Origin: Micromonospora parva
GTDB lineage: Bacteria; Actinomycetota; Actinomycetes; Mycobacteriales; Micromonosporaceae
Reading direction: 5' to 3'
Length of the DNA stretch: 64,000 bases
Assembly (NCBI RefSeq): GCF_000718515.1
Contig: NZ_JNZS01000011.1
Location: forward strand, 62,001 to 126,000
A program made the position numbers and the translations under genes. Below, piece after piece: positions 1 to 64,000 of the stretch. The notes beneath the pieces are model-generated. The model made no database searches and had not been told where the DNA came from. It saw only the letters and a program-made list of their open reading frames with translations. The number at the start of each line of letters is the position of its first letter. Position 1 is the stretch's first letter.

Positions 1-3000
1 CTGCTGCTGACGCCACTGCTCTCGCTGGCCGCGCCGCTGCCGGCCACCGCCGCCCCGCCGGCCCCGTCCACCGTCGCCCCGTCCACCCTCGCCGAGGACG
101 CGCCGTCCGCGTCGTCGTGGCCGTTCGGTTCCGTCGGGCTGGTCACCGACCCTGCCGCGACCGCCTCGACCTCGGCCACCGACGGTCTGGAGCCGGCCGG
201 CGGACTGGAGACCACGAAGACCACCCGACCGGTCGCCCCGGGCGTGCAGCTCACCTCCTTCGACCGGTACGACGCCGACGGCTGGCTGCGCGCCGACGCC
301 CTCACCACCGACCTCGCCGGTGGGTCCACCGTCGACTACGTCAACTCCGGGGCGGTCAGCCGGGCCGAGCCCCTGCGCACGGCGGCGGACGCCACGCGGG
401 CTGTCGCCGCCGTCAACGGTGACTTCTTCGACATCAACAACTCCGGTGCCGCCCAGGGCGTCGGCATCCGCGACGGCGAGCTGATCCAGTCGGCGGTCGG
501 CGGCCACCACAACGCGGTGGCGGTCACCACGAGCGGGCTCGGCCGGGTGATCGAGGTGAACTTCGACGGCAGCGCCACCCTGCCCACCGGGCCGGTGCCG
601 CTGACCCAGTTCAACAACATGGTGCAGGCCGACGGCATCGGCGCGTTCACCGAACTCTGGGGGACGTACTCCCGGCAGCGGGCGGTGGAGGGCGCGGCCC
701 GGGTGGTCGAGGTCACCGTCTCCGGCGGTCGGGTGACCGGGGTGAGCGCTGTGGCCGGCAGCGGACCGATCGCCGCCGGCAGCACCGTGCTGCTCGGCCG
801 GGACGCCGGTGCGGACGCCCTCGCCGGTCTTCGCCCCGGTGACCCGGTGACGGTGGCCTGGCGTCCGAAGCCGTCCGACGGCAGCAGCCTGCACGCTGCC
901 GTCGGAGGCGGCAACGTGCTGGTCCGCGACGGCGTCGTCCAGAGCATCGCCGACCCGACGCTGGCTCCGCGCACCTCCGTCGGCTTCAGCGCCGACGGGC
1001 GAAAGATGATCATGTTGACGGTGGACGGCCGGCAGGTCGACAGCCGCGGCGTGACGCAGACCGAGATGGGCCGGATGATGGCCGAACTCGGTGCCCATCA
1101 CGCGCTCAACCTCGACGGTGGCGGCTCGTCCACGCTGCTGGCCCGGGAGCCGGGCGCACCGGCTGTGCAGGTGGAGAACGGCCCGTCGGACGGGACCGAG
1201 CGGGCCGTGCCCAACGGCCTGGCCATCTACGCGCCGAAGGGCAGCGGCCGGCTCACCGGCTACTGGGTCGAGACGGCCAGCGACCCCACCGCCGCCCCGG
1301 GCATCTCGCCGGTGCGTGGTGGCCGGCCCGACCGGGTCTTTCCCGGTCTGACCCGCGTCCTCACCGCCGCTGGTTACGACGAGACGTACGGCCCGGCGGC
1401 CGGCGCCCCCAGCTGGCGGGTGACCCCGGCGGTACGCGGCCGGGTCGGCGGTGACGGGGTGTTCCACGCCGGCACCCCGGGGGCCAGCACGGTCATCGCG
1501 GCACGTGGCCGGGCCACCGGCTCGCTGGGTCTCACCGTGCTCGGCCCGCTGACCCGGATCGGCGCCACCGTGCCGCGCGTCGGGCTGACCGGGCGGGACG
1601 GCAACGCGGTGGTCGGCGTGGTCGGGTACGACGGCGACGGCAACACCGCGCCGATCGAGCCGGCCGACCTGACCCTCGACTACGACAGGGACCTGCTACG
1701 GATCACTCCGACCGCGGACGGCAACCTCGCGGTCAGCTCGCTGCGGGACACCGGCTCCGCCCTGGTCACCGTGCACGTCGGACGGAGCAGCACCGTCCTG
1801 CCGGTCACCGTCGGGCTGACCGACGTGCCGGTGGCCGGCTTCGACGACGCCGGATCCTGGCGGTTCAGCCAGGCCCGCGCCAGCGGGTCGGTAGCGCCGG
1901 CGCCGGGACACACCGGCACGGGCCTGCGGATGACGTACGACTTCAGCCAGTCCACCGGCACGCGGGCCGCGTACGCCGACCCGCCGGCCTGGATCGAGGT
2001 GCCCGGCCAGCCGCAGGCGTTCGGCATGTGGATCCACGGCAACGGCACCGGGGAGTGGCCGAGCCTGCACCTGCACGACGCCCAGGACACCCAGCACGTG
2101 CTGCGCGGACCACTGATCACCTGGACCGGCTGGCGGTACGTGGAGTTCGCGGTGCCGGCCGGGGTGCAGTACCCGGTGCGGGTGCGCCGGTTCTACGTGG
2201 CCGAGACGAACGCCGCGGCGCAGTACACCAGCGAGGTGATCATCGACGACCTGGTGGCGAAGGTGCCCCCGACCGTCGACGTGCCGGCGGTGCCGCCGCG
2301 TACCGATCGGGTGGTGGTCCGCGACGGCACCGTGGACGGCGCGCCGTGGCGGTTCGCGGTGCTCTCCGACGCCCAGTTCGTCGCCGCCGACCCGGACAGT
2401 GACCTGGTCGCCCAGGCCCGCCGGACGCTGCGCGAGGTCAAGGCCGCCAGGCCGGACTTCCTGCTGATCAACGGTGACTTCGTGGACACCGCCTACCCGG
2501 CCGACTTCGCGCTGGCCAAGCGCATCCTCGCCGAGGAACTGGGCGATGCCCTGCCCTGGTACTACGTGCCCGGCAACCACGAGATCATGGGCGCGCCGAT
2601 CAGCAACTTCGAGGCCGCCTTCGGTGCCACCTCACGGGTGTTCGACCACAACGGCACCCGGTTCGTCACGCTGAACTCGTCCACCGGGACGCTGCGCGGC
2701 GGAGGCTTCGACCAGGTGCGGATGCTGCGCGAGACGCTGGACGCGGCGGCCACCGACCGACGCGTGGGTTCGGTCGTCGTGCTGCACCACCACCCGGCGC
2801 GCGACCCCAGCCCGGCGCAGGCCAGCCAGCTCGGTGACCGCAAGGAGGCGGCGCTGCTGGAGCAGTGGATGGCCGACTTCCAGCACCGCACCGGAAAGGG
2901 CGCGCTGTTCGTGGGCGGGCACGTCGGCACGTTCCACGCCGACCGGGTGGACGGGGTGCCCTACGTCATCAACGGCAACGCCGGCAAGACGCCATCCACC

Positions 3001-3435
3001 CCCGCCGACCAGGGCGGCTTCACCGGCTGGACGGAGTTCGGCGTGGACCCGGTCACCCCGGCCGAGGCCGAGCGCGCTCGCCGGGACCCGCTCGCCGAGG
3101 GGCCGGCCTGGGTGGACGCGGAGTTCCACGCGCACGCCGACCGGCTCACGGTGACCGCCCCGGCCAGCGTCGCGGTGGGCACCCCGGTGTCGGTCAGCGC
3201 CACGCTGACCCAGCCCGGCGGGCGTACGGTCCCGGTGGCCGCGCCGGTCAGCGCCGACTGGTCCGGGTCGCCGCAGGTGCACATCGGCTCGGCGGCGGGG
3301 GTGCGCCAGTGGCACACCGCCCGCTTCGACCCGGCCACCGGCACCCTGACGGCACTGCGGTCCGGCGCGCCGATACGCCTGATTGTCACTGTCAACGGCC
3401 TCAGCGCCGAGGCCACCATCGCCCTCACCCGGTGA
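1..3435 (+). CDS. Secreted phosphodiester glycosidase / metallophosphoesterase fusion (5' partial)
   Basis: The reading frame is open from base 1, so the true start lies upstream; 1144 residues are visible. The first ~18 residues are hydrophobic and end in an Ala-rich stretch, like the end of a signal peptide, so the protein is probably exported. Residues ~110-410 resemble the NAGPA-type phosphodiester glycosidase domain, with AAVNGDFFD near 137 and NLDGGGSST near 370. A linker of beta-type domains follows. A calcineurin-like phosphoesterase domain then covers ~785-1000, with SDAQ (~789), NGDFVD (~824), GNHE (858), HHHP (~930) and GGHVGTFH (~973). The first metal motif reads D-x-Q rather than D-x-H, and the last reads GHxGxxH rather than GHxH. 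A further beta domain closes the protein. It may cleave sugar phosphodiesters at the cell surface and remove the phosphate; substrate unknown. Confidence 0.8.
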   Translation: MLLTPLLSLAAPLPATAAPPAPSTVAPSTLAEDAPSASSWPFGSVGLVTDPAATASTSATDGLEPAGGLETTKTTRPVAPGVQLTSFDRYDADGWLRADALTTDLAGGSTVDYVNSGAVSRAEPLRTAADATRAVAAVNGDFFDINNSGAAQGVGIRDGELIQSAVGGHHNAVAVTTSGLGRVIEVNFDGSATLPTGPVPLTQFNNMVQADGIGAFTELWGTYSRQRAVEGAARVVEVTVSGGRVTGVSAVAGSGPIAAGSTVLLGRDAGADALAGLRPGDPVTVAWRPKPSDGSSLHAAVGGGNVLVRDGVVQSIADPTLAPRTSVGFSADGRKMIMLTVDGRQVDSRGVTQTEMGRMMAELGAHHALNLDGGGSSTLLAREPGAPAVQVENGPSDGTERAVPNGLAIYAPKGSGRLTGYWVETASDPTAAPGISPVRGGRPDRVFPGLTRVLTAAGYDETYGPAAGAPSWRVTPAVRGRVGGDGVFHAGTPGASTVIAARGRATGSLGLTVLGPLTRIGATVPRVGLTGRDGNAVVGVVGYDGDGNTAPIEPADLTLDYDRDLLRITPTADGNLAVSSLRDTGSALVTVHVGRSSTVLPVTVGLTDVPVAGFDDAGSWRFSQARASGSVAPAPGHTGTGLRMTYDFSQSTGTRAAYADPPAWIEVPGQPQAFGMWIHGNGTGEWPSLHLHDAQDTQHVLRGPLITWTGWRYVEFAVPAGVQYPVRVRRFYVAETNAAAQYTSEVIIDDLVAKVPPTVDVPAVPPRTDRVVVRDGTVDGAPWRFAVLSDAQFVAADPDSDLVAQARRTLREVKAARPDFLLINGDFVDTAYPADFALAKRILAEELGDALPWYYVPGNHEIMGAPISNFEAAFGATSRVFDHNGTRFVTLNSSTGTLRGGGFDQVRMLRETLDAAATDRRVGSVVVLHHHPARDPSPAQASQLGDRKEAALLEQWMADFQHRTGKGALFVGGHVGTFHADRVDGVPYVINGNAGKTPSTPADQGGFTGWTEFGVDPVTPAEAERARRDPLAEGPAWVDAEFHAHADRLTVTAPASVAVGTPVSVSATLTQPGGRTVPVAAPVSADWSGSPQVHIGSAAGVRQWHTARFDPATGTLTALRSGAPIRLIVTVNGLSAEATIALTR

Positions 3436-3440
3436 GCAGC

Positions 3441-3475
3441 GGGCGGGGCCCTTCCGGCGCGGAGGGCCCCCGCCC
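3441..3475. terminator. Bidirectional hairpin between convergent genes
   Basis: A GC-rich imperfect inverted repeat (arms 3441-3455 and 3461-3475, 5-nt loop) fills the 45-bp gap between the converging phosphoesterase and polynucleotide kinase genes. It can act on transcripts from both sides. There is no U-tract, which is usual for actinobacterial terminators. Confidence 0.6.
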
Positions 3476-3480
3476 GGGGC

Positions 3481-4377
3481 TCAGAAGTCCCCCTCGGCCA
3501 CCTGGAAGACGGTGAGGCCGAGGGCCCGCCACATCTGGACCACCTGGACGCGGTCGTCGAAGACGCCGGCCACCCGGTAACGGTCCCGGATCTCCCGGTC
3601 GTAGATCTCCCGCTTGACGATCGAGTCCTTGCGGGAGTCACCGACCGCCCGGAGGTGCAGACCCAGGTAGGGCACTCGTACGTGCCGGGCCAGCCAGGCC
3701 TCGGTGGCCGCGCGGGCGGAGGCGTCCCGCCCCGAGCAGAAGACCACCCCGTACCCGGCGGCGTGCATCGCCCGGACCGCCGCGATCACCGCCGGGTTCG
3801 GCTGGTCCTCGCCCACCCGGGTCATGTCGTACGGGCTGCGGGAGACGGCCAGCGCGACGGTGCCGTCGATGTCCACCAGAACGATCTCCGGTGGCTCGGT
3901 CGACGACGGGTGCACGGTGCCGGGGCGTCCGGTACGTGCCTGTGGCACCGGCAACGGCAGGGTGCGCCCCCGCAGGTACCGCTCGTGCAGCCGGCGGATC
4001 GCGTCCGCACCCACCTGGTCGGCGGCCGGACGGGCGGCGTCGCGGCGCAGGCACTCGTCCAGCGGGACGTCGGTGAAGTCGTGCACCTCGAACTGCGCGC
4101 CGTGCCGGGCGGCCAGGTCGGCCCAGCCCCGCAGGGTCCGCGAGCGCAGGTTGGTGTCGTCCACGCAGACGTCCGCGCGGGCCCGCAGCAGCGCCTCGAC
4201 CTGAGCCTGCTGCACGGCGGTCACCTGCGCCTCGGCCCACTGGGTGAACAACCGTTCGCCGTGCAGCATCCGGCGCAGATCGTCCCGGTTGACCCGCGCG
4301 ACGGACGGCTGGAGCGTGCGGGCGAAGGTCGTCTTGCCCGAGGCGGGCAGTCCCCGGGTGGCGATCAGGCGGGTCAT
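3481..4377 (-). CDS. T4 Pnkp-like polynucleotide kinase-phosphatase
   Basis: The 298-residue protein has the size and domain order of phage T4 polynucleotide kinase (301 aa). The N-terminal P-loop kinase has GLPASGKTT at residues ~9-17 and NRDDLRRML at ~30, the place of the T4 catalytic Asp motif. The C-terminal half (~165-298) is a HAD-type phosphatase with the acyl-phosphate motif DIDGT near 168, FCSGRDAS near 210 and FDDR near 275. The expected activity is 5'-phosphorylation and 3'/2',3'-cyclic phosphate removal on nucleic acid ends, as in RNA repair. No ligase or tRNA-cleaving toxin gene lies nearby. GGAGGTG sits 7-8 nt before the ATG. The gene converges on the phosphoesterase gene. The assignment is strong by motif; the in vivo substrate is unknown. 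Confidence 0.85.
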   Translation of the reverse strand: MTRLIATRGLPASGKTTFARTLQPSVARVNRDDLRRMLHGERLFTQWAEAQVTAVQQAQVEALLRARADVCVDDTNLRSRTLRGWADLAARHGAQFEVHDFTDVPLDECLRRDAARPAADQVGADAIRRLHERYLRGRTLPLPVPQARTGRPGTVHPSSTEPPEIVLVDIDGTVALAVSRSPYDMTRVGEDQPNPAVIAAVRAMHAAGYGVVFCSGRDASARAATEAWLARHVRVPYLGLHLRAVGDSRKDSIVKREIYDREIRDRYRVAGVFDDRVQVVQMWRALGLTVFQVAEGDF

Positions 4378-4652
4378 CGACGCACCTCCGGCTCGACGGG
4401 CGTACCCCGGCCGGGGTACCTGGCGGCGGTCCGCCGGGTGCGCGAATGCCCCGTCGGGCGGTGGGAATGCGGACGGGTAGGCACGTGTTGACGATGCCGG
4501 ACGAGGTGTGCGGCCCGATTACCGGGTCGGCTCAGGCCCATGGCACACTGGTCAATCGGCCACCGGTTCCGGTTCACGCCCGAGCCCGTCGCGTACGGCG
4601 CGACGAGCGATGACGGCGACCCGGCGACCACCAACGAGAGGACCGAGGCGAG

Positions 4653-4877
4653 ATGAAGGCAAACATCCACCCGGAGTACGTGACCACCGAGGTCAGCTGC
4701 TCCTGTGGCAACACGTTCACGACCCGCAGCACCGCCAAGGGCGGGGCGATCCACGCCGAGACCTGCAGCGCCTGCCACCCGTTCTACACCGGTAAGCAGC
4801 GCGTTCTCGACACCGCCGGCCGGGTCGCGAAGTTCCAGCAGAAGTACGCCAAGGTTCAGGCCAAGAAGGCCAAGTAG
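4653..4877 (+). CDS. rpmE: 50S ribosomal protein L31 (zinc-binding form)
   Basis: A 74-residue protein starting MKANIHPEY, typical of bL31. It keeps all zinc-ribbon cysteines (C16, C18 and the CSAC pair near 38-41), so it is the zinc-containing C+ form rather than the zinc-free paralogue. It ends in a Lys-rich tail. A purine-rich stretch (GAGAGGACCGAGG) precedes the ATG. A perfect hairpin terminator follows directly, so it is probably transcribed on its own or as the end of an upstream unit, ahead of prfA, an order common in actinobacteria. Confidence 0.97.
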
Positions 4878-4887
4878 CTCCTCGTTC

Positions 4888-4924
4888 GGCGCCCGCGTCC
4901 GGTTTTCCGCCGGACGCGGGCGCC
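4888..4924 (+). terminator. rpmE terminator
   Basis: A perfect 15-bp stem (4888-4902 with 4910-4924, 7-nt loop TTTTCCG) begins 11 nt after the rpmE stop codon. Confidence 0.8.
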
Positions 4925-5010
4925 GTCCGCATTTCCCTCAGTTTTCCGCCCGGCCGCTGGCCCCCCGGCCCGGCCCGGTCGTCGCGCACCGTCGAAGGAG
5001 CATCCGCAGC

Positions 5011-6099
5011 ATGAGCAGCGAGCGTCTGGCCGGCCTTCTCGACGAGTACGCGCAGCTGGAGAAGCGGTTGGCCGACCCGGCCATCCACGCCGACCAGGCC
5101 ACCGCGCGCAGGGTCGGCCGCCGGTACGCCGAGCTGGTGCCGCTGCACAAGGCCGCCGACGAGTTGGAGCAGGCCCGCGCCGATCTGGCCGCGGCTCGCG
5201 AGCTGGCCGCCGAGGACCCGTCCTTCGCGGGTGAGGCGGAGTCCATCGCCGAGTCCCTGCCGGTGCTGGAGGAGCGCCTCGCCGAGCTGCTCATTCCGCG
5301 CGACCCGCACGACGCCAAGGACGTGATCGTCGAGATCAAGGCCGGCGAGGGTGGCGAGGAGTCGGCGCTGTTCGCCGGTGACCTGCTGCGGATGTACACC
5401 CGCTACGCCGAGCGGCACGGTTGGGTCACCGAGGTGATCGACGCGCAGGATTCCGACCTGGGCGGGGTCAAGGACGTCTCCCTGTCGATCAAGACCAAGG
5501 GTGTGCCGGAGGGCGGCAACGGCGTCTGGTCGCGGCTCAAGTGGGAGGGCGGCGTACACCGGGTGCAGCGCGTCCCGGTGACCGAGTCGCAGGGCCGGAT
5601 CCACACCAGCGCCGCCGGGGTGCTGGTGCTGCCGGAGGCCGAGGACGTCGACGTCACCATCGACCAGAACGACCTGCGCATCGACGTGTTCCGCTCGTCC
5701 GGCCCGGGCGGCCAGTCGGTCAACACCACCGACTCGGCGGTGCGGATCACCCACCTGCCGACCGGCATCGTGGTCTCCTGCCAGAACGAGAAGTCCCAGT
5801 TGCAGAACCGGGAGCAGGCGATGCGGATCCTGCGGGCCCGGCTGCTCGCCGCCGCGCAGGAGCAGGCCGACGCCGCCGCCTCGGACGCGCGCAAGGCGCA
5901 GGTACGCACTGTGGACCGCTCGGAGCGGATCCGCACCTACAACTTCCCGCAGAACCGGATCACCGATCACCGGATCGGCTACACCGCGTACAACCTGGAC
6001 CTGGCGCTCGGCGGCGAGCTGGACGGGGTGCTGGACGCCCTCACCGAGGCCGACCGTGCCGCCCGGCTCGCCGGCGACACCGAGCTGACCCGCCGCTGA
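5011..6099 (+). CDS. prfA: Peptide chain release factor 1
   Basis: The 362-residue protein reads UAA and UAG stop codons and triggers peptidyl-tRNA hydrolysis. The GGQ catalytic loop is in [17 protein letters not shown] (~residues 230-245) and the family motif GEGGEES lies near 115. The C-terminal [11 protein letters not shown] motif is typical of RF1. The ATG at 5011 is chosen because GAAGGAG lies 10 nt upstream and the protein then has normal length; the open frame extends further left without a start signal. PrmC, which methylates the GGQ glutamine, is encoded two genes downstream. Confidence 0.97.
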
Positions 6100-6159
6100 C
6101 CACGGCGCTCGACCTGGTCGCGGCGCTCGACCCGCCGCTGATCGGGGCGGGCCGGGCGG

Positions 6160-7704
6160 TCAGCTCGCTCGGGGGCGGGTCTTGGCGCGGAGCATCTCGC
6201 GGTCGGCCTGCTCGAACGCGACGCTGAGCGCGTCGCGCAGCCCGCTGCCACCGGAGACCTCGGCGAAGCCGATGCTCACCCCGACCGGGGTGCCCGGCAC
6301 CAACGATTCCCAGTCCTCCAGTCGGACCGCTGCCTCGATCCGGCGGGCCACCTCGGCGGCCTCGGCCATGCCGGTGTCCGGCAGCACCACCACGAATTCG
6401 TCACCGCCGTAGCGGGCCACGAAATCGCCCCGGCGCATCACCCGGTTGATCACGCCGGCGATGCGTTGGAGCACCAGGTCGCCGGAGTGGTGCCCGTGCC
6501 GGGTGTTGACCGCCTTGAAGCCGTCCAGGTCGCAGACGCCGATCACCACCCGGTCGCCGCGGGTGACCACAGCGGTGATGTAGCGCTCCAGCCGGCGGCG
6601 GTTGGGCAGCCCAGTGAGCGGGTCGGTCAACGCCTCGCCCTCGAAGCGCGCCGCCTCGCGGCGCATCTCCTCGTGGTCGATGCGGGCGGCGATGCCGTCG
6701 ATGTACACGTCGCGCAGCCGGTCGTTGCGCTGCGCGGCGAGCCGGAACGCCAGCCGGTCGGCCCGGTGCGCGGCCAGGTGGTCCCCGGCGCGGGTCAGCG
6801 CGATGCTGCGCAGTCGGGCCGGCTCGGCCGCCCCGAGCGTCTCGTTGGACACCTGGACGGTGTCCAGTCGGGTGACCGCTTCGATCGGTCGACCGTCGGC
6901 GACCGCGAGGCACACCTGCCCCAGTTGACGCAGGTCGCGGGCACGGGCGCTGTCCCCACCGTGGCTGATCAACCGGGCTGGCTCGGTGCCCTCGGTCGCC
7001 ACCTGGTCGCCGAGCGCGGCCTGTCGGGCGGCCGCGTAGCCGTACGCGGCGAGGCTGCTCGGGCGCAGCTGCCCGGCCCGCCCGGCGCGAACGAAGCGGG
7101 CCAGGTCGGCCGCCACGTCCCGCAGCACCCGCAGACAACCGTCGCTGTCGCCGTTGTGGTCCAGGGCCACGGCGTTGCGCAGCCGGATGCCCGGTGCGGC
7201 GAACGTCTCCTCCGGGATCCCGGCGGTCAGCCCGAGCTGCCGGGCCCGCTCGATGGCGCCCAGCGCGTACCCGTGGAAGCTCAGGTAGCTGTAGGCCATG
7301 GCCAGGTCGTGCCAGCCCCAGGCGGTGTCCCGGTCCGGGTCGGCGACGGCGCCCAGCGCGCGGGCCGCTCGGACGAGGTGCATGACGCAGCGGTCCAGCG
7401 CTCCCTGGTGGTGCGCGGCGAGCGCGGCCAGCGCGTTGAGGTGACCGTGCAGGTACGGCTCGGCGAGGTCGCGGACGGCCGCCGACGCCTCCTCGATGGC
7501 CCTGGTGAACTCCGCGGTTCGACCGAGATTGATCAGCGCGGAGAGGCGCTGCACCATGGCGTCCGCTCGCGCCGCCGGGTCGTTGGTGGTGCGGATCACC
7601 CGCTCCAGCAGGACGTACGACTCCGCGGAGCGGCTGGCCTCCTGCAACGCCCGGGCGTGCGTGAGGGCGTCAACCTGGTCCTCGACCCGGTCGAGCCAGC
7701 CCAC
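6160..7704 (-). CDS. GGDEF-domain diguanylate cyclase with helical-repeat sensor region
   Basis: The 514-residue protein has no membrane segment. Residues 1-~320 are Ala/Leu-rich helices resembling TPR-like repeats. The C-terminal ~170 residues are a GGDEF domain starting near DPLTGLPNRR. The active-site motif RYGGDEF is intact, and RRGD lies five residues before GGDEF, matching the product-inhibition I-site. It should make c-di-GMP and be feedback inhibited. A longer frame starts at 7749, but AGGAGGT at 7717-7711 sits 6 nt before the GTG at 7704, which decides the start. It is on the opposite strand between prfA and prmC and diverges from prmC across ~70 bp. Confidence 0.9.
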   Translation of the reverse strand: MGWLDRVEDQVDALTHARALQEASRSAESYVLLERVIRTTNDPAARADAMVQRLSALINLGRTAEFTRAIEEASAAVRDLAEPYLHGHLNALAALAAHHQGALDRCVMHLVRAARALGAVADPDRDTAWGWHDLAMAYSYLSFHGYALGAIERARQLGLTAGIPEETFAAPGIRLRNAVALDHNGDSDGCLRVLRDVAADLARFVRAGRAGQLRPSSLAAYGYAAARQAALGDQVATEGTEPARLISHGGDSARARDLRQLGQVCLAVADGRPIEAVTRLDTVQVSNETLGAAEPARLRSIALTRAGDHLAAHRADRLAFRLAAQRNDRLRDVYIDGIAARIDHEEMRREAARFEGEALTDPLTGLPNRRRLERYITAVVTRGDRVVIGVCDLDGFKAVNTRHGHHSGDLVLQRIAGVINRVMRRGDFVARYGGDEFVVVLPDTGMAEAAEVARRIEAAVRLEDWESLVPGTPVGVSIGFAEVSGGSGLRDALSVAFEQADREMLRAKTRPRAS

Positions 7705-7777
7705 CCGCCAACCTCCTGTCGTGCGCGCCAGGGCGCACCTGTTCGTCACGTCGCCCGCGACGCTTCATGATTATGTC

Positions 7778-8692
7778 GTGAGTACTTTGCCGCAACACCC
7801 CCCCGAAGGGACAGGCCCGGTCCGGCCGTCCGCCGCGGTGGCCCGGGCGGCCCGCTCGCTCGCCGCCGCCGGGGTCGGCTCCGCCCGGGTGGAGGCCGAG
7901 TTGTTGGCGGCGTACGTGCTGGGGGTTCCCCGGGGCCGGCTGGCGCTCGCCGACGACCTCAGCGGCGACCAGCTGGTGCGGCTCGACGAGCTGACCCGCC
8001 GCCGCGCGGCGCGTGAGCCGTTGCAGCACCTGACCGGTCGGGCCGGGTTCCGGCACCTGGAGCTGTCGGTCGGCCCGGGTGTCTTCGTGCCCCGGCCGGA
8101 GACCGAGCTGCTGGCCGGCTGGGGCATCGAGCAGGCCCAGGGTCGGCCGGAGCCGCTGGTGGTGGACCTGTGCAGCGGCTCGGGCGCGATCGCCCTGGCG
8201 GTGGCCCAGGAGTTGCCGGCGGCGCGGGTGATCGCTGTGGAACGGTCCCCGGCGGCGCTGACCTGGCTGCGGCGCAACGCGGCGGAGCGGGCGGCCGCGG
8301 GGGACCGGCCGATCGAGGTGGTCGAGGCCGACGTGACCGCGCCGGACCTGCTGGCCGAGCTGGTGGGCCGGGTGGACGTGCTGCTGTGCAACCCGCCGTA
8401 CGTGCCGGACGACGTGGTGGTCCCGCCCGAGGTGGCCGGGCACGACCCGGCGGAGGCGGTCTTCGGTGGCGCGGACGGTCTGGTGGTGATCCGGCCGGTC
8501 GTCGCCCGGGCGGCGGTGCTGTTGCGCCCTGGAGGCGTGCTCGGCGTCGAGCACGACGACACCCACGGGGTGGCGGTGCCCGGGCTGCTCGCCGAGGACG
8601 GCGGCTTCACCGCCGTGGCGGAGCATCCGGACCTCACCGGGCGTCCCCGCTTCGCGACTGCGTCCCGACGGGCGGACGGCCAGCGGGCCTAG
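7778..8692 (+). CDS. prmC: Release factor glutamine methyltransferase
   Basis: The 304-residue SAM-dependent methyltransferase (HemK family) modifies the glutamine of the GGQ motif in release factors. It has an N-terminal helical release-factor-binding domain, PRPETELL near residue 107, the SAM motif VDLCSGSGAIAL near 130 and the catalytic NPPYVP near 205. The GTG at 7778 (VSTLPQ) is the most likely start; the open frame upstream runs into the divergent diguanylate cyclase. It is followed at 29 bp by the TsaC/Sua5 gene, an order common in bacteria. Confidence 0.95.
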   Translation: MSTLPQHPPEGTGPVRPSAAVARAARSLAAAGVGSARVEAELLAAYVLGVPRGRLALADDLSGDQLVRLDELTRRRAAREPLQHLTGRAGFRHLELSVGPGVFVPRPETELLAGWGIEQAQGRPEPLVVDLCSGSGAIALAVAQELPAARVIAVERSPAALTWLRRNAAERAAAGDRPIEVVEADVTAPDLLAELVGRVDVLLCNPPYVPDDVVVPPEVAGHDPAEAVFGGADGLVVIRPVVARAAVLLRPGGVLGVEHDDTHGVAVPGLLAEDGGFTAVAEHPDLTGRPRFATASRRADGQRA

Positions 8693-8721
8693 ATCGGGGC
8701 GGCGTGGCAGACTGACTCCTC

Positions 8722-9372
8722 GTGATGCTCTACGACTGCCGGTCGCCCGCCGATCGGGACCGCGGCATCGCTGCGGCGATCGAGGCGGTCAAGAACGGCG
8801 AGCTGGTTGTTCTTCCGACCGACACGGTGTACGGGATCGGCGCGGACGCGTTCACCCCGTACGCGGTGAAGGCGCTGCTGGATGCCAAGGGCCGGGGTCG
8901 GCAGATGCCGCCGCCGGTGCTGATCGGCTCGCGGCACACCCTCGACGGGTTGGTCTTCTCGCTGCCCACCGCCGCCCGGGACCTGGTGGAGGCGTTCTGG
9001 CCGGGTGCGTTGACGATCGTGGTCGAGCACTCGCCGAGCCTGCAGTGGGACCTGGGCGACAAGACCGGCACGGTGGCGGTGCGGATGCCGCTGCACCCGG
9101 TGGCGTTGGAGGTGCTGCGCGAGACCGGCCCGATGGCGGTGTCGTCGGCGAACAAGACCGGCCAGCCGGCCGCTGTCACCGCCAACGAGGCGCGTGATCA
9201 GCTCAGCTACTCGGTGCGGGCCTATCTGGAGGCCGGGCCGTGCCCGGACCCGGTGCCCTCCACGATCGTGGATCTGACCGGTGAGGTGCCGCAGCTGTTG
9301 CGGGCCGGGGCGATCCCTCTGGAGAAGCTGCGCGACGTGGTTCCGGATCTCGTCGACGGTCGGGCGGTCTGA
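8722..9372 (+). CDS. L-threonylcarbamoyladenylate synthase (TsaC/Sua5/YrdC)
   Basis: The 216-residue protein makes threonylcarbamoyl-AMP, the first step of t6A37 modification of ANN-decoding tRNAs. YrdC motifs seen are PTDTVYGIGADA near residue 31, KGRGR near 54 and SSANKTGQPA near 142. It lacks the extra C-terminal Sua5 domain, so it is the short TsaC-like form. The start is GTG 8722 or ATG 8725. There is no Shine-Dalgarno; instead CAGACT lies 8 nt upstream, as at other probable leaderless genes in this window. The stop abuts the next start codon without a gap. Confidence 0.92.
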   Translation: MMLYDCRSPADRDRGIAAAIEAVKNGELVVLPTDTVYGIGADAFTPYAVKALLDAKGRGRQMPPPVLIGSRHTLDGLVFSLPTAARDLVEAFWPGALTIVVEHSPSLQWDLGDKTGTVAVRMPLHPVALEVLRETGPMAVSSANKTGQPAAVTANEARDQLSYSVRAYLEAGPCPDPVPSTIVDLTGEVPQLLRAGAIPLEKLRDVVPDLVDGRAV

Positions 9373-9984
9373 GTGCCCCCGTTCACGGTTCTGCACGTGT
9401 GCATGGGCAACATCTGCCGCTCGCCGATGGCGGAGCGGCTGCTCGCCCTGGCGGTGCGGGAGCGCCTGACCCGCCGTGGGCAGGACCCGGCCCAGGCCGA
9501 GGAGCTGGTGCACAGCCACAGCGCCGGCACGGGTGGCTGGCACGCGGGCGAGGAGATGAACCCGCCGGCGGCACGGCAGGTCACCGGCCGTGGCGGGGAC
9601 GTGGCCGGGTTCGCGGCGCGCAAGCTGCGCTCGGACCACATCGACGCCGCCGACCTGGTCCTGACCGCCACCGCCGACCAGCAGGAGTACGTGGTGGCGC
9701 TCCGCCCGGACGCGGCGGCCCGCACGTTCGTGCTCGGCGAGTTCAGTCGGCTGCTGGCGGCGGTGGACGCCGCCGCGCTGCCGCCGGGCGACGCCACCCC
9801 GGAGGCCGTGTACGCCCGGGGCGTGGCAGTGGTGGCGGCGGCCCACGACGCGCGGCTGGGTACTTCGGCGCTGCCCACCGATGACCTGGACGACCCGTGG
9901 GGTCGTGGCGACCAGTGCTTCAGCCGGGTCGCCGACGAGATCGAGGAGACGGTCCACCCGCTGGCCGGCGTACTGCTGCCCTGA
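9373..9984 (+). CDS. Low-molecular-weight protein-tyrosine phosphatase
   Basis: The 203-residue cytosolic phosphatase has the signature C-x5-R loop at its N-terminus (VCMGNICRSPMAER, residues ~9-22) and a late DDPWG segment supplying the general-acid Asp. It is longer than the usual ~155 residues because of inserts around the middle. The GTG start directly follows the TGA of the tsaC-like gene, so the two are translationally coupled. A hairpin terminator follows. Likely roles are control of tyrosine kinases or of polysaccharide synthesis; no cognate kinase is seen here. Confidence 0.9.
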   Translation: MPPFTVLHVCMGNICRSPMAERLLALAVRERLTRRGQDPAQAEELVHSHSAGTGGWHAGEEMNPPAARQVTGRGGDVAGFAARKLRSDHIDAADLVLTATADQQEYVVALRPDAAARTFVLGEFSRLLAAVDAAALPPGDATPEAVYARGVAVVAAAHDARLGTSALPTDDLDDPWGRGDQCFSRVADEIEETVHPLAGVLLP

Positions 9985-10025
9985 GCGTGGTGCGCGCTGC
10001 CGCCCGGGCGTGGTGCGAGTTTCCT

Positions 10026-10046
10026 CCGGGTTTGGGGAAAACCCGG
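10026..10046 (+). terminator. Hairpin after the phosphatase gene
   Basis: CCGGGTTT (10026-10033) pairs with AAACCCGG (10039-10046) around a 5-nt loop, 42 nt after the stop codon. It closes the prmC-tsaC-phosphatase unit. Confidence 0.6.
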
Positions 10047-10113
10047 GGCTAAAGGGGTGTTCCGGGTCATTCTGAACGGGTCCTAGCGTGACCGGCTCCT
10101 GCGGGGAGAGCTG

Positions 10114-12225
10114 ATGATCCGGGCCCAACTCGACAAACTGCTGACCGTGGTGATCGCCGGCGTGCTGGCCGGGCTGGTGCTGGCCGCCGCCGCCCTGCCC
10201 GTCGCCCTGGTCTTCGGGATCGGCTTCAGCGCCCTGTCGACGCCGTACTCGGAGCTGCCGAACACACTCCGTACGCCGCCCACCGCGCAGCGGTCCAACC
10301 TCTACGCCAACGACGGCACCACCCTGATCACCTCCTTCTACCAGGAGGACCGGGTGGACGTGCCACTGCACGAGGTGGCCCCGGTGATGCGCCAGGCGAT
10401 AGTGGCCGCCGAGGACGTCCGGTTCTACCAGCACAGCGGGGTCGACCTGCGGGGCGTGGTGCGCGCGTTCACCGTCAACAAACGCGACGGCCAGACCCGG
10501 CAGGGCGCCTCCACGCTGACCATGCAGTACGTGCGCAACGTGCTCAGCAACGACCCCCGACTCACCGAGGCCCAACGGGAAGCCGCCACCGAACTCACCA
10601 CCGTCCGCAAGCTCCAGGAGATGCGGTACGCGCTCGCCCTGGAACGGGAGCTCGACAAGGACGAGATCCTGACCCGCTACCTCAACATCGCCTACTTCGG
10701 CGCCGGGGCGTACGGCATCGCGGCGGCCAGCAAGCGGTACTTCTCCCGGTCCCCGGCCGAGTTGACCCTGGCCCAGGCGGCGCTGCTCGCCGGCCTGGTG
10801 CGCTCGCCGGACAGCGACGACCCGATCAACGGCGACGCCGACAGCGCGGTGGCCCGGCGGTCGTACGTCCTGGAACGGCTGGTGGAGTCGGGGCAGGTGC
10901 CGGCGGACGCGGCAGCGGCGGCGCGCGCCGAACCCCTGCAGCTGCGGCCCAGCGAGACCCCGAACGACTGCACCGGGGTGCCCGACGCGCACAACGACTG
11001 GGGCTTCTTCTGCGACTGGTTCACCCGCTGGTGGAGCAGCCAGTCCGCGTTCGGGGCGACCGCCGACGAGCGGCAGCGCGCGCTGCGCCGGGGCGGGTTC
11101 TCCATCGTCTCGTCGCTGGACCCGGGAGTGCAGCGGGCCACCACCGAGCAGGTGTTGAAGATCTATCCCATGAGCCGGGCCGAGGCGGTGCCCACCGCCG
11201 TCGTGCAACCGGGCACCGGGCGGGTGCTGGCGATGTCGGTGAACCGCGCGTACAGCGTGGCGGACAACCCGGTCGGGCAGAAGAACCACCCGAACACCGT
11301 CAACCAGTTGATCGCCGGCGGTGGCGCGATCGAGGGATACCAGGGCGGTTCGACGTTCAAGCTCTTCACCCTGCTGGCGGCGTTGGAGTCCGGCCTGCCG
11401 CTGTCGACCGAGTTCGTGGCGCCGACCCAGCTGCTCACCCGCTTCCCGGTGACCGGGGCGGCGAGTTGCGACGGCCGCTGGTGCCCGGCGAACGCCAGCC
11501 CGTCGTCGATGGACGGCCCCCGCACCATGTGGAGCGCGTTCGGCCGCTCGGTGAACACGTACTTCGCCTGGCTCACCGAGAAGGTCGGTGCCGACCGGGT
11601 GGTGGAGATGGCCGAGCGGCTCGGCATCGTGCTGCGGGCCAAGTCCGACGCCGAGCTGGCCCGCTACGGCGCGAAGGACTGGGGTCCGTTCACCCTGGGC
11701 GTGGCCGCGACGACCCCGCTGGACCTGGCCAGCGCGTACGCCACGGTGGCGGCCGAGGGGACCTCGTGTGCGCCGCTGCCGGTGGTCTCGATCGCCGACT
11801 CGAACGGCCGGCCGGTCGACGCCGCCAAGCCGGACTGCCGGCAGGTGCTCGACGCCGACGTGGCGCGGGCGGCCACCGACGCGGCTCGCTGCCCGGTCGG
11901 GGACCAGTCGATGTACGGGCGCTGCGACGGTGCCACCGCACCGGGGCTGCGGGCGAAGCTCGGCCGCCCGGTGGCCGGCAAGACCGGCAGCTCGGAACGG
12001 TACGAGACGGAGACGGTGGTGGCGTTCACGCCGCAGCTCGCGGTCGCCTCGATGGCCGCCAACCCGGACGATCCCCGCGACGCGGTCGGTCAGGCGGTGC
12101 AGGCCCAGATGGTGAACGCGGTCGGTGCGGTGCTGTCCTACGCCCTGCGCGACGAACCGGTCCGCGACTTCGTCCCGCCGAGCGAGCGAACGGCCTTCCA
12201 AACCCAGCCCCAAGCCGGCAACTAA
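10114..12225 (+). CDS. Class A penicillin-binding protein (transglycosylase/transpeptidase)
   Basis: The 703-residue bifunctional peptidoglycan synthase has an N-terminal membrane anchor (residues ~9-38). The GT51 glycosyltransferase domain (~60-260) contains AAEDVRFYQHSG and GASTLTMQYVRN, including the catalytic Glu. The transpeptidase domain (~350-680) has the SxxK motif in GGSTFKLFT, SVN in GRSVNTYFA and KTG in AGKTGSSE. Short cysteine-containing segments (CTGVPD, CDWFTRWW, SCDGRWC) suggest extracytoplasmic disulfides. The ATG at 10114 is preceded by GGGGAGAG. It is transcribed alone and converges on the SDR gene. Confidence 0.95.
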   Translation: MIRAQLDKLLTVVIAGVLAGLVLAAAALPVALVFGIGFSALSTPYSELPNTLRTPPTAQRSNLYANDGTTLITSFYQEDRVDVPLHEVAPVMRQAIVAAEDVRFYQHSGVDLRGVVRAFTVNKRDGQTRQGASTLTMQYVRNVLSNDPRLTEAQREAATELTTVRKLQEMRYALALERELDKDEILTRYLNIAYFGAGAYGIAAASKRYFSRSPAELTLAQAALLAGLVRSPDSDDPINGDADSAVARRSYVLERLVESGQVPADAAAAARAEPLQLRPSETPNDCTGVPDAHNDWGFFCDWFTRWWSSQSAFGATADERQRALRRGGFSIVSSLDPGVQRATTEQVLKIYPMSRAEAVPTAVVQPGTGRVLAMSVNRAYSVADNPVGQKNHPNTVNQLIAGGGAIEGYQGGSTFKLFTLLAALESGLPLSTEFVAPTQLLTRFPVTGAASCDGRWCPANASPSSMDGPRTMWSAFGRSVNTYFAWLTEKVGADRVVEMAERLGIVLRAKSDAELARYGAKDWGPFTLGVAATTPLDLASAYATVAAEGTSCAPLPVVSIADSNGRPVDAAKPDCRQVLDADVARAATDAARCPVGDQSMYGRCDGATAPGLRAKLGRPVAGKTGSSERYETETVVAFTPQLAVASMAANPDDPRDAVGQAVQAQMVNAVGAVLSYALRDEPVRDFVPPSERTAFQTQPQAGN

Positions 12226-12246
12226 CCCCCCGCACCTGTCACCCCC

Positions 12247-12318
12247 GCGATCTTGCACTTTCTGCCCAGACAAAAGGCACGAAAGTTCGTGATTCGACGA
12301 CAGGAAGTGCAAGATCGC
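12247..12318. repeat. Intergenic palindrome, family A (GATCTTGCAC type)
   Basis: The 18-nt arms GCGATCTTGCACTTTCTG (12247-12264) and 12301-12318 are complementary at 17 of 18 positions around a 36-nt centre. The element fills the gap between two convergent genes and could terminate both. Related arms occur at 44901, 45963 and 57365. Confidence 0.8.
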
Positions 12319-12344
12319 CGGGTAGGGGGGCGGGGCGGGCGACG

Positions 12345-13808
12345 TCAGCGGGGTTGTTCGGCGTTGCGGGCGATGTTGCGGGCCATTCCGCCGAAGACCA
12401 CAGCGTGGAACGGGGCCACCGATCCCCAGTAGGCGTGCCCGGCGAGGCCGCGTGGCAGGAAGACAGCGCGTTGCTGGTAGCGGCTGCGGCCGTCGTCGGT
12501 GGGTAGCACGCGCATCTCCAGCCAGGCCCGGCCGGGCAGCCGCATCTCGGCACGCAGTCGCAGCAACTCGCCCGGGACGATCTCCTCGACCCGCCAGAAG
12601 TCCAGCGCCTCACCGACCTGGAGGCGGTGCGGGTCGCGTCGACCCCGCCGCAGCCCGACCCCACCGACCAGCCGGTCCAGCCAGCCCCGGATCGACCAGG
12701 CGAGGGGGAAGGAGTACCAGCCGTGTTCGCCGCCGACGCCCTCGACGACCCGCCAGAGCGCCGCCGGTGGGGCGTCCACCACCCGCTCCCGGACGTCGGT
12801 GTAGGCGGTGCCGCCGGACCAGTCCGGGTCGCTGGGCAGCGGCTCGGCGGGCGCGTCCGGGCCGCTCGCGGTGGACCAGCGGGTCTCCACCTGGGCGTCG
12901 CGTACCTTGGCCAGCGCCAGCGCCACCGCCTGGTCGAACCCGGTCAGGCCGTCGGGCGGGTCCGGGACGTAGCGGGCGATGTCGTGTTCGTGGGCGACCG
13001 CCTCGTGGATCAGGCTCTCCACCAGCGGGCGGGCGATCTTGTTCGGCACCGGGGTGACCAGACCGACCCAGTGCGACGAGAGCGACGGGGTGAGCGGACG
13101 GACCGGCACGATGACGCGTCGGCGCAGCTCGGCCACCCGCGCGTAGCGCTGCATCATCTCGCGGAAGGTCAGCACGTCCGGCCCGCCGACGTCGAAGCCC
13201 CGGTTGACCTCGGCCGGCAGATCGGCGCAGCCGGCCAGGTAGCGCAGCACGTCGCGGACCGCTATCGGTTGGATCCGGTTGTGCACCCAACGCGGAGTGA
13301 CCATGACGGGCAGTCGCTCGGTCAGGTAGCGCAGCATCTCGAACGACGCCGAGCCGGACCCGATGATCACCGCGGCCCGGAGCACCGCCGTGGGCACTCC
13401 GCTGGCCAGCAGGATCCGGCCCACCTCTGCGCGGGAACGCAGGTGCGGGGACGGCACCTCAGCATCGGAGGCCGGTTCCGGGCCGCCCAGGTAGACGATC
13501 CGCCGGACGCCGGCCGCCCGCGCCGCCGCCGCGAAGTTGGTCGCCGCCGCCCGGTCGGCCGCCTCGAAGTCGGACCGGCCCAGCGAGTGCACCAGGAAGT
13601 ACGCGACGTCCACGTCGGCGAACGCGGCGGCCAGCGTCTCCGGTCGGCTCAGGTCGCCCTCGACGATCTCGGCCGCCGAGGCCCAGGGGACGTCGCGCAG
13701 CCGCACCGCCTTACGGGCGAGGCAGCGCACGGTGTGCCCGTTGGCGAGCAGCAGCGGCGTCAGCCGCCCGCCGATGTAGCCGGTCGCTCCGGTGACGAGG
13801 CATCTCAC
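12345..13808 (-). CDS. NAD(P)-binding SDR protein with C-terminal DUF2867 domain
   Basis: The 487-residue protein has an N-terminal Rossmann domain of the atypical SDR/NmrA type ([13 protein letters not shown] at residues 6-18, YFLVHSLG near 70). Its C-terminal ~150 residues resemble DUF2867, a START/SRPBCC-like fold. The two-domain form is widespread in actinobacteria; the substrate is unknown. It starts with GTG at 13808. No Shine-Dalgarno is present, but CAGACT lies 7 nt upstream, so the mRNA may be leaderless. It diverges from glyA with only 35 bp between start codons. Confidence 0.85.
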
Positions 13809-13815
13809 GGGTCCC

Positions 13816-13835
13816 AGTCTGCTGCCCCCTAGACT
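13816..13835. promoter_or_regulatory. Back-to-back -10 boxes for the SDR gene and glyA
   Basis: On the reverse strand CAGACT (13821-13816) lies 7 nt before the SDR start. On the forward strand TAGACT (13830-13835) lies 8 nt before the glyA start. Neither gene has a Shine-Dalgarno. The two divergent promoters must overlap in their -35 regions within 35 bp, so mutual exclusion is plausible. Confidence 0.55.
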
Positions 13836-13843
13836 CGTTTGCT

Positions 13844-15133
13844 GTGGAGACCGAGACGAGCACCTTCTGGGGGCCGGATTTCGCCCAGCTCAGGGCCACC
13901 GATCCGGAGATCGCCGGGGTGGTCCTCGGCGAGTTGGACCGGTTGCGGGGCGGCCTGCAGCTGATCGCCAGCGAGAATCTGACCTCGCCCGCGGTGCTGG
14001 CGGCGCTCGGTTCGACGCTGACCAACAAGTACGCCGAGGGCTACCCGGGCCGGCGCTACTACGGCGGGTGCGCCGAGGTGGACCGGGCGGAGGAGATCGG
14101 CATCGCCCGGGCCAAGGAGCTCTTCGGGGCCGAGCACGCCAACCTCCAGCCGCACTCCGGGGCGAGCGCCAACCTGGCCGCGTACGCCGCGCTGGTGCAG
14201 CCGGGGGACACGGTGCTGGCGATGGACCTGCCGCACGGCGGGCACCTCACCCACGGCAGCCGGGTGAACTTCTCCGGCAAGTGGTTCCACCCGGTCGGCT
14301 ATCCGGTCCGGCCGGACACCGAGCTGATCGACTACGACGAGGTACGGGACCTGGCACGGGCGCACCGACCGAAGTTGATCATCTGTGGGGCCACCGCCTA
14401 CCCGCGCCTGATCGACTTCGCCCGGTTCCGGGAGATCGCCGACGAGGTCGGCGCGTACCTGATGGTGGACGCGGCGCACTTCATCGGCCTGGTCGCCGGC
14501 CGGGCGATCCCGTCGCCGGTGCCGTACGCCGACGTCGTCTGCGCCACCACCCACAAGGTGCTGCGTGGCCCGCGCGGCGGCATGATCCTGTGCCGCGAGT
14601 CGTTGGCGCAGCGGATCGACAAGGCGGTCTTCCCGTTCACCCAGGGCGGCCCGCTGATGCACGCGGTCGCGGCCAAGGCGGTCGCGCTGCGCGAGGCCGC
14701 CCAGCCCGAGTTCCAGACGTACGCCCGGCAGGTGGTCAGCAACGCCCAGGCGCTCGCCGCCGGGCTGGCCGACGAGGGGATGCGCCCGGTGTCCGGTGGC
14801 ACCGACACCCACCTCGCCCTGATCGACCTGCGGGAGCTGGGGGTGACCGGCACCGAGGCCGAGCGTCGCTGCGACGCCGCCTCGATCACCCTGAACAAGA
14901 ACGCGATCCCGTACGACCCGCAGCCGCCGATGGTGGCCTCCGGCATCCGGGTCGGCACACCGAGCGTGACCACGCAGGGGATGCGCGAGGGGGAGCTGCG
15001 CCAGGTGGCGACGATGATCGCCCGCGCGGTGCGCACCGATCCCGGCACTCCGGGCGGGGCTGACCAGCTGACCCGGCTCGGCGCCGAGGTGGCCGAGCTG
15101 GTCGCGACGTTCCCGGCGTACCCCCGTGGCTGA
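13844..15133 (+). CDS. glyA: Serine hydroxymethyltransferase
   Basis: The 429-residue PLP enzyme interconverts serine and glycine with tetrahydrofolate and supplies one-carbon units. Family motifs are ENLTSPAVL near residue 45, [15 protein letters not shown] near 62, the lysine motif [11 protein letters not shown] near 232 and KNAIPYDP near 352. The GTG at 13844 gives normal length and has TAGACT 8 nt upstream but no Shine-Dalgarno. Its last 8 nt overlap the next gene, suggesting translational coupling. Confidence 0.96.
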
Positions 15134-15551
15134 GCCCGGGGTGGTCGAGCCGGACACCGACCGGCGGTGGCGGCTGCGGCACCTGCCGGTGCTGCTGGCC
15201 GCGTCGGCGGTGCTGGCCGCGGTCGCCGCGCTGGTGGGCGGGGTGACCGGCGGCCTGACCGGGGCGCTCGGCGCGGCGGCCGGCGTGGGTGTCACGGTGT
15301 TCAGCTACACCCTGACCACTGTGGTGCTGGCCCGGGCCGACCAGATCAACCCGCAGTTGCTGCTGCCGCTCGGCGTGGGGCTGTACGTGCTGAAGTTCAG
15401 CCTGCTGGGTGGGGTGCTGGTGGCGGTGGCGTCGACCGGCTGGTCCGGGTTGATCCCGCTTTGCCTCGGCATCGTCGCCGGGGTGGCAGTGTGGACGGCG
15501 GTACACATCTGGTGGCTGACCACGGTGCACGCTCGTCGGGCGCACAGCTGA
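15126..15551 (+). CDS. Small four-helix membrane protein upstream of the ATP synthase operon
   Basis: The 141-residue protein has four predicted membrane helices (~17-37, 40-62, 78-98, 103-122) with short charged ends. Its position and topology resemble the ATP synthase subunit I-like proteins often found ahead of atpB, but the sequence alone does not prove this. The GTG start overlaps the end of glyA by 8 nt, so translation is likely coupled to glyA. Assignment as an AtpI-type protein is by context. Confidence 0.7.
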
Positions 15552-15732
15552 CCTGACGGTCGTCCCACTTTTCGGACGCGCCGCAATGTGTCGGCCTCCG
15601 GTCATTTTCCGACGGGCGGAAGGGGAGTAGCGTGCCCACAGACGACGGCGCCCACGAGAAGCCCACACAACGACGGTTGTGCGGGGGGTGAGGCACAGCC
15701 TCGTCTTCCCGGCTGATATCGTTCGCCCCGTC

Positions 15733-15969
15733 ATGGCTGGTGACCAAACCCCCCGTCCCGCCGGTGAACCGGACGATTATCCGTCCGGCGCCGGTCAGGG
15801 TTGGACCGCGCTCAGCTACCTCGTCGGAGGCATGCTCGTGTGGGGTTTCATCGGCTGGTTGGTTGACCAGTGGCTCGACACCGGTGGCGTCGCCACCGGC
15901 ATCGGAGTCGTGCTCGGTATGGCCGGGGGGATCATCCTGGTCGTTCGCCGGCTCGGCACGCCAACTTAG
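15733..15969 (+). CDS. AtpZ/AtpI-family protein
   Basis: The 78-residue protein has two membrane helices (~31-49 and 54-72) after a polar N-terminus. The segment SYLVGGMLVWGFIGWLVD and the short loop before the second helix match the AtpZ/AtpI family, which helps assemble the c-ring and may transport Mg2+ or Ca2+. The ATG at 15733 lacks a Shine-Dalgarno. The 181-bp gap before it holds a small CACAAC/GTTGTG hairpin (15666-15681) and probably the main atp promoter (TGATATC, 15714-15720). It leads the operon 11 bp ahead of atpB. Confidence 0.8.
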   Translation: MAGDQTPRPAGEPDDYPSGAGQGWTALSYLVGGMLVWGFIGWLVDQWLDTGGVATGIGVVLGMAGGIILVVRRLGTPT

Positions 15970-15980
15970 GAAGGGACGCG

Positions 15981-16775
15981 GTGTTCGGACAGGCGAACGT
16001 TCTGGCAGCGGGCCAGGCGGGATTCCCACCCACGGTGGACGACTTCTACCTGCCCAGCATCCTGCCCTGGGGTCAGGACTCAATCTGGTTCACCAAGATC
16101 ACGGCGATGGTCTGGATCGCGGTCGGCGTCCTGATCATTTTCTTCCTGGCGACCTACCGGAACCCGCAACTGGTACCGACGAAGAAGCAGTGGTTCGCCG
16201 AGTCGATCTACGGCTTCGTGCGCAACAACATCGCCGTCGACATGATCGGTCACCAGGGGGTGCGGTTCGCCCCGTACTTCACGACCCTGTTCTGCTTCGT
16301 GCTGCTGACGAACGCGTTCGCGATCATCCCGTTCTTCCAGATCTCGCCGAACTCGCACATCGCCTTCCCGGCGATCCTCGCGATCATCAGCTACGTGCTG
16401 TTCAACTACATCGGCATCAAGAAGCACGGCTTCGTCAAATACTTCAAGAACTCGCTGATCCCGCCGGCACCGTGGTACATCCTGCCGCTGCTGATCCCGA
16501 TCGAGCTCTTCTCGACCTTCATCGTCCGGCCGTTCTCGCTCGCGGTTCGTCTCTTCGCGAACATGTTCGCCGGTCACATGCTCCTGCTGGTCTTCACGCT
16601 CGGCGGTTTCGCGATGCTGAGCGCCAACGCCTGGCTGGCTCCGGTCTCGGTGCTCTCCTGGGTGATGACCATCGCGCTCACCTTCCTCGAGTTCCTGGTG
16701 ATCTGCCTGCAGGCATACGTCTTCACCGTCCTCACCGCCAGCTACGTGCAGGGCGCGCTCGCCGACGAGCACTGA
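15981..16775 (+). CDS. atpB: ATP synthase Fo subunit a
   Basis: The 264-residue polytopic membrane protein forms the proton half-channels next to the c-ring. The conserved helix contains the essential arginine in SLAVRLFANMFAGH (~residues 190-203), and FLEFLVICLQAYVFTVLTASY lies in the last helix. The GTG at 15981 is selected because AGGAAGGGA (15968-15976) precedes it; the longer open frame upstream is out-of-context sequence overlapping the AtpZ gene. It is the first structural gene of the operon. Confidence 0.96.
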   Translation: MFGQANVLAAGQAGFPPTVDDFYLPSILPWGQDSIWFTKITAMVWIAVGVLIIFFLATYRNPQLVPTKKQWFAESIYGFVRNNIAVDMIGHQGVRFAPYFTTLFCFVLLTNAFAIIPFFQISPNSHIAFPAILAIISYVLFNYIGIKKHGFVKYFKNSLIPPAPWYILPLLIPIELFSTFIVRPFSLAVRLFANMFAGHMLLLVFTLGGFAMLSANAWLAPVSVLSWVMTIALTFLEFLVICLQAYVFTVLTASYVQGALADEH

Positions 16776-16823
16776 TCCACCGCACCAACCGTTGTCGTCC
16801 CGCGTGAGAGTCACGCGTGATAA

Positions 16824-17084
<261 letters not shown>

Positions 17085-17110
17085 TCCCGCCCCTAGACCG
17101 GGAGGCAATC

Positions 17111-17650
17111 ATGTACTTCCTCGCCGCTGAGGGTGGTGAGTCCGCCCACAACCCGATCATCCCGCTCTGGCAGGAGGTCGTGGTCGGTTCGGTGGCCTTC
17201 GCCGTGCTCTGCTTCGTGTTGATGAAGTTCGTCTTCCCGCGCATGGAGCAGACGTTCCAGGCTCGGGTCGACGCGATCGAGGGCGGCATCAAGCGCGCCG
17301 AGGCCGCCCAGGCCGAGGCGAACCAGCTGCTCGAGCAGTACCGTGCCCAGCTCGCTGAGGCCCGGACCGACGCCGCCAAGATCCGTGACGACGCGCGGGC
17401 CGACGCCGAGGGCATCCGGCAGGACATCCTCGCCAAGGCGCGGGAGGAGTCCGACCGGGTCATCCAGGCCGGCAAGGACGCGCTCGCCGCCGAGCGGGCC
17501 ACCATCGTGCGCGAGCTGCGCGCGGAGGTCGGCACCATCGCGGTGGACCTGGCCAGCAAGATCGTCGGCGAGTCGCTCGCTGACGAGGCACGGCGCAAGG
17601 GCACCGTCGACCGGTTCCTGAGCGGTCTCGAGAGCACGGGGGCCCGCTGA
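17111..17650 (+). CDS. atpF: ATP synthase Fo subunit b
   Basis: The 179-residue peripheral-stalk subunit has one N-terminal membrane helix (residues ~14-36, ending LMKFVFPRMEQ) and a long Ala/Glu/Arg-rich helix that pairs in the stator. GGGAGGCAATC precedes the ATG. Its stop codon overlaps the start of atpH (TGATG). Confidence 0.95.
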   Translation: MYFLAAEGGESAHNPIIPLWQEVVVGSVAFAVLCFVLMKFVFPRMEQTFQARVDAIEGGIKRAEAAQAEANQLLEQYRAQLAEARTDAAKIRDDARADAEGIRQDILAKAREESDRVIQAGKDALAAERATIVRELRAEVGTIAVDLASKIVGESLADEARRKGTVDRFLSGLESTGAR

Positions 17651-18471
17651 TGCAGGCCGCCAGCCGGGAGTCGTACAAGATCGCGGCCGAGCGCCTCGAC
17701 GAGTACGTCCGCGGCGCGGAGCCGTCGGCGGTGGCCTCCACCGCCGACGCCATCCTCTCCGTGGCGTCCCTGCTGCGGCGGGAGCCGCGGCTGCGTCGGG
17801 CGCTGTCCGAGCCGGCCCGTTCCGGTGCGGACCGCGGCGCGCTGCTCGGCGACATGCTGGGTGGGCGGATCGGCGCCGACGCGCTCGACCTGCTCGTCTC
17901 GCTGGTCTCCGGCCGTTGGTCGGCACCGTCGGAGTTGCTCGACGGCACCGAGCGCCTCGGCGTGGAGGCGCTGCTCGCCAGCGCCGACAAGGCCGGCGAG
18001 CTGGGCGAGGTCGAGGACGAGCTGTTCCGCTTCGGCCAGGTCGTGGCCGGTCAGCCGGCGCTGAGCAACGCGCTCGCCGACCCGGTCGCCCCGATCGAGC
18101 AGCGGGCCACCCTGGCCCGCGAGTTGCTCGCCGACAAGGCCCGTCCGGTCACCGTCCGCCTCGTCGAGGCGGCGCTCGGCGGGTTCGGGGGACGCTCCTT
18201 CAGCGGAGCGCTCACCCGGCTGGTCGAGCTGGCCGCCGACCGGCGTGACCGGCAGGTGGCGTACGTGACCGTCGCGGCCCCGTTGAGTGACGAGGACGAG
18301 CGTCGGCTGGGTGCGAGCCTCACCGCGATATACGGTCGAGAGGTGTCCGTCAAGCAGACGGTCGACCCCGCCGTCCTCGGTGGCGTGAGCGTCCGGGTCG
18401 GCTCCGACCTGTACGACGGCACCATCCTGCGCCGCCTCAACGAGACCCGCAACGCGCTCGCGAAGCGCTGA
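17650..18471 (+). CDS. atpH: ATP synthase F1 subunit delta
   Basis: The 273-residue protein links the peripheral stalk to the top of F1. It is longer than the ~180-residue delta of most bacteria and matches the long actinobacterial form. The C-terminal part has typical elements (ATVRLVEAAL-like helix, SVKQTVDPAVLGGVSVRVG near 235-253, YDGTILRRL). The ATG overlaps the atpF stop. The stop codon begins the first of three hairpin repeats that separate it from atpA. Confidence 0.93.
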   Translation: MQAASRESYKIAAERLDEYVRGAEPSAVASTADAILSVASLLRREPRLRRALSEPARSGADRGALLGDMLGGRIGADALDLLVSLVSGRWSAPSELLDGTERLGVEALLASADKAGELGEVEDELFRFGQVVAGQPALSNALADPVAPIEQRATLARELLADKARPVTVRLVEAALGGFGGRSFSGALTRLVELAADRRDRQVAYVTVAAPLSDEDERRLGASLTAIYGREVSVKQTVDPAVLGGVSVRVGSDLYDGTILRRLNETRNALAKR

Positions 18472-18538
18472 ACGGCTTCGCCGCCCCGCGGCTGAGCGGC
18501 TCAGCCGCCCAGCGACTGAGCGGCTTCGCCGCCCAGCG
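18469..18538 (+). repeat. Three tandem hairpin repeats in the atpH-atpA gap
   Basis: The units GCTGAGCGGCTCAGCCGCCCAGCG (18491-18514) and 18515-18538 differ at four positions. A third, diverged unit starts at the atpH stop codon (18469). Each can fold into a small GCGGC-loop-GCCGC hairpin. The remaining 74 bp of the 141-bp gap contain TTGACA (18545-18550) and TACTAG (18572), a possible but badly spaced internal promoter, and AAGGAAG before atpA. Confidence 0.7.
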
Positions 18539-18612
18539 CCCGGATTGACAGACGCCATTCGGACCGGTTGGTACTAGGTATCCCGGGCCCCTGAATTTTA
18601 AGGAAGCAGAGG

Positions 18613-20265
18613 ATGGCCGAGCTGACCATCTCGACGGAGGAGATCCGCGGCGCCCTGGAGCGCTACGTCTCCTCCTACACGTCCGACGTCTCCCGCGAGG
18701 AGGTCGGCACCGTCGCCGACACCGGTGACGGCATCGCCCACGTCGAGGGCCTGCCCTCGACCAAGACCAACGAGCTCCTGGAGTTCGAGGACGGCACGCT
18801 CGGCGTGGCGTTGAACCTCGACGTGCGGGAGATCGGCGTCGTCGTCCTCGGTGACTCCGCCAAGCTGGAGGAGGGGCAGCGGGTCAAGCGCACCAACCGG
18901 GTGCTCTCGGTTCCGGTCGGTGACGCCTTCCTCGGCCGCGTGGTCAACGCGCTCGGCCAGCCGATCGACGGGCTCGGCGACATCGCCGACGAGGGCTACC
19001 GCGAGCTGGAGCTGCAGGCTCCGAACGTGATGTCCCGGCAGTCGGTGTTCGAGCCGCTGCAGACCGGCATCAAGGCGATCGACGCGATGACCCCGATCGG
19101 TCGGGGCCAGCGGCAGCTGATCATCGGTGACCGGAAGACGGGCAAGACCACCGTCGCCCTGGACGCCATCCTCAACCAGCGCGACAACTGGCGCACCGGC
19201 GACCCGAAGAAGCAGGTTCGCTGCATCTACGTCGCCATCGGCCAGAAGGCCTCCACCATCGCCTCGATCAAGGGGCAGCTGGAGGAGGCGGGCGCGCTGG
19301 AATACACCACCATCGTCGCCTCGCCGGCGTCCGACCCGGCCGGCTTCAAGTACCTCGCCCCGTACACCGGCTCGTCCATCGGACAGCACTGGATGTACGG
19401 CGGCAAGCACGTCCTGATCGTCTTCGACGACCTGAGCAAGCAGGCCGAGGCGTACCGGGCCGTGTCGCTGCTGCTGCGTCGCCCGCCGGGCCGTGAGGCG
19501 TACCCGGGTGACGTCTTCTACCTGCACTCCCGCCTGCTGGAGCGCTGCGCGAAGCTCTCCGACGAGCTGGGTGGCGGCTCGATGACCGGTCTGCCGATCA
19601 TCGAGACGAAGGCCAACGACATCTCGGCCTTCATCCCGACCAACGTCATCTCGATCACCGACGGCCAGATCTTCCTGGAGACCGACCTGTTCAACCAGGG
19701 CGTTCGTCCGGCGATCAACGTCGGCACCTCGGTCTCCCGGGTCGGCGGCGCCGCCCAGGTGAAGCCGATGCGCAAGGTCGCCGGCTCGCTGCGGCTCAAC
19801 CTGGCCCAGTACCGCGAGCTGGAGGCGTTCGCCGCCTTCGCCTCCGACCTGGACCGGGCCTCCCGGGCCCAGCTGGACCGCGGTGTCCGGCTGGTCGAAC
19901 TGCTCAAGCAGCCGAACTACTCGCCGTACCCGGTGCAGGAAGAGGTCGTCTCGGTCTGGGCCGGCACCGAGGGCAAGCTGGACGACATCCCGGTGGGTGA
20001 CATCCGGCGCTTCGAGGCCGAGTTCCTCCAGTACCTGCGGCACAAGCACGAGGGTGTGCTGGCCGGGATCGCCGACAACCAGTGGGGCGACGACATCGTC
20101 AGCTCGCTGGACACGGCGATCACCGAGTTCAAGCAGGTCTTCCTCAACAAGGACGAGGAGCGTCGGGTCAACGACGCACCGGCCGCCCCGCTTGAGGGCG
20201 ACGAGAACCGCGAGACGGTGACCCGCTTCCGCGACGGCGCGACCGACCGCCCGGCCGAGAGCTGA
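18613..20265 (+). CDS. atpA: ATP synthase F1 subunit alpha
   Basis: The 550-residue regulatory nucleotide-binding subunit of F1 has a P-loop ([13 protein letters not shown], ~residues 175-187), the alpha-specific VSRVGGAAQ near 375 and the [16 protein letters not shown] region. The C-terminal extension (~30 residues, acidic and Arg-rich) is longer than in E. coli and resembles the actinobacterial alpha tail linked in mycobacteria to suppression of ATP hydrolysis. The ATG follows AAGGAAGCAGAGG. Confidence 0.97.
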
Positions 20266-20269
20266 TCTG

Positions 20270-22635
<2,366 letters not shown>

Positions 22636-22657
22636 CCAGCCCCATCTGATCCGCAAC

Positions 22658-22694
22658 AAAAAGACTGCCCCGGCAATGCCGGGGCAGTCTTTTG
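22658..22694 (+). terminator. Strong terminator after atpD
   Basis: A near-perfect ~17-bp stem (22658-22674 with 22678-22694) with a 3-nt loop is flanked by an A-tract and a TTTT tract. This is the most canonical intrinsic terminator in the window. Confidence 0.9.
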
Positions 22695-22865
22695 TTCATG
22701 TTCGCGTCCTACCATCGTCGCGGTCCGTTACTCGTGGTCGGCACTTCCGCGACTGCCGAGCTACGGTTCGTTCCGCGCGCTCACCTGAACGAGCGTTGAT
22801 CTTTGCAACCTTTCGAGGACGTGCGCCCGTCTTTCTCGTCGTGGGCGTAACGAACGGAGATGCTC

Positions 22866-24002
22866 GTGGGTAAGGCCGGCAAGCGTGGCCGCAAGCCGTC
22901 CATCTGGCGAGGTGTGCCACGGTGGGCCAGGATCTGCACGGTGTTCGGCGCCGTGCTGACAGTGCTCAGCGGTGCGGTGCTGGTTGGCACCGAGGTGCTC
23001 ATGGCCCGCTACGAGGGGGCCGTCGGCAAGGCCGACCTGTTCGGCGACCAGGCGGCGGGTGCCCAGGCGAAGAAGAGCGAGATCAAGGGTCCGCTCAACA
23101 TCCTGCTCGTCGGCATCGACCCGCGTACGCCGACGGCCGCGCCACTGGCCGACTCGATCATGGTGCTGCACGTGCCGGCGTCGATGGACCGGGCCTACCT
23201 GTTCTCGCTGCCGCGCGACCTCTACGTGCAGATCCCAGCGTTCAAGAAGGCCGAGTTCCCGGGCGAGACCACGAAGATCAACGCTGCCATGTCGTTCGGC
23301 AGCAGGGTGCCGGGGGCCAACCCCGACGCGGCACGGGGTTTCGAGCTGCTGGCCACCACAGTGCAGAAGGTGACCGGCATCAAGCGCTTCGACGCTGGCG
23401 CGATCATCAACTTCACCGGCTTCCAGAAGATCGTCGACGCCATGGGTGGCGTCGACATGTACATCGAGCGCGACGTGAGGTCCGAGCACAAGAAGCCGGA
23501 CGGCACGCCGCGTCCGGGCAACACCCGTGGTGAGGGCTACGTCGGCCCGCAGGCGGTCTACAAGAAGGGCAACCAGCACCTGAGTGGGTGGCAGGCGTTG
23601 GACTACGTCCGGCAGCGCTACCCGAAGAACGGCGTTCCGGACTCCGACTACGGGCGGCAGCGCCACCAGCAGCAGTTCGTCAAGGCCATGGTCGGCCAGG
23701 CGTTCAGCGCCGACGTGGTGTCCAATCCCATCAAGCTGGACAAGGTGCTCCGCGCCGCCGGGCAGTCGCTGATCTTCAACGGTCGGGGAAACAGCGTGGT
23801 CGACTTCGGGATCGCCCTGAAGGACATCCGCCCGAACACCATCGAGATGATCAAGCTGCCCGGTGGTGGCGTCTTCGACGGTAAGAAGTACCTGGGTGAG
23901 CAGTTCAAGGAAGGGGTCCCGGACTTCTTCACCGCCCTGCACAACGAGCAACTCGACCCGTTCCTGCTCGAGCACCCGGAATTCGTCAACAAGGCCAAGT
24001 AG
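22866..24002 (+). CDS. LytR-CpsA-Psr (LCP) family cell-wall glycopolymer ligase
   Basis: The 378-residue protein has a short basic cytoplasmic N-terminus, one membrane helix (~22-44) and an extracytoplasmic LCP domain. Family motifs are LNILLVGIDPRT (~75-87), ADSIMVLHV, FSLPRDLYVQIP (~115-127) and LDYVRQRY near 240. LCP enzymes transfer undecaprenyl-linked glycopolymers to peptidoglycan. An ATG exists at 22860, but GGAG at 22856-22859 is 6 nt from the GTG at 22866, which is preferred. It lies between atpD and atpC, separated from each by a terminator or a promoter. A partial match to the acyl-CoA operator motif lies upstream at 22785-22800. Confidence 0.93.
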   Translation: MGKAGKRGRKPSIWRGVPRWARICTVFGAVLTVLSGAVLVGTEVLMARYEGAVGKADLFGDQAAGAQAKKSEIKGPLNILLVGIDPRTPTAAPLADSIMVLHVPASMDRAYLFSLPRDLYVQIPAFKKAEFPGETTKINAAMSFGSRVPGANPDAARGFELLATTVQKVTGIKRFDAGAIINFTGFQKIVDAMGGVDMYIERDVRSEHKKPDGTPRPGNTRGEGYVGPQAVYKKGNQHLSGWQALDYVRQRYPKNGVPDSDYGRQRHQQQFVKAMVGQAFSADVVSNPIKLDKVLRAAGQSLIFNGRGNSVVDFGIALKDIRPNTIEMIKLPGGGVFDGKKYLGEQFKEGVPDFFTALHNEQLDPFLLEHPEFVNKAK

Positions 24003-24028
24003 TCCCGGCGTCGTTGTCCCCACCCGCG

Positions 24029-24057
24029 TTGGGCGCGCCGCGCCGTCAGGCTAGACT
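24029..24057 (+). promoter_or_regulatory. Promoter for atpC
   Basis: TTGGGC (24029-24034) and TAGACT (24052-24057) are separated by exactly 17 nt, in the 88-bp gap after the LCP gene. This gives atpC its own vegetative-type promoter, with AAGGAG (24080-24085) as ribosome binding site. Confidence 0.65.
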
Positions 24058-24090
24058 TTCGGCAATCCGTAGCCGCAGCAAGGAGACAGC

Positions 24091-24372
24091 GTGGCACAGC
24101 AGCTTCACGTCGAGCTCGTCGCCGTCGAGGAGAAGGTCTGGTCCGGTGACGCCGAGATGGTCGTCGCCCGGACGACCGAGGGCGAGCTCGGTGTCCTGCC
24201 GGGGCACGCGCCGCTTCTCGGCCAGCTCGCCGAGCCCGGTCAGGTGCGCATCAAGCTCGCCGGCGGTGAGCAGGTCGCCTACGAGGTGGCCGGTGGCTTC
24301 CTCTCGGTGAGCGCCGACGGTGTCACCGTGCTGGCCGAGAGCGCTACCCCGGTCTCCGCGCAGAGCCGCTGA
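24091..24372 (+). CDS. atpC: ATP synthase F1 subunit epsilon, short form
   Basis: The 93-residue protein covers only the N-terminal beta-sandwich ([34 protein letters not shown]). The C-terminal two-helix domain that makes E. coli epsilon (139 aa) a hydrolysis inhibitor is absent. The frame ends cleanly with TGA 12 nt before the next gene, so it is a natural short form rather than a frameshift. The GTG start follows AAGGAGA. It is split from the other atp genes by the LCP gene. Confidence 0.93.
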
Positions 24373-24384
24373 GCCACACCGGGG

Positions 24385-24840
24385 ATGGAGATCGTCGAAG
24401 GTTTCGGAATCGGCGTTGTCGTCATCCTCGGCGCGCTTCTGATCCTCTTCGTCCGGCGAGCTCTGGTCACCCGCAGCGGTGGCATCATCCGGCTCAGCGT
24501 CCGGGTCTCCACCATGCTCGACGGCCGTGGCTGGTCGCCCGGCTTCGGTCGGTTCGTCGGTGACGAGCTGCGCTGGTACCGCATGTTCAGCTTCGCCATC
24601 CGGCCCAAGCGGGTGCTCTCCCGTAAAGGGCTGGCCGTGGAGCGCCGCCGGTTGCCCGAAGGTCAGGAACGATTCTCCATGCCGGCCGACTGGGTGATTC
24701 TCCGCTGTACCAGTCACCACGCACCGGTGGAGATTGCCATGGCGCGATCGACAGTTACCGGTTTTCTCTCTTGGCTCGAGGCCGCCCCTCCGGGGGCGGT
24801 CTCGCCGCGTATGGCCTCCCAGGACTGGCCTGCTGCCTGA
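24385..24840 (+). CDS. DUF2550 membrane-anchored protein
   Basis: The 151-residue protein has one N-terminal membrane helix (~6-26) and a small basic soluble domain with GDELRWYRMFSF, RRLPEGQERF and WVILRC. This matches DUF2550, a family that follows atpC in many actinobacteria; function unknown. It starts 12 nt after atpC and is probably cotranscribed with it. Confidence 0.85.
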   Translation: MEIVEGFGIGVVVILGALLILFVRRALVTRSGGIIRLSVRVSTMLDGRGWSPGFGRFVGDELRWYRMFSFAIRPKRVLSRKGLAVERRRLPEGQERFSMPADWVILRCTSHHAPVEIAMARSTVTGFLSWLEAAPPGAVSPRMASQDWPAA

Positions 24841-24865
24841 TCTGCTCTTCGGCCGGTTGCTCTTT

Positions 24866-24943
24866 CGGGTTTCCGGGGCAGCCCGCCCGGCTCCGGGCGG
24901 TCAGGCTTGATCCCTGCGCCGGGCGGGCTGCCCCGGAAACCCG
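24866..24943. repeat. Perfect 26-bp inverted repeat downstream of DUF2550
   Basis: Arms 24866-24891 and 24918-24943 (starting CGGGTTTCCGGGGCAGCCCG) are exactly complementary over 26 bp around a 26-nt centre. It may terminate the atpC unit. No copy was noticed elsewhere in the window. It lies in a 399-bp gene-free stretch (24841-25239) that also holds the family C palindrome at 25037; I see no gene in the rest of the gap. Confidence 0.85.
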
Positions 24944-25036
24944 TCCGCCACGCCGTGCGTCGTTCCGGCGTGGTTATCAATCCCCTGCCTTTGCCTGAGA
25001 AAGTCGAGTCTCGCCTGTTCAGTGGCCGGGCGCGGT

Positions 25037-25111
25037 GATCGACTCGGGTTTCTTGAAACCGTGGTGTCCTGGTGGCCAGGATGGCCCGACTTCATGGAAC
25101 CCGAGTCGATC
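25037..25111. repeat. Intergenic palindrome, family C (GATCGACTCGGG type), copy 1
   Basis: The arm GATCGACTCGGGTTTCTTGAA begins at 25037 and its complement lies at 25091-25111, with 19 of 21 positions matching. An identical left arm occurs at 59993. Confidence 0.8.
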
Positions 25112-25239
25112 TAGACACTGAACCGTCAGGAGGTCAGCCCTGGCCGTGGCGGGGCGCCGGAGGACGAGTCGGCCTTGGCGACGCGTGGCAGCGGTCAGAT
25201 CGGGAATCCCCCTCTTGACGTGGTGCGGAGTGCCGACGT

Positions 25240-25812
25240 TCAGCGCTTGCCGCCCGGCACCCATAGCACATCTCCTGCCGGATTTGCCGTTCTTGACAGG
25301 ATAAAGAGCAGATCGGAGAGCCGGTTGAGATACTTTGCCGGGAGCGTGCTGGTTCGGTCCGGATCGTGGGCCACCAGCGCCCACGCCGCCCGTTCGGCAC
25401 GCCGGGCGACGGTCCGCGCCACGTGCAGCAGCGCCGCGCCTGCGGTGCCGCCGGGGAGGATGAAGGAGTCGAGCTTGCTCAGGCGTGCGTTGTACTCGTC
25501 GCACCAGCCCTCCAGGCGCTCGACGTACTCCTCGGTCACCCGCAGCGGCGGGTACTTCGGCTCCGGCTCGACCGGGGTGGACAGGTCGGCGCCGACGTCG
25601 AACAGGTCGTTCTGCACCGACCCCAGCACGCCGCGAAGCTCCCCGTCGAGGTTTCCCAGCGCGAGGGCGACGCCGATCGCCGCGTTGCACTCGTCGACAT
25701 CCGCGTACGCGGCGATCCGCGGATCGGTTTTCGGCACCTGCTCGTTGTTGCTCAGCCTGGTCATGCCGGCGTCGCCGGCCTTGGTGTAGATGCGCGTGAG
25801 GTGGACGGCCAT
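25240..25812 (-). CDS. Cob(I)yrinic acid a,c-diamide adenosyltransferase, PduO type
   Basis: The 190-residue ATP:cob(I)alamin adenosyltransferase makes adenosylcobalamin, the cofactor of the two acyl-CoA mutases encoded in this window. Motifs are [10 protein letters not shown] (residues ~9-18), DECNAAIG near 42, FILPGGTAG near 116, ARRAERAAW near 135 and NRLSDLLF near 164. The start [11 protein letters not shown] at 25812 is the natural one; the open frame runs further but upstream sequence does not belong. It diverges from murA, and the two ATG codons overlap on opposite strands. Confidence 0.94.
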
Positions 25813-27253
25813 GACGCACAGCCTACGGATACCCGACCTGACGATCCCGGCGCGGCCGGACAGCACCGCCGGCTGGCCGGTGGTGGTGGGCCCCGGCGAC
25901 GCCGGCGATCCGGCGGTCAACGACGTCGACGTCATCCGGGTCCGCGGTGACGCCCGACTGGCCGGCACCGTGCACGTGGTCGGTGCCAAGAACTCGGCGT
26001 TGAAGCTGATGGCGGCGGCGCTGCTCGCCCCCGGCCGCAGCGTGATCACCAACGTGCCCCGGATCACCGACATCGCGATCATGGGGGAGGTGCTGCGCCG
26101 ACTGGGCTGCGACGTCCAGTTCGACGCGGACGACCCGGTCGACCCGATGGTCGCTCGTGGTGGCGTGGCCCGGTCCCGGTCGGTGACGATCGACGTACCC
26201 GAACAGCCGGGCGCGGAGGCCGACTACGACCTGGTCCGCCGGTTGCGCGCGTCGATCTGCGTGCTCGGCCCGCTGCTGGCGCGCCGGGGGTACGTGCGGG
26301 TGGCCCATCCCGGCGGCGACGCGATCGGGTCGCGGGGGTTGGACATGCACATCTCCGGGCTGACCCGGATGGGCGCCGAGATCTCCGGTGAGCACGGGTT
26401 CGTCATCGCGTCCGCCCCGCACGGGCTGCGTGGCGCGGACATCATGCTGGACTTTCCCAGCGTCGGCGCCACCGAGAACCTGGTGATGGCGGCGGTGCTG
26501 GCCCAGGGCACCACGATGATCGACAATGCGGCGCGCGAGCCGGAGATCGTCGACATCTGCACGATGCTCAACCAGATGGGCGCGCGCATCGCCGGCGCGG
26601 GCACGTCCACGTTGCGGATCACCGGTGTGCCCGGTCTGCGCCCGGTGCGCCACGCCACGGTGGGGGACCGGATCGTTGCCGGCACCTGGGCGTTCGGCGC
26701 GGCGATGACCCGGGGCGACGTGACGGTGACCGGGCTGGACCCGGCCTTCCTGGAGGTCGCGCTGGACAAGGTGGTCGCCGCCGGCGGGCTGGTGGAGACG
26801 CGGGGGGACGGCTTCCGGGTACGGATGGACGAGCGGCCCCGGGCGGTGGACGTGGTGACGCTGCCGTACCCCGGCTTCGCCACCGACCTGCTGCCGATGG
26901 CGATCGGGCTGGCGGCGGTCAGTGACGGCGCGTCGCTGATCACCGAGAACATCTTCGACGGCCGGTTCATGTTCGCCAACGAGATGATGCGGCTCGGCGC
27001 GGACATCAAGACCGACGGGCATCACGCCGTGGTCCGGGGACGGGACCGGCTCTCCGGCGCCCCGGTGCGGGCCACCGACATCCGTGCCGGCGCGGGGCTG
27101 ATCATCGCCGGGCTCTGCGCGGACGGGGTCACCGAGGTTTCCCACGTGCATCACGTCGACCGGGGCTACCCGGACTTCGTGGCCGACCTGCGGGCGCTCG
27201 GGGTGGCTGTCGAGCGGGGCACCACGCCGGAGGAGCCGGCGCTGGAGATCTGA
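25811..27253 (+). CDS. murA: UDP-N-acetylglucosamine 1-carboxyvinyltransferase
   Basis: The enzyme makes UDP-GlcNAc-enolpyruvate, the first committed step of peptidoglycan synthesis. The EPSP-synthase-like fold has [17 protein letters not shown] near the N-terminus. The active-site loop reads PGGDAIGSR, with Asp where most MurA proteins have the fosfomycin-binding Cys (PGGCAIG). The same Cys-to-Asp change is known in Mycobacterium tuberculosis and gives intrinsic fosfomycin resistance. The start is uncertain. The ATG at 25811 gives 480 residues but overlaps the divergent adenosyltransferase start; GTG codons at 25880-25886 would leave room for a promoter and still precede the conserved domain. 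Confidence 0.93.
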
Positions 27254-27285
27254 GGTCGGCTCTCAGCGACCCGTCCCGACCGCCA

Positions 27286-27302
27286 CTTAGCCATCGTTCA
27301 GG
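27286..27302. promoter_or_regulatory. Acyl-CoA regulon operator, site 1 (hbd)
   Basis: CTTAGCCATCGTTCAGG, whose complement is CCTGAACGATGGCTAAG, matches the motif shared by six promoters in this window. It lies 10 nt upstream of a possible -10 box TAGGGT (27312-27317), over the -35 position, ahead of the 3-hydroxybutyryl-CoA dehydrogenase gene. Confidence 0.7.
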
Positions 27303-27353
27303 CTCGCCGACTAGGGTGCAGGCAGGCACTCAATCGCAGCGAGGGAGAAGCAG

Positions 27354-28202
27354 ATGGCGGGTCGACTCGCGGTCGTCGGGGCCGGGCTGATGGGCTCCGG
27401 CATCGCCCAGGTGGCGGCGCAGGCGGGCTGGCAGGTGACGCTGCGCGACCTGGACGACGCGGCCACCACCCGGGGTCTGGGCGGCATTCGGAAGTCACTG
27501 GAGAAGTTCGCCGAGAAGGGCAAGATCGAGGCGTCCGAGGTCGAGGCGACGCTGGCGCGGATCACGCCGACCACCGACCTGGAGGCGGCGGCGGACGCGG
27601 ACATCGTGGTCGAGGCGGTCTTCGAGCGCCTGGAGATCAAGCACGAGGTGTTCCGTGCCCTGGACAAGATCTGCAAGTCCGACGCGGTGCTCGCCACCAA
27701 CACCTCGGCCATCCCGGTCACCCAGATCGCTGCGGTGACCGAGCGGCCCGAGGCGGTCGTCGGCACCCACTTCTTCTCCCCGGTGCCGATGATGCAGCTC
27801 TGCGAGCTGGTTCGCGGCTACAAGACCACCGACGCCACCCTGGACACCGCGCGGGCCTTCGCCGAGGAGATCGGCAAGACGGTCGTGGTGGTCAACCGGG
27901 ACATCGCCGGTTTCGTCACCACCCGGCTGATCTCCGCCCTGGTGATGGAGGCGGTCAAGCTGGTCGAGTCCGGCGTGGTGTCGGCGGAGGACCTGGACAC
28001 CGCCTGCCGGCTGGGCTTCGGGCACGCCATGGGTCCGCTGGCCACCACCGACCTGACCGGCGTGGACGTGCTGCTGCACGCCTCGAAGAACATCTACACC
28101 GACACGGCCGACGAGAAGTTCTTCCCGCCGGAGCTGCTCCAGCGGATGGTCACCGCCGGTGACCTGGGCCGCAAGACCGGCAAGGGCTTCTACACGTACT
28201 GA
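27354..28202 (+). CDS. 3-hydroxybutyryl-CoA dehydrogenase
   Basis: The 282-residue NAD(P)-dependent enzyme reduces acetoacetyl-CoA to 3-hydroxybutyryl-CoA or works in reverse. The Rossmann motif is VVGAGLMGSGIAQ (residues 6-18). NTSAIPVT (~123), the catalytic GTHFFSPVPMM (~139, His) and GFGHAMGPLA near 227 are typical of the Hbd/PaaH/FadB2 group. GAGGGAGAAG precedes the ATG. The upstream operator places it in the same regulon as Ccr and ethylmalonyl-CoA mutase, supporting a role in the ethylmalonyl-CoA route. Confidence 0.93.
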   Translation: MAGRLAVVGAGLMGSGIAQVAAQAGWQVTLRDLDDAATTRGLGGIRKSLEKFAEKGKIEASEVEATLARITPTTDLEAAADADIVVEAVFERLEIKHEVFRALDKICKSDAVLATNTSAIPVTQIAAVTERPEAVVGTHFFSPVPMMQLCELVRGYKTTDATLDTARAFAEEIGKTVVVVNRDIAGFVTTRLISALVMEAVKLVESGVVSAEDLDTACRLGFGHAMGPLATTDLTGVDVLLHASKNIYTDTADEKFFPPELLQRMVTAGDLGRKTGKGFYTY

Positions 28203-28210
28203 GGTGTGGC

Positions 28211-28236
28211 GGCCGGGGCGGTCAACCGCCCCGGCC
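28211..28236. terminator. Bidirectional hairpin between hbd and the ABC permease
   Basis: GGCCGGGGCGGT (28211-28222) pairs with 28225-28236 in the 40-bp gap between two convergent genes. Confidence 0.7.
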
Positions 28237-28242
28237 GGCCGC

Positions 28243-29088
28243 TCAGCCGTCGCGCTTGGTGGTCCAGCGGAAGGTGGTCAGGCAGACCACCAGGCCGATC
28301 ACGCACCACAGGGCGAGCACCAGCGCCACCCGGCCCAGCTCGAACGACCCGCCCGGCTCCTGGGCGCCGAAGCTTTCCGGCAGGAAGACCGCCCGCAGCC
28401 CCTGGCACATCCACTTGAGCGGGAACAGCGCCGCCACCTGCTGCATCCAGGTGGGCAGGTCGGTGAAGACGAAGAACACCCCGGAGATGAACTGAAGGAT
28501 CAGCGAGACCGGGGTGACCACCGCCGAGCCGCTGCGGGCGGTGCGGGCCAGCGACGAGATGGCGATGCCGGACAGGGTGCACGCGGTCACCCCGAGCACG
28601 GCGACCCAGCCGAAGGTAAGCCACTTCCCGGCGGTGCCCGGCAGGTCGAGGTCGAACAGCGCCACCGCGAAGGCCAGCAGCAGCGCCGTCTCGGCGATGC
28701 CGATCACGATCACCATGATCACCTTGCCGGCGAACCAGACCCACTTCGGCATCGGCGTGCCCCGGTAGCGCTTGAGCACGCCCCGATCCCGTTCGACGGG
28801 GATCCAGATACCGAGGTTCTGGAAGCTCACCGTCATCAGGCCGGTCGCGATCATGCCGGTGATGAAGTACTGGGTGAACTTCACTCCGCCGCCGATCGTC
28901 CCGTCGAAGATCGACGCGAAGATCAGGATCATGATGACCGGGAACCCCATCGTGAAGACGACGGACTCCCGGCTGCGCAGGAACTGGGTGATCTCCAGTC
29001 GGCCCTGGCGCAGGGCGAGCGCGCCGGCGCCCGGCCGCCGGCCGCGGGTCGCGGTGACCGGCGTCGCCGGCTTCGTCGTGGTCGTCAT
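28243..29088 (-). CDS. ABC-2 type transporter permease
   Basis: The 281-residue protein has six hydrophobic segments and the ABC-2 permease layout, with a first helix after a basic N-terminus (ESVVFTMGFPVIMILIF) and YFITGMIATGLMTVSFQNLG mid-protein. It starts within the stop codon of the ATPase gene (ATGA overlap), so the two form one exporter operon. Substrate unknown; drug or lipid export is typical of this type. Confidence 0.9.
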   Translation of the reverse strand: MTTTTKPATPVTATRGRRPGAGALALRQGRLEITQFLRSRESVVFTMGFPVIMILIFASIFDGTIGGGVKFTQYFITGMIATGLMTVSFQNLGIWIPVERDRGVLKRYRGTPMPKWVWFAGKVIMVIVIGIAETALLLAFAVALFDLDLPGTAGKWLTFGWVAVLGVTACTLSGIAISSLARTARSGSAVVTPVSLILQFISGVFFVFTDLPTWMQQVAALFPLKWMCQGLRAVFLPESFGAQEPGGSFELGRVALVLALWCVIGLVVCLTTFRWTTKRDG

Positions 29089-29936
29089 CGCGAGTGTCCG
29101 ATCATCGTGAGGTAGACGTCCTCCAGGGTCGGCCGGGTCACCGTGAGACCGGGGACCTCACCGCCGTGGCGCGCGGCGAGGTCGGCCACGAAGGCCGTCG
29201 GCGTCGCGGTCTGCGCGCTCTCCACTGTCCCTTCCGGGGTACGCCAGGAGACCGTGGCGAGGGCCTCCTGTCGATTGCCCAGCCGGTTGGGAGCGGCCAC
29301 CTCCACCAGTCGACCGCCGGCGATCACGCCGACCCGGTCGGCGAGGGCCTCGGCCTCGTCCAGGTAGTGGGTGGTGAGCACGATGGTGGTGCCGGCGGCC
29401 GCGAGGTCGCGGATCAGCTCCCAGAACTCGCGGCGGGCCTCCGGGTCGAAGCCGGTGGTCGGCTCGTCGAGGAAGAGCAGCTCCGGTCGGCCGATGATGC
29501 CCAGCGCCACGTCCAGGCGGCGCTTCTGCCCGCCGGAGAGGGTGTGCGTCCGGGCCTTCGCCTTGCCGGCCAACCCGACCCGCTCGATCACCTTCGCCGG
29601 GTCGTCGGCGTCGGCATAGAAGCCGGAGAAGTGCCGAATCACCTCGGCCACTGTCAGCTCGTCGAACTCGCCGGTGCCCTGGAGCACGATGCCGACCCGG
29701 GAGCGCCAGTCGATGTCCGGGTGGGCCGGGTCCGCGCCGAGCACGGAGACCTCGCCGGCATCCCGGTGCCGGTAACCCTCCAGGATCTCCACGGTGGTGG
29801 TCTTGCCGGCGCCGTTCGGGCCGAGCAACGCGAACACCTCGCCGCGGTGCACGTCGAGATCCACGCCCGCCACCGCTACGTTGTCGCCGTACGCCTTGCG
29901 CAGCCCACGTACGGAGATGGCCAGCTCGTCATCCAT
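29085..29936 (-). CDS. ABC transporter ATP-binding protein
   Basis: The 283-residue ATPase of a DrrA-like exporter has Walker A GPNGAGKTT (~41-49), signature LSGGQKRR (~137), Walker B LLFLDEPT (~157) and H-loop TTHYLDEA (~192), plus a C-terminal domain typical of the group. The start MDDELAISVRGL at 29936 is preferred over a 26-residue longer frame. No clear Shine-Dalgarno is seen. It heads the two-gene operon with the permease, divergent from ethylmalonyl-CoA mutase. Confidence 0.92.
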   Translation of the reverse strand: MDDELAISVRGLRKAYGDNVAVAGVDLDVHRGEVFALLGPNGAGKTTTVEILEGYRHRDAGEVSVLGADPAHPDIDWRSRVGIVLQGTGEFDELTVAEVIRHFSGFYADADDPAKVIERVGLAGKAKARTHTLSGGQKRRLDVALGIIGRPELLFLDEPTTGFDPEARREFWELIRDLAAAGTTIVLTTHYLDEAEALADRVGVIAGGRLVEVAAPNRLGNRQEALATVSWRTPEGTVESAQTATPTAFVADLAARHGGEVPGLTVTRPTLEDVYLTMIGHSR

Positions 29937-30062
29937 GCCGTCCAGTGTGCGTCCTGACCCGGCCCGCATGGTGCCCGGGGTGTGGCGGTCCGCGCCACTG
30001 CGGGAACTTGACACCCGGACGTCCCCGACATGGACCTGTGTGGTTTTGCACAGCCCTTTTTA

Positions 30063-30081
30063 CTGAACGGTAACTTAGACT
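30063..30081. promoter_or_regulatory. Operator site 2 overlapping the ethylmalonyl-CoA mutase -10 box
   Basis: CTGAACGGTAACTTAG (30063-30078) matches the shared acyl-CoA regulon motif. Its last three bases are part of TAGACT (30076-30081), a -10 box 6 nt before the ATG at 30088. No Shine-Dalgarno exists, so the mRNA is probably leaderless. A protein bound here would block polymerase. Confidence 0.75.
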
Positions 30082-30087
30082 CCGGCC

Positions 30088-32094
30088 ATGGATGAGACGG
30101 CATTCCCGGGGCGGCTGCCCGAGCGGGACCGCCCGTGGGTGATGCGCACCTACGCCGGCCACTCGTCGGCAGCGGCGACCAACGCCCTCTTCCGCCGCAA
30201 CCTGGCGAAGGGGCAGACCGGGCTCTCGGTCGCCTTCGACCTGCCCACCCAGACCGGGTACGACCCGGACCACGAACTCGCCGCCGGTGAGGTCGGACGG
30301 GTCGGTGTGCCGGTGGCCCACCTCGGCGACATGCGGGCGCTCTTCGACGGTCTCCCGCTCGCCGACACGAACACCTCGATGACCATCAACGCCCCGGCGA
30401 TGTGGCTGCTCGCCCTGTACGGCACCGTCGGGCTGGAGCAGGGCGCCGACCTGACCCGCTGCGCCGGCACCACCCAGAACGACATCATCAAGGAGTACCT
30501 GTCCCGGGGCACCTACATCTTTCCGCCGGCGGCGTCGCTGCGGCTCACCGCCGACGTGGTGGCGTACACGCTGCGCGAGATGCCCCGGTGGAACCCGGTC
30601 AACATCTGCTCGTACCACCTGCAGGAGGCCGGCGCCACGCCCGTGCAGGAGGTCGGCTTCGCGCTGGCCACCGCGGTCGCCGTGCTCGACGCGGTCCGCG
30701 ACTCCGGCCAGGTGCCCGCCGAACGGATGGGCGACGTGGTCCAGCGGATCTCGTTCTTCGTCAACGCCGGGGTGCGCTTCGTCGAGGAGATCGCCAAGAT
30801 GCGCGCGTTCGGCGTGCTCTGGGACGAGATCACCCGGGACCGGTACGGGGTCACCGACGCCCGACAGCGGCGGTTCCGCTACGGCGTGCAGGTCAACTCG
30901 CTCGGCCTCACCGAGGCGCAGCCGGAGAACAACATCCAGCGCATCGTGCTGGAGATGCTCGGCGTGACGATGTCCCGTGACGCCCGGGCCCGGGCGGTCC
31001 AACTGCCCGCCTGGAACGAGGCGCTCGGCCTGCCCCGCCCCTGGGACCAGCAGTGGTCGCTGCGGATGCAGCAGGTCCTGGCGTACGAGTCGGATCTGCT
31101 CGAATATCCCGACCTCTTCGCCGGCTCGCACGTGATGACCGCGCTGGTCGACGACATCGTCACCGGGGCGCGGACCGAGCTGGACAAGGTGCTGGAACTG
31201 GGCGGTGTCGTCGCCGCCGTGGAGACCGGCTACCTCAAGAGCGCGCTGGTCGCCTCGCTGGCCGACCGTCGTCGCCGGATGGAGTCCGGTGCCGATGTGG
31301 TGGTCGGGGTCAACAGGTACACCGAGACCGAACCCTCGCCGCTGACCGCCGCCGGTGCGGGCGCCGTCGAACAGGTCGATCCCGCCGTCGAGGCGGCCGC
31401 CGTGGATGGCGTACGCCGGTGGCGGGCCGACCGGGAGGCGGCAGTGGTCGACGCGGCGCTGACCCGGCTCCGCGCGGACGCCGCGACCACCGCCAACCTG
31501 ATGCCGGCGACAGTGGAGTGCGTGCGGGCCGGGGTGACCACCGGCGAGTGGGCCGGCGCGCTGCGCCAGGTCTTCGGCGAGTACCGGGCACCGACCGGCC
31601 TGGCCGGTGCGACCGGTGGCGGCGGGGAGCCGGGTCTCGCGGCGGTCCGTGAGCGGGTCACCGCCACCGCCCGCGAGCTGGGCAGCGGCCGGCTGCGGCT
31701 GTTGGTCGGCAAGCCCGGCCTGGACGGGCACTCCAACGGTGCGGAACAGATCGCGGTACGTGCCCGCGACGCCGGCTTCGAGGTGGTCTACCAGGGCATC
31801 CGGTTGACCGCGGGGCAGATCGTGGCCGCCGCGGTGGAGGAGGACGTCGACCTGGTCGGGCTCTCCGTGCTCTCCGGGTCGCACCTGGCCGCCGTGCCCG
31901 CGGTGCTCGACGGGCTGCGCGCCGCCGGACGGGCGGACCTGCCGGTGGTGGTGGGCGGCATCATCCCGGCCGGTGACGCGGACACCCTGCGGGCGGCCGG
32001 GGTCGCCCGGGTCTTCACGCCGAAGGACTTCGCCCTCACCGGCATCATCGACGACCTGGTGACGGTCATCCGTCGCGCCAACGACCTGCCCTGA
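30088..32094 (+). CDS. meaA: Ethylmalonyl-CoA mutase (MeaA type)
   Basis: The 668-residue adenosylcobalamin enzyme rearranges ethylmalonyl-CoA to methylsuccinyl-CoA. It has an N-terminal TIM barrel (TYAGHSSAAATNALFR, FDLPTQTGYDPDH, NDIIKEYLSRGTYIFPP) and a C-terminal B12 domain with GKPGLDGHSNGAEQ (~553-566, the DxHxxG cobalt-ligand motif), GLSVLSGSH and VVGGIIP. A single-chain mutase of this length with TYAGHSS rather than RQYAGF-type sequence is typical of MeaA/Ecm rather than methylmalonyl-CoA mutase. It is preceded by the shared operator and a leaderless-type promoter. Ccr, epimerase and MeaB lie 20 kb to the right. Confidence 0.92.
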   Translation: MDETAFPGRLPERDRPWVMRTYAGHSSAAATNALFRRNLAKGQTGLSVAFDLPTQTGYDPDHELAAGEVGRVGVPVAHLGDMRALFDGLPLADTNTSMTINAPAMWLLALYGTVGLEQGADLTRCAGTTQNDIIKEYLSRGTYIFPPAASLRLTADVVAYTLREMPRWNPVNICSYHLQEAGATPVQEVGFALATAVAVLDAVRDSGQVPAERMGDVVQRISFFVNAGVRFVEEIAKMRAFGVLWDEITRDRYGVTDARQRRFRYGVQVNSLGLTEAQPENNIQRIVLEMLGVTMSRDARARAVQLPAWNEALGLPRPWDQQWSLRMQQVLAYESDLLEYPDLFAGSHVMTALVDDIVTGARTELDKVLELGGVVAAVETGYLKSALVASLADRRRRMESGADVVVGVNRYTETEPSPLTAAGAGAVEQVDPAVEAAAVDGVRRWRADREAAVVDAALTRLRADAATTANLMPATVECVRAGVTTGEWAGALRQVFGEYRAPTGLAGATGGGGEPGLAAVRERVTATARELGSGRLRLLVGKPGLDGHSNGAEQIAVRARDAGFEVVYQGIRLTAGQIVAAAVEEDVDLVGLSVLSGSHLAAVPAVLDGLRAAGRADLPVVVGGIIPAGDADTLRAAGVARVFTPKDFALTGIIDDLVTVIRRANDLP

Positions 32095-32124
32095 TCACTC
32101 GTCACCCCGGCGGGCCGGCGCGGG

Positions 32125-32421
32125 TCAGCGGCCGGCGTACGTCATGCAGTCGGCCATGTCGTTGTCCGGGCCGACCCTGATCGACGACGCGTGGCACTCC
32201 AACTGCTCGTTGTGCCGGCAGTCGGCGCGCTGGCAGGCGCCGACCTGCGCGATCAGGCTCTCCACACCGCCCTGCACCGGCGACTCGACGAAGGTGTGGC
32301 AGTGCGCGTGATCCATGCTGCCGATCGTGATCGCGAAGGCGTGGCAGTCACCTGACCTGTTGTACGCGCAGGCGGCGACCACGCATTCCTGGACTCGGGG
32401 CATCTCCAACGCTGCGGTCAT
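32125..32421 (-). CDS. DUF1540 cysteine-rich protein (two domains)
   Basis: The 98-residue protein consists of two copies of a ~40-residue cysteine-rich unit. The first has Cys at ~13, 18, 26 and 41, and a similar set follows in the second half (CQRADC, HNEQLEC, ADC). This fits DUF1540, presumed to bind metal. GAGGAGGT precedes the ATG. It converges on the mutase gene; role unknown. Confidence 0.85.
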   Translation of the reverse strand: MTAALEMPRVQECVVAACAYNRSGDCHAFAITIGSMDHAHCHTFVESPVQGGVESLIAQVGACQRADCRHNEQLECHASSIRVGPDNDMADCMTYAGR

Positions 32422-32500
32422 GCCGACCTCCTCTAGGCTCCTGCCCCGATACTAGGCTTTTGTCGGCCTGACGAACCCCGGTACGGCGAGCCGCCCGCCG

Positions 32501-33118
32501 TCAGACGCGGAAGCCGGCGGCACGGGCAGCCTCCCGTTCACGACGTCGTTCGCCACGTCGGCGGATGAACCAGAAGATGAAGAAGGCCAGGCCGACCAGG
32601 AAGACGAGCACCAGCACCGGCAGGATGATCGCCACCAGGGAGACCACCACGCTGGTGGCGTCCTCGGCGGTGCTGGCCACCGGGGCGCCGAAACCGGCGG
32701 TGGCCGCGTTGACGACGGGCCGGGCCGCCGACTTGAGCAGGTGCACGCCCAGCGCCAGCAGTACGCCCGTGACGACCGGCACCCACTGGTGGGACGAGAA
32801 GAAGCTGCCCGGGTCGCTGACCGTCACCGTCTCCGACGAGGAGCCGGCACCGAAGGCCAGGCCACCGGCGGTGGGTCGGACCACTGTCTGCACCACGTCG
32901 TTGATGTGGTCGACCACTGGCACCTTGTCCGCCACCACCTCCACGGCGAGCAGTACGGCCATGATGACGATGACCCAGCCGTTGCCGAGCCAGGTCCAGC
33001 CGCTGGGCAGGTCGATCAGGTCGGTGTAGCGGCCGAGCAGACCGAGGATGAGCAGGGGTATGTAGGCGTTCAGCCCCGCCGAGGCGGCGAGACCGGTGCC
33101 GGTGAGGACTTCGAACAC
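32501..33118 (-). CDS. DUF4126 membrane protein
   Basis: The 205-residue protein has about four to five membrane helices and a very basic C-terminal tail ([16 protein letters not shown]). The N-terminus with [21 protein letters not shown] matches DUF4126. Function is unknown. It starts with GTG and diverges from nucS over ~71 bp. GATGCT lies 6 nt upstream instead of a Shine-Dalgarno. Confidence 0.8.
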
Positions 33119-33189
33119 GATCTCAGCATCGCATCGACGCGCCAGTGCCGCTCGCTGGCGACCGGTGGGTGCTCGGCTACCCTCGTCGG

Positions 33190-33849
33190 GTGCGGTTGGT
33201 CATTGCGAAATGCTCGGTGGACTACGTCGGACGGCTCTCGGCTCACCTGCCGCTGGCCACCCGGTTGCTGATGGTGAAGGCGGACGGGTCGGTGTCCATT
33301 CACGCCGACGACCGGGCGTACAAGCCGTTGAACTGGATGAGCCCACCCTGCCGGCTGGAGGAGGCCCCCGGGGTGTGGCGGGTCGTCAACAAGGCCGGCG
33401 AGGAGCTGCGGATCACCCTGGAGGAGATCTTCCAGGACACCTCGTACGAGTTGGGGGTGGATCCGGGTCTGCGCAAGGACGGGGTGGAGGCGCACCTGCA
33501 GGAGTTGCTGGCCGCCAACCCGAGTGCCCTGGGTGAGGGGTTCACCCTGGTCCGCCGCGAGTACATGACGGCGATCGGCCCGGTGGACCTGCTCTGCCGG
33601 GACGCCAACTCCGGCTCGGTGGCCGTCGAGGTCAAGCGGCGCGGCGACATCGACGGGGTGGAGCAGTTGACCCGCTATCTGGAGTTGATGAACCGCGACC
33701 CGCTGCTCAGCCCGGTCGTCGGGGTCTTCGCCGCTCAGGAGATCAAGCCGCAGGCCCGGGTGCTCGCCACCGACCGGGGCATCCGCTGTGTGGTGGTGGA
33801 CTACGACAAGCTGCGCGGCATCGTGAAGGACGAGCTGACCCTCTTCTGA
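33190..33849 (+). CDS. nucS: Endonuclease NucS (mismatch-specific, EndoMS)
   Basis: The 219-residue nuclease cuts DNA at mismatches and provides the non-canonical mismatch repair of actinobacteria that lack MutS/MutL. The N-terminal DNA-binding domain reads [15 protein letters not shown] with [20 protein letters not shown]. The C-terminal PD-(D/E)xK nuclease has GPVDLLCRD and VAVEVKRRG (~134-155). The C-terminal tail DELTLF resembles a beta-clamp-binding end. The GTG at 33190 is chosen by homology to the known N-terminus; TACCCT lies 6 nt upstream and no Shine-Dalgarno exists. Confidence 0.95.
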
Positions 33850-33861
33850 CCCCCGGCGCCT

Positions 33862-34028
33862 TAGGGCCTGTTTCGTAGGAACTGGCCGGCCTGCGGCGGG
33901 CCCGGACGACGACCGGCGGCGTTGCGGTTTCGTCCGGATACAACACCGGTATCCGGACGAAACCCCGCCTTGCCGGATCGCCGCCCGGACTCCGCCTCGG
34001 CTCGACCGCCCCTACGAAACAGGCCCTA
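33862..34028. mobile_element. Nested inverted-repeat element (MITE-like, 167 bp)
   Basis: The ends TAGGGCCTGTTTCGTAGG (33862-33879) and 34011-34028 are perfect 18-bp inverted repeats. An inner perfect 16-bp pair (33926-33941 with 33949-33964) surrounds a 7-nt loop. No ORF of note lies inside. TA dinucleotides stand at both outer ends. The right end supplies the TAG stop of the reverse-strand methyltransferase gene. Structure and size fit a non-autonomous transposon remnant; it could also terminate nucS. Confidence 0.7.
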
Positions 34029-34682
34029 CCCGTTGCGCACCGCGATCAGCGACTTCGGCAGGCCGAACACCCGCTCCACCAGCATGGTGGAGTCGGGGAA
34101 GTAGTGCCGCATCTGCGAGCGGTCCAGCAACTCGGTCCAGAGCACCTGGTGGATGGCGGCGTCGTGGCTGCGGGTGGGCTTGTGCCCCAACGGCCAGCGG
34201 CGGGCGAACGCGGTGCGCAGCCGGACCGGCAGGAACTGCATGCCAGGCGCGATCCAGTGTGGCTCGATGGGGAAGTAGCGGTAGGGCGTCTGCACCCAGT
34301 GCCGGTCGGCAAGGGAGCGGGCGGCGGCGGCGAAGCGGATCCGGCGTTCGTGCCCGCCCACGTGCTCCAGCACGGAGTTCGAGAAGACCAGGTCGTAGCT
34401 GCCCTTGACGAGGTGCGGGGGCAGGTCGCAGGCGTCGGCCTGCTCGACGTGGGCCCAGTCCGGGACGACGGTGGGCGGCGACTCCAGGTTGACTACTGTC
34501 ACGCGGGCCGGCCGGACGGTGGCCCGGTGCCAGGTGCCGAGCCGGCCACCGAGATCGACGACGTGCATGTCGCCGATGTCCGGGAAGGTGCGCGCCAGCC
34601 AGTCCGAGCGGTGCCGACGCCGTCGGGCGCTCCACGACTGGTCACTGTCGACAAGGCGGTAGCGCAATCGATTGGGGCCCAT
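34026..34682 (-). CDS. Class I SAM-dependent methyltransferase
   Basis: The 218-residue protein has a motif I-like VVDLGGRLGTW (~41-51), an acidic motif II at VVNLESPP and YDLVFSNSVLEHVGGHE (~96-112), as in small-molecule methyltransferases. The substrate is unknown. The stop codon TAG lies inside the terminal repeat of the adjacent 167-bp element, so the original C-terminus may have been altered by insertion. Upstream there is no Shine-Dalgarno; TACATT lies 7 nt before the ATG. The upstream 80 bp are visibly more AT-rich than the surroundings. Confidence 0.82.
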   Translation of the reverse strand: MGPNRLRYRLVDSDQSWSARRRRHRSDWLARTFPDIGDMHVVDLGGRLGTWHRATVRPARVTVVNLESPPTVVPDWAHVEQADACDLPPHLVKGSYDLVFSNSVLEHVGGHERRIRFAAAARSLADRHWVQTPYRYFPIEPHWIAPGMQFLPVRLRTAFARRWPLGHKPTRSHDAAIHQVLWTELLDRSQMRHYFPDSTMLVERVFGLPKSLIAVRNG

Positions 34683-34708
34683 TTAACGCAATGTACCGCC
34701 GCGACCAC

Positions 34709-34751
34709 GGCGTATAAACATGTGGATACGCCGATCCTTCTTGATGATCGG
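34709..34751. other. AT-richer stem-loop region between aldehyde dehydrogenase and methyltransferase
   Basis: Two short stems occur: GGCGTAT (34709-34715) with ATACGCC (34726-34732), and CCGATC (34731-34736) with GATCGG (34746-34751). They lie just after the aldehyde dehydrogenase stop on its strand and may end its transcript. The sequence from about 34681 to 34760 is clearly less GC-rich than its flanks. Confidence 0.4.
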
Positions 34752-34762
34752 TTATCCGACAC

Positions 34763-36259
34763 TTACCTCCCGTACATGACCTTGATGGCCTTGACGAGCC
34801 GGGCCACGTCGGTGGGGGTGCGGTCGAAGGTCATCGACGGCAGCAGCGACCGGGCGCGGCGTCGGGTGATCGCCTTGGTCCGACCGAACTCACGCAGGCC
34901 GTCCTCCCCGTGGATCCGGCCGAAACCGGAGTCACCGACACCGCCGAACGGCAGGGTGGACATGCCGGCGAAGGTCAGCGTGGAGTTGATCGACGCCATC
35001 CCGGAGCGCAGCCGCCGGGCGATGGACACCGCGCGCCGCCGGCCGAAGACCGAACCACCGAGGCCGTACGACAGGGCGTTGGCGCGGGTGACGGCCTCGT
35101 CGGCGTCGCGGACCCGGCTGATGGTCAGCGTGGGGCCGAAGGTCTCCTCGCGGACCGCGGCCGAGTCCTCCGGGACGTCCACCAGCACTGTGGGGTGGAC
35201 GTACGGCGGCTGCACGGCGCTCGGGCCGCCGAGCACGGCGCGCCCACCGGACGTGATCGCGGCGTCGATGTGCCGACGGATCACGTCGATCTGCTGGGGC
35301 ATGGTGATCGGGCCGATGTCGGTGCCCTGCGGCCCGACCGTCAGCCGACCGGCGCGGGCCACCACCTTGTCGACGAAGGTGTCGAAGACGGCGTCGACGG
35401 CGTACACCCGCTCGATGGCGATGCAGGTCTGCCCCGCGTTGGTCATGCCGCCCCAGACGCACGCCTCGGCGGCGGCGTCCAGGTCGGCGTCGCTGTCGAC
35501 GATCATGGCGTCCTTGCCGCCGCCCTCGATGAGCACCGGGGTCAGCGACTCGGCGCAGGCGGCCATCACCTTGCGGGCGGTGGCGGTGGAGCCGGTGAAG
35601 GCCAGCTTGTCGACGCCGGAGCGGCACAGCGCTGCGCCCACGTCGCCCTGTCCGTGCACGGCGGTGAACACCGGCTGCTCGGGCACCACCTCGGCGAAGC
35701 TGTCCACCAGCCACTGGCCGACGGCCGGGGTGTACTCGCTCGGCTTGAGCACCACGCCGTTACCGGCGGCGAGGGCGTACGCGGCGGAGCCGATGGGCGT
35801 GAAGACCGGATAGTTCCACGGCCCGATGACGCCGACCACCCCGTACGGCTGGTACTCGAGGTGCCCGGAGAACTCGGCGAGGATGAGCCGGGACCGCACC
35901 CGGCGTGGGCCGAGCACGCGCCCGGCGTTACGGGCGGCCCAGTCGATGTGCTCGATCGCGGTGACGATCTCGACGATGGCGTCGGCGACGGGCTTTCCGC
36001 CCTCGACGTGCACCAACTCGGCCAACTGCTCGATGCGCGTGGCGAGCAGGGCGCGCCAGCGCAGCATCCGCTGACGGCGGCCGGTGAAGCCCAGGCTGGC
36101 CCACCACTCGCCGGCGGCGCGGGTGCGGGCGACGGCCTGCCGTACGTCGGCGTCGGTGGCGACCGGGAAGCGACCGGCCTCGACGCCGGTCGCCGGGCTG
36201 GTGGAGACCAACTGACCCGCTTCGATGACCGGAACGCCCGGGATATGCACTGCCGTCAT
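34763..36259 (-). CDS. Aldehyde dehydrogenase family protein
   Basis: The 498-residue NAD(P)-dependent dehydrogenase has the general-base Glu in VLIEGGGKDAMIV (~246-258), the NAD-binding FTGSTATARKV (~224) and the catalytic Cys in NAGQTCIAIERVY (~281-293). The subgroup resembles succinate-semialdehyde or benzaldehyde-type dehydrogenases; the substrate cannot be set from sequence. No Shine-Dalgarno is present; TAGACT on the reverse strand (36271-36266) lies exactly 6 nt before the ATG, so a leaderless mRNA is likely. It diverges from the FHA gene. Confidence 0.93.
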   Translation of the reverse strand: MTAVHIPGVPVIEAGQLVSTSPATGVEAGRFPVATDADVRQAVARTRAAGEWWASLGFTGRRQRMLRWRALLATRIEQLAELVHVEGGKPVADAIVEIVTAIEHIDWAARNAGRVLGPRRVRSRLILAEFSGHLEYQPYGVVGVIGPWNYPVFTPIGSAAYALAAGNGVVLKPSEYTPAVGQWLVDSFAEVVPEQPVFTAVHGQGDVGAALCRSGVDKLAFTGSTATARKVMAACAESLTPVLIEGGGKDAMIVDSDADLDAAAEACVWGGMTNAGQTCIAIERVYAVDAVFDTFVDKVVARAGRLTVGPQGTDIGPITMPQQIDVIRRHIDAAITSGGRAVLGGPSAVQPPYVHPTVLVDVPEDSAAVREETFGPTLTISRVRDADEAVTRANALSYGLGGSVFGRRRAVSIARRLRSGMASINSTLTFAGMSTLPFGGVGDSGFGRIHGEDGLREFGRTKAITRRRARSLLPSMTFDRTPTDVARLVKAIKVMYGR

Positions 36260-36516
36260 GGCGGAAGTCTAGACCCGAGGATTACTCACCGGTAGGGTCG
36301 CCGATTCGGGGCCGGGGGGCCGGCGTCGCACCAACCCGGCCGATCGTTGATCAGTGCAGGTCAGCGTGGTGGTGGCGAACGCGGCCCGCCCGAATCGTCG
36401 AACGGCAGGTGGCCGGGAGGTGACGAGAGGCTGACCGGCCGGTCGGTATTGACGACTACCGTCTGATGGCAAGCTGACGCGCGGAGTGACGGTGTGGGGT
36501 GGAGGGCTGACTGTCC

Positions 36517-36933
36517 ATGGAGGAACATCCGGAACTGATGCCGCTGTTGACGGTCGCGGGTGGGCCGATGCGCGGCGCGAGTTTTCGTATGCGAGCCGAG
36601 ATACAGGTGATCGGCCGAGCGCCGAGCGGCCAGGTGGTCATCAACGACCCGCACCTGAGCCGTCGCCACGCCGAGGTGTGGCTGGCGCCGGAAGGGCCGT
36701 CCCTGCGGGACCTCGGCTCGACAAACGGCACCTGGCTCAACGACCGGCGGATCACCGAGGTGGAACGACTCTCCGACGGTGACGTGATCCGGCTGGGCCG
36801 TACCGAACTGCGCCTGTTCGACCCCGGGGTGGCGCTCACCGACCCGGTGGGGCTCAGCTTCGGCCCGTCCCGGCGCGACGTCCGGCCGACAGTGCCGCTG
36901 CCCCTGGCCACACCGCCGGGTACCCGCCGCTGA
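36517..36933 (+). CDS. FHA-domain protein
   Basis: The 138-residue protein is almost entirely one forkhead-associated domain that binds phosphothreonine peptides. Motifs are IGRAPSG (~33), SRRHAEVW (~50) and DLGSTNGTWLN (~67-77). A short Pro/Arg-rich tail follows. GGAGGG lies ~10 nt before the ATG. It likely reads Ser/Thr kinase signals; no kinase gene is nearby. The 257-bp region upstream, shared with the divergent aldehyde dehydrogenase gene, shows no gene. Confidence 0.9.
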   Translation: MEEHPELMPLLTVAGGPMRGASFRMRAEIQVIGRAPSGQVVINDPHLSRRHAEVWLAPEGPSLRDLGSTNGTWLNDRRITEVERLSDGDVIRLGRTELRLFDPGVALTDPVGLSFGPSRRDVRPTVPLPLATPPGTRR

Positions 36934-37022
36934 CCGCCTGGCGGTCAGCCACACCGGGCTGCCGCGCTGGATGGCGGTCCGACACCTGGACCGGCGCGAA
37001 CACCCGTGGCAGCATGCCGCGG

Positions 37023-38084
37023 ATGGAAACCGAGCAGCGGATCGTGACGGCGAACGGCATCACCCAGGCGGTACGGGTGGCCGGTCCGCCGGACGGCGCG
37101 CCGGTGCTGCTGATCCACGGCAACTGCTCGTCCGCGCTGTTCTGGGAGCCGCTGGTCCGCCGGCTGCCATCGACGCTACGGGTGGTCGCCCCCGACCTGC
37201 GGGGGTACGGCGACTCCGCGACCGCTCCGGTGGACGCCACCCGGGGCCTGCGGGACTTCGCCGACGACGTCGCCGCCCTGCTGGCCGACCCCACGCTCTT
37301 CGCCGCCGACGCGCGCCCGGTGGTGGTCGGGCACTCCCTCGGCGGCGGGGTGGCGATGAGCCTGCTGGTCGACCACCCGCACCGGGTGGGGGCGTTGCTG
37401 CTCGCCGCGCCGGTCTCCCCGTACGGCTTCGGCGGCACCCGCGACCTGACCGGCACGCCGACCACCCCCGACTTCGCCGGCACCGGCGCGGGCACCGCGA
37501 ACCGGGATTTCGTGGCCCGACTCGCCGCCCGTGACCGGAGCGCCGACGCGCCGGCCAGCCCGCGCGCCGTCCTGCGAAGCACCTATGTGGCCGATCCCGC
37601 CTCGCTCGGCGCGGACGAGGAACTGCTGCTGGACACCGTGCTCTCCACAGCGACCGGGGACGACAACTACCCGGGCACGGCAGTGTCGTCGGAGAACTGG
37701 CCGGGCACCGCGCCGGGGGAGCGCGGCGTGCTCAACGCGCTCGCGCCGACCTGGTTCCGGCTCGCCGACGACCTGGTGGCCGTCGCCGAGAAACCGCCGG
37801 TCACCTGGGTACGCGGCGACGCCGACGTCATCGTCTCGGACACCTCGCTGTTCGACCTGGCGTACCTCGGGTCGCTGGACCTGGTGCCCGGCTGGCCCGG
37901 CGCGGACGCCTGCCCGCCGCAGCCGATGGTCGGCCAGACCCGGGCGGTGCTCGACCGGTACGCGGCGGCCGGCGGGGCGTACCACGAGGTGGTGCTGCCC
38001 GCCTGCGGACACAGCCCGCACCTGGAGCGCCCGGCGGAGTTCGTCGCCGAGTTGTTGGCCCTGACCAGCGGGTCGACCGCCTGA
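37023..38084 (+). CDS. Alpha/beta-hydrolase
   Basis: The 353-residue protein has the oxyanion motif LLIHGNCSSALFW (~28-40), the nucleophile elbow VGHSLGGG (~103) and the late catalytic His in CGHSPHLERP (~328). An enlarged lid region lies between strands 6 and 7. An ATG at 37014 is in frame, but CAGCAT (37010-37015) overlaps it and lies 7 nt before the ATG at 37023, so the latter is preferred as a leaderless start. Substrate unknown. Confidence 0.85.
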   Translation: METEQRIVTANGITQAVRVAGPPDGAPVLLIHGNCSSALFWEPLVRRLPSTLRVVAPDLRGYGDSATAPVDATRGLRDFADDVAALLADPTLFAADARPVVVGHSLGGGVAMSLLVDHPHRVGALLLAAPVSPYGFGGTRDLTGTPTTPDFAGTGAGTANRDFVARLAARDRSADAPASPRAVLRSTYVADPASLGADEELLLDTVLSTATGDDNYPGTAVSSENWPGTAPGERGVLNALAPTWFRLADDLVAVAEKPPVTWVRGDADVIVSDTSLFDLAYLGSLDLVPGWPGADACPPQPMVGQTRAVLDRYAAAGGAYHEVVLPACGHSPHLERPAEFVAELLALTSGSTA

Positions 38085-38187
38085 CCGACGGCCCGACGGT
38101 CGGCCGGAAAGCAGCGCCGTGCCGTGGGTGAAATATGCCACGGCGTCTCGACAACTCACCGTCACGTGGCAGACTCGCGCGCATAAC

Positions 38188-38204
38188 CTTAGCGGCCGTT
38201 CAGT
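38188..38204. promoter_or_regulatory. Operator site 3 (double 3-hydroxyacyl-CoA dehydrogenase)
   Basis: CTTAGCGGCCGTTCAGT, complement ACTGAACGGCCGCTAAG, lies 31 nt before the GTG of the fused dehydrogenase and matches the shared acyl-CoA regulon motif. The Shine-Dalgarno GGGGAGG lies between it and the start. Confidence 0.7.
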
Positions 38205-38234
38205 GGTCGTGCGGAGTCTCTGGGGAGGCGGGTC

Positions 38235-40025
38235 GTGGCGCGCGAGTTCAGCACCGTAGGCGTGGTCGGGCTGGGCACCATGGGTGCCGGCATCGTCGAG
38301 GTCTTCGCCCGCAACGGCATCGACGTGGTGGCCGTGGAGATCTCCGCACCCGCCCTGGAACGCGGCCGGGCCACCCTGAAGGGCTCCACCGACCGGGCGG
38401 TCGCCAAGGGCAAGCTCGCCGAGGCGGACCGCGACGCCCTGCACGAGCGGGTGCACTTCGCGGTCGGGCTGGACGCGCTGCACTCCGTCGACCTGGTCAT
38501 CGAGGCGGTGCCCGAGCACCTGGACCTCAAGCAGCGGATCTTCGCGGAGCTGGACCGGGTCTGCCGCCCCGACACGATCCTCGCCACCAACACCTCGTCG
38601 CTGAGCGTCACCGAGATCTCGGTGGCCACCAGCCGACCCAACCAGGTCATCGGCATCCACTTCTTCAACCCGGCCCCGGTGATGAAGCTGGTCGAGGTGG
38701 TCCGCACCGTCGTCACCGCGCCCGAGGTGGTCGCCGACGTGGAGGCGCTCTGCGCCCGGCTCGGCAAGGTCGACGTCACCATCAACGACCGGGCCGGCTT
38801 CATCGCCAACGCGCTGCTCTTCGGCTACCTCAACCACGCCGTCGGCATGTTCGAGTCGCACTACGCGACCCGGGAGGACATCGACGCCGCGATGAAGCTC
38901 GGCTGCGGCCTGCCGATGGGCCCGCTGGCGCTGATGGACCTCATCGGTCTGGACACCGCGTACGAGATCCTCGACACCATGTACCGGCGCGGCGGGCGGG
39001 ACCGCCGGCACGCCCCGGTGCCGCTGCTCAAGCAGATGGTGACGGCGGGACTGCTCGGCCGGAAGTCCGGCCGGGGCTTCTACACCTACGAGCGGCCCGG
39101 CTCCCCGGTGGTCGTACCGGATGAGGCGACGCCGCTGGCCACGGAGTCGGCGCTCGCCGACGGGGCTCGCGCCATCGCGAAGGTGGGCGTGGTGGGTTCC
39201 GGGACGATGGCCACCGGGATCATCGATGTGTTCGCGAAGGCCGGCTACGAGGTCGTCTCGGTCACCCGCGGCGCGGAGAAGTCCGCGAAGGTCTGTGAGG
39301 CGGTGAAGACCTCGCTGAACAAGGGCGTGGTGCGCGGCAAGCTCGCCGAGGCCGACCGGGACGCCGCGCTGGGCCGGATCAGCTGGTCCGCCACGCTCGA
39401 CCACCTCGCCGACGTCGACCTGGTGGTCGAGGCGGTCGTCGAGGAGTTGAGCGTCAAGAAGGCCCTCTTCGCCAGCCTCGACGAGATCTGCAAGCCGGGC
39501 GTCGTGCTGGCCACCACCACCTCGTCGCTGCCGGTGATCGACGTGGCGATGGCCACCCAGCGGCCGGCCGACGTGGTGGGGCTGCACTTCTTCAATCCGG
39601 CGCCGGTCATGCCGCTGGTCGAGGTCGTCCGCACCATCCGCACCTCCCCGGAGGCCACCGCCACCGCCCGCGCCGTCTGCGCCGCCCTCGGCAAGACCGG
39701 CGTGGTCTGCGGCGACCGGTCCGGGTTCATCGTCAACGCGCTGCTCTTCCCGTACCTGAACGACGCGGTGAAGATGCTGGAGGCCAGCTACTCCACGGCC
39801 GACGACATCGACCACGCCATGAAGCTGGGCTGCGGCTACCCGATGGGCCCGTTCGAGCTGCTGGACGTGGTGGGGCTGGACGTCTCGCTGGCCATCCAGC
39901 GCGAGCTGTACCTGGAACTGCGCGAGCCGGGCTTCGCGCCCGCGCCGCTGCTGGAGCACCTGGTCACCGCCGGCTATCTGGGCCGCAAGACCCGCCGCGG
40001 CTTCCGCGACCACTCACACCGCTGA
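38235..40025 (+). CDS. Tandem-duplicated 3-hydroxyacyl-CoA dehydrogenase (two fused copies)
   Basis: The 596-residue protein is two complete 3-hydroxyacyl-CoA dehydrogenases end to end. Copy 1 covers ~1-285 (GVVGLGTMGAGIVEVF, NTSSLSVTEIS, GIHFFNPAPVMKLVE, LGCGLPMGPLALMD, GRKSGRGFYTY). Copy 2 covers ~305-596 (GVVGSGTMATGIIDVF, TTSSLPVIDVA, GLHFFNPAPVMPLVE, LGCGYPMGPFELLD, GRKTRRGFRDH). Both keep the Rossmann Gly motif and the catalytic His, so both could be active. Natural enzymes of this class form two-domain homodimers, so fusion may make an internal dimer. The GTG start has GGGGAGG upstream. The shared operator links it to the ethylmalonyl-CoA genes. Confidence 0.92.
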   Translation: MAREFSTVGVVGLGTMGAGIVEVFARNGIDVVAVEISAPALERGRATLKGSTDRAVAKGKLAEADRDALHERVHFAVGLDALHSVDLVIEAVPEHLDLKQRIFAELDRVCRPDTILATNTSSLSVTEISVATSRPNQVIGIHFFNPAPVMKLVEVVRTVVTAPEVVADVEALCARLGKVDVTINDRAGFIANALLFGYLNHAVGMFESHYATREDIDAAMKLGCGLPMGPLALMDLIGLDTAYEILDTMYRRGGRDRRHAPVPLLKQMVTAGLLGRKSGRGFYTYERPGSPVVVPDEATPLATESALADGARAIAKVGVVGSGTMATGIIDVFAKAGYEVVSVTRGAEKSAKVCEAVKTSLNKGVVRGKLAEADRDAALGRISWSATLDHLADVDLVVEAVVEELSVKKALFASLDEICKPGVVLATTTSSLPVIDVAMATQRPADVVGLHFFNPAPVMPLVEVVRTIRTSPEATATARAVCAALGKTGVVCGDRSGFIVNALLFPYLNDAVKMLEASYSTADDIDHAMKLGCGYPMGPFELLDVVGLDVSLAIQRELYLELREPGFAPAPLLEHLVTAGYLGRKTRRGFRDHSHR

Positions 40026-40028
40026 CCG

Positions 40029-40057
40029 GGTCAACGCCCGTGGGCGCTGGGCGCGTC
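40029..40057 (+). promoter_or_regulatory. Possible autoregulatory promoter of the SigE-family gene
   Basis: GGTCAAC (40029-40035) and CGTC (40054-40057) are separated by 18 nt just before the sigma gene, an arrangement like ECF-type promoters. The motif is short and unproven. Confidence 0.35.
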
Positions 40058-40065
40058 TGCAGGGT

Positions 40066-40560
40066 GTGACCTTCGAGGAGTACGTCAGCAGCCGGGGTCC
40101 GGCGCTGGTCCGGCTCGCCCGGCTGCTGACCGGTGACGAGCACCGGGCCGAGGACCTTGCCCAGGACGTGCTGTCCCAGGCGTACGTGCAGTGGCGCCGG
40201 ATCGCCCGTGCCGACCGTCCGGACGTGTACGTGCGCCGGATGCTGGTCAACGCCAACATCTCCTGGTGGAGGCGACGGTCCAGCCGGGAACTGGTCGTCG
40301 ACACCTTCGCCGAGCGGGCGCACCGGGGCGACCTGGGCGGCGAAGCGGCCGACCGGGACGAGATGTGGCGGCTGATCCTGGGCCTGCCCGACCGTCAGCG
40401 GGCGGTCCTGGTGCTGCGCTACTACGAGGACCTCGACGACGCGACGATCGCGCAGATCCTGAACTGCTCGCCGGTCACCGTCCGTACCCACGCGATGCGG
40501 GCGCTCGCCAACCTCCGGGAGCGCTGCGGTGCCCCGGCCAGCAACGGGAGCCGACCGTGA
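40066..40560 (+). CDS. SigE-family (ECF-type) RNA polymerase sigma factor
   Basis: The 164-residue protein has region 2 (LVRLARLLTGDEHRAEDLAQDVLSQAYVQW, ~14-43 in parts) and region 4 (LPDRQRAVLVLRYYEDLDDATIAQILNCSPVTVRTHAMRAL, ~108-148 in parts) with no regions 1.1 or 3. The size and the GDEHRAEDL wording fit the SigE-family of short actinobacterial sigma factors. GTG at 40066 is used. Its TGA overlaps the GTG of a membrane-anchored partner gene, as for sigma/anti-sigma pairs. Confidence 0.9.
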   Translation: MTFEEYVSSRGPALVRLARLLTGDEHRAEDLAQDVLSQAYVQWRRIARADRPDVYVRRMLVNANISWWRRRSSRELVVDTFAERAHRGDLGGEAADRDEMWRLILGLPDRQRAVLVLRYYEDLDDATIAQILNCSPVTVRTHAMRALANLRERCGAPASNGSRP

Positions 40561-41606
40561 CAGACCTCGACGAGCGGATCATCTCCACCCTGCGGAAGCA
40601 CGCCGAGGGTCAGGTGGACATCAGCCGGTTGACCAGCGGGGCGGTTGCCCGGGGCCGGGCCCGGCGGATGCGGCGACGGGCCGCGGTGGGCGGGACGGCG
40701 CTCGGCGTGGTGACCGTGCTCGGCCTCGGCGTGGCGGGCGGCGGTGGGCTGCCCGTGCGGGTGCCGTGGACGGGGGCGAAACCGGCAGACCAGGCGGCCA
40801 CGCCGGCGGCGGCCCCCGGGGTGCCGGGGGCACTCACCCGGCCTGATCTGGTCGGAAAGGACCCCGGTCTGCTGCACTTCGGCGTCGACCCGGCTCACGC
40901 CCGCTACCTGAGCTGGCGGTCGGCGGCCGGCCTGGAGAGCGCCCAACTGGATCTCGGCGGTGCGGCGCCGGTCAGTTTCTCCCTCGCCCGCAGCGCCGCC
41001 GTCGCCGAGGAGGTCCACCTGGAGGGCGACAGGTACGTCCCGCAACCGGCGGACCCGCCCTACGACGGTCAGTTGAATCGGTTCTCCCTGGACGTGGCCG
41101 ACAGTGACCCGATCTGGGTGCTGCGGTGGCAGCCGGTGCCCGGCCTCTTCGCCCGCCTGCGCACGGTGGCGCCCACCGACGCGGCGCTGCAGGCGGCCAG
41201 GAGCGCGCTGCGGCTGGATGTGGCGCACCGGTGCAGCGCCCCGATGCGGCTCGCCGCGATGCCGGCCGGGGCGTGGAGTGCCGGATGCGAGGTCACCGTG
41301 GCCAACCTCCCGGCCGCGCTGGACGTCTCGCTGGTCGTCAACGGGAGCGGGTTCCGCTCGATGGAGGTGCGGCTCCGATCCCCGCACAGCATCGTCGGTG
41401 ACCGCCCGGAACCCAACGCGACGGCGGCCGGGCGGCCGGCCTACGTCGACCCGCAGGGCGAGACGATGGAGTTGCTCGACGTCCCGAAGGCCCAAGTCAC
41501 CGCCGGTTGGGGCCGGCCGAACGAGGGTTTCACCGAGGAGGACGCGGCGACGGTGCTGGGCGGGGTGCAGGTCGCCGAGCACCTGGACCGACCCACGACC
41601 TGGTGA
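40557..41606 (+). CDS. Single-pass membrane protein, probable partner of the sigma factor
   Basis: The 349-residue protein has a short cytoplasmic N-terminus (~42 residues, Arg-rich RGRARRMRRRAA), one membrane helix (~44-62) and a ~280-residue extracytoplasmic part with two Cys (~225 and ~241). No zinc-binding HxxxCxxC anti-sigma motif is seen. The GTGA overlap with the sigma gene implies coupled translation and suggests an anti-sigma or sensor role; this is inferred from context only. Nothing in the external domain was recognised. Confidence 0.7.
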   Translation: MTDLDERIISTLRKHAEGQVDISRLTSGAVARGRARRMRRRAAVGGTALGVVTVLGLGVAGGGGLPVRVPWTGAKPADQAATPAAAPGVPGALTRPDLVGKDPGLLHFGVDPAHARYLSWRSAAGLESAQLDLGGAAPVSFSLARSAAVAEEVHLEGDRYVPQPADPPYDGQLNRFSLDVADSDPIWVLRWQPVPGLFARLRTVAPTDAALQAARSALRLDVAHRCSAPMRLAAMPAGAWSAGCEVTVANLPAALDVSLVVNGSGFRSMEVRLRSPHSIVGDRPEPNATAAGRPAYVDPQGETMELLDVPKAQVTAGWGRPNEGFTEEDAATVLGGVQVAEHLDRPTTW

Positions 41607-41649
41607 CCGCCCCGGGCGGCCGCACCCGCCGGACGTACGCTTGGTGACT

Positions 41650-41973
41650 GTGAGCCCCCGTCGCAATCGCCCTCGCCGGGACGAGAACGCCAACCTGGAC
41701 GCCGACCGGGTCCGGCAGGGCGTCGCCTCGGTGCAGCAATGGACCGACGGCGCCTGGCAGGTACGCGGCATCGGCGCCGGCGCGTCGGTCAAGACGTACC
41801 GTTGCCCCGGTTGTGACCAGGAGATCCGACCCGGGGTGGCGCACCTGGTGGCCTGGCCGGCGGACGGCCTGGGTGACCTGACCGACCGGCGGCACTGGCA
41901 CAGCGGCTGCTGGCGGGCCCGGGACCGGCGCGGCCCGGCGGTGCAGCGCGGCCGGGGCACCCCGCGCTACTGA
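41650..41973 (+). CDS. Small zinc-ribbon-like protein, function unknown
   Basis: The 107-residue basic protein has CPGC (~57-60), a following His and HWHSGCW (~87-93), a pattern that could bind zinc. Similar proteins in actinobacteria are often loosely annotated as ATP/GTP-binding, but no P-loop is present here. The GTG at 41650 is preferred because TACGCT lies 8 nt upstream; GTG at 41644 is in frame. The last ~60 bp of the gene are duplicated directly downstream. Confidence 0.65.
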   Translation: MSPRRNRPRRDENANLDADRVRQGVASVQQWTDGAWQVRGIGAGASVKTYRCPGCDQEIRPGVAHLVAWPADGLGDLTDRRHWHSGCWRARDRRGPAVQRGRGTPRY

Positions 41974-41998
41974 GCTGGCGGGCCCGGGGCCGGCGCGG

Positions 41999-42070
41999 CC
42001 CGGCGGTGCAGCGCGGCCCGGCGGTGCAGCGCGGCCCGGCGGTGCAGCGCGGCCCGGCGGTGCAGCGCGG
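41999..42070 (+). repeat. 18-bp tandem repeat (4 copies) in a duplicated gene end
   Basis: CCCGGCGGTGCAGCGCGG is repeated four times exactly (41999-42070). Its flanks (GCGGGCCCGGGGCCGGCG before and CCGGGGCACCCCGCGCTACT after) repeat the end of the preceding gene including its stop codon. The unit equals six codons. The 221-bp gap to the hydrolase gene holds nothing else recognised. Confidence 0.9.
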
Positions 42071-42194
42071 CCGGGGCACCCCGCGCTACTGAGCTGGCCC
42101 ACCGGGAGGCCTCGCGCGTGCGGCCCGAGCGACCTGGGTCACCCTCTTCTCGCCTGGGCGGGCGGCGGCGGCGACTTCGCGACAGACTTGGGCG

Positions 42195-43004
42195 GTGAGC
42201 ACAGCGATCCGCGCGTCGTCGATCCTGCCCGGCCGCCGGGAGGACATCGAGCTGCACACCGCCGACGGTCTGCGGCTGGTCGGTGAGCTGGCCCTGCCGG
42301 CCGACCGGCCGCCGGTGGCCACCCTGGTCTGCCTGCACCCGCTGCCCACCCACGGCGGAATGATGGACAGCCACGTGTTCCGCAAGGCGGCCTGGCGGCT
42401 GCCCGCGCTGGCCGACCTGGCGGTGCTGCGGTTCAACACCCGGGGCACCAGCAGCGTGCGCGGCACCAGCGAGGGAGCCTTCGACGGCGCGGTGGGCGAG
42501 CGGTACGACGTGGCCGCCGCCATCGAGTACGCGGAGTTCGCCGAACTGCCCAACATCTGGCTCGTCGGCTGGTCGTTCGGCACCGACCTGGCGCTGAAGT
42601 ACGGCTGCGACCCGGCGATCGCCGGGGCGATCCTGCTCTCCCCGCCGCTGCGCTTCTCCGCCCCGGAGGACCTGGCCACCTGGGCCAGTTCGGGTCGGCC
42701 GCTGGTGGCGCTGGTGCCGGAGTTCGACGACTACCTGCGCCCCACCGAGGCGGGGGAGCGGTTCGCCGCCGTGCCGCAGGCCGAGGTGGTCGGGGTCCCG
42801 GGTGCCAAGCACCTCTGGGTGGGCGACGCGGAGACGGTCCTCGATGAGATCGTCCGGCGGGTCAACCCGGCCGTCGAGGTGCCGCTGCCGACCACCTGGG
42901 ACGGCCCGATGGAGGCCGGCGACGTCAGCGCGTACGCCGACCGTACGGTGGCTGCCTTCGCCGACACGCCCGTCCCCGGCCCGGCCGCCGGTCAGGCCGA
43001 CTGA
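42195..43004 (+). CDS. Alpha/beta-hydrolase (dienelactone-hydrolase-like)
   Basis: The 269-residue protein has LVCLHPLPTHGG (~49-60), the nucleophile elbow VGWSFGTD (~120-127) and a late His in GAKHLWVGD (~204). It resembles small alpha/beta-hydrolases acting on short acyl or lipid substrates. No Shine-Dalgarno is present; CAGACT (42183-42188) lies exactly 6 nt before the GTG, so translation is probably leaderless. A hexanucleotide repeat starts 10 nt after the stop. Confidence 0.82.
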   Translation: MSTAIRASSILPGRREDIELHTADGLRLVGELALPADRPPVATLVCLHPLPTHGGMMDSHVFRKAAWRLPALADLAVLRFNTRGTSSVRGTSEGAFDGAVGERYDVAAAIEYAEFAELPNIWLVGWSFGTDLALKYGCDPAIAGAILLSPPLRFSAPEDLATWASSGRPLVALVPEFDDYLRPTEAGERFAAVPQAEVVGVPGAKHLWVGDAETVLDEIVRRVNPAVEVPLPTTWDGPMEAGDVSAYADRTVAAFADTPVPGPAAGQAD

Positions 43005-43014
43005 CCCGGACGTC

Positions 43015-43085
43015 TCCCGGTCCCGGTCCCGGTCCCGGTCCCGGTCCCGGTCCCGGTCCCGGTCCCGGTCCCGGTCCCGGTCCCG
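43015..43085 (+). repeat. Hexanucleotide microsatellite (TCCCGG)n
   Basis: Eleven perfect TCCCGG units (43015-43080) plus a partial unit form a 71-bp simple repeat just after the hydrolase stop. It is non-coding on both sides and expected to vary in length. Confidence 0.95.
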
Positions 43086-43105
43086 CGCATCCTCGCGTGG
43101 CCGCA

Positions 43106-43185
43106 CCGAGATCGTGCTCGATCCTGGTTGTAGTGGCATCAGAAGATGGCGAGGCCACTACTTCCGGGATCGAGCACGATCTCGG
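43106..43185. repeat. Intergenic palindrome, family B (GATCGTGCTCGATCC type), copy 1
   Basis: Perfect 19-bp arms (CCGAGATCGTGCTCGATCC at 43106-43124 and its complement at 43167-43185) enclose a second pair TAGTGG/CCACTA (43131-43136, 43155-43160). A homologous left half occurs at 51521. The ~100 bp to the right are GC-rich imperfect repeats without a gene. Confidence 0.85.
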
Positions 43186-43293
43186 CGGGGCGGCGCGGGC
43201 CGGCGCGGGACCTGGGCGGCGTGGGACCTGGGCGGCGCGGGACGGGGCGGTGCGGGCAGCGCGGGGCGCGGCGGGCTGGCGCGGGGTGCGACC

Positions 43294-44574
43294 TCAGCGG
43301 CGTTGCTGGCGGGGCAGCACCACCTCGCGCAGGATCAGTTGCAGGGCGGCCACCGTGGGGATGGCGATCAGCGCGCCCACCACGCCCAGCAGTGACACCC
43401 CGAGCAGCGCGGCCAGCAGGGCGGCCACCTCGTTGACCTCCACCGAGCGCCGCATCACCTTCGGGTAGATGAGGTAGTTCTCCACCTGCTGGTAGATGAG
43501 GAAGAAGACCGCGCAGGCGATGCCGGTGGGCAGGTCGGCGGCGAAGCCGACCAGGCTCACGATCACCGCGCCGAGGGTGGCGCCGATCTGCGGGATCAGG
43601 TCGGTCACCGCGACGACCACGGCCAGCGCGAACGGGTACGGCAGGTCGACGATCAGCGCGAAGACGAAGGTGGTCGCGCCGGCCAGCACCGCGATGCTCA
43701 GCGCGCCGACCATGTAGGAGCCGACCTTTGCCAAAATTTCGTCACCGATCAGCTGCACCCGTTCCCGGCGCGACCGGGGCACCAACGAGTAGCCCAGCGA
43801 GCGCAACCGGTCGAAATAGGCCAGGAAGTAGATCGTCAGCACCAGCACGGTCAGCGTCCGGAACACCGTGCCGAAGATCAGTTGTGCGCCGCCCAGCACC
43901 CCGCCGAGCGCCCGCCCGACCGTCTGGGCGTTGGCGGCGTTCTGCACCCGCTCCACCACGTCGTACCGCTCCACCAGGTCATTGACCGTCGGGTTGCGGC
44001 GCAGCTCGTCGAGCAGGCTCGGGATCTGATCGATGAACTGCCCCGACTGGGTGACGATCGGCGGGACCAGCGCCACCACGCCGCCGCAGAGCAGCAACAC
44101 CACTGTCAACGCCACCGCGGCCACCGCCAGGCCGTGCGGCACACCCCAGCGGCCCAGCCGGACCACCGCCGGGTTGAGACCGACAGCGAGGAAGAGCGCG
44201 ATCACCACCAGCACCAGGATGCCGCCGGCATTGCGAATCCCCAGATAGAGGGTGTACGCCAGCAGCACGCCCAGCGCGCCGGTGAAACCGATCAGGAAAC
44301 TGCTGCGGCGCAGTGGCCGCCCCGGCGTGCCGAACTTTCCGGACGGGACCGCGGGCGGCTCGTCCGGGTCGATCCCCGGGGCGGGAACCGGCACCGGCGG
44401 TGGCGTCTGCACCGGCTGCGGACTTGCCGCCCGCTGTGCTTGCGCTGCCTGCGGAGTTTCCGCTGGGTGCGGTGTTTCCGCCGGCTCGGGTGTTTGCGCC
44501 GGCTGCGGTGTTTGCGCTGGCGGGGGACCGGCGGTCACGTCCGGGTCGTCGCCAGCCGGGTCGTGCTGTGGCAC
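43294..44574 (-). CDS. AI-2E family (PerM-like) membrane transporter
   Basis: The 426-residue protein has a ~75-residue N-terminal tail made of Pro/Gln/Thr/Glu repeats (TPQPAQTPEPAETPHPAETP-like), then about eight membrane helices. The family wording is SFLIGFTGALGVLLAYTLY, DQIPSLLDELRRNP, DLIPQIGATLGAV (~342) and YQQVENYLIYPKVM (~372). AI-2E family proteins export small molecules or ions; the name does not prove AI-2 transport. The disordered tail is an unusual addition. Similar codon use to neighbours. Confidence 0.88.
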   Translation of the reverse strand: MPQHDPAGDDPDVTAGPPPAQTPQPAQTPEPAETPHPAETPQAAQAQRAASPQPVQTPPPVPVPAPGIDPDEPPAVPSGKFGTPGRPLRRSSFLIGFTGALGVLLAYTLYLGIRNAGGILVLVVIALFLAVGLNPAVVRLGRWGVPHGLAVAAVALTVVLLLCGGVVALVPPIVTQSGQFIDQIPSLLDELRRNPTVNDLVERYDVVERVQNAANAQTVGRALGGVLGGAQLIFGTVFRTLTVLVLTIYFLAYFDRLRSLGYSLVPRSRRERVQLIGDEILAKVGSYMVGALSIAVLAGATTFVFALIVDLPYPFALAVVVAVTDLIPQIGATLGAVIVSLVGFAADLPTGIACAVFFLIYQQVENYLIYPKVMRRSVEVNEVAALLAALLGVSLLGVVGALIAIPTVAALQLILREVVLPRQQRR

Positions 44575-44589
44575 CAGGGACCTCCCGGC

Positions 44590-44673
44590 TCAGGCCGTCG
44601 GACGACGGGCGACGACCACGAACGCCCGCCACGCGGCAGGCGCGAACACCAGCACCGGGCCGGTCAGGTCCAT
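44590..44673 (-). pseudogene. DUF397 remnant with internal deletion
   Basis: The 27-residue frame begins MDLTG like intact DUF397 proteins and continues PVLVFAPAAWRAFV, which is the C-terminal end of that family. The usual ~35-residue middle (WRKSS...CVEVA...VRDSK) is missing, as if deleted between two Gly codons. Just upstream on the same strand a short frame ends in IELIKEVVTSW before a stop overlapping this ATG, possibly the tail of the XRE-type regulator that normally precedes DUF397 genes. Most of the 299-bp region to 44972 carries no intact gene. Confidence 0.55.
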
Positions 44674-44900
44674 GAGGTCACGACTTCCTTTATCAGTTCG
44701 ATCGACTGGCGGCGGGACAACCGCACCGTTTCTGATCATCTCCCCACGCGCCAGCAGCGTAGCCACCTCATGGTCGCCATCGACCACGCGACCGTCAATC
44801 CGGTGTGCCCCATGTGCCCCACCCAACCATCGTCAGCGCCCCCGGCCGGATTGAACGGTCCGGAAAGGCCGACGACACCCCGGACGTCGACCAGGCTCGT

Positions 44901-44949
44901 AGATCTTGGACAGTTTCCGTCACGTCCTGACGGAAACTGTCCAAGATCT
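44901..44949. repeat. Perfect palindrome left of the AbiEi/DUF559 gene (family A)
   Basis: AGATCTTGGACAGTTTCCGT plus CA (44901-44922) pairs exactly with 44928-44949 around a 5-nt loop. It ends 23 nt before the start codon. Its partner on the other side of the gene is at 45963. Confidence 0.9.
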
Positions 44950-44972
44950 GGTGGTGAGGCGGCGTCCCGGCG

Positions 44973-45962
44973 GTGAAGGCTGTTCGGATGCTGCCCGCCG
45001 ACGACGCCGACGCCCTCGACTGGCTCGCCTTCGAGCAGGCGGGCGTGCTGACCACCGCGCAGGTCGCCGGGCTGCTCAGCGAGGGGGCGGTGCGGGGCCG
45101 GATTCGCACCGGCCGATGGCGGTCGATCTGCCGGGGGATCCTGCTGACCGGCAACGGCCGCCTGACCCGTGACCAGCAACTGTGGGTTGCGGTGCTGGCC
45201 GCCGGACCGGGCGCGATGCTGGCCGGGGTGACCGCAGCCGCCGAGGCCGGGGTACGGGGGCTGCGCCGCGAACCACTGCACGTGCTGGTGCCGGCCGCTC
45301 GCCGTGCGGCGCGGACCACACTGCGTCGCCTGCCGATCGACATGCCAGCGGTGCTGGTGCATCGCACGACGGTGCTGCCCGAATCACACCGTCAACTCGC
45401 CCGCCCGCCGCGTACCACGACGGCGCGGGCCCTGGTGGACGCGGCAGGCTGGGCGGCCGGCATGGACGAGGCGCAGGCGGTGCTGGCCGCCGGTTGCCAG
45501 CAACGCCGGGTGATGCCCGAGGAGTTGCGGGCGGTGCTCGACGTGCTGCCCCGGGCGCCGCGCCGGCACCTGATCGGGCAGACGGTCGGCGACATCGCGG
45601 GCGGCGCACAGGCGCTCTCCGAGATCGATTTTCTGCGGCTGTGCCGCCGGCACCGGCTGCCCGCACCCGATCTCCAGGAACACCGGGTTGACGCGGCCGG
45701 CCGCAACCGCTGGCTGGACGCGTACTGGCGGAAGTGGCGGGTGCAGGTGGAGGTCGACGGGGCGCACCACATGGACGCCAGGCAGTGGGCGGCGGACATG
45801 CGTCGGCAGAACGACGTCTGGACCAGCGGCGACCGGATCCTGCGCTTCCCGGCCTGGCTGGTCCGTGCCCGCCCGGACGAGGTCGCCGACACCGTCCGCC
45901 GCGCTCTCGTAGCGGCCGGCTGGACCCCCACCCCACCGCTGCGTCACCCAACGGCAAAGTGA
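44973..45962 (+). CDS. AbiEi-type N-terminal domain plus DUF559 nuclease-like protein
   Basis: The 329-residue protein has an N-terminal winged-helix-like part (~12-60: FEQAGVLTTAQVAGLL, RGRIRTGRWRSICRG) similar to the AbiEi antitoxin domain. Its C-terminal part (~225-315) resembles DUF559 of the Vsr/PD-(D/E)xK nuclease group (LDAYWRKWRVQVEVDGAHH, RQNDVWTSGDRILRFPAW). Such fusions are numerous in actinobacteria, often as isolated genes; function unproven. It starts with GTG and has no toxin partner beside it. It is bounded on both sides by nearly identical palindromes, the right one beginning at the base after its stop codon. Confidence 0.78.
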   Translation: MKAVRMLPADDADALDWLAFEQAGVLTTAQVAGLLSEGAVRGRIRTGRWRSICRGILLTGNGRLTRDQQLWVAVLAAGPGAMLAGVTAAAEAGVRGLRREPLHVLVPAARRAARTTLRRLPIDMPAVLVHRTTVLPESHRQLARPPRTTTARALVDAAGWAAGMDEAQAVLAAGCQQRRVMPEELRAVLDVLPRAPRRHLIGQTVGDIAGGAQALSEIDFLRLCRRHRLPAPDLQEHRVDAAGRNRWLDAYWRKWRVQVEVDGAHHMDARQWAADMRRQNDVWTSGDRILRFPAWLVRARPDEVADTVRRALVAAGWTPTPPLRHPTAK

Positions 45963-46007
45963 ATCTTGGACACTTTCCGTCAACACCTGACGGAAAGTGT
46001 CCAAGAT
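45963..46007. repeat. Perfect palindrome right of the AbiEi/DUF559 gene (family A)
   Basis: ATCTTGGACACTTTCCGTCA (45963-45982) pairs exactly with 45988-46007 around a 5-nt loop. Compared with the copy at 44901, one arm base is G-to-C changed and the opposite arm carries the matching C-to-G change, so pairing is kept. Confidence 0.9.
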
Positions 46008-46028
46008 CTCGAAGCCTGGATGGGGCGG

Positions 46029-48134
46029 TCAGTCCTTGTCGAGGGTGACCTTGCTGGGCTTGGCGCTGCGCTCGTCGGTGGTCGGCTTACTGGGTCGCTT
46101 GCCGTTCTCGCCGGTGCTAGTGATCTTGGTGGGCTTGGCGCCCCGGCCACCCTCGCCCGGAACGGCGGCCACTGTCGGCTCCCCGTCCACCCCGGCGCTC
46201 GCCGTCCCACCGTCCAGGGTGGTCACCGGCTCGGCCACCGGCCGCGTCGTGGGCTGCCCCGACTCGTCCGTACTCGCGTTCACCGGCTGCCGGGTGTCGG
46301 CGGGCTCTGCCTTCAGCCCGGTGCCCGTACCCGACTCGCCCGGACCCGACCGGGCGCCGGTGCCGGCGGAAACGCTCACGCCGTCGTCCCCACCACCGGA
46401 CAGGTCCGCGCTCGCGTCGGACGCCGCGTCCGGTGCGGTCGGGCCGTCGATCGGGCCGGCGACACTCTGCAACCGCAGCTCGGACATCTGACGCTGGAGC
46501 TCGTCGGACTCCTGCCGGGCCTTCCAGGTCTCCTGCCGCAGATCCGCGAGCTGCTGCTGGGCCTGGGCGATCTCCAGCATCACCTGGGCCAACTGCTGCC
46601 GGCCCGCCGCCGCCTCCTGCTGCGTCGCCGCCAGGTGCTGCTGGGTGGTGGCCAGGTGCTGCTGCGTGGTGGCCGCGTACTCCTCGAACTGCCGCCGGGA
46701 CGCCGCGACATGCTCGTCGGCCTTGCGGCGCTTGTCGCCGGCCTCGGTCTCGGCCCGGCTCAGCAGCTCGGTGGCCTCCGCCTCGGACCGCTGGCGCAGC
46801 GCCGCCGCGTCCTGCTCGGCCGCCTGACGGATGCCGGCCGCACCCTGTTCGATCTCGTTCTTGCGGGCGGTGTACGCGGTCTCCAGCTCGTTCTTGCGGG
46901 TGGAGTACTCCGTCTCCAACTCGTCGCGGCGGGTGGTGAGGTCGCGCTCCAGCTCCTGCTGACGGCTGGTGAACGCGGCTTCCAGCTCCTGCTGGCGTGC
47001 CGCGTGCTGCTTGTCCAACTCGTCGCGGCGCTTGGCGAACTCCTGGTCGGCCGCGGACCGTCGCTGCGCCAGCTCCCGGTCGGCCGCCTCCCGACGGGAG
47101 TTGACCTCCTGTTCCACCCCGGCCCGCCACGCGCCCAGTTCCTGCTGGGTCTGCGCCCGGGTCTGCTGCACGTACGCCTCGGTCTCGGTGCGCATCCGCT
47201 GCACGTACGCCTCGGTCTCGGCGCGGCTGCGCTTCGCCGACTCGGTGGCCTGCGTCGTCAGCCGCTCGGCCTCCTGCTGCGCCTTGGCGCGGGTGGCCCG
47301 CCCGGCCATCGACGCGTCGTCGATGATCTGCTTGGCCTCCTGCTGCGCCTTGGCGTGGGTGGCCCGCCCGGCCTCGGTCGCGGTGTCGGTGAGCCGTTTG
47401 GCCTCCTGGAGGGCCTTGGCATGCACCTCCTTGGCCGCATCGCGCAGATCGCTGGCCTCCTGCCGGGCGTTGGCCAGCGTCTCGCGGGCCGTCTCGCGCA
47501 GCTTGGTGGCTTCCTGCTGGGCCCGGGTGTGGATCTCCTTGGCGGAATCCCGCAGCTGGGTGGCCTCCTGCTGGGCCTTCGCCAGCGCGTCCTGCGCCGC
47601 CTTGCGCAACTGCGCCGACTCGTCCTTGGCCGACCGCAGGGTTTCCTCCGCCTCGGCCCGCCGGGCGGCGCTGTGCCGCTCCTCCTCCGCGCGTCGGGCG
47701 GCGAGAGCGATCTCGAAGTCCTTCAGCGCCCGCGCGGCCTGCTCGCGGGCCTCCTCGATGATGTGCTCGGCGGCGGCGCGGCGGGCATCGAGCTCCCCAT
47801 TGGCGTCGGCGAGGATCTGCTCGGCCTGCTCCTCGGCGAGAGTGAGGATCGACTCGACCCGCGGGCCGAGATGGCGGAACGACGCCCGGTCGACCACGTT
47901 CATCTGCTTGCGCACCTGGGTCAGGTCACGCTGCAGAACCTCGACCTGGCCGGCGAGCTTGTGGATCTGTGTGTACGCCTGTTCCCGTTCGGAGGCGAGG
48001 GTCGCTATCTCGTGCTCAGCACGCGCGACATAACGGTCGACCTGTTTCTTCTCGTACCCCCGCAGAGCGGACTCGAAGCTGGGCTCCGTCGTCACGTCCC
48101 CGCCAAGGGCGAACAGTTCCTCGCCGTGCGACAT
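46029..48134 (-). CDS. Large coiled-coil protein with DivIVA-like N-terminus (FilP/Scy type)
   Basis: The 701-residue protein begins with a DivIVA-like motif (SFESALRGYEKKQVDRYV, ~17-34), followed by ~470 residues of continuous Ala/Glu/Arg/Gln coiled coil. Imperfect repeats of about 18-22 residues built on AQQEA(T/K) are seen around 190-300. A disordered Gly/Thr/Ser/Pro tail ends in a basic patch (KPSKVTLDKD). Related proteins (older name cellulose-binding protein) build cytoskeletal assemblies at hyphal tips in Streptomyces. The start at 48134 is preferred over the open frame to 48242. It lies directly downstream of the FilP-like gene, separated by a terminator. Confidence 0.85.
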   Translation of the reverse strand: MSHGEELFALGGDVTTEPSFESALRGYEKKQVDRYVARAEHEIATLASEREQAYTQIHKLAGQVEVLQRDLTQVRKQMNVVDRASFRHLGPRVESILTLAEEQAEQILADANGELDARRAAAEHIIEEAREQAARALKDFEIALAARRAEEERHSAARRAEAEETLRSAKDESAQLRKAAQDALAKAQQEATQLRDSAKEIHTRAQQEATKLRETARETLANARQEASDLRDAAKEVHAKALQEAKRLTDTATEAGRATHAKAQQEAKQIIDDASMAGRATRAKAQQEAERLTTQATESAKRSRAETEAYVQRMRTETEAYVQQTRAQTQQELGAWRAGVEQEVNSRREAADRELAQRRSAADQEFAKRRDELDKQHAARQQELEAAFTSRQQELERDLTTRRDELETEYSTRKNELETAYTARKNEIEQGAAGIRQAAEQDAAALRQRSEAEATELLSRAETEAGDKRRKADEHVAASRRQFEEYAATTQQHLATTQQHLAATQQEAAAGRQQLAQVMLEIAQAQQQLADLRQETWKARQESDELQRQMSELRLQSVAGPIDGPTAPDAASDASADLSGGGDDGVSVSAGTGARSGPGESGTGTGLKAEPADTRQPVNASTDESGQPTTRPVAEPVTTLDGGTASAGVDGEPTVAAVPGEGGRGAKPTKITSTGENGKRPSKPTTDERSAKPSKVTLDKD

Positions 48135-48244
48135 GCCCCCATCCTCACACGCAACGGGCCCTGCTGGGGCGATACGGACGGGCCTTGTGGGAGCTACTTC
48201 ACTCCGTCGCGGCTGACGGATACCACGGGTAGGGAAACGCATAC

Positions 48245-48284
48245 GGCGCGAGGTGGCACCGGTTACCCGGTGTCACCTCGCGCC
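48245..48284 (-). terminator. Hairpin between the two coiled-coil genes
   Basis: GGCGCGAGGTGGCACCGG (48245-48262) pairs with 48267-48284 with one mismatch and a 4-nt loop. It begins 28 nt past the stop codon of the FilP-like gene. Confidence 0.75.
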
Positions 48285-48311
48285 GTCGATGCCCCGACCT
48301 GACGCCTCGCG

Positions 48312-49574
48312 TCAGCCGGCGGTCTCCGCGGGCACCCGCTCCTGACCGTCGTCGTTCTTCTTGGCGTCCGGCTTGGCAGCCGGAGCGGCCTGCGCCGGCA
48401 TTCCCGGAACGATGCCGGCGAGCCCGGAGAGCATCTGACCCAGCTGAGAGGTGACAGCGTCCTTCTGCCGGGTGAGGTCCTCGACCTCGCGGCGGGCGGC
48501 CTGCGTGGTCAGCTCCGCCTCGGTGCGAGCCTCGGTGAGCAGACGCTGCGACTCGGCCTTCGCCTCGTTGAGGGTCTTCTCCGAGTGGGCCTTGGCCTTG
48601 TCGATCGTCTCGGCGGCGTTGCGCTCCGACTCGATCCGCCGCGCCTCGGCGCGCTGCTCGATCTCCTTGGCCCGCTCCTGCGCGGCCCGGGCCCGCTGCT
48701 CGGCCTCGCTGACCATCTTCTGGGTCTGCGCGACCTGGGCGGCGTGGCGCTCGGACTCCTCGCGTTCGGCCTTCTCCCGCCGCTCGGCCAGCTGAAGCTC
48801 CAGGGCCTGCAGGTCCTTGTCGCGCTTGTCCCGCGCGTCGGTGAGCAGCTTGGTCGCCTCGGCGCGCTTCTCCTCAGCTTCGCGGGCGGCCTTCGCCCGC
48901 TGCTGGGTGATCTCCCGCTCGGCGGTGGCCCGCAGGGTCGCGACCTCCCGCTCGACAGTCGACTTCAGCTCGGCCACCTCGTGCGCGGTGACGGTACGCA
49001 GCTGCTTGGTCTCACGGTCGGCGTCGGCGCGCAGCGTGTCAGCCTCGCGGCGGGCCTGCACCCGGACCTCGGCGGCCTCACGCTCGGCGGCCGTGCGCAG
49101 GTTGCCCGCCTCGCGCTCGGCGCTCGCCTTCATGGCAGCGGCCTCGGCGCGGGCCTTGTCGGTGATCTCGCGGGCCTCGAGGCGGGCGGCGGAGAGGATG
49201 CCCTCCGACTCGCGCTTGGCCTCGTTGCGGTGGTCGTTGGCCTGCTCCTCGGCGAGCCGCAGGATCTGCTCGACGCGGGTGCCGAGCCCGGAGAGGGTGG
49301 GCCGGCTGTTCTCTTCGAGCTGCTTGTTCGTGTCGGTGAGCTTCTGCTCCAGCGCACTCATGCGCTGCTCGGCCTGGCGGAGCCGACGCTGGGCGTCGTT
49401 CATCCGCTGCTCGGCCTCGGCACGGGCCTGCTCGGACTGGGTCAGCGCGGCGGTCATCCGGCCGAGGAAGTCGTCGACCTGATGAGTGTTGTATCCGCGC
49501 AGGCCAACGGTGAAATCTGGCTGCGAGTTCGCGTTATCGAAGAACGCGAGAGGGGAGGACTGCTGCTGGGGCAT
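48312..49574 (-). CDS. FilP-like coiled-coil cytoskeletal protein
   Basis: The 420-residue protein starts with a DivIVA-like element (FTVGLRGYNTHQVDDFLGRM, ~21-40). It continues with GLGTRVEQILRLAEEQAND (~96-114) and ~270 residues of Ala/Glu/Arg coiled coil, and ends with DLTRQKDAVTSQLGQMLSGL and a disordered tail. The GLG-RVE-ILRLAEE segment and the C-terminal DLT-R segment match what I recall of Streptomyces FilP, an intermediate-filament-like protein that works with DivIVA and Scy in tip growth. There is no Shine-Dalgarno; CAGTAT lies 6 nt before the ATG. Ccr and epimerase lie upstream, as in Streptomyces gene order. Confidence 0.85.
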   Translation of the reverse strand: MPQQQSSPLAFFDNANSQPDFTVGLRGYNTHQVDDFLGRMTAALTQSEQARAEAEQRMNDAQRRLRQAEQRMSALEQKLTDTNKQLEENSRPTLSGLGTRVEQILRLAEEQANDHRNEAKRESEGILSAARLEAREITDKARAEAAAMKASAEREAGNLRTAAEREAAEVRVQARREADTLRADADRETKQLRTVTAHEVAELKSTVEREVATLRATAEREITQQRAKAAREAEEKRAEATKLLTDARDKRDKDLQALELQLAERREKAEREESERHAAQVAQTQKMVSEAEQRARAAQERAKEIEQRAEARRIESERNAAETIDKAKAHSEKTLNEAKAESQRLLTEARTEAELTTQAARREVEDLTRQKDAVTSQLGQMLSGLAGIVPGMPAQAAPAAKPDAKKNDDGQERVPAETAG

Positions 49575-49730
49575 TGGGACATACTGGCAGACGCCCCAGG
49601 GTGCTTCGCAAGAGCGGTGGGAAGCTTTCGTGCCCTCTTTACATGGTCAACTCCTGGTGTCGACGAGGTCGGACCAATCGGCGATCTTGGCAGGTCCCGG
49701 CCTGTCGGACGCCACGCAGCGTGACGCGGA

Positions 49731-49761
49731 AAAGGGCCCCGGGGTTACCCCGAGGCCCTTT
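49731..49761 (-). terminator. Terminator after ccr
   Basis: AAAGGGCC... (from 49731) pairs with ...GGCCCTTT (to 49761) with one mismatch and a TTA-centred loop. It lies 90 nt beyond the ccr stop codon on the reverse strand, and also 157 nt before the FilP-like start. The rest of the 277-bp gap shows no gene. Confidence 0.75.
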
Positions 49762-49851
49762 GTTCGATCCGGGTGGGTTATCCGCTAATGAGGGCGGAAG
49801 AACAATGAGCGATCATCGCAATGGTCATCCCGCGTTCCCCCGTCCGGCCGG

Positions 49852-51306
49852 TCAGTGACCGCGGAACCGGTTGATCGCGTCCTCGTGCCGGGCCCGCAGC
49901 TCCCCGTCGCGTACGCCCAGCCCGTCGGCGGGCGCGAGGCAGCGCACGCCGACCTTGCCCTGGTGGGCGTTGCGGTGCACCTCGTACGCGGCCTGGCCGG
50001 TCTGCTCCAACGGGTAGGTGCGGGACACCGTCGGGTGCACCTTGCCGAGCGCCACCAGGCGGTTGGCCTGCCACGCCTCGTGGTAGTTGGCGAAGTGGCT
50101 GCCGACGATCCGCTTGAGGTGCATCCACAGGTAGCGGTTGTCGTACTGGTGCTGGAAGCCGCTCGTGGAGGCGCAGGTGACGATGGTCCCACCGCGTCGG
50201 GCCACGTAGACGCTGGCGCCGAACGTCTCCCGTCCCGGGTGCTCGAACACGATGTCCGGGTCCTCGCCGCCGGTCAGCTCGCGGATCCGCTCGCCGAAGC
50301 GCCGCCACTCGTCCGGGTCCTGGGTCTCCTCGTCCTTCCAGAAGCGGAAGCCCTCAGCGGCCCGGTCGATGACGAGATCCGCGCCCATCCGGCGGCACAG
50401 CTCGGCCTTCTCCGGTGAGGACACCACGCAGACCGGGATCGCGCCGCCGTTGAGCGCCATCTGCGTGGCGTACCCGCCGAGGCCGCCGGAGGCGCCCCAG
50501 ATCAGCACCACGTCGCCCTGTTTCATGTTGGCGCCGTGGTGCGAGACGAGCTGCCGGTACGCGGTGGAGTTGACCAGCCCGGGGCTGGCCGCCTCCTCCC
50601 AGCTCAGGTGCCGTGGCTTGGGCATCAGCTGGTTGGCCTTGACGATGGCCAGCTCGGCGAGCCCGCCGAAGTTGGTCTCGAAGCCCCAGATCCGCTGCTG
50701 CGGGTCGAGCATGGTGTCGTCGTGGCCGGCCGCGTCCTCCAGCTCGACGGAGAGGCAGTGCGCGACCACCTCGTCGCCGGGCGCCCAGCGGGTCACCCCG
50801 GGGCCGGTGCGCAGCACCACGCCGGCCGCGTCCGAGCCGACCACGTGGTACGGCAGGTCGTGCCGGCGGGTCAGCTCGGAGACCCGGCCGTAGCGCTCCA
50901 GGAACCTGAAGGTGGACACCGGCTCGAAGATGCTTGTCCACACCGTGTTGTAGTTGATCGCGCTGGCCATCACCGCGATCAGCGCCTCACCCGGCGCCAG
51001 CTGCGGTGTCGGCACCTCCTGCACGTGCAGTGCCTTGCGCGGGTCCTTGTCCCGGGTGGCCATGCCGTCGAACATCCGGGCTTCCTCGGCGCGGACGACC
51101 ACGCCCCGGTAGCTCTCCGGTACGGGCAGTCCGGCGACGCCGGCGAGTTCGCGGTCCGGATCGTTCGATTCCTCCGCCGCCATGATCGCTTCGAGGATGT
51201 CCTGCACGGTGACCTCCGGTTCGTCCGCACCCGCACGGGCCCGGGTGCTGCCATCGTCGGCGCCGGTGGGCACGACCGCCATGTCGGCATTCGACACATC
51301 CGGCAC
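49852..51306 (-). CDS. ccr: Crotonyl-CoA carboxylase/reductase
   Basis: The 484-residue medium-chain reductase converts crotonyl-CoA, CO2 and NADPH to ethylmalonyl-CoA, the key step of the ethylmalonyl-CoA pathway. Residues reported to hold CO2 in Kitasatospora Ccr are all present in context: Asn in INYNTVW, Phe-Glu in GFETNFGG and His in VGSHFANY. The nucleotide-binding loop is IWGASGGLGGYATQ. The GTG at 51306 is chosen because AGGAG (51319-51315) lies 8 nt upstream; the open frame to 51423 crosses the operator. It is flanked by the operator at 51335 and the terminator at 49731. Confidence 0.95.
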   Translation of the reverse strand: MPDVSNADMAVVPTGADDGSTRARAGADEPEVTVQDILEAIMAAEESNDPDRELAGVAGLPVPESYRGVVVRAEEARMFDGMATRDKDPRKALHVQEVPTPQLAPGEALIAVMASAINYNTVWTSIFEPVSTFRFLERYGRVSELTRRHDLPYHVVGSDAAGVVLRTGPGVTRWAPGDEVVAHCLSVELEDAAGHDDTMLDPQQRIWGFETNFGGLAELAIVKANQLMPKPRHLSWEEAASPGLVNSTAYRQLVSHHGANMKQGDVVLIWGASGGLGGYATQMALNGGAIPVCVVSSPEKAELCRRMGADLVIDRAAEGFRFWKDEETQDPDEWRRFGERIRELTGGEDPDIVFEHPGRETFGASVYVARRGGTIVTCASTSGFQHQYDNRYLWMHLKRIVGSHFANYHEAWQANRLVALGKVHPTVSRTYPLEQTGQAAYEVHRNAHQGKVGVRCLAPADGLGVRDGELRARHEDAINRFRGH

Positions 51307-51334
51307 CGGTCGCGCTCCTGTGGGGCCGGACGTT

Positions 51335-51351
51335 ACTGAACGGTAGCTAGG
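51335..51351. promoter_or_regulatory. Operator site 4 (ccr)
   Basis: ACTGAACGGTAGCTAGG matches the shared acyl-CoA regulon motif. It lies 28 nt upstream of the ccr start on the reverse strand and overlaps the likely -10 region. The remainder of the 366-bp gap (51307-51672) holds a family B palindrome and GC-rich sequence without a gene. Confidence 0.7.
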
Positions 51352-51520
51352 CCGGGAAGTCCTCTGTGAAAAACTGCATCCACCGATGCGTGAAGGTGTC
51401 CGGCCACCCCGCCAACCGCGCACTGACGTGCGCGCGCAGCCCCCGCGATCCCCAGCCCGCCCCGCCCCGACCCGCGCCCGCCCCGGCCCGCGCCCGCCCC
51501 CCGGCCCGCCGACTCGTCAA

Positions 51521-51592
51521 GATCGTGCTCGATCCTTGATGTAGTGGTGTCACGGCGGTGGGAGACCACTAGATCCCTGTTGCAGCGCGATC
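51521..51592. repeat. Intergenic palindrome, family B, copy 2 (degenerate)
   Basis: The left half GATCGTGCTCGATCCTTGAT (from 51521) with GTAGTGGTGTC is nearly identical to the left half at 43111. The right half (51562-51592, GAGACCACTAG...GCGCGATC) is only partly complementary, so this copy has decayed. Confidence 0.75.
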
Positions 51593-51672
51593 ATGGCGTG
51601 CGGTGTCGCCGTGTCGCACGTGGTGCGCAGCAGTGCGGCGCGGGGTGGCAGGGGGCGGGGCGGGGCGCAGGG

Positions 51673-52146
51673 CTAGTGGGCTGCGGCGGGCTCGACCAGT
51701 TCGACGAGGACGCCGCCGGCGTCCTTCGGGTGGACGAAGTTGATCCGGCTGTCCGCAGTGCCGCGCCTCGGGGCGTCGTAGAGAAGCCGCATGCCGCGCT
51801 CGCGCAGTGCCGCGCAGGCCGCGTCGATGTCCACCACGGTGTACGCGACCTGCTGCACGCCCGGCCCGTTGCGGTCCAGGAACTTCGCGATCGTCGACTC
51901 CGGGGTGAGCGGGGCGAGCAACTGCACGCAGCCGCCCTCGGTGGTCGGCCCGACGGCCAGCATCGCTTCCCGGACGCCCTGCTCGGCGTTGGTCTCCACG
52001 TGTACGCAGCGCATCCCGAACGTCCGCTGGTAGAAGTCGATCGCGGCGTCCAGGTCGGCCACGGCTATCCCGACGTGGTCAATCTTGCGAAGCCCGATGT
52101 CTGTGACGTAGTCCGCACCGGGCTCGACGGGGGAGTTCTCTGCCAT
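51673..52146 (-). CDS. Ethylmalonyl-CoA/methylmalonyl-CoA epimerase
   Basis: The 157-residue vicinal-oxygen-chelate protein has the metal-binding DHVGIAVADL (~17-26, His), a central QLLAP strand, QVAYTVVDID (~90) and a terminal LVELVEP carrying the metal-ligand Glu. It epimerises (2R)- and (2S)-methyl- or ethylmalonyl-CoA before the mutase. The ATG at 52146 is used; on the reverse strand CAGACT lies 6 nt upstream with no Shine-Dalgarno, so it is probably leaderless. It diverges from the thiolase gene across a shared operator. Confidence 0.92.
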   Translation of the reverse strand: MAENSPVEPGADYVTDIGLRKIDHVGIAVADLDAAIDFYQRTFGMRCVHVETNAEQGVREAMLAVGPTTEGGCVQLLAPLTPESTIAKFLDRNGPGVQQVAYTVVDIDAACAALRERGMRLLYDAPRRGTADSRINFVHPKDAGGVLVELVEPAAAH

Positions 52147-52159
52147 GGCGCTAGTCTGG

Positions 52160-52175
52160 CCGAACAATCGTTAAG
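52160..52175. promoter_or_regulatory. Operator site 5 (epimerase / thiolase divergent promoters)
   Basis: CCGAACAATCGTTAAG matches the shared motif with three mismatches. It lies immediately upstream of the epimerase -10 box and 33 nt before the thiolase ATG, so one site could control both genes. Confidence 0.6.
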
Positions 52176-52208
52176 GCGTACAGCTCGGCACCCCCCTCGG
52201 AGGCAGGC

Positions 52209-53393
52209 ATGGCTTCGGTGATCGTCAGCGGCGCGCGGACCCCGATGGGCCGGCTGCTGGGCAACCTCAAGGACCTTCCCGCCACCAAGCTCGGCGGGAT
52301 CGCCATCAAGGCGGCGCTGGAGCGGGCCGGCGTCAGCCCGGACCAGGTCCAGTACGTGATCATGGGGCAGGTGTTGCAGGCCGGCGCCGGTCAGATCCCG
52401 GCCCGGCAGGCGGCGGTCGAGGCCGGCGTACCGATGTCGGTGCCGGCGCTGACCATCAACAAGGTCTGCCTCTCCGGCCTGGACGCGATCGCCCTGGCCG
52501 ACCAGCTGATCCGGGCTGGCGAGTTCGACATCGTGGTGGCCGGCGGCATGGAGTCGATGACCAACGCCCCGCACCTGCTGATGGGCCAGCGCACCGGCTA
52601 CAAGTACGGCGACGTGGTGGTCAAGGACCACATGGCGCACGACGGGCTCAGCGACGCCTGGGACTGCTGCTCGATGGGCGAGTCGACCGAGCGGCTCGGC
52701 GTCAAGCACGGCATCTCCCGCACGGAGCAGGACGCCTTCGCCGCCGCCAGCCACCAGCGGGCCGCCGCCGCGCAGAAGAACGGCCACTTCGCCGACGAGA
52801 TCACCCCGGTGGTCATCCCGCAGCGCAAGGGTGACCCGCTGGTGATCAGCGAGGACGAGGGCATCCGCCCGGACACCACCGTCGAGTCGCTGGCCAAGCT
52901 GCGCCCCGCCTTCGCGAAGGACGGCACCATCACCGCGGGCAGCTCGTCGCCGATCTCCGACGGCGCCGCCGCGGTGCTCGTCATGAGCAAGGCCAAGGCG
53001 AAGGAGCTGGGGCTGACCTGGCTGGCCGAGATCGGCGCGCACGGCAACGTGGCGGGCCCGGACAACTCCCTGCACTCGCAGCCGTCCAACGCGATCAACC
53101 ACGCCCTGAAGAAGGGCGGCCTGAGCGTCGCGGACCTGGACCTCATCGAGATCAACGAGGCGTTCGCCCAGGTCGGCATCCAGTCCACCCGGGACCTCGG
53201 GATCAGCCCGGACAAGGTGAACGTCAACGGTGGCGCGATCGCGCTCGGCCACCCGATCGGCATGTCCGGCGCGCGTCTCGTCCTCACCCTCGCCCTGGAG
53301 CTGAAGCGGCGCGGTGGCGGCACCGGCGCGGCGGCGCTCTGCGGCGGCGGTGGGCAGGGCGACGCGCTGATCATCCACGTGCCGGGCCAGTGA
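52209..53393 (+). CDS. Acetyl-CoA acetyltransferase (thiolase)
   Basis: The 394-residue enzyme condenses two acetyl-CoA to acetoacetyl-CoA or cleaves it. The nucleophilic Cys is in NKVCLSGLD (~85-93), the His in [14 protein letters not shown] (~343-356) and the second Cys in [11 protein letters not shown] (~378-388). GGAGGCAGG precedes the ATG. Its stop overlaps meaB (GTGA). The operator upstream and the neighbours suggest it feeds the ethylmalonyl-CoA pathway. Confidence 0.95.
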
Positions 53394-54394
53394 GCGGAGC
53401 GGCCGAGCCCGTCCCGGCGGCGGGCAGCACGTCGGTGCGCCGTAGTCGGGACGTACCGCTGCTGGTCGAGCGGGCCCGCGCGGGTGACCCCCGCGCGGTG
53501 GCCCGCCTGATCACCCTGGTGGAGAACGGCGACGAGCTGCTCCCGGCGATCGCCGCGGCGCTGGCGCCGTACGCGGGGCAGGCGCAGGTGGTCGGGCTGA
53601 CCGGTTCACCCGGGGTGGGCAAGTCGACCACCACGAACGAGCTGGTCCGGGCGCTGCGGGCGCAGGGGCACCGGGTTGGTGTGCTGGCGGTCGACCCGTC
53701 CAGCCCGTTCACGGGTGGGGCGATCCTCGGTGACCGGGTGCGGATGCAGGACCACGCCACCGATCCGGGCGTCTACATCCGGTCGATGTCCAGTCGGGGA
53801 CACCTCGGCGGGTTGGCAGCGGCGACGCCGCAGGCGGTCCGGGTGCTGGAGGGCGCCGGCTGCGACGTGGTGCTGGTGGAGACCGTCGGCGTCGGGCAGG
53901 CCGAGGTGGAGGTCGCCTCGCTGGCCGACACGACGCTGGTGCTGCTCGCACCGGGGATGGGTGACGCGATCCAGGCGGTCAAGGCCGGCATCCTGGAGAT
54001 CGCCGACGTGTTCGTGGTCAACAAGGCGGACCGGGACGGCGTCGACGCCACCGTCCGGGACATCCAGGGCATGATCGCTCTCGGTGAGCGCGGCCCGGGG
54101 CAGTGGCGGCCGCAGGTGGTCCGGTCGGTCGCCGCGCGCGGCGAGGGCATCGACGACATCGCCGCCGCCATCGACAAGCACCGGGGCTGGCTGGTCGAGC
54201 ACGGCGAGCTGCGCCGCCGCCAGGAGGCGCGGGCCGCCGCCGAGATCGAGGCGATCGCGCTCGGCACCCTCCGCGCCCGGATCGGGTCCCTTCGCGACGG
54301 TACGCAGTTGTCCACTCTCGCCGCCCGGGTGGCCGAGGGCGCGACCGACCCGTACACGGCGGCGGACGAGTTGCTCGCCCAGCTCGCCCGCTGA
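53390..54394 (+). CDS. meaB: Methylmalonyl-CoA mutase-associated GTPase MeaB
   Basis: The 334-residue G3E GTPase loads and protects adenosylcobalamin on acyl-CoA mutases. The P-loop is [13 protein letters not shown] (~67-79), with [17 protein letters not shown] (~100), [14 protein letters not shown] (~163) and NKAD (~211). The GTG start lies inside the thiolase stop codon, so the two are cotranscribed. Its likely clients are the ethylmalonyl- and isobutyryl-CoA mutases encoded at 30.1 and 55.7 kb. Confidence 0.95.
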
Positions 54395-54542
54395 CCGGCA
54401 GGCGCGCCGGCACCGAGCGCCCGGACGCGAAGCTGGCTCCGGTTTTAGTAGGCTCGCGGCGCGTGGCCGGCGGTCGGCCGCCGCGCGGCGGGCTGACGAG
54501 ACGGTCGGTCCACATCGCACCGGGACCAGGGGAGATGTGATC

Positions 54543-54962
54543 ATGACGGACGCGGTGGAGAACGCCGGTGCGGTGTCGCCCGCGACGGGCGCGGCCCGGG
54601 GTGCCACGTCGGTTTCCGACGAGGTCGTGGAGAAGATCGCCGGTGCGGCCGCTCGTACCGTGCCCGGTGTCGCCGATCTCGGTGGTGACGTGTCCCGGTT
54701 CTTCAACAGCGTGTTGGACAAGGTCGGCCTGGACCAGGTGGGCGACGCTCGGCGGGGCGTGTCGGCCGACGTGAAGGGCGGCTCCGTCGTCATCAACGTG
54801 GTCCTGGTGATCGACGCCGGGCACGTCGTGACCGACGTGACCGAGGCGGTGCGGGCCGCGGTGATCGAGGCGGTGGAGAAGTACGGCCTCACTGTCACCC
54901 AGGTCAACGTCACTGTGGACGACATCGAGCTGAACCAGCCCGGGGCGACTGCCGGGGCCTGA
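54543..54962 (+). CDS. Asp23/Gls24 family protein (copy 1)
   Basis: The 139-residue protein has the family core VSDEVVEKIAGAAARTVPGVADLGG (~24-48 in parts), RRGVSADVKGGSVVINVVLV and a C-terminal YGLTVTQVNVTVDDIEL. Asp23 proteins are associated with the envelope and alkaline or cell-wall stress. GGGGAGATGTG lies before the ATG. It is very similar to the next gene, so the pair arose by tandem duplication. The 148-bp gap from meaB suggests its own promoter. Confidence 0.88.
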   Translation: MTDAVENAGAVSPATGAARGATSVSDEVVEKIAGAAARTVPGVADLGGDVSRFFNSVLDKVGLDQVGDARRGVSADVKGGSVVINVVLVIDAGHVVTDVTEAVRAAVIEAVEKYGLTVTQVNVTVDDIELNQPGATAGA

Positions 54963-55124
54963 GGCGTACCTGCCCGGCGGCCGGTGACGGCTGGTGGGCC
55001 GTCCGTTGACCATCCACCGGGGACAGCCCGGGGCCGCACCGTCGCAGTAGGCTCGCACCGCCCACCGTCGTCGGAGGGCAGGACGTGCCCCCAGACGCGG
55101 TGGTGCGAGGAGCAGGGAGCGACT

Positions 55125-55538
55125 GTGGACCTGGAAGCAACGCAGAAGCTGACCAGGGCGTCGGTGCCGGCCGGTGGCACGACCCAGGTCGCGGACGAGG
55201 TGATCGAGAAGATCGCCGTCGCGGCTGCCCGCGCGGTGCCCGGCGTGGCCGACCTGGGCGGGGACGTGGCCCGGTTCTTCAACGCGGTTCTCGACCGGGT
55301 CGGGCTGGACCAGGTGGGTGACGCCCGGCGGGGTTGCTCGGCCCATGTGACAGGGGACGCCGCCGTGGTCAACCTGGTGTTGGTGATCGAGGCAGGTCGG
55401 CCGGTGCCGGAGATCACCGGTCAGGTACGCGCCCAGGTGACCGAGGCGGTCGAGGCGTACGGGCTGCGGGTGGACGAGGTCAACATCCGGGTCGACGACG
55501 TGGCGATGGGCGGGTCCGTGGGGTCGCCGACGGTCTGA
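55125..55538 (+). CDS. Asp23/Gls24 family protein (copy 2)
   Basis: The 137-residue paralogue of the preceding gene shares ADEVIEKIAVAAARAVPGVA, GGDVARFFNAVLDRVGLDQVGDARRG and YGLRVDEVNIRVDDVAM. The GTG at 55125 is selected by GGGAG (55115-55119) 5 nt upstream; the longer frame to 54984 is not supported. A gap of 162 bp from copy 1 points to separate expression. Confidence 0.87.
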   Translation: MDLEATQKLTRASVPAGGTTQVADEVIEKIAVAAARAVPGVADLGGDVARFFNAVLDRVGLDQVGDARRGCSAHVTGDAAVVNLVLVIEAGRPVPEITGQVRAQVTEAVEAYGLRVDEVNIRVDDVAMGGSVGSPTV

Positions 55539-55591
55539 GTCGGGTTGCGGCCGTCCCGTGCGGCGGGGTGTTACTTGCCGGTACGACACGA

Positions 55592-55608
55592 CTTAGCGAT
55601 CGTTCAGG
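55592..55608. promoter_or_regulatory. Operator site 6 (icmA)
   Basis: CTTAGCGATCGTTCAGG, complement CCTGAACGATCGCTAAG, is the best match to the shared motif and nearly palindromic around GATC. It lies 9 nt upstream of a possible -10 box TACACT (55618-55623), over the -35 position. Confidence 0.75.
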
Positions 55609-55660
55609 TGGGGGCCTTACACTCGACGTGCAGTCGAGGACCCGAGGAGGAGCCCTGCTC

Positions 55661-57349
55661 ATGGACGCCGACGAGATCGACGCCGGCCGGGCGCGCTGGC
55701 AGGCCCGGTACGACGCCGCGCGCAAGCGGGACGCGGACTTCACCACGCTCTCCGGGATGCCGGTGGAGCCCGTCTACGGGCCACCCGAGGGCAGCGCGTA
55801 CCCGGGCTTCGAACGGATCGGCTGGCCGGGCGAGTACCCGTACACCAGGGGTCTGTATCCGACCGGCTACCGCGGGCGGACCTGGACGATCCGGCAGTTC
55901 GCCGGCTTCGGCAACGCCCAGCAGACCAACGAGCGTTACAAGATGATCCTGGGCGCCGGTGGCGGCGGCCTGTCGGTCGCGTTCGACATGCCGACGCTGA
56001 TGGGCCGCGACTCGGACGACCCGCAGGCGCTCGGCGAGGTCGGCCACTGCGGCGTGGCCATCGACACCGCCACCGACATGCAGGCACTCTTCGACGGCAT
56101 CGACCTGTCCGGCGTCACCACCTCGATGACCATCTCCGGCCCGGCCGTGCCGGTGTTCTGCATGTACCTGGTCGCCGCCGAGCGGCAGGGTGCCGACCTG
56201 TCCAAGCTGGACGGCACCCTGCAGACGGACATCTTCAAGGAGTACATCGCGCAGAAGGAGTGGCTCTTCGACCCGGAGCCGCACCTGCGCCTGATCGGCG
56301 ACCTGATGGAGTACTGCGCCCGGGAGATCCCGCGCTACAAGCCGCTGTCGGTCTCCGGCTACCACATCCGCGAGGCCGGCTCGACCGCCGCGCAGGAGTT
56401 GGCGTACACCCTGGCGGACGGCTTCGGCTACGTCGAGCTGGGCCTGTCGCGCGGGCTGGACGTGAACGTCTTCGCCCCGGGGCTGAGCTTCTTCTTCGAC
56501 TCGCACCTCGACTTCTTCGAGGAGATCGCCAAGTTCCGGGCCGCCCGCCGGATCTGGGCCCGCTGGCTGCGTGACGTGTACGGCGCGACCAGTGAGAAGG
56601 CCCTGTGGCTGCGGTTCCACACGCAGACCGCCGGGGTGTCGCTGACCGCCCAGCAGCCGGTCAACAACGTGGTACGCACCGCCGTCGAGGCGCTCGCGGC
56701 GGTGCTCGGCGGCACGAACTCGCTGCACACCAACGCGCTGGACGAGACCCTGGCGCTGCCCACCGACGAGTCCGCCGAGATCGCCCTGCGTACCCAGCAG
56801 GTGCTGATGGAGGAGACCGGTGTGGTCAACGTGGCCGACCCGCTCGGCGGCTCCTGGTACGTCGAGGCGCTGACCGACAAGATCGAGGCCGAGGCGGAGG
56901 AGATCTTCGCCCGGATCCGGCAGCTCGGCGGGGACGGGCCGCACCAGATCGGTCCGATGACCTCGGGCATCCTGCGCGGCATCGAGGACGGCTGGTTCAC
57001 CGGGCACATCGCCGAGTCGGCCTTCGTCTACCAGCAGGCCCTCGAAAAGGGCGACAAGAAGATCGTCGGGGTCAACTGCCACACCGGCACCGTCGCCAAG
57101 GAGCTGGAGATCCTGCGCATCTCGCACGAGGTGGAGCTGGAGCAGCGTCGGGTGCTCGCCGAGCGCAAGAGCGCGCGGGACGAGTCGGCGGTCCGCGCGG
57201 CGGTGACCCGGATGATCGAGGCGAGCCGTACCGACGAGAACATGATCCCCGCCATGCTCGACGCGGTCCGCGCCGAGGCGACGTTGGGCGAGATCTGCGA
57301 CGCCCTGCGCGCCGAGTGGGGCACCTACCGAGAGCCAGCACGCTTCTAA
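55661..57349 (+). CDS. icmA: Isobutyryl-CoA mutase large (catalytic) subunit
   Basis: The 562-residue TIM-barrel mutase subunit has no B12-binding domain, so it needs a separate small subunit, which is not encoded here. It interconverts isobutyryl-CoA and n-butyryl-CoA. Counting from the ATG at 55661, residue 80 is Phe ([11 protein letters not shown]) and residue 198 is Gln (YIAQKE). These are the two residues reported to distinguish isobutyryl-CoA mutase (Phe80, Gln198) from methylmalonyl-CoA mutase (Tyr, Arg). GAGGAGGAG (55644-55652) lies 8 nt upstream of the ATG. The operator upstream ties it to the ethylmalonyl-CoA genes. Confidence 0.9.
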
Positions 57350-57364
57350 CCCTCCCTCCCTCCC

Positions 57365-57453
57365 TCACCCGCGTCGATCTTGCGGTTTCGGTGCCGTCAT
57401 AAGGCGTGAATGTGGCGTATCGGCGACAGAATGTGCAAGATCGCGGGGGTGAG
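57365..57453. repeat. Intergenic palindrome, family A, degenerate copy
   Basis: CTCACCCGCGTCGATCTTGC (from 57365) and its imperfect complement ending GCAAGATCGCGGGGGTGAG (to 57453) enclose ~25 nt. It lies just downstream of icmA and probably serves as its terminator. Confidence 0.7.
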
Positions 57454-57541
57454 GGCGGGGTGCGGGTGGGGGCGTGAGAGTTGCAACGTCGGGGTTGCGG
57501 GTGAGCTGAGATCGGGGGCTCACGTGCGAGACTAGGTAACC

Positions 57542-58465
57542 ATGAGCGACCCACGGATCACCTCGTCGATCTTCACCCGCGGCGCGGTCGACCTCAGCAC
57601 GCTGCGTGGCCCCGCACCAGCAGGTACCCGCCCCGGCACGCCCCCTCAGGGCGGCCCGTCCAACGGCACACCCGGTGCGCCCTCCGCTGGCGGTGACACC
57701 GCCATCGTGGACGTCACCGAGGCGACCATCCAGTCCGACGTGCTCGAACGCTCGATGACCACGCCCGTCGTCGTGTTCTTCGGCGCGGCCGGCTTCCCGG
57801 AGAGCGACGAGTTCGCCCCGGTCCTGGAGCGGCTGAACGCCGAGGGTGGCGGCGCCTGGGTGCTGGCCCGGGTCGACGTGCAGGAAAATCCCCGAATCGC
57901 CCAGATGTTCCGGGTGCAGGGCATTCCCATGGTCTACGCGGTCGTCGGTGGTCAGCCGGTCGACGCCTTCTCCGGAGTGGTGCCCGAGCCGCAGTTGCGG
58001 CAGTGGATCCAGGCCGTGCTCAAGGCCGGCGGCGTGACAGTCGCCGAGCCGGAGGACCCGCGCCTCGACGAGGCCGACGACGCGTTGATGAGCGGCGATC
58101 TGGACGCCGCCGAGCAGGCGTACCGCAAGATCCTCGCCGACGCCCCGGCGGACGCCGCCGCCACCGCGGGACTGGCCCAGGTCGGGGTGGCCCGGCGGGT
58201 GGCCGGCGCCGACCCGTCCGCCGCGCTGGCCGCCGCCGAGAGCGCCCCCGACGATGTCGCCGCCCAACTGCTGGCCGCCGACATCGAGGTGCTCAGCGGC
58301 CTGGCCGAGCAGGCGTACGCGCGGCTCGTCGCCCTGGTCCGGCGCACCGCCGGTGAGGATCGTGAGACGGCCCGCCAGCACCTGGTCTCGCTCTTCTCGA
58401 TCGCCGGCCCGGACGATCCGGCGGTCGCCTCGGCGCGTCGGGCCCTCGCCAGCGCCCTGTTCTGA
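57542..58465 (+). CDS. Thioredoxin-fold/TPR protein lacking the CxxC motif (CnoX/YbbN-like)
   Basis: The 307-residue protein has a Pro/Gly-rich N-terminus (~20-50), a thioredoxin fold (~55-160: VVVFFGAAGFPESDEFAPVLERL, VQGIPMVYAVVGGQPVDAFSG) and a TPR-like helical C-terminus (~175-307). The CxxC active site is replaced by AAGF, so it cannot act as a disulfide oxidoreductase. The cis-Pro motif (GIPM) is kept. Similar proteins hold unfolded clients (CnoX). No Shine-Dalgarno is seen; GAGACT lies 8 nt before the ATG. Confidence 0.85.
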   Translation: MSDPRITSSIFTRGAVDLSTLRGPAPAGTRPGTPPQGGPSNGTPGAPSAGGDTAIVDVTEATIQSDVLERSMTTPVVVFFGAAGFPESDEFAPVLERLNAEGGGAWVLARVDVQENPRIAQMFRVQGIPMVYAVVGGQPVDAFSGVVPEPQLRQWIQAVLKAGGVTVAEPEDPRLDEADDALMSGDLDAAEQAYRKILADAPADAAATAGLAQVGVARRVAGADPSAALAAAESAPDDVAAQLLAADIEVLSGLAEQAYARLVALVRRTAGEDRETARQHLVSLFSIAGPDDPAVASARRALASALF

Positions 58466-58531
58466 GTTCGTAGCACGCCAGCGCGGGCCGGCGTTCCGGC
58501 CGGCCCGCCCGACCACCGAGGACGGGAGCTC

Positions 58532-59968
58532 ATGATGCGCCGGATCGCCGTCCTCGACGCGCCGACAAATCTCGGTCTACGGCCGCCGACGCCCACGTCG
58601 GTCCCGGGTTGCGCCAAGGCGCCCGGGGCGCTGCGCGACCACGACCTGCTGGCCCGGCTCCGGGCCCGCGACGCCGGCTGCGTCACCCCCGCCCGGTACG
58701 ACCCGGGCGACTGGCGGCCCGGCGACGGGGTGTGTCACGCCCGCGAGATCGCCGACTACTCGCTGGCCCTCGCCGAACGCATCGGCTCGATCATCGACCG
58801 GGGCGAGTTCCCGGTGGTGCTGGGCGGCGACTGCTCCGTGCTGCTCGGCTCGGCCCTGGCCATGCACCGCCTCGGTGAGGCCGTCGGCGGGCGGATCGGG
58901 CTGGTCTTCGTCGACGGGCACTCCGACTTCCGGCACCCCGGCAACGCTTCCTACGTCGGTGCCGCCGCCGGTGAGGACCTGGCCCTGGTCACTGGGCGGG
59001 GGCAGGCGGACCTGGCCGCGCTGGAGGGTCGTCGGCCCTACTTCCGCGACATCGACGTGGTGGTGCTCGGCATCCGCGCCCAGGACGAGTACCGGCTCGA
59101 CCTCCAGGCCGCCGGGATCACCACCCGACCGGTGCCGGCACTGCGGGCCGAAGGCGCCGCCCGGACGGCCCAGTGGGCGCACGAGCAGCTCGCCGACTGC
59201 GCGGGCTACTGGGTGCACATCGACGTGGACGTGCTCGACCCGGCGGTGATGCCCGCCGTGGACGCCCCCGACCCGGGTGGGATCGCCTTCGCCGAACTGG
59301 AGATCCTGCTCGCCGGCCTGGTCGACACCCCGCACTGCCTCGGCGTGGAGCTGACCGTCTTCGACCCCGACTACGACCCGGACGGCTCGTACGCGGCCGA
59401 GATCGTCAACACGGTGGTCGCCGGTCTGGCGCCGGTGACCGCCCCGGAAGCGGTGCCGCCCCGACTGCTGTCGGCCCGGCCGACGCCCAGCCCTCGGCGC
59501 ACCAGCGACCGGGTGGAGCGGGTTGGCGGCATGGAGCGGCGGGACGGTGCCGAGCGGCTTGGCGGCGTGGCGCGGCTGGATGATGCCAAGCGGGTTGATG
59601 GCGTGGCGCGGCTGGATGGTGACGGACGGTCCGGTGCAGCGGGGCGGCTGGACGGTGCTGCGCGGCCGGACGGGCTTGACGCCGTGGATCTTGCCGGCGG
59701 CGATGGCCCCGGTGGGGGACTGGCTGATGCCGACCGCGACGGCGCTGTCGATTCGGCGCAACCTGGCCTGCTCGGGCACCCGAAGGCCGAGCCGTCGGGA
59801 GTAGTGCCGGCGATGATCCCGGCTGCGGTCGAGCGCGAGCCGGTCGGCCCGCCCGCATCGGCGGGTCCGGGCCTGCTCCGGCGACCCGCTCAGCCCGCCG
59901 AGGACGCTCCGCGTCCGAGTTCAGCTACCGAGAACAGCGCAGATCTGCACAAAGCCGATACTGCTTGA
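58532..59968 (+). CDS. Arginase/agmatinase-family protein with repetitive C-terminal tail
   Basis: The 478-residue protein has a ureohydrolase core (~1-310) with metal motifs GGDCS (~98), FVDGHSDFR (~126-134), HIDVDVLDP (~230) and GVELTVFDPDYD (~271). The usual GGDH and DAHxD read GGDCS and DGHSD, so the metal ligand set is altered and the substrate is uncertain. Residues ~325-478 are a low-complexity tail with repeated R-x-DG/GG units (ERLGGVARLDDAKRVDGVAR-like), then a Pro/Ala-rich end. Typical family members stop near 310. GGGAG precedes the ATG. Confidence 0.82.
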   Translation: MMRRIAVLDAPTNLGLRPPTPTSVPGCAKAPGALRDHDLLARLRARDAGCVTPARYDPGDWRPGDGVCHAREIADYSLALAERIGSIIDRGEFPVVLGGDCSVLLGSALAMHRLGEAVGGRIGLVFVDGHSDFRHPGNASYVGAAAGEDLALVTGRGQADLAALEGRRPYFRDIDVVVLGIRAQDEYRLDLQAAGITTRPVPALRAEGAARTAQWAHEQLADCAGYWVHIDVDVLDPAVMPAVDAPDPGGIAFAELEILLAGLVDTPHCLGVELTVFDPDYDPDGSYAAEIVNTVVAGLAPVTAPEAVPPRLLSARPTPSPRRTSDRVERVGGMERRDGAERLGGVARLDDAKRVDGVARLDGDGRSGAAGRLDGAARPDGLDAVDLAGGDGPGGGLADADRDGAVDSAQPGLLGHPKAEPSGVVPAMIPAAVEREPVGPPASAGPGLLRRPAQPAEDAPRPSSATENSADLHKADTA

Positions 59969-59992
59969 CCCGAACGCGGGTCGTGGGCGGAT

Positions 59993-60067
59993 GATCGACT
60001 CGGGTTTCTTGAAGTTGGGGCATCCGGCCGCGCCGGATAGCGCGCTTTCCTGAAACCCGAGTGGATC
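59993..60067. repeat. Intergenic palindrome, family C, copy 2
   Basis: The left arm GATCGACTCGGGTTTCTTGAA (59993-60013) is identical to that at 25037. The right arm (60046-60067) is complementary with few mismatches; the centres differ completely. It lies between convergent genes. Confidence 0.8.
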
Positions 60068-60114
60068 AAGGCTGGCGGGCCCGCCCGAAGGCGCGGTGTC
60101 CGGGCGCTTCGCCG

Positions 60115-60239
60115 CCCCGGGGCTTGGTCGGCTCTGCGCCGCGCCCGCAGTCGTGGTCGGCCTTGCGTCGCGCCCCGGGGCTTGGTCGGCTCTGCGCCGC
60201 GCCCGCAGGCGTGGTCGGCCTTGCGTCGCGCCCCGGGGC
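60115..60239. repeat. 58-bp tandem direct repeat
   Basis: Two 58-bp units beginning CCCCGGGGCTTGGTCGGCTC (60115-60172 and 60173-60230) differ at one base. A 9-nt partial third unit follows. It lies just downstream of the lipoprotein PBP gene (reverse strand). The 284-bp gap 59969-60252 holds this and the family C palindrome, and no gene. Confidence 0.9.
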
Positions 60240-60252
60240 GTGGCAGTCCGGG

Positions 60253-62217
60253 TCAGCTGGTGGGCAGGGCGCGGAGGAAGCGCTCGGCGATCGGGACGGC
60301 CGAAGCGGTGCTGGCCCCGCCCTTCTCCACGAAGACGGCGAACGCCACGTCACCCCGCCAGCCGACGAACCAGGCGTGGGTGTGGGCCGGGTTGTCGTCG
60401 TACTCGGCGGTGCCGGTCTTGCCGTACACCTCGCCCGGCACATCCTTGAGCGCGCTGCCGGTGCCGGTGGTGACCACCTCGCGCATCATCGTGCGCAGCG
60501 CCGCGACGGACTCTGGCTTGAGTTGCTCACCCGCCGGAGCCGGCTTGGCCGGCGCCGGGTCGATCAGCAGCTTCGGCTGCTCGAAGTGGCCGCGGGCGAC
60601 GGCGGCGGTGGCGCCGGCCATGGCCAGCGGGCTGACCAACGTGGTGCCCTGCCCGAACGACGCCGCGGCCTGCTCGGCCGGGCTGCCGCCCGTGGAGACC
60701 TTGCCGGTGAAGGCGTCCGTGCCGAGGTCCCACTGACCCTCCAGGCCCAGCGTGCGGCCGGCGGCGGCCAGCCCGTCGCCGCCGAGCTTCGGCGCCAGCG
60801 CGGCGAACGCCGTGTTGCAGGACTTGGCGAAGTCGGTGCGGAACGGCACCGAGCCCAGCTCGAAGTTGTCGGAGTTCTTGAAGGACCGACCGTCAACGGT
60901 GAAGGCCTTCGGGCACGCCACCGGCCCGTCCAGGGTGACCGCGCCCCGGTCCAGCAGGCCCAGCGTGCTGACCATCTTGAACGTGGAACCCGGCGGCACC
61001 TGGGCGTTGAAGGCCAGGTTCTCCCCGGCCGGGCCGGGGCCGTTCGCCGCGGCGAGCACGGCACCGTCGCTGACCCGGAGCGCCACCAGGGCGGACCGGC
61101 GTGCTTCGCCGCGCAGTGCCCCGTCGGCAGCGTTCTGGACGGCGACGTCCAACGTGGTCTTCAGCGCCTGCCCGGGCTGCGGCTCCCGGCGGAACAGTTC
61201 GGTGCCGGTGGGTTCGAGTTTGCCGCCCTCAGCCGGACGCTCGACCACCACTGTCAGCCCGGGGCCGCCGCGCAGTCGTTCGTCGTAGCGGCCCTGCAGC
61301 CCGCCGTGCCCCACCAGGTCGCCGACGACGTACCGGTCGGGGTGCGCGGCGATGTCGTCGGCCTGCGCCGGGTCGACGGTGCCGAGCAGCGCGCGGGCGA
61401 ACTCGCGGGTGGGCGCCAGGTCGATCTTGTCGGAGATGAACTTGGTGCCGGGCAGGTCGTAGATCCGGGGCTTGATCTGCCGGTACGCCTCCTCGCGAAG
61501 CGACACCACCTCGACGAAGGCACCCGGCTCCGCCTCGGCCACCCGGGTGGGCAGGTCGGCCAGGTCGACGCCGGGGACCAGCGCCGGACGGATGGCCTTG
61601 AACGCCGCGTCGAGGTCCTTGACGAGCTTCTTGATGTCGGCGACCCCGTTGGGCTGCACACCCACCCGGACCACCGGGCGCGGGGTCACGAGCGGCTGCC
61701 CGGCATTGTCCAGCACGGCGGCGCGGGCACCGGTGTCGCGGCGCAGCGCCAACCGGTCACCCTTGGCGAGCCGCTCGTGCACCACGGTCGGCTCCCAGAT
61801 CACCTGCCACTGGTCGTCACCGCCGTGGGCGAGCCGCACCTCCCGGTCGTACGCCCAGCGGGTCTGGCCGGGCAGGGTCCACTCCACCTGCACCGTCGTG
61901 GTGGCGATGTCCTTCGTGATCTTCGGCTCGCCGCGTCGCGTCAGGGTGGGCGGGGTGGCCGCCAGCTCGCCGGAGAGGTCCTTGATCTCGCGGGCCACGT
62001 CGGCCGACGGCAGTTTCGAGCCCAGCGGGTCGATCATGCCGACCGACTGGAGGTCGCCGCTGCGCCAGCCCGCGAGGAAGGCGTCAACGGTGCGCTGCGG
62101 CCCGTCGTCACCGGAGCAACCGACCAGGACGCCCGCCGCGAGCAGCGCCGTGCTGACCGCAGTGGCCAGGCGGCGAGCGTGGTTCGGCCGGTGGGGCCGG
62201 GGGTACGACAAGGTCAT
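60253..62217 (-). CDS. Lipoprotein class B penicillin-binding protein (MecA-N/transpeptidase)
   Basis: The 654-residue protein has a lipoprotein signal ending in LLAAGVLVGC (Cys ~34), so it is probably anchored by lipid rather than a helix. An NTF2-like MecA-N domain (~40-150) and a dimerisation domain follow. The transpeptidase (~340-640) has the SxxK motif in PPGSTFKMVS, SCN in AKSCNTAFA and KTG in YGKTGTAEY. It cross-links peptidoglycan. The start at 62217 is supported by GAAGGAC upstream and by the signal peptide; the open frame to 62364 is rejected. It diverges from the glutamate dehydrogenase gene over 289 bp. Confidence 0.94.
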   Translation of the reverse strand: MTLSYPRPHRPNHARRLATAVSTALLAAGVLVGCSGDDGPQRTVDAFLAGWRSGDLQSVGMIDPLGSKLPSADVAREIKDLSGELAATPPTLTRRGEPKITKDIATTTVQVEWTLPGQTRWAYDREVRLAHGGDDQWQVIWEPTVVHERLAKGDRLALRRDTGARAAVLDNAGQPLVTPRPVVRVGVQPNGVADIKKLVKDLDAAFKAIRPALVPGVDLADLPTRVAEAEPGAFVEVVSLREEAYRQIKPRIYDLPGTKFISDKIDLAPTREFARALLGTVDPAQADDIAAHPDRYVVGDLVGHGGLQGRYDERLRGGPGLTVVVERPAEGGKLEPTGTELFRREPQPGQALKTTLDVAVQNAADGALRGEARRSALVALRVSDGAVLAAANGPGPAGENLAFNAQVPPGSTFKMVSTLGLLDRGAVTLDGPVACPKAFTVDGRSFKNSDNFELGSVPFRTDFAKSCNTAFAALAPKLGGDGLAAAGRTLGLEGQWDLGTDAFTGKVSTGGSPAEQAAASFGQGTTLVSPLAMAGATAAVARGHFEQPKLLIDPAPAKPAPAGEQLKPESVAALRTMMREVVTTGTGSALKDVPGEVYGKTGTAEYDDNPAHTHAWFVGWRGDVAFAVFVEKGGASTASAVPIAERFLRALPTS

Positions 62218-62506
62218 GAAGCTGGTCCTTCCGATCTCGGACTGCCCTCGCACGGTAGTACGTGAACGACGTCCCCAACGTCCCCCAGGTGTTCGGCCGC
62301 GCTCAAAGATGGGCCGCACCCGTGTGATGAACATCGCGTGGCGGGGTATCCCGCAGCCGGCCAACCTCGGACCCGCAACGGGTGAAAGGACAAAGTCCCG
62401 ATCCGGACGTCTGGCCAGTGGTCCGCCGACGAAGGCGCAGAACGGCAGGGCCTAGGCTGGGCGGCAGAGTGACCCACAACGCGGTGGGTCGAGGGGAGTG
62501 GCACCG

Positions 62507-64000
62507 ATGGACCGGCGTCCGGCGATCAAACCGGAACCCGACCTCCGGCAGGATGACTCCGGCCGGGACGATGACAGCTTCGATTCGGCGACCGACGGGG
62601 ACGGCTACGGCCGGCTCGACACGGGCGTCACCGGGCTGACCGGGTCGAGCATCGACACCATCTACGATCTGGGCCTGCCGACCGAGGCGTTGGCCGACGA
62701 CGTGGAGGACGCGGAGCTCGACGAACCCGTTCCCAACGCGGAGCGCCTGGTGGCCCAGGCCGTCGCGCTCGCGGGGGACGATCACGACGCGGCGACACTT
62801 GTCGGCCGTTTCTGGCGGTTCGCCCCGGACGAGGAGCTGGTCGGCTTCACGGCGGAGGAAATGCTCGACGCGGCCCGGGCGCACCGGGACCTCGCCCAGC
62901 AACGGGTGCCCGGCGAGTTGAAGCTGCGGATCCACGAACCGCACGCGGACCAGCACCACACGGTCGTCGAGATCGTCACGGACGACATGCCGTTCCTGGT
63001 CGACTCGGTGACGGCGCTGCTCAACTCGTACCACCTCGACGTGCACCTGCTGGTGCACCCGCTGGTGGTGGTGCGGCGCGAGCCGCTCGGCCGGCTCACC
63101 GAGGTCTCCGCCGATGTGGAGCCGGACGACGCGATCGCCGGCGACATCATCGAGAGCTGGATGCGGATCGAGATCGACCCGGTCCGGGACGCGGCCGAGC
63201 GGGACCGGTTGCGCCGCGAGTTGCAGCGGGTGCTCACCGACGTGCGGGAGGCGGTGGAGGACTGGCCGAAGATGCGTCAGCGGGCCCTCGCGCTCGCCGA
63301 CGAGCTGGCCTCGGCCCGTACCTCCGACAACCGCCCACCGGTGCCGGAGAAGGACATCACCGACTCGGTGGAGCTGCTGCGGTGGCTCGCCCACGACCAC
63401 TTCACCTTCCTCGGCTACCGCGAGTACCGGCTGGTGGACGCCGACGGCGGCGATACCGACAGCAAGGCGTTGGAGGCGGTGCTCGGCACCGGTCTGGGCA
63501 TCCTGCGCTCCGATTCGCCGGAGGCGCGGTCGCTGTCCTCGATGACGCCCGAGGCGCACGAGAAGGTGCTGGAAAAGCGCCTGCTCATCATCACCAAGGC
63601 CAACTCCCGGGCCACCGTGCACCGCTCGGCGTACCTGGACTACATCGGCTTCAAGATCTTCAACTCCGCCGGTGACGTGATCGGTGAGCGGCGTTTCCTG
63701 GGCCTGTTCTCGACTGCCGCCTACCGGACCAGCGTCCGCGAGTTGCCGGTGGTGCGCCGCAAGGTGGCCGAGGTGCTGGACCGCTCCGGCCTGAGCCAGC
63801 GCAGCCACTCGGGCAAGGATCTGATCCAGATCCTGGAGACGTACCCGCGCGACGAGCTGTTCCAGATCAAGACCGACGATCTGTACCACGCGGTGATCGG
63901 CGTGCTGCGGATGGCCGGTCGCCGGCAGCTGCGGGTGTTCCTGCGTCGCGACGCGTACGGGAGGTTCATCTCCTGCCTGATCTACCTGCCCCGGGACCGG
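62507..64000 (+). CDS. NAD-dependent glutamate dehydrogenase, large type (3' partial)
   Basis: The frame from ATG 62507 stays open for 498 codons to the window edge. The large (~180 kDa) NAD-glutamate dehydrogenase deaminates glutamate to 2-oxoglutarate. Recognisable N-terminal wording includes VEIVTDDMPFLVDSVTALLN (~155-174), WLAHDHFTFLGYREYRL (~295-311) and ETYPRDELFQIKTDDLY (~445-461), typical of this family with its ACT-like regulatory N-terminus. The catalytic domain lies beyond the edge. The first ~75 residues are acidic and low complexity. GGGGAG lies ~9 nt before the ATG; TAGGCT (62453-62458) may be the -10 box. Confidence 0.93.
   Translation, partial: MDRRPAIKPEPDLRQDDSGRDDDSFDSATDGDGYGRLDTGVTGLTGSSIDTIYDLGLPTEALADDVEDAELDEPVPNAERLVAQAVALAGDDHDAATLVGRFWRFAPDEELVGFTAEEMLDAARAHRDLAQQRVPGELKLRIHEPHADQHHTVVEIVTDDMPFLVDSVTALLNSYHLDVHLLVHPLVVVRREPLGRLTEVSADVEPDDAIAGDIIESWMRIEIDPVRDAAERDRLRRELQRVLTDVREAVEDWPKMRQRALALADELASARTSDNRPPVPEKDITDSVELLRWLAHDHFTFLGYREYRLVDADGGDTDSKALEAVLGTGLGILRSDSPEARSLSSMTPEAHEKVLEKRLLIITKANSRATVHRSAYLDYIGFKIFNSAGDVIGERRFLGLFSTAAYRTSVRELPVVRRKVAEVLDRSGLSQRSHSGKDLIQILETYPRDELFQIKTDDLYHAVIGVLRMAGRRQLRVFLRRDAYGRFISCLIYLPRDR

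Follow-up and report, generated by a model that had tools for sequence, protein, structure and literature searches.

A conserved palindromic operator at acyl-CoA genes of Micromonospora parva points to a regulon with an AccR/BkaR-like TetR repressor as its candidate regulator

Sequence comparison indicates that six short sites among acyl-CoA genes of Micromonospora parva are real, correctly placed and form a regulon, and that they probably serve as operators for a TetR-family repressor from the AccR/BkaR group (P0001), which would be released by acyl-CoAs. What the sequences show is the conserved operator, its targets and its presence in the regulator's promoter in many relatives; P0001 as the binder, repression as its action and acyl-CoA as the signal we infer from published work on AccR, BkaR and PccD. 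AccR and BkaR are known repressors, and the regulator most likely belongs among their relatives, as one that has shifted to an altered recognition sequence.

Results

Six operator sites close to acyl-CoA gene starts

The window analyzed here is a stretch of 64,000 nucleotides in which an earlier note had aligned six sites to one consensus with 0–3 mismatches and placed them close to the starts of genes for acyl-CoA metabolism. All six were recovered, one shifted by 1 bp (51336, given before as 51335), at distances of 9–53 bases from start codons. They are listed with their genes and, where determined, the fraction of relatives whose upstream window scores at least 14, the pass threshold, with a matrix built from the six window sites.

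27286..27301, minus strand: operator CTGAACGATGGCTAAG, 52 bases upstream of the hbd start (2/4 relatives)
27354..28202, plus strand: 3-hydroxybutyryl-CoA dehydrogenase (hbd; NCBIfam and Pfam)
30063..30078, plus strand: operator CTGAACGGTAACTTAG, 9 bases upstream of the meaA-like mutase gene (2/5 relatives)
30088..32094, plus strand: meaA-like, B12-dependent acyl-CoA mutase that includes a fused B12 domain, 668 aa
38188..38203, minus strand: operator CTGAACGGCCGCTAAG, 31 bases upstream of the fused dehydrogenase gene (5/6 relatives)
38235..40025, plus strand: doubled (fused) 3-hydroxyacyl-CoA dehydrogenase
49852..51306, minus strand: crotonyl-CoA carboxylase/reductase (ccr); GTG at 51306, with AGGAG ahead of it, chosen as start
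51336..51351, plus strand: operator CTGAACGGTAGCTAGG, 29 bases upstream of ccr if GTG 51306 is the start codon (16/33 relatives)
51673..52146, minus strand: methylmalonyl-CoA epimerase
52160..52175, plus strand: operator CCGAACAATCGTTAAG in the epimerase/thiolase gap, 13 bases to the epimerase start and 33 to the thiolase start
52209..53393, plus strand: acetyl-CoA C-acyltransferase (thiolase)
53390..54394, plus strand: MeaB-type GTPase, its start overlapping the thiolase end
55592..55607, minus strand: operator CTGAACGATCGCTAAG, 53 bases upstream of icmA (11/11 relatives)
55661..57349, plus strand: IcmA-type B12-dependent mutase, large subunit (icmA)

Matches to the earlier consensus with at most three mismatches number seven in the window, whereas the mean over 100 shuffles was 1.46 (sd 1.27, maximum 5). 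The seventh, at 43737, is a stray with three mismatches. A match at 22785 lies ahead of a LytR-type gene. The sites had also been described as overlapping -10 or -35 positions; a sigma-70 scan confined to 27200–30200 found no such boxes, but the meaA site lies so close to the ATG that it must adjoin or overlap whichever promoter serves the gene.

Conservation of the operator in Micromonosporaceae

The symmetry of the site, described earlier as near-palindromic, is clearest in the relatives, from which the full element can be written as the 16-bp palindrome CTKAACG-NN-CGTTMAG. AACG-NN-CGTT is the core of PaaR-type operators; where genes at our sites were identified, they belong to acyl-CoA and amino acid metabolism. 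A genome scan had been proposed in the earlier note, and in the 7.13-Mb genome the consensus occurs exactly at two places and with one mismatch at three, all five of these best matches falling within the window. With two mismatches the whole genome has 20 matches vs 5 for the reversed pattern; background is high at 2–3 mismatches, and the scan is partly circular because the consensus was built from the same six sites.

The independent test of the sites is conservation in other genomes, where the earlier note saw a possible refutation, and it came out in favor of the sites. Exact palindromes number 21 in 61 Micromonosporaceae genomes, with one for the control, and seven genomes hand-picked from the 61 hold 49 sites with one mismatch vs two for the reversed control; genes of the proposed regulon account for 33 of the 49. 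Upstream of eight target genes in relatives, 91 of 134 windows passed the window matrix, compared with 0 of 67 for six neutral neighbor genes (Fisher test, p = 3.9e-24, a value that is only a guide because related genomes are non-independent, and for which epimerase and thiolase were counted separately though they share one gap). Excluded from this test were accA (5/33), the ABC pair facing meaA (2/3 and 0/3) and 347 unassigned genes, of which 12 scored at least 14, at least four of these on target gaps already counted (L187, L297, L125 and L136). The operator is best kept before icmA and less completely at other targets, conservation being partial before hbd, meaA and ccr. In the epimerase/thiolase gap all 12 named Micromonosporaceae loci scored at least 14 vs 0 of 68 others, and the MeaB gene had an operator of its own in none of 11 relatives.

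A candidate regulator outside the window

The earlier suggestion of a TetR-like regulator encoded elsewhere than the window is supported by a candidate, P0001 (G000:C9:199048-199644), which lies beside leucine-degradation genes, with accA, hmgL, accD and acdH downstream. The protein has TetR_N and TetR_C_24 domains (PF00440 and PF17932), and its best PDB match is 4g12 (E 3.8e-41, residues 16–197), making Fad35R/BkaR the nearest solved relative. A P0001-type TetR is present in 57 of 61 family genomes, as a single strong match here and in most, and accA is the next gene after it in relatives, including all four loci looked at first. The family proteins sit on a very long branch and the search ran in one direction, so that they may represent a diverged paralog.

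The operator is present in the promoter of the TetR gene itself in 18 of 33 relatives from many genera, and in many genera the site lies 47–48 bases upstream of the start; this is the only regulator gene we noticed with an operator at fixed distance across many genera. The TetR promoter of this genome has a degenerate site only (score 6.2), none of the four Micromonospora TetR promoters examined (this genome and three others) passed, and in the family 16 of 34 fell below threshold. Another TetR gene, set aside as a candidate, has beside it a weak site at C3:255484 (score 15.8) with ACCG in one half.

A changed recognition sequence

The operator layout in Micromonosporaceae is that of BkaR and AccR except for the outer pair, which is C-G rather than the G-C of the AccR/BkaR type. 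In the recognition helix, His is found in 34 of 34 Micromonosporaceae regulators examined (His57 in P0001) and Arg at the same place in 15 of 16 outsiders (Arg64 in BkaR/Fad35R). A GTTA-type palindrome precedes the organism's own TetR gene in 14 of 16 relatives from outside the family. The strict AccR operator GTTAA-N6-TTAAC (GTTAAYNNNNRTTAAC) stands at control level in the 61 family genomes (6 vs 5). BkaR's own operator was tried as the motif and rejected, since the motif differs and AccR/BkaR-type patterns are at control level in the family.

According to the published excerpts consulted, AccR of Streptomyces avermitilis binds GTTAA-N6-TTAAC, has methylcrotonyl-, propionyl- and acetyl-CoA as ligands and is a TetR repressor linked with the same kinds of gene that accompany P0001, namely accA/accD, hmgL and acyl-CoA dehydrogenase (PMC10933834, PMC8546615). 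Its 16-bp palindrome, with a TTAA-N6-TTAA core, resembles ours by published layout; its outer base is G where Micromonosporaceae have C, and the targets named in those excerpts include no mutases, ccr, thiolase, ilvE or PPDK. Mycobacterial BkaR/Fad35R has the operator GTTA(N)T(N4)A(N)TAAC, a 16-bp palindrome of the same layout, and is described in excerpts as autoregulated, with branched-chain acyl-CoA genes adjoining, but with a regulon of about 10 genes, nearly all adjacent (PMC3920632, PMC4418694). PccD of Saccharopolyspora and Mycolicibacterium is described there as a BkaR homolog, although the Saccharopolyspora site given is quite unlike the Micromonosporaceae palindrome (PMC11596240, PMC10933834). 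For the route from one code to the other, the chances seem to us evenly balanced that an AccR-type repressor in the Micromonosporaceae ancestor changed Arg to His and its operator the outer pair G-C to C-G, that a dozen-odd promoters followed, and that the regulon gained B12-dependent mutases, ccr and PPDK.

Extent of the regulon

The regulon had been proposed as one for the ethylmalonyl-CoA pathway and its B12 support. The ethylmalonyl-CoA genes do belong, but they make up only one part: ccr is absent at E<=1e-100 in 31 of 61 family genomes, and ten of these 31 retain exact operators, including sites before accD, TetR and icmA. This supports a regulon covering the metabolism of short-chain acyl-CoAs and branched-chain amino acids, with leucine degradation, ilvE, PPDK, an IcmB-like gene and acyl-CoA dehydrogenases as predicted wider members. 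The earlier expectation of the motif at icmB was borne out moderately well: on another contig, CTTAACGAACGGTAAC (score 13.5) lies 35 bases upstream of the ATG of a B12-binding, IcmB-like gene that stands alone.

Discussion

Could the sites belong to another protein, or to none? A chance pattern chosen by eye might be suspected from a consensus drawn from the same six sites and from the genomic background, but it is contradicted by the reversed control and the neutral genes and we give it almost no weight. A real operator and regulon with a different binder, the AccR-like TetR gene being just one more target, is an unlikely reading, though less so. An ortholog of SAV7471 would be an example, as this S. 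avermitilis TetR regulator of CoA metabolism has, in the excerpt of PMC10933834, the site GAGAACSWWCGTTCTC, which shares GAAC-N4-GTTC with ours and differs in the outer two bases. The poor site in this genome's TetR promoter and the single sites ahead of other regulators (the TetR on C3 and an HTH_67 protein in G036) would fit such a binder, whereas the fixed-distance operator of the AccR-like TetR gene in many genera, and the binding of the same 16-bp layout by its relatives in neighboring orders, argue against it.

Improbable too, and more so, is a pair of systems with similar sites, in which the leucine genes would answer to the AccR-like TetR, and those for the mutases and the ethylmalonyl-CoA pathway to a second regulator. 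The AccR targets in the excerpt of PMC10933834 are without ccr, icmA and thiolase, and the sequence in the epimerase/thiolase gap of Streptomyces, GTAAACCCTCGTTCAC, departs from the strict AccR site; yet the family sites before accD, TetR, ilvE, icmA and thiolase all fit one matrix made from the window only, and exact CTGAACGATCGTTAGG before accD recurs in five genomes (G000, G045, G036, G044 and G057).

Under the preferred reading, with P0001 as the common repressor, a P0001 dimer would bind CTKAACG-NN-CGTTMAG at promoters of short-chain acyl-CoA genes and block transcription. Acyl-CoAs accumulating as branched-chain amino acids or fatty acids are degraded would make the repressor let go, turning on the genes for leucine degradation, branched-chain aminotransferase and acyl-CoA dehydrogenases, those for the B12-dependent mutases with epimerase, thiolase, hydroxyacyl-CoA dehydrogenases and ccr, and that for pyruvate phosphate dikinase (PPDK).

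Among open-licence papers, our literature search recognized no published description of this regulon in Micromonosporaceae. Polyketide synthesis in Micromonospora and Actinoplanes draws on the short-chain acyl-CoA pool, for which the finding offers a candidate regulator and a list of targets. In a genome with no detectable isocitrate lyase, it would tie ccr and the mutase genes to branched-chain amino acid breakdown and PPDK. It also allows a repressor and its operators to be compared before and after a change in nature, and the code change, if true, would let one trace an entire regulon switching operator code in step with its regulator.

Operators in the window and their genes

All six operator sites that the earlier note had claimed for the window were recovered by pattern search, although the ccr site lies one base later than it had stated. 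The window holds seven matches to the operator pattern, against a mean of 1.46 and a maximum of 5 in 100 shuffles, and whole-genome pattern scans of the 7.13-Mb draft genome, in which the window is C11:62001-126000, found five places within one mismatch of the consensus, every one inside the window. The sites lie 9-53 bases before the start codons of the following genes.

Genes behind the window operators (family models and PDB sequences)
hydroxybutyryl-CoA dehydrogenase (hbd)
B12-dependent mutase with fused B12 domain (meaA)
doubled hydroxyacyl-CoA dehydrogenase (fadB)
crotonyl-CoA carboxylase/reductase (ccr)
methylmalonyl-CoA epimerase, divergent from thiolase-meaB; common operator in the gap
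IcmA-type subunit (icmA)

Solved relatives of the fused mutase are mainly methylmalonyl-CoA mutases by PDB comparison, and ethylmalonyl-CoA is its putative substrate. Directly 5' of the meaA operator is a terminator-like hairpin (window 30036-30053) followed by T-rich CCCTTTTTAC, with 0.8 expected by chance there. Two similar small coding stretches, seen by eye, stand in series between meaB and icmA (window 54525-54960 and 55120-55540), apparently a tandem duplication.

Conservation of the operator in the family

Upstream windows in other genomes were scored with a weight matrix whose only input was the six window sites, a score of 14 counting as a pass.

Upstream windows passing in other genomes
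icmA, 11/11
epimerase, 17/18
thiolase, 20/24
fadB, 5/6
TetR, 18/33
ccr, 16/33
hbd, 2/4
meaA, 2/5
accA, 5/33
meaB, murA, nucS, ALDH, scy and filP jointly, 0/67
genes without assignment, 12/347
shuffled 260-bp windows, 2/3000

The hbd, meaA and ccr operators are partly conserved, being kept in part of the relatives, which counts against the mechanism proposed below. Many family ccr loci (ccr is present at E<=1e-100 in 30/61 genomes) retain the site in diverged, palindromic form, and from these the full element CTKAACG-NN-CGTTMAG was derived. The sites recur in related genomes, as the earlier note's shared operator implied: exact copies number 21, spread over 14 of 61 family genomes, versus 1 for the reversed control, and in seven genomes hand-picked among the 61 the element with one mismatch occurs 49 times versus 2. 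By our assignment, 33 of these 49 adjoin genes of the proposed regulon, leaving 16 without an assignment.

Genes at the 33 regulon sites in seven genomes
leucine-degradation accD, 7
icmA, 6
acyl-CoA dehydrogenases, 5 (distant matches, 29-38% identity to acdH)
ilvE, 3
TetR, accA, PPDK, M24 peptidase, 2 each
fadB, hmgL, zinc alcohol dehydrogenase, biotin carboxylase, 1 each

The sites at hmgL of G009, at a dehydrogenase gene of G036 and at accA of G046, three among the 33, overlap the predicted start of the gene. The epimerase/thiolase gap was also scored at 80 named thiolase loci: it reaches at least 14 in 12/12 Micromonosporaceae (drawn from Micromonospora, Catellatospora and Actinoplanes) versus 0/68 others. 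The Streptomyces gap carries an invariant palindrome, GTAAACCCTCGTTCAC, just upstream of thiolase (L155-L202, e.g. L164:9910-9925), identical in 35/48 loci with none for the reversed control; Streptacidiphilus has one variant in the same gap. Its layout resembles AccR sites, yet it falls outside the strict AccR motif.

Candidate regulator

The regulator, perhaps TetR-like, that the earlier note had placed outside the window now has a candidate, P0001 (G000:C9:199048-199644). We find the operator, its targets and, in many relatives (18/33), the operator in the regulator's own promoter. At four loci (L091, L092, L100, L105) the operator is followed by a TetR-size gene and then accA; all five proteins run through Pfam, from three of these loci plus the G000 and G046 counterparts, have TetR_N and TetR_C_24. 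P0001 is the counterpart in this genome, followed by accA, hmgL, accD and acdH. It has a match in 57/61 family genomes and relatives in 20/24 named genomes searched. Among the best 120 database relatives listed, the closest named ones are from Micromonospora (up to 97% identity), so the host belongs to that genus or is closely related to it.

TetR-promoter operators, where present, lie mostly 47-48 bases before the predicted start; the P0001 promoter in this genome has no recognisable operator, a point against this candidate. Sixteen of 34 family TetR promoters, including all four from Micromonospora, contain no site scoring 14 (L107-L114, L116-L120, L122, L133, L262), and the targets retain theirs. 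In G045 an operator sits between TetR and accA instead.

Relation to known regulators

The nearest solved relative of P0001 is 4g12 (E 3.8e-41), Fad35R of M. tuberculosis, the same protein as BkaR. BkaR represses branched-chain keto-acid genes via GTTA(N)T(N4)A(N)TAAC (PMC3920632). In S. avermitilis, accD1A1-hmgL-fadE4 is among the targets that AccR represses via GTTAA-N6-TTAAC (PMC10933834); the reported ligands of AccR are methylcrotonyl-, propionyl- and acetyl-CoA (PMC8546615). Against an AccR/BkaR-type reading stand two published sites (PMC10933834): that of the BkaR homolog PccD is unlike our palindrome, and that of another TetR regulator, SAV7471, is fairly similar to it. GTTA-type palindromes of the same 16-bp layout occur in the TetR promoter of 14/16 non-family relatives, with two copies in 12; the promoters of Rhodococcoides and Nocardioides have none. 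The layout is common to both groups, whereas the outer pair and inner CG are particular to Micromonosporaceae.

The family operator stays at the level of its control outside the family (5 vs 4; 116 genomes, two family members removed), as does the AccR-type operator inside it (6 vs 5; 61 genomes). The recognition helix reads YHHF in 34/34 aligned family proteins, and YRHF in 15 and YKHF in one of 16 outsiders. The His aligns with Arg64 of Fad35R, listed among predicted DNA-binding residues in PMC4418694, and we infer that this His/Arg swap is tied to the outer operator base pair. The tree program flagged the very long branch leading to the family clade as a risk, so an old duplication may lie behind these proteins.

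Wider regulon and proposed mechanism

Sites in this genome outside the window
C9:202897, leucine-degradation carboxyltransferase, 23 bases before gene
C28:56677, ilvE, 28 bases; recurs in G036, G045, G011
C6:263840, PPDK, 34 bases; recurs in G036, G045
C1:207822, M24 peptidase, 8 bases; recurs in G036, G045
C24:53915, zinc alcohol dehydrogenase, 9 bases; recurs in G045
C4:86781, biotin carboxylase, 59 bases; recurs in G011
C28:60120, citramalate synthase, 85 bases; no recurrence in the seven family genomes

These come from patterns with 1-2 mismatches, a level where chance matches occur, and their support comes from recurrence in other genera. The motif predicted before icmB held up moderately: CTTAACGAACGGTAAC lies 35 bases before the ATG of a stand-alone 134-aa IcmB-like protein on C37, its score of 13.5 being the best among the genome's seven B12-binding proteins and attained by 3/3000 shuffled windows. 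The remaining B12-binding proteins have no upstream site of that score, except for the window mutase, whose operator falls outside the stretch scanned. No isocitrate lyase was found in this genome.

Two tandem perfect palindromes, CTGACCGATCGGTCAG (G000:C11:33018-33052; L022, L023), probably serve as operator for a different regulator. In G036 alone, a gene encoding an HTH_67 family protein, possibly a further regulator in the network, has CTTAACTAACGTTAAG 8 bases upstream (C1:2574001; L144).

We propose that a P0001-type TetR protein would bind the operator as a dimer and repress the target promoters until released by a short-chain acyl-CoA. Derepression would then open transamination, the leucine pathway, acyl-CoA dehydrogenation, the mutase steps to succinyl-CoA and the crotonyl-CoA branch, and PPDK would serve gluconeogenesis. 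The target set fits a signal from the breakdown of branched-chain amino acids and odd-chain substrates.
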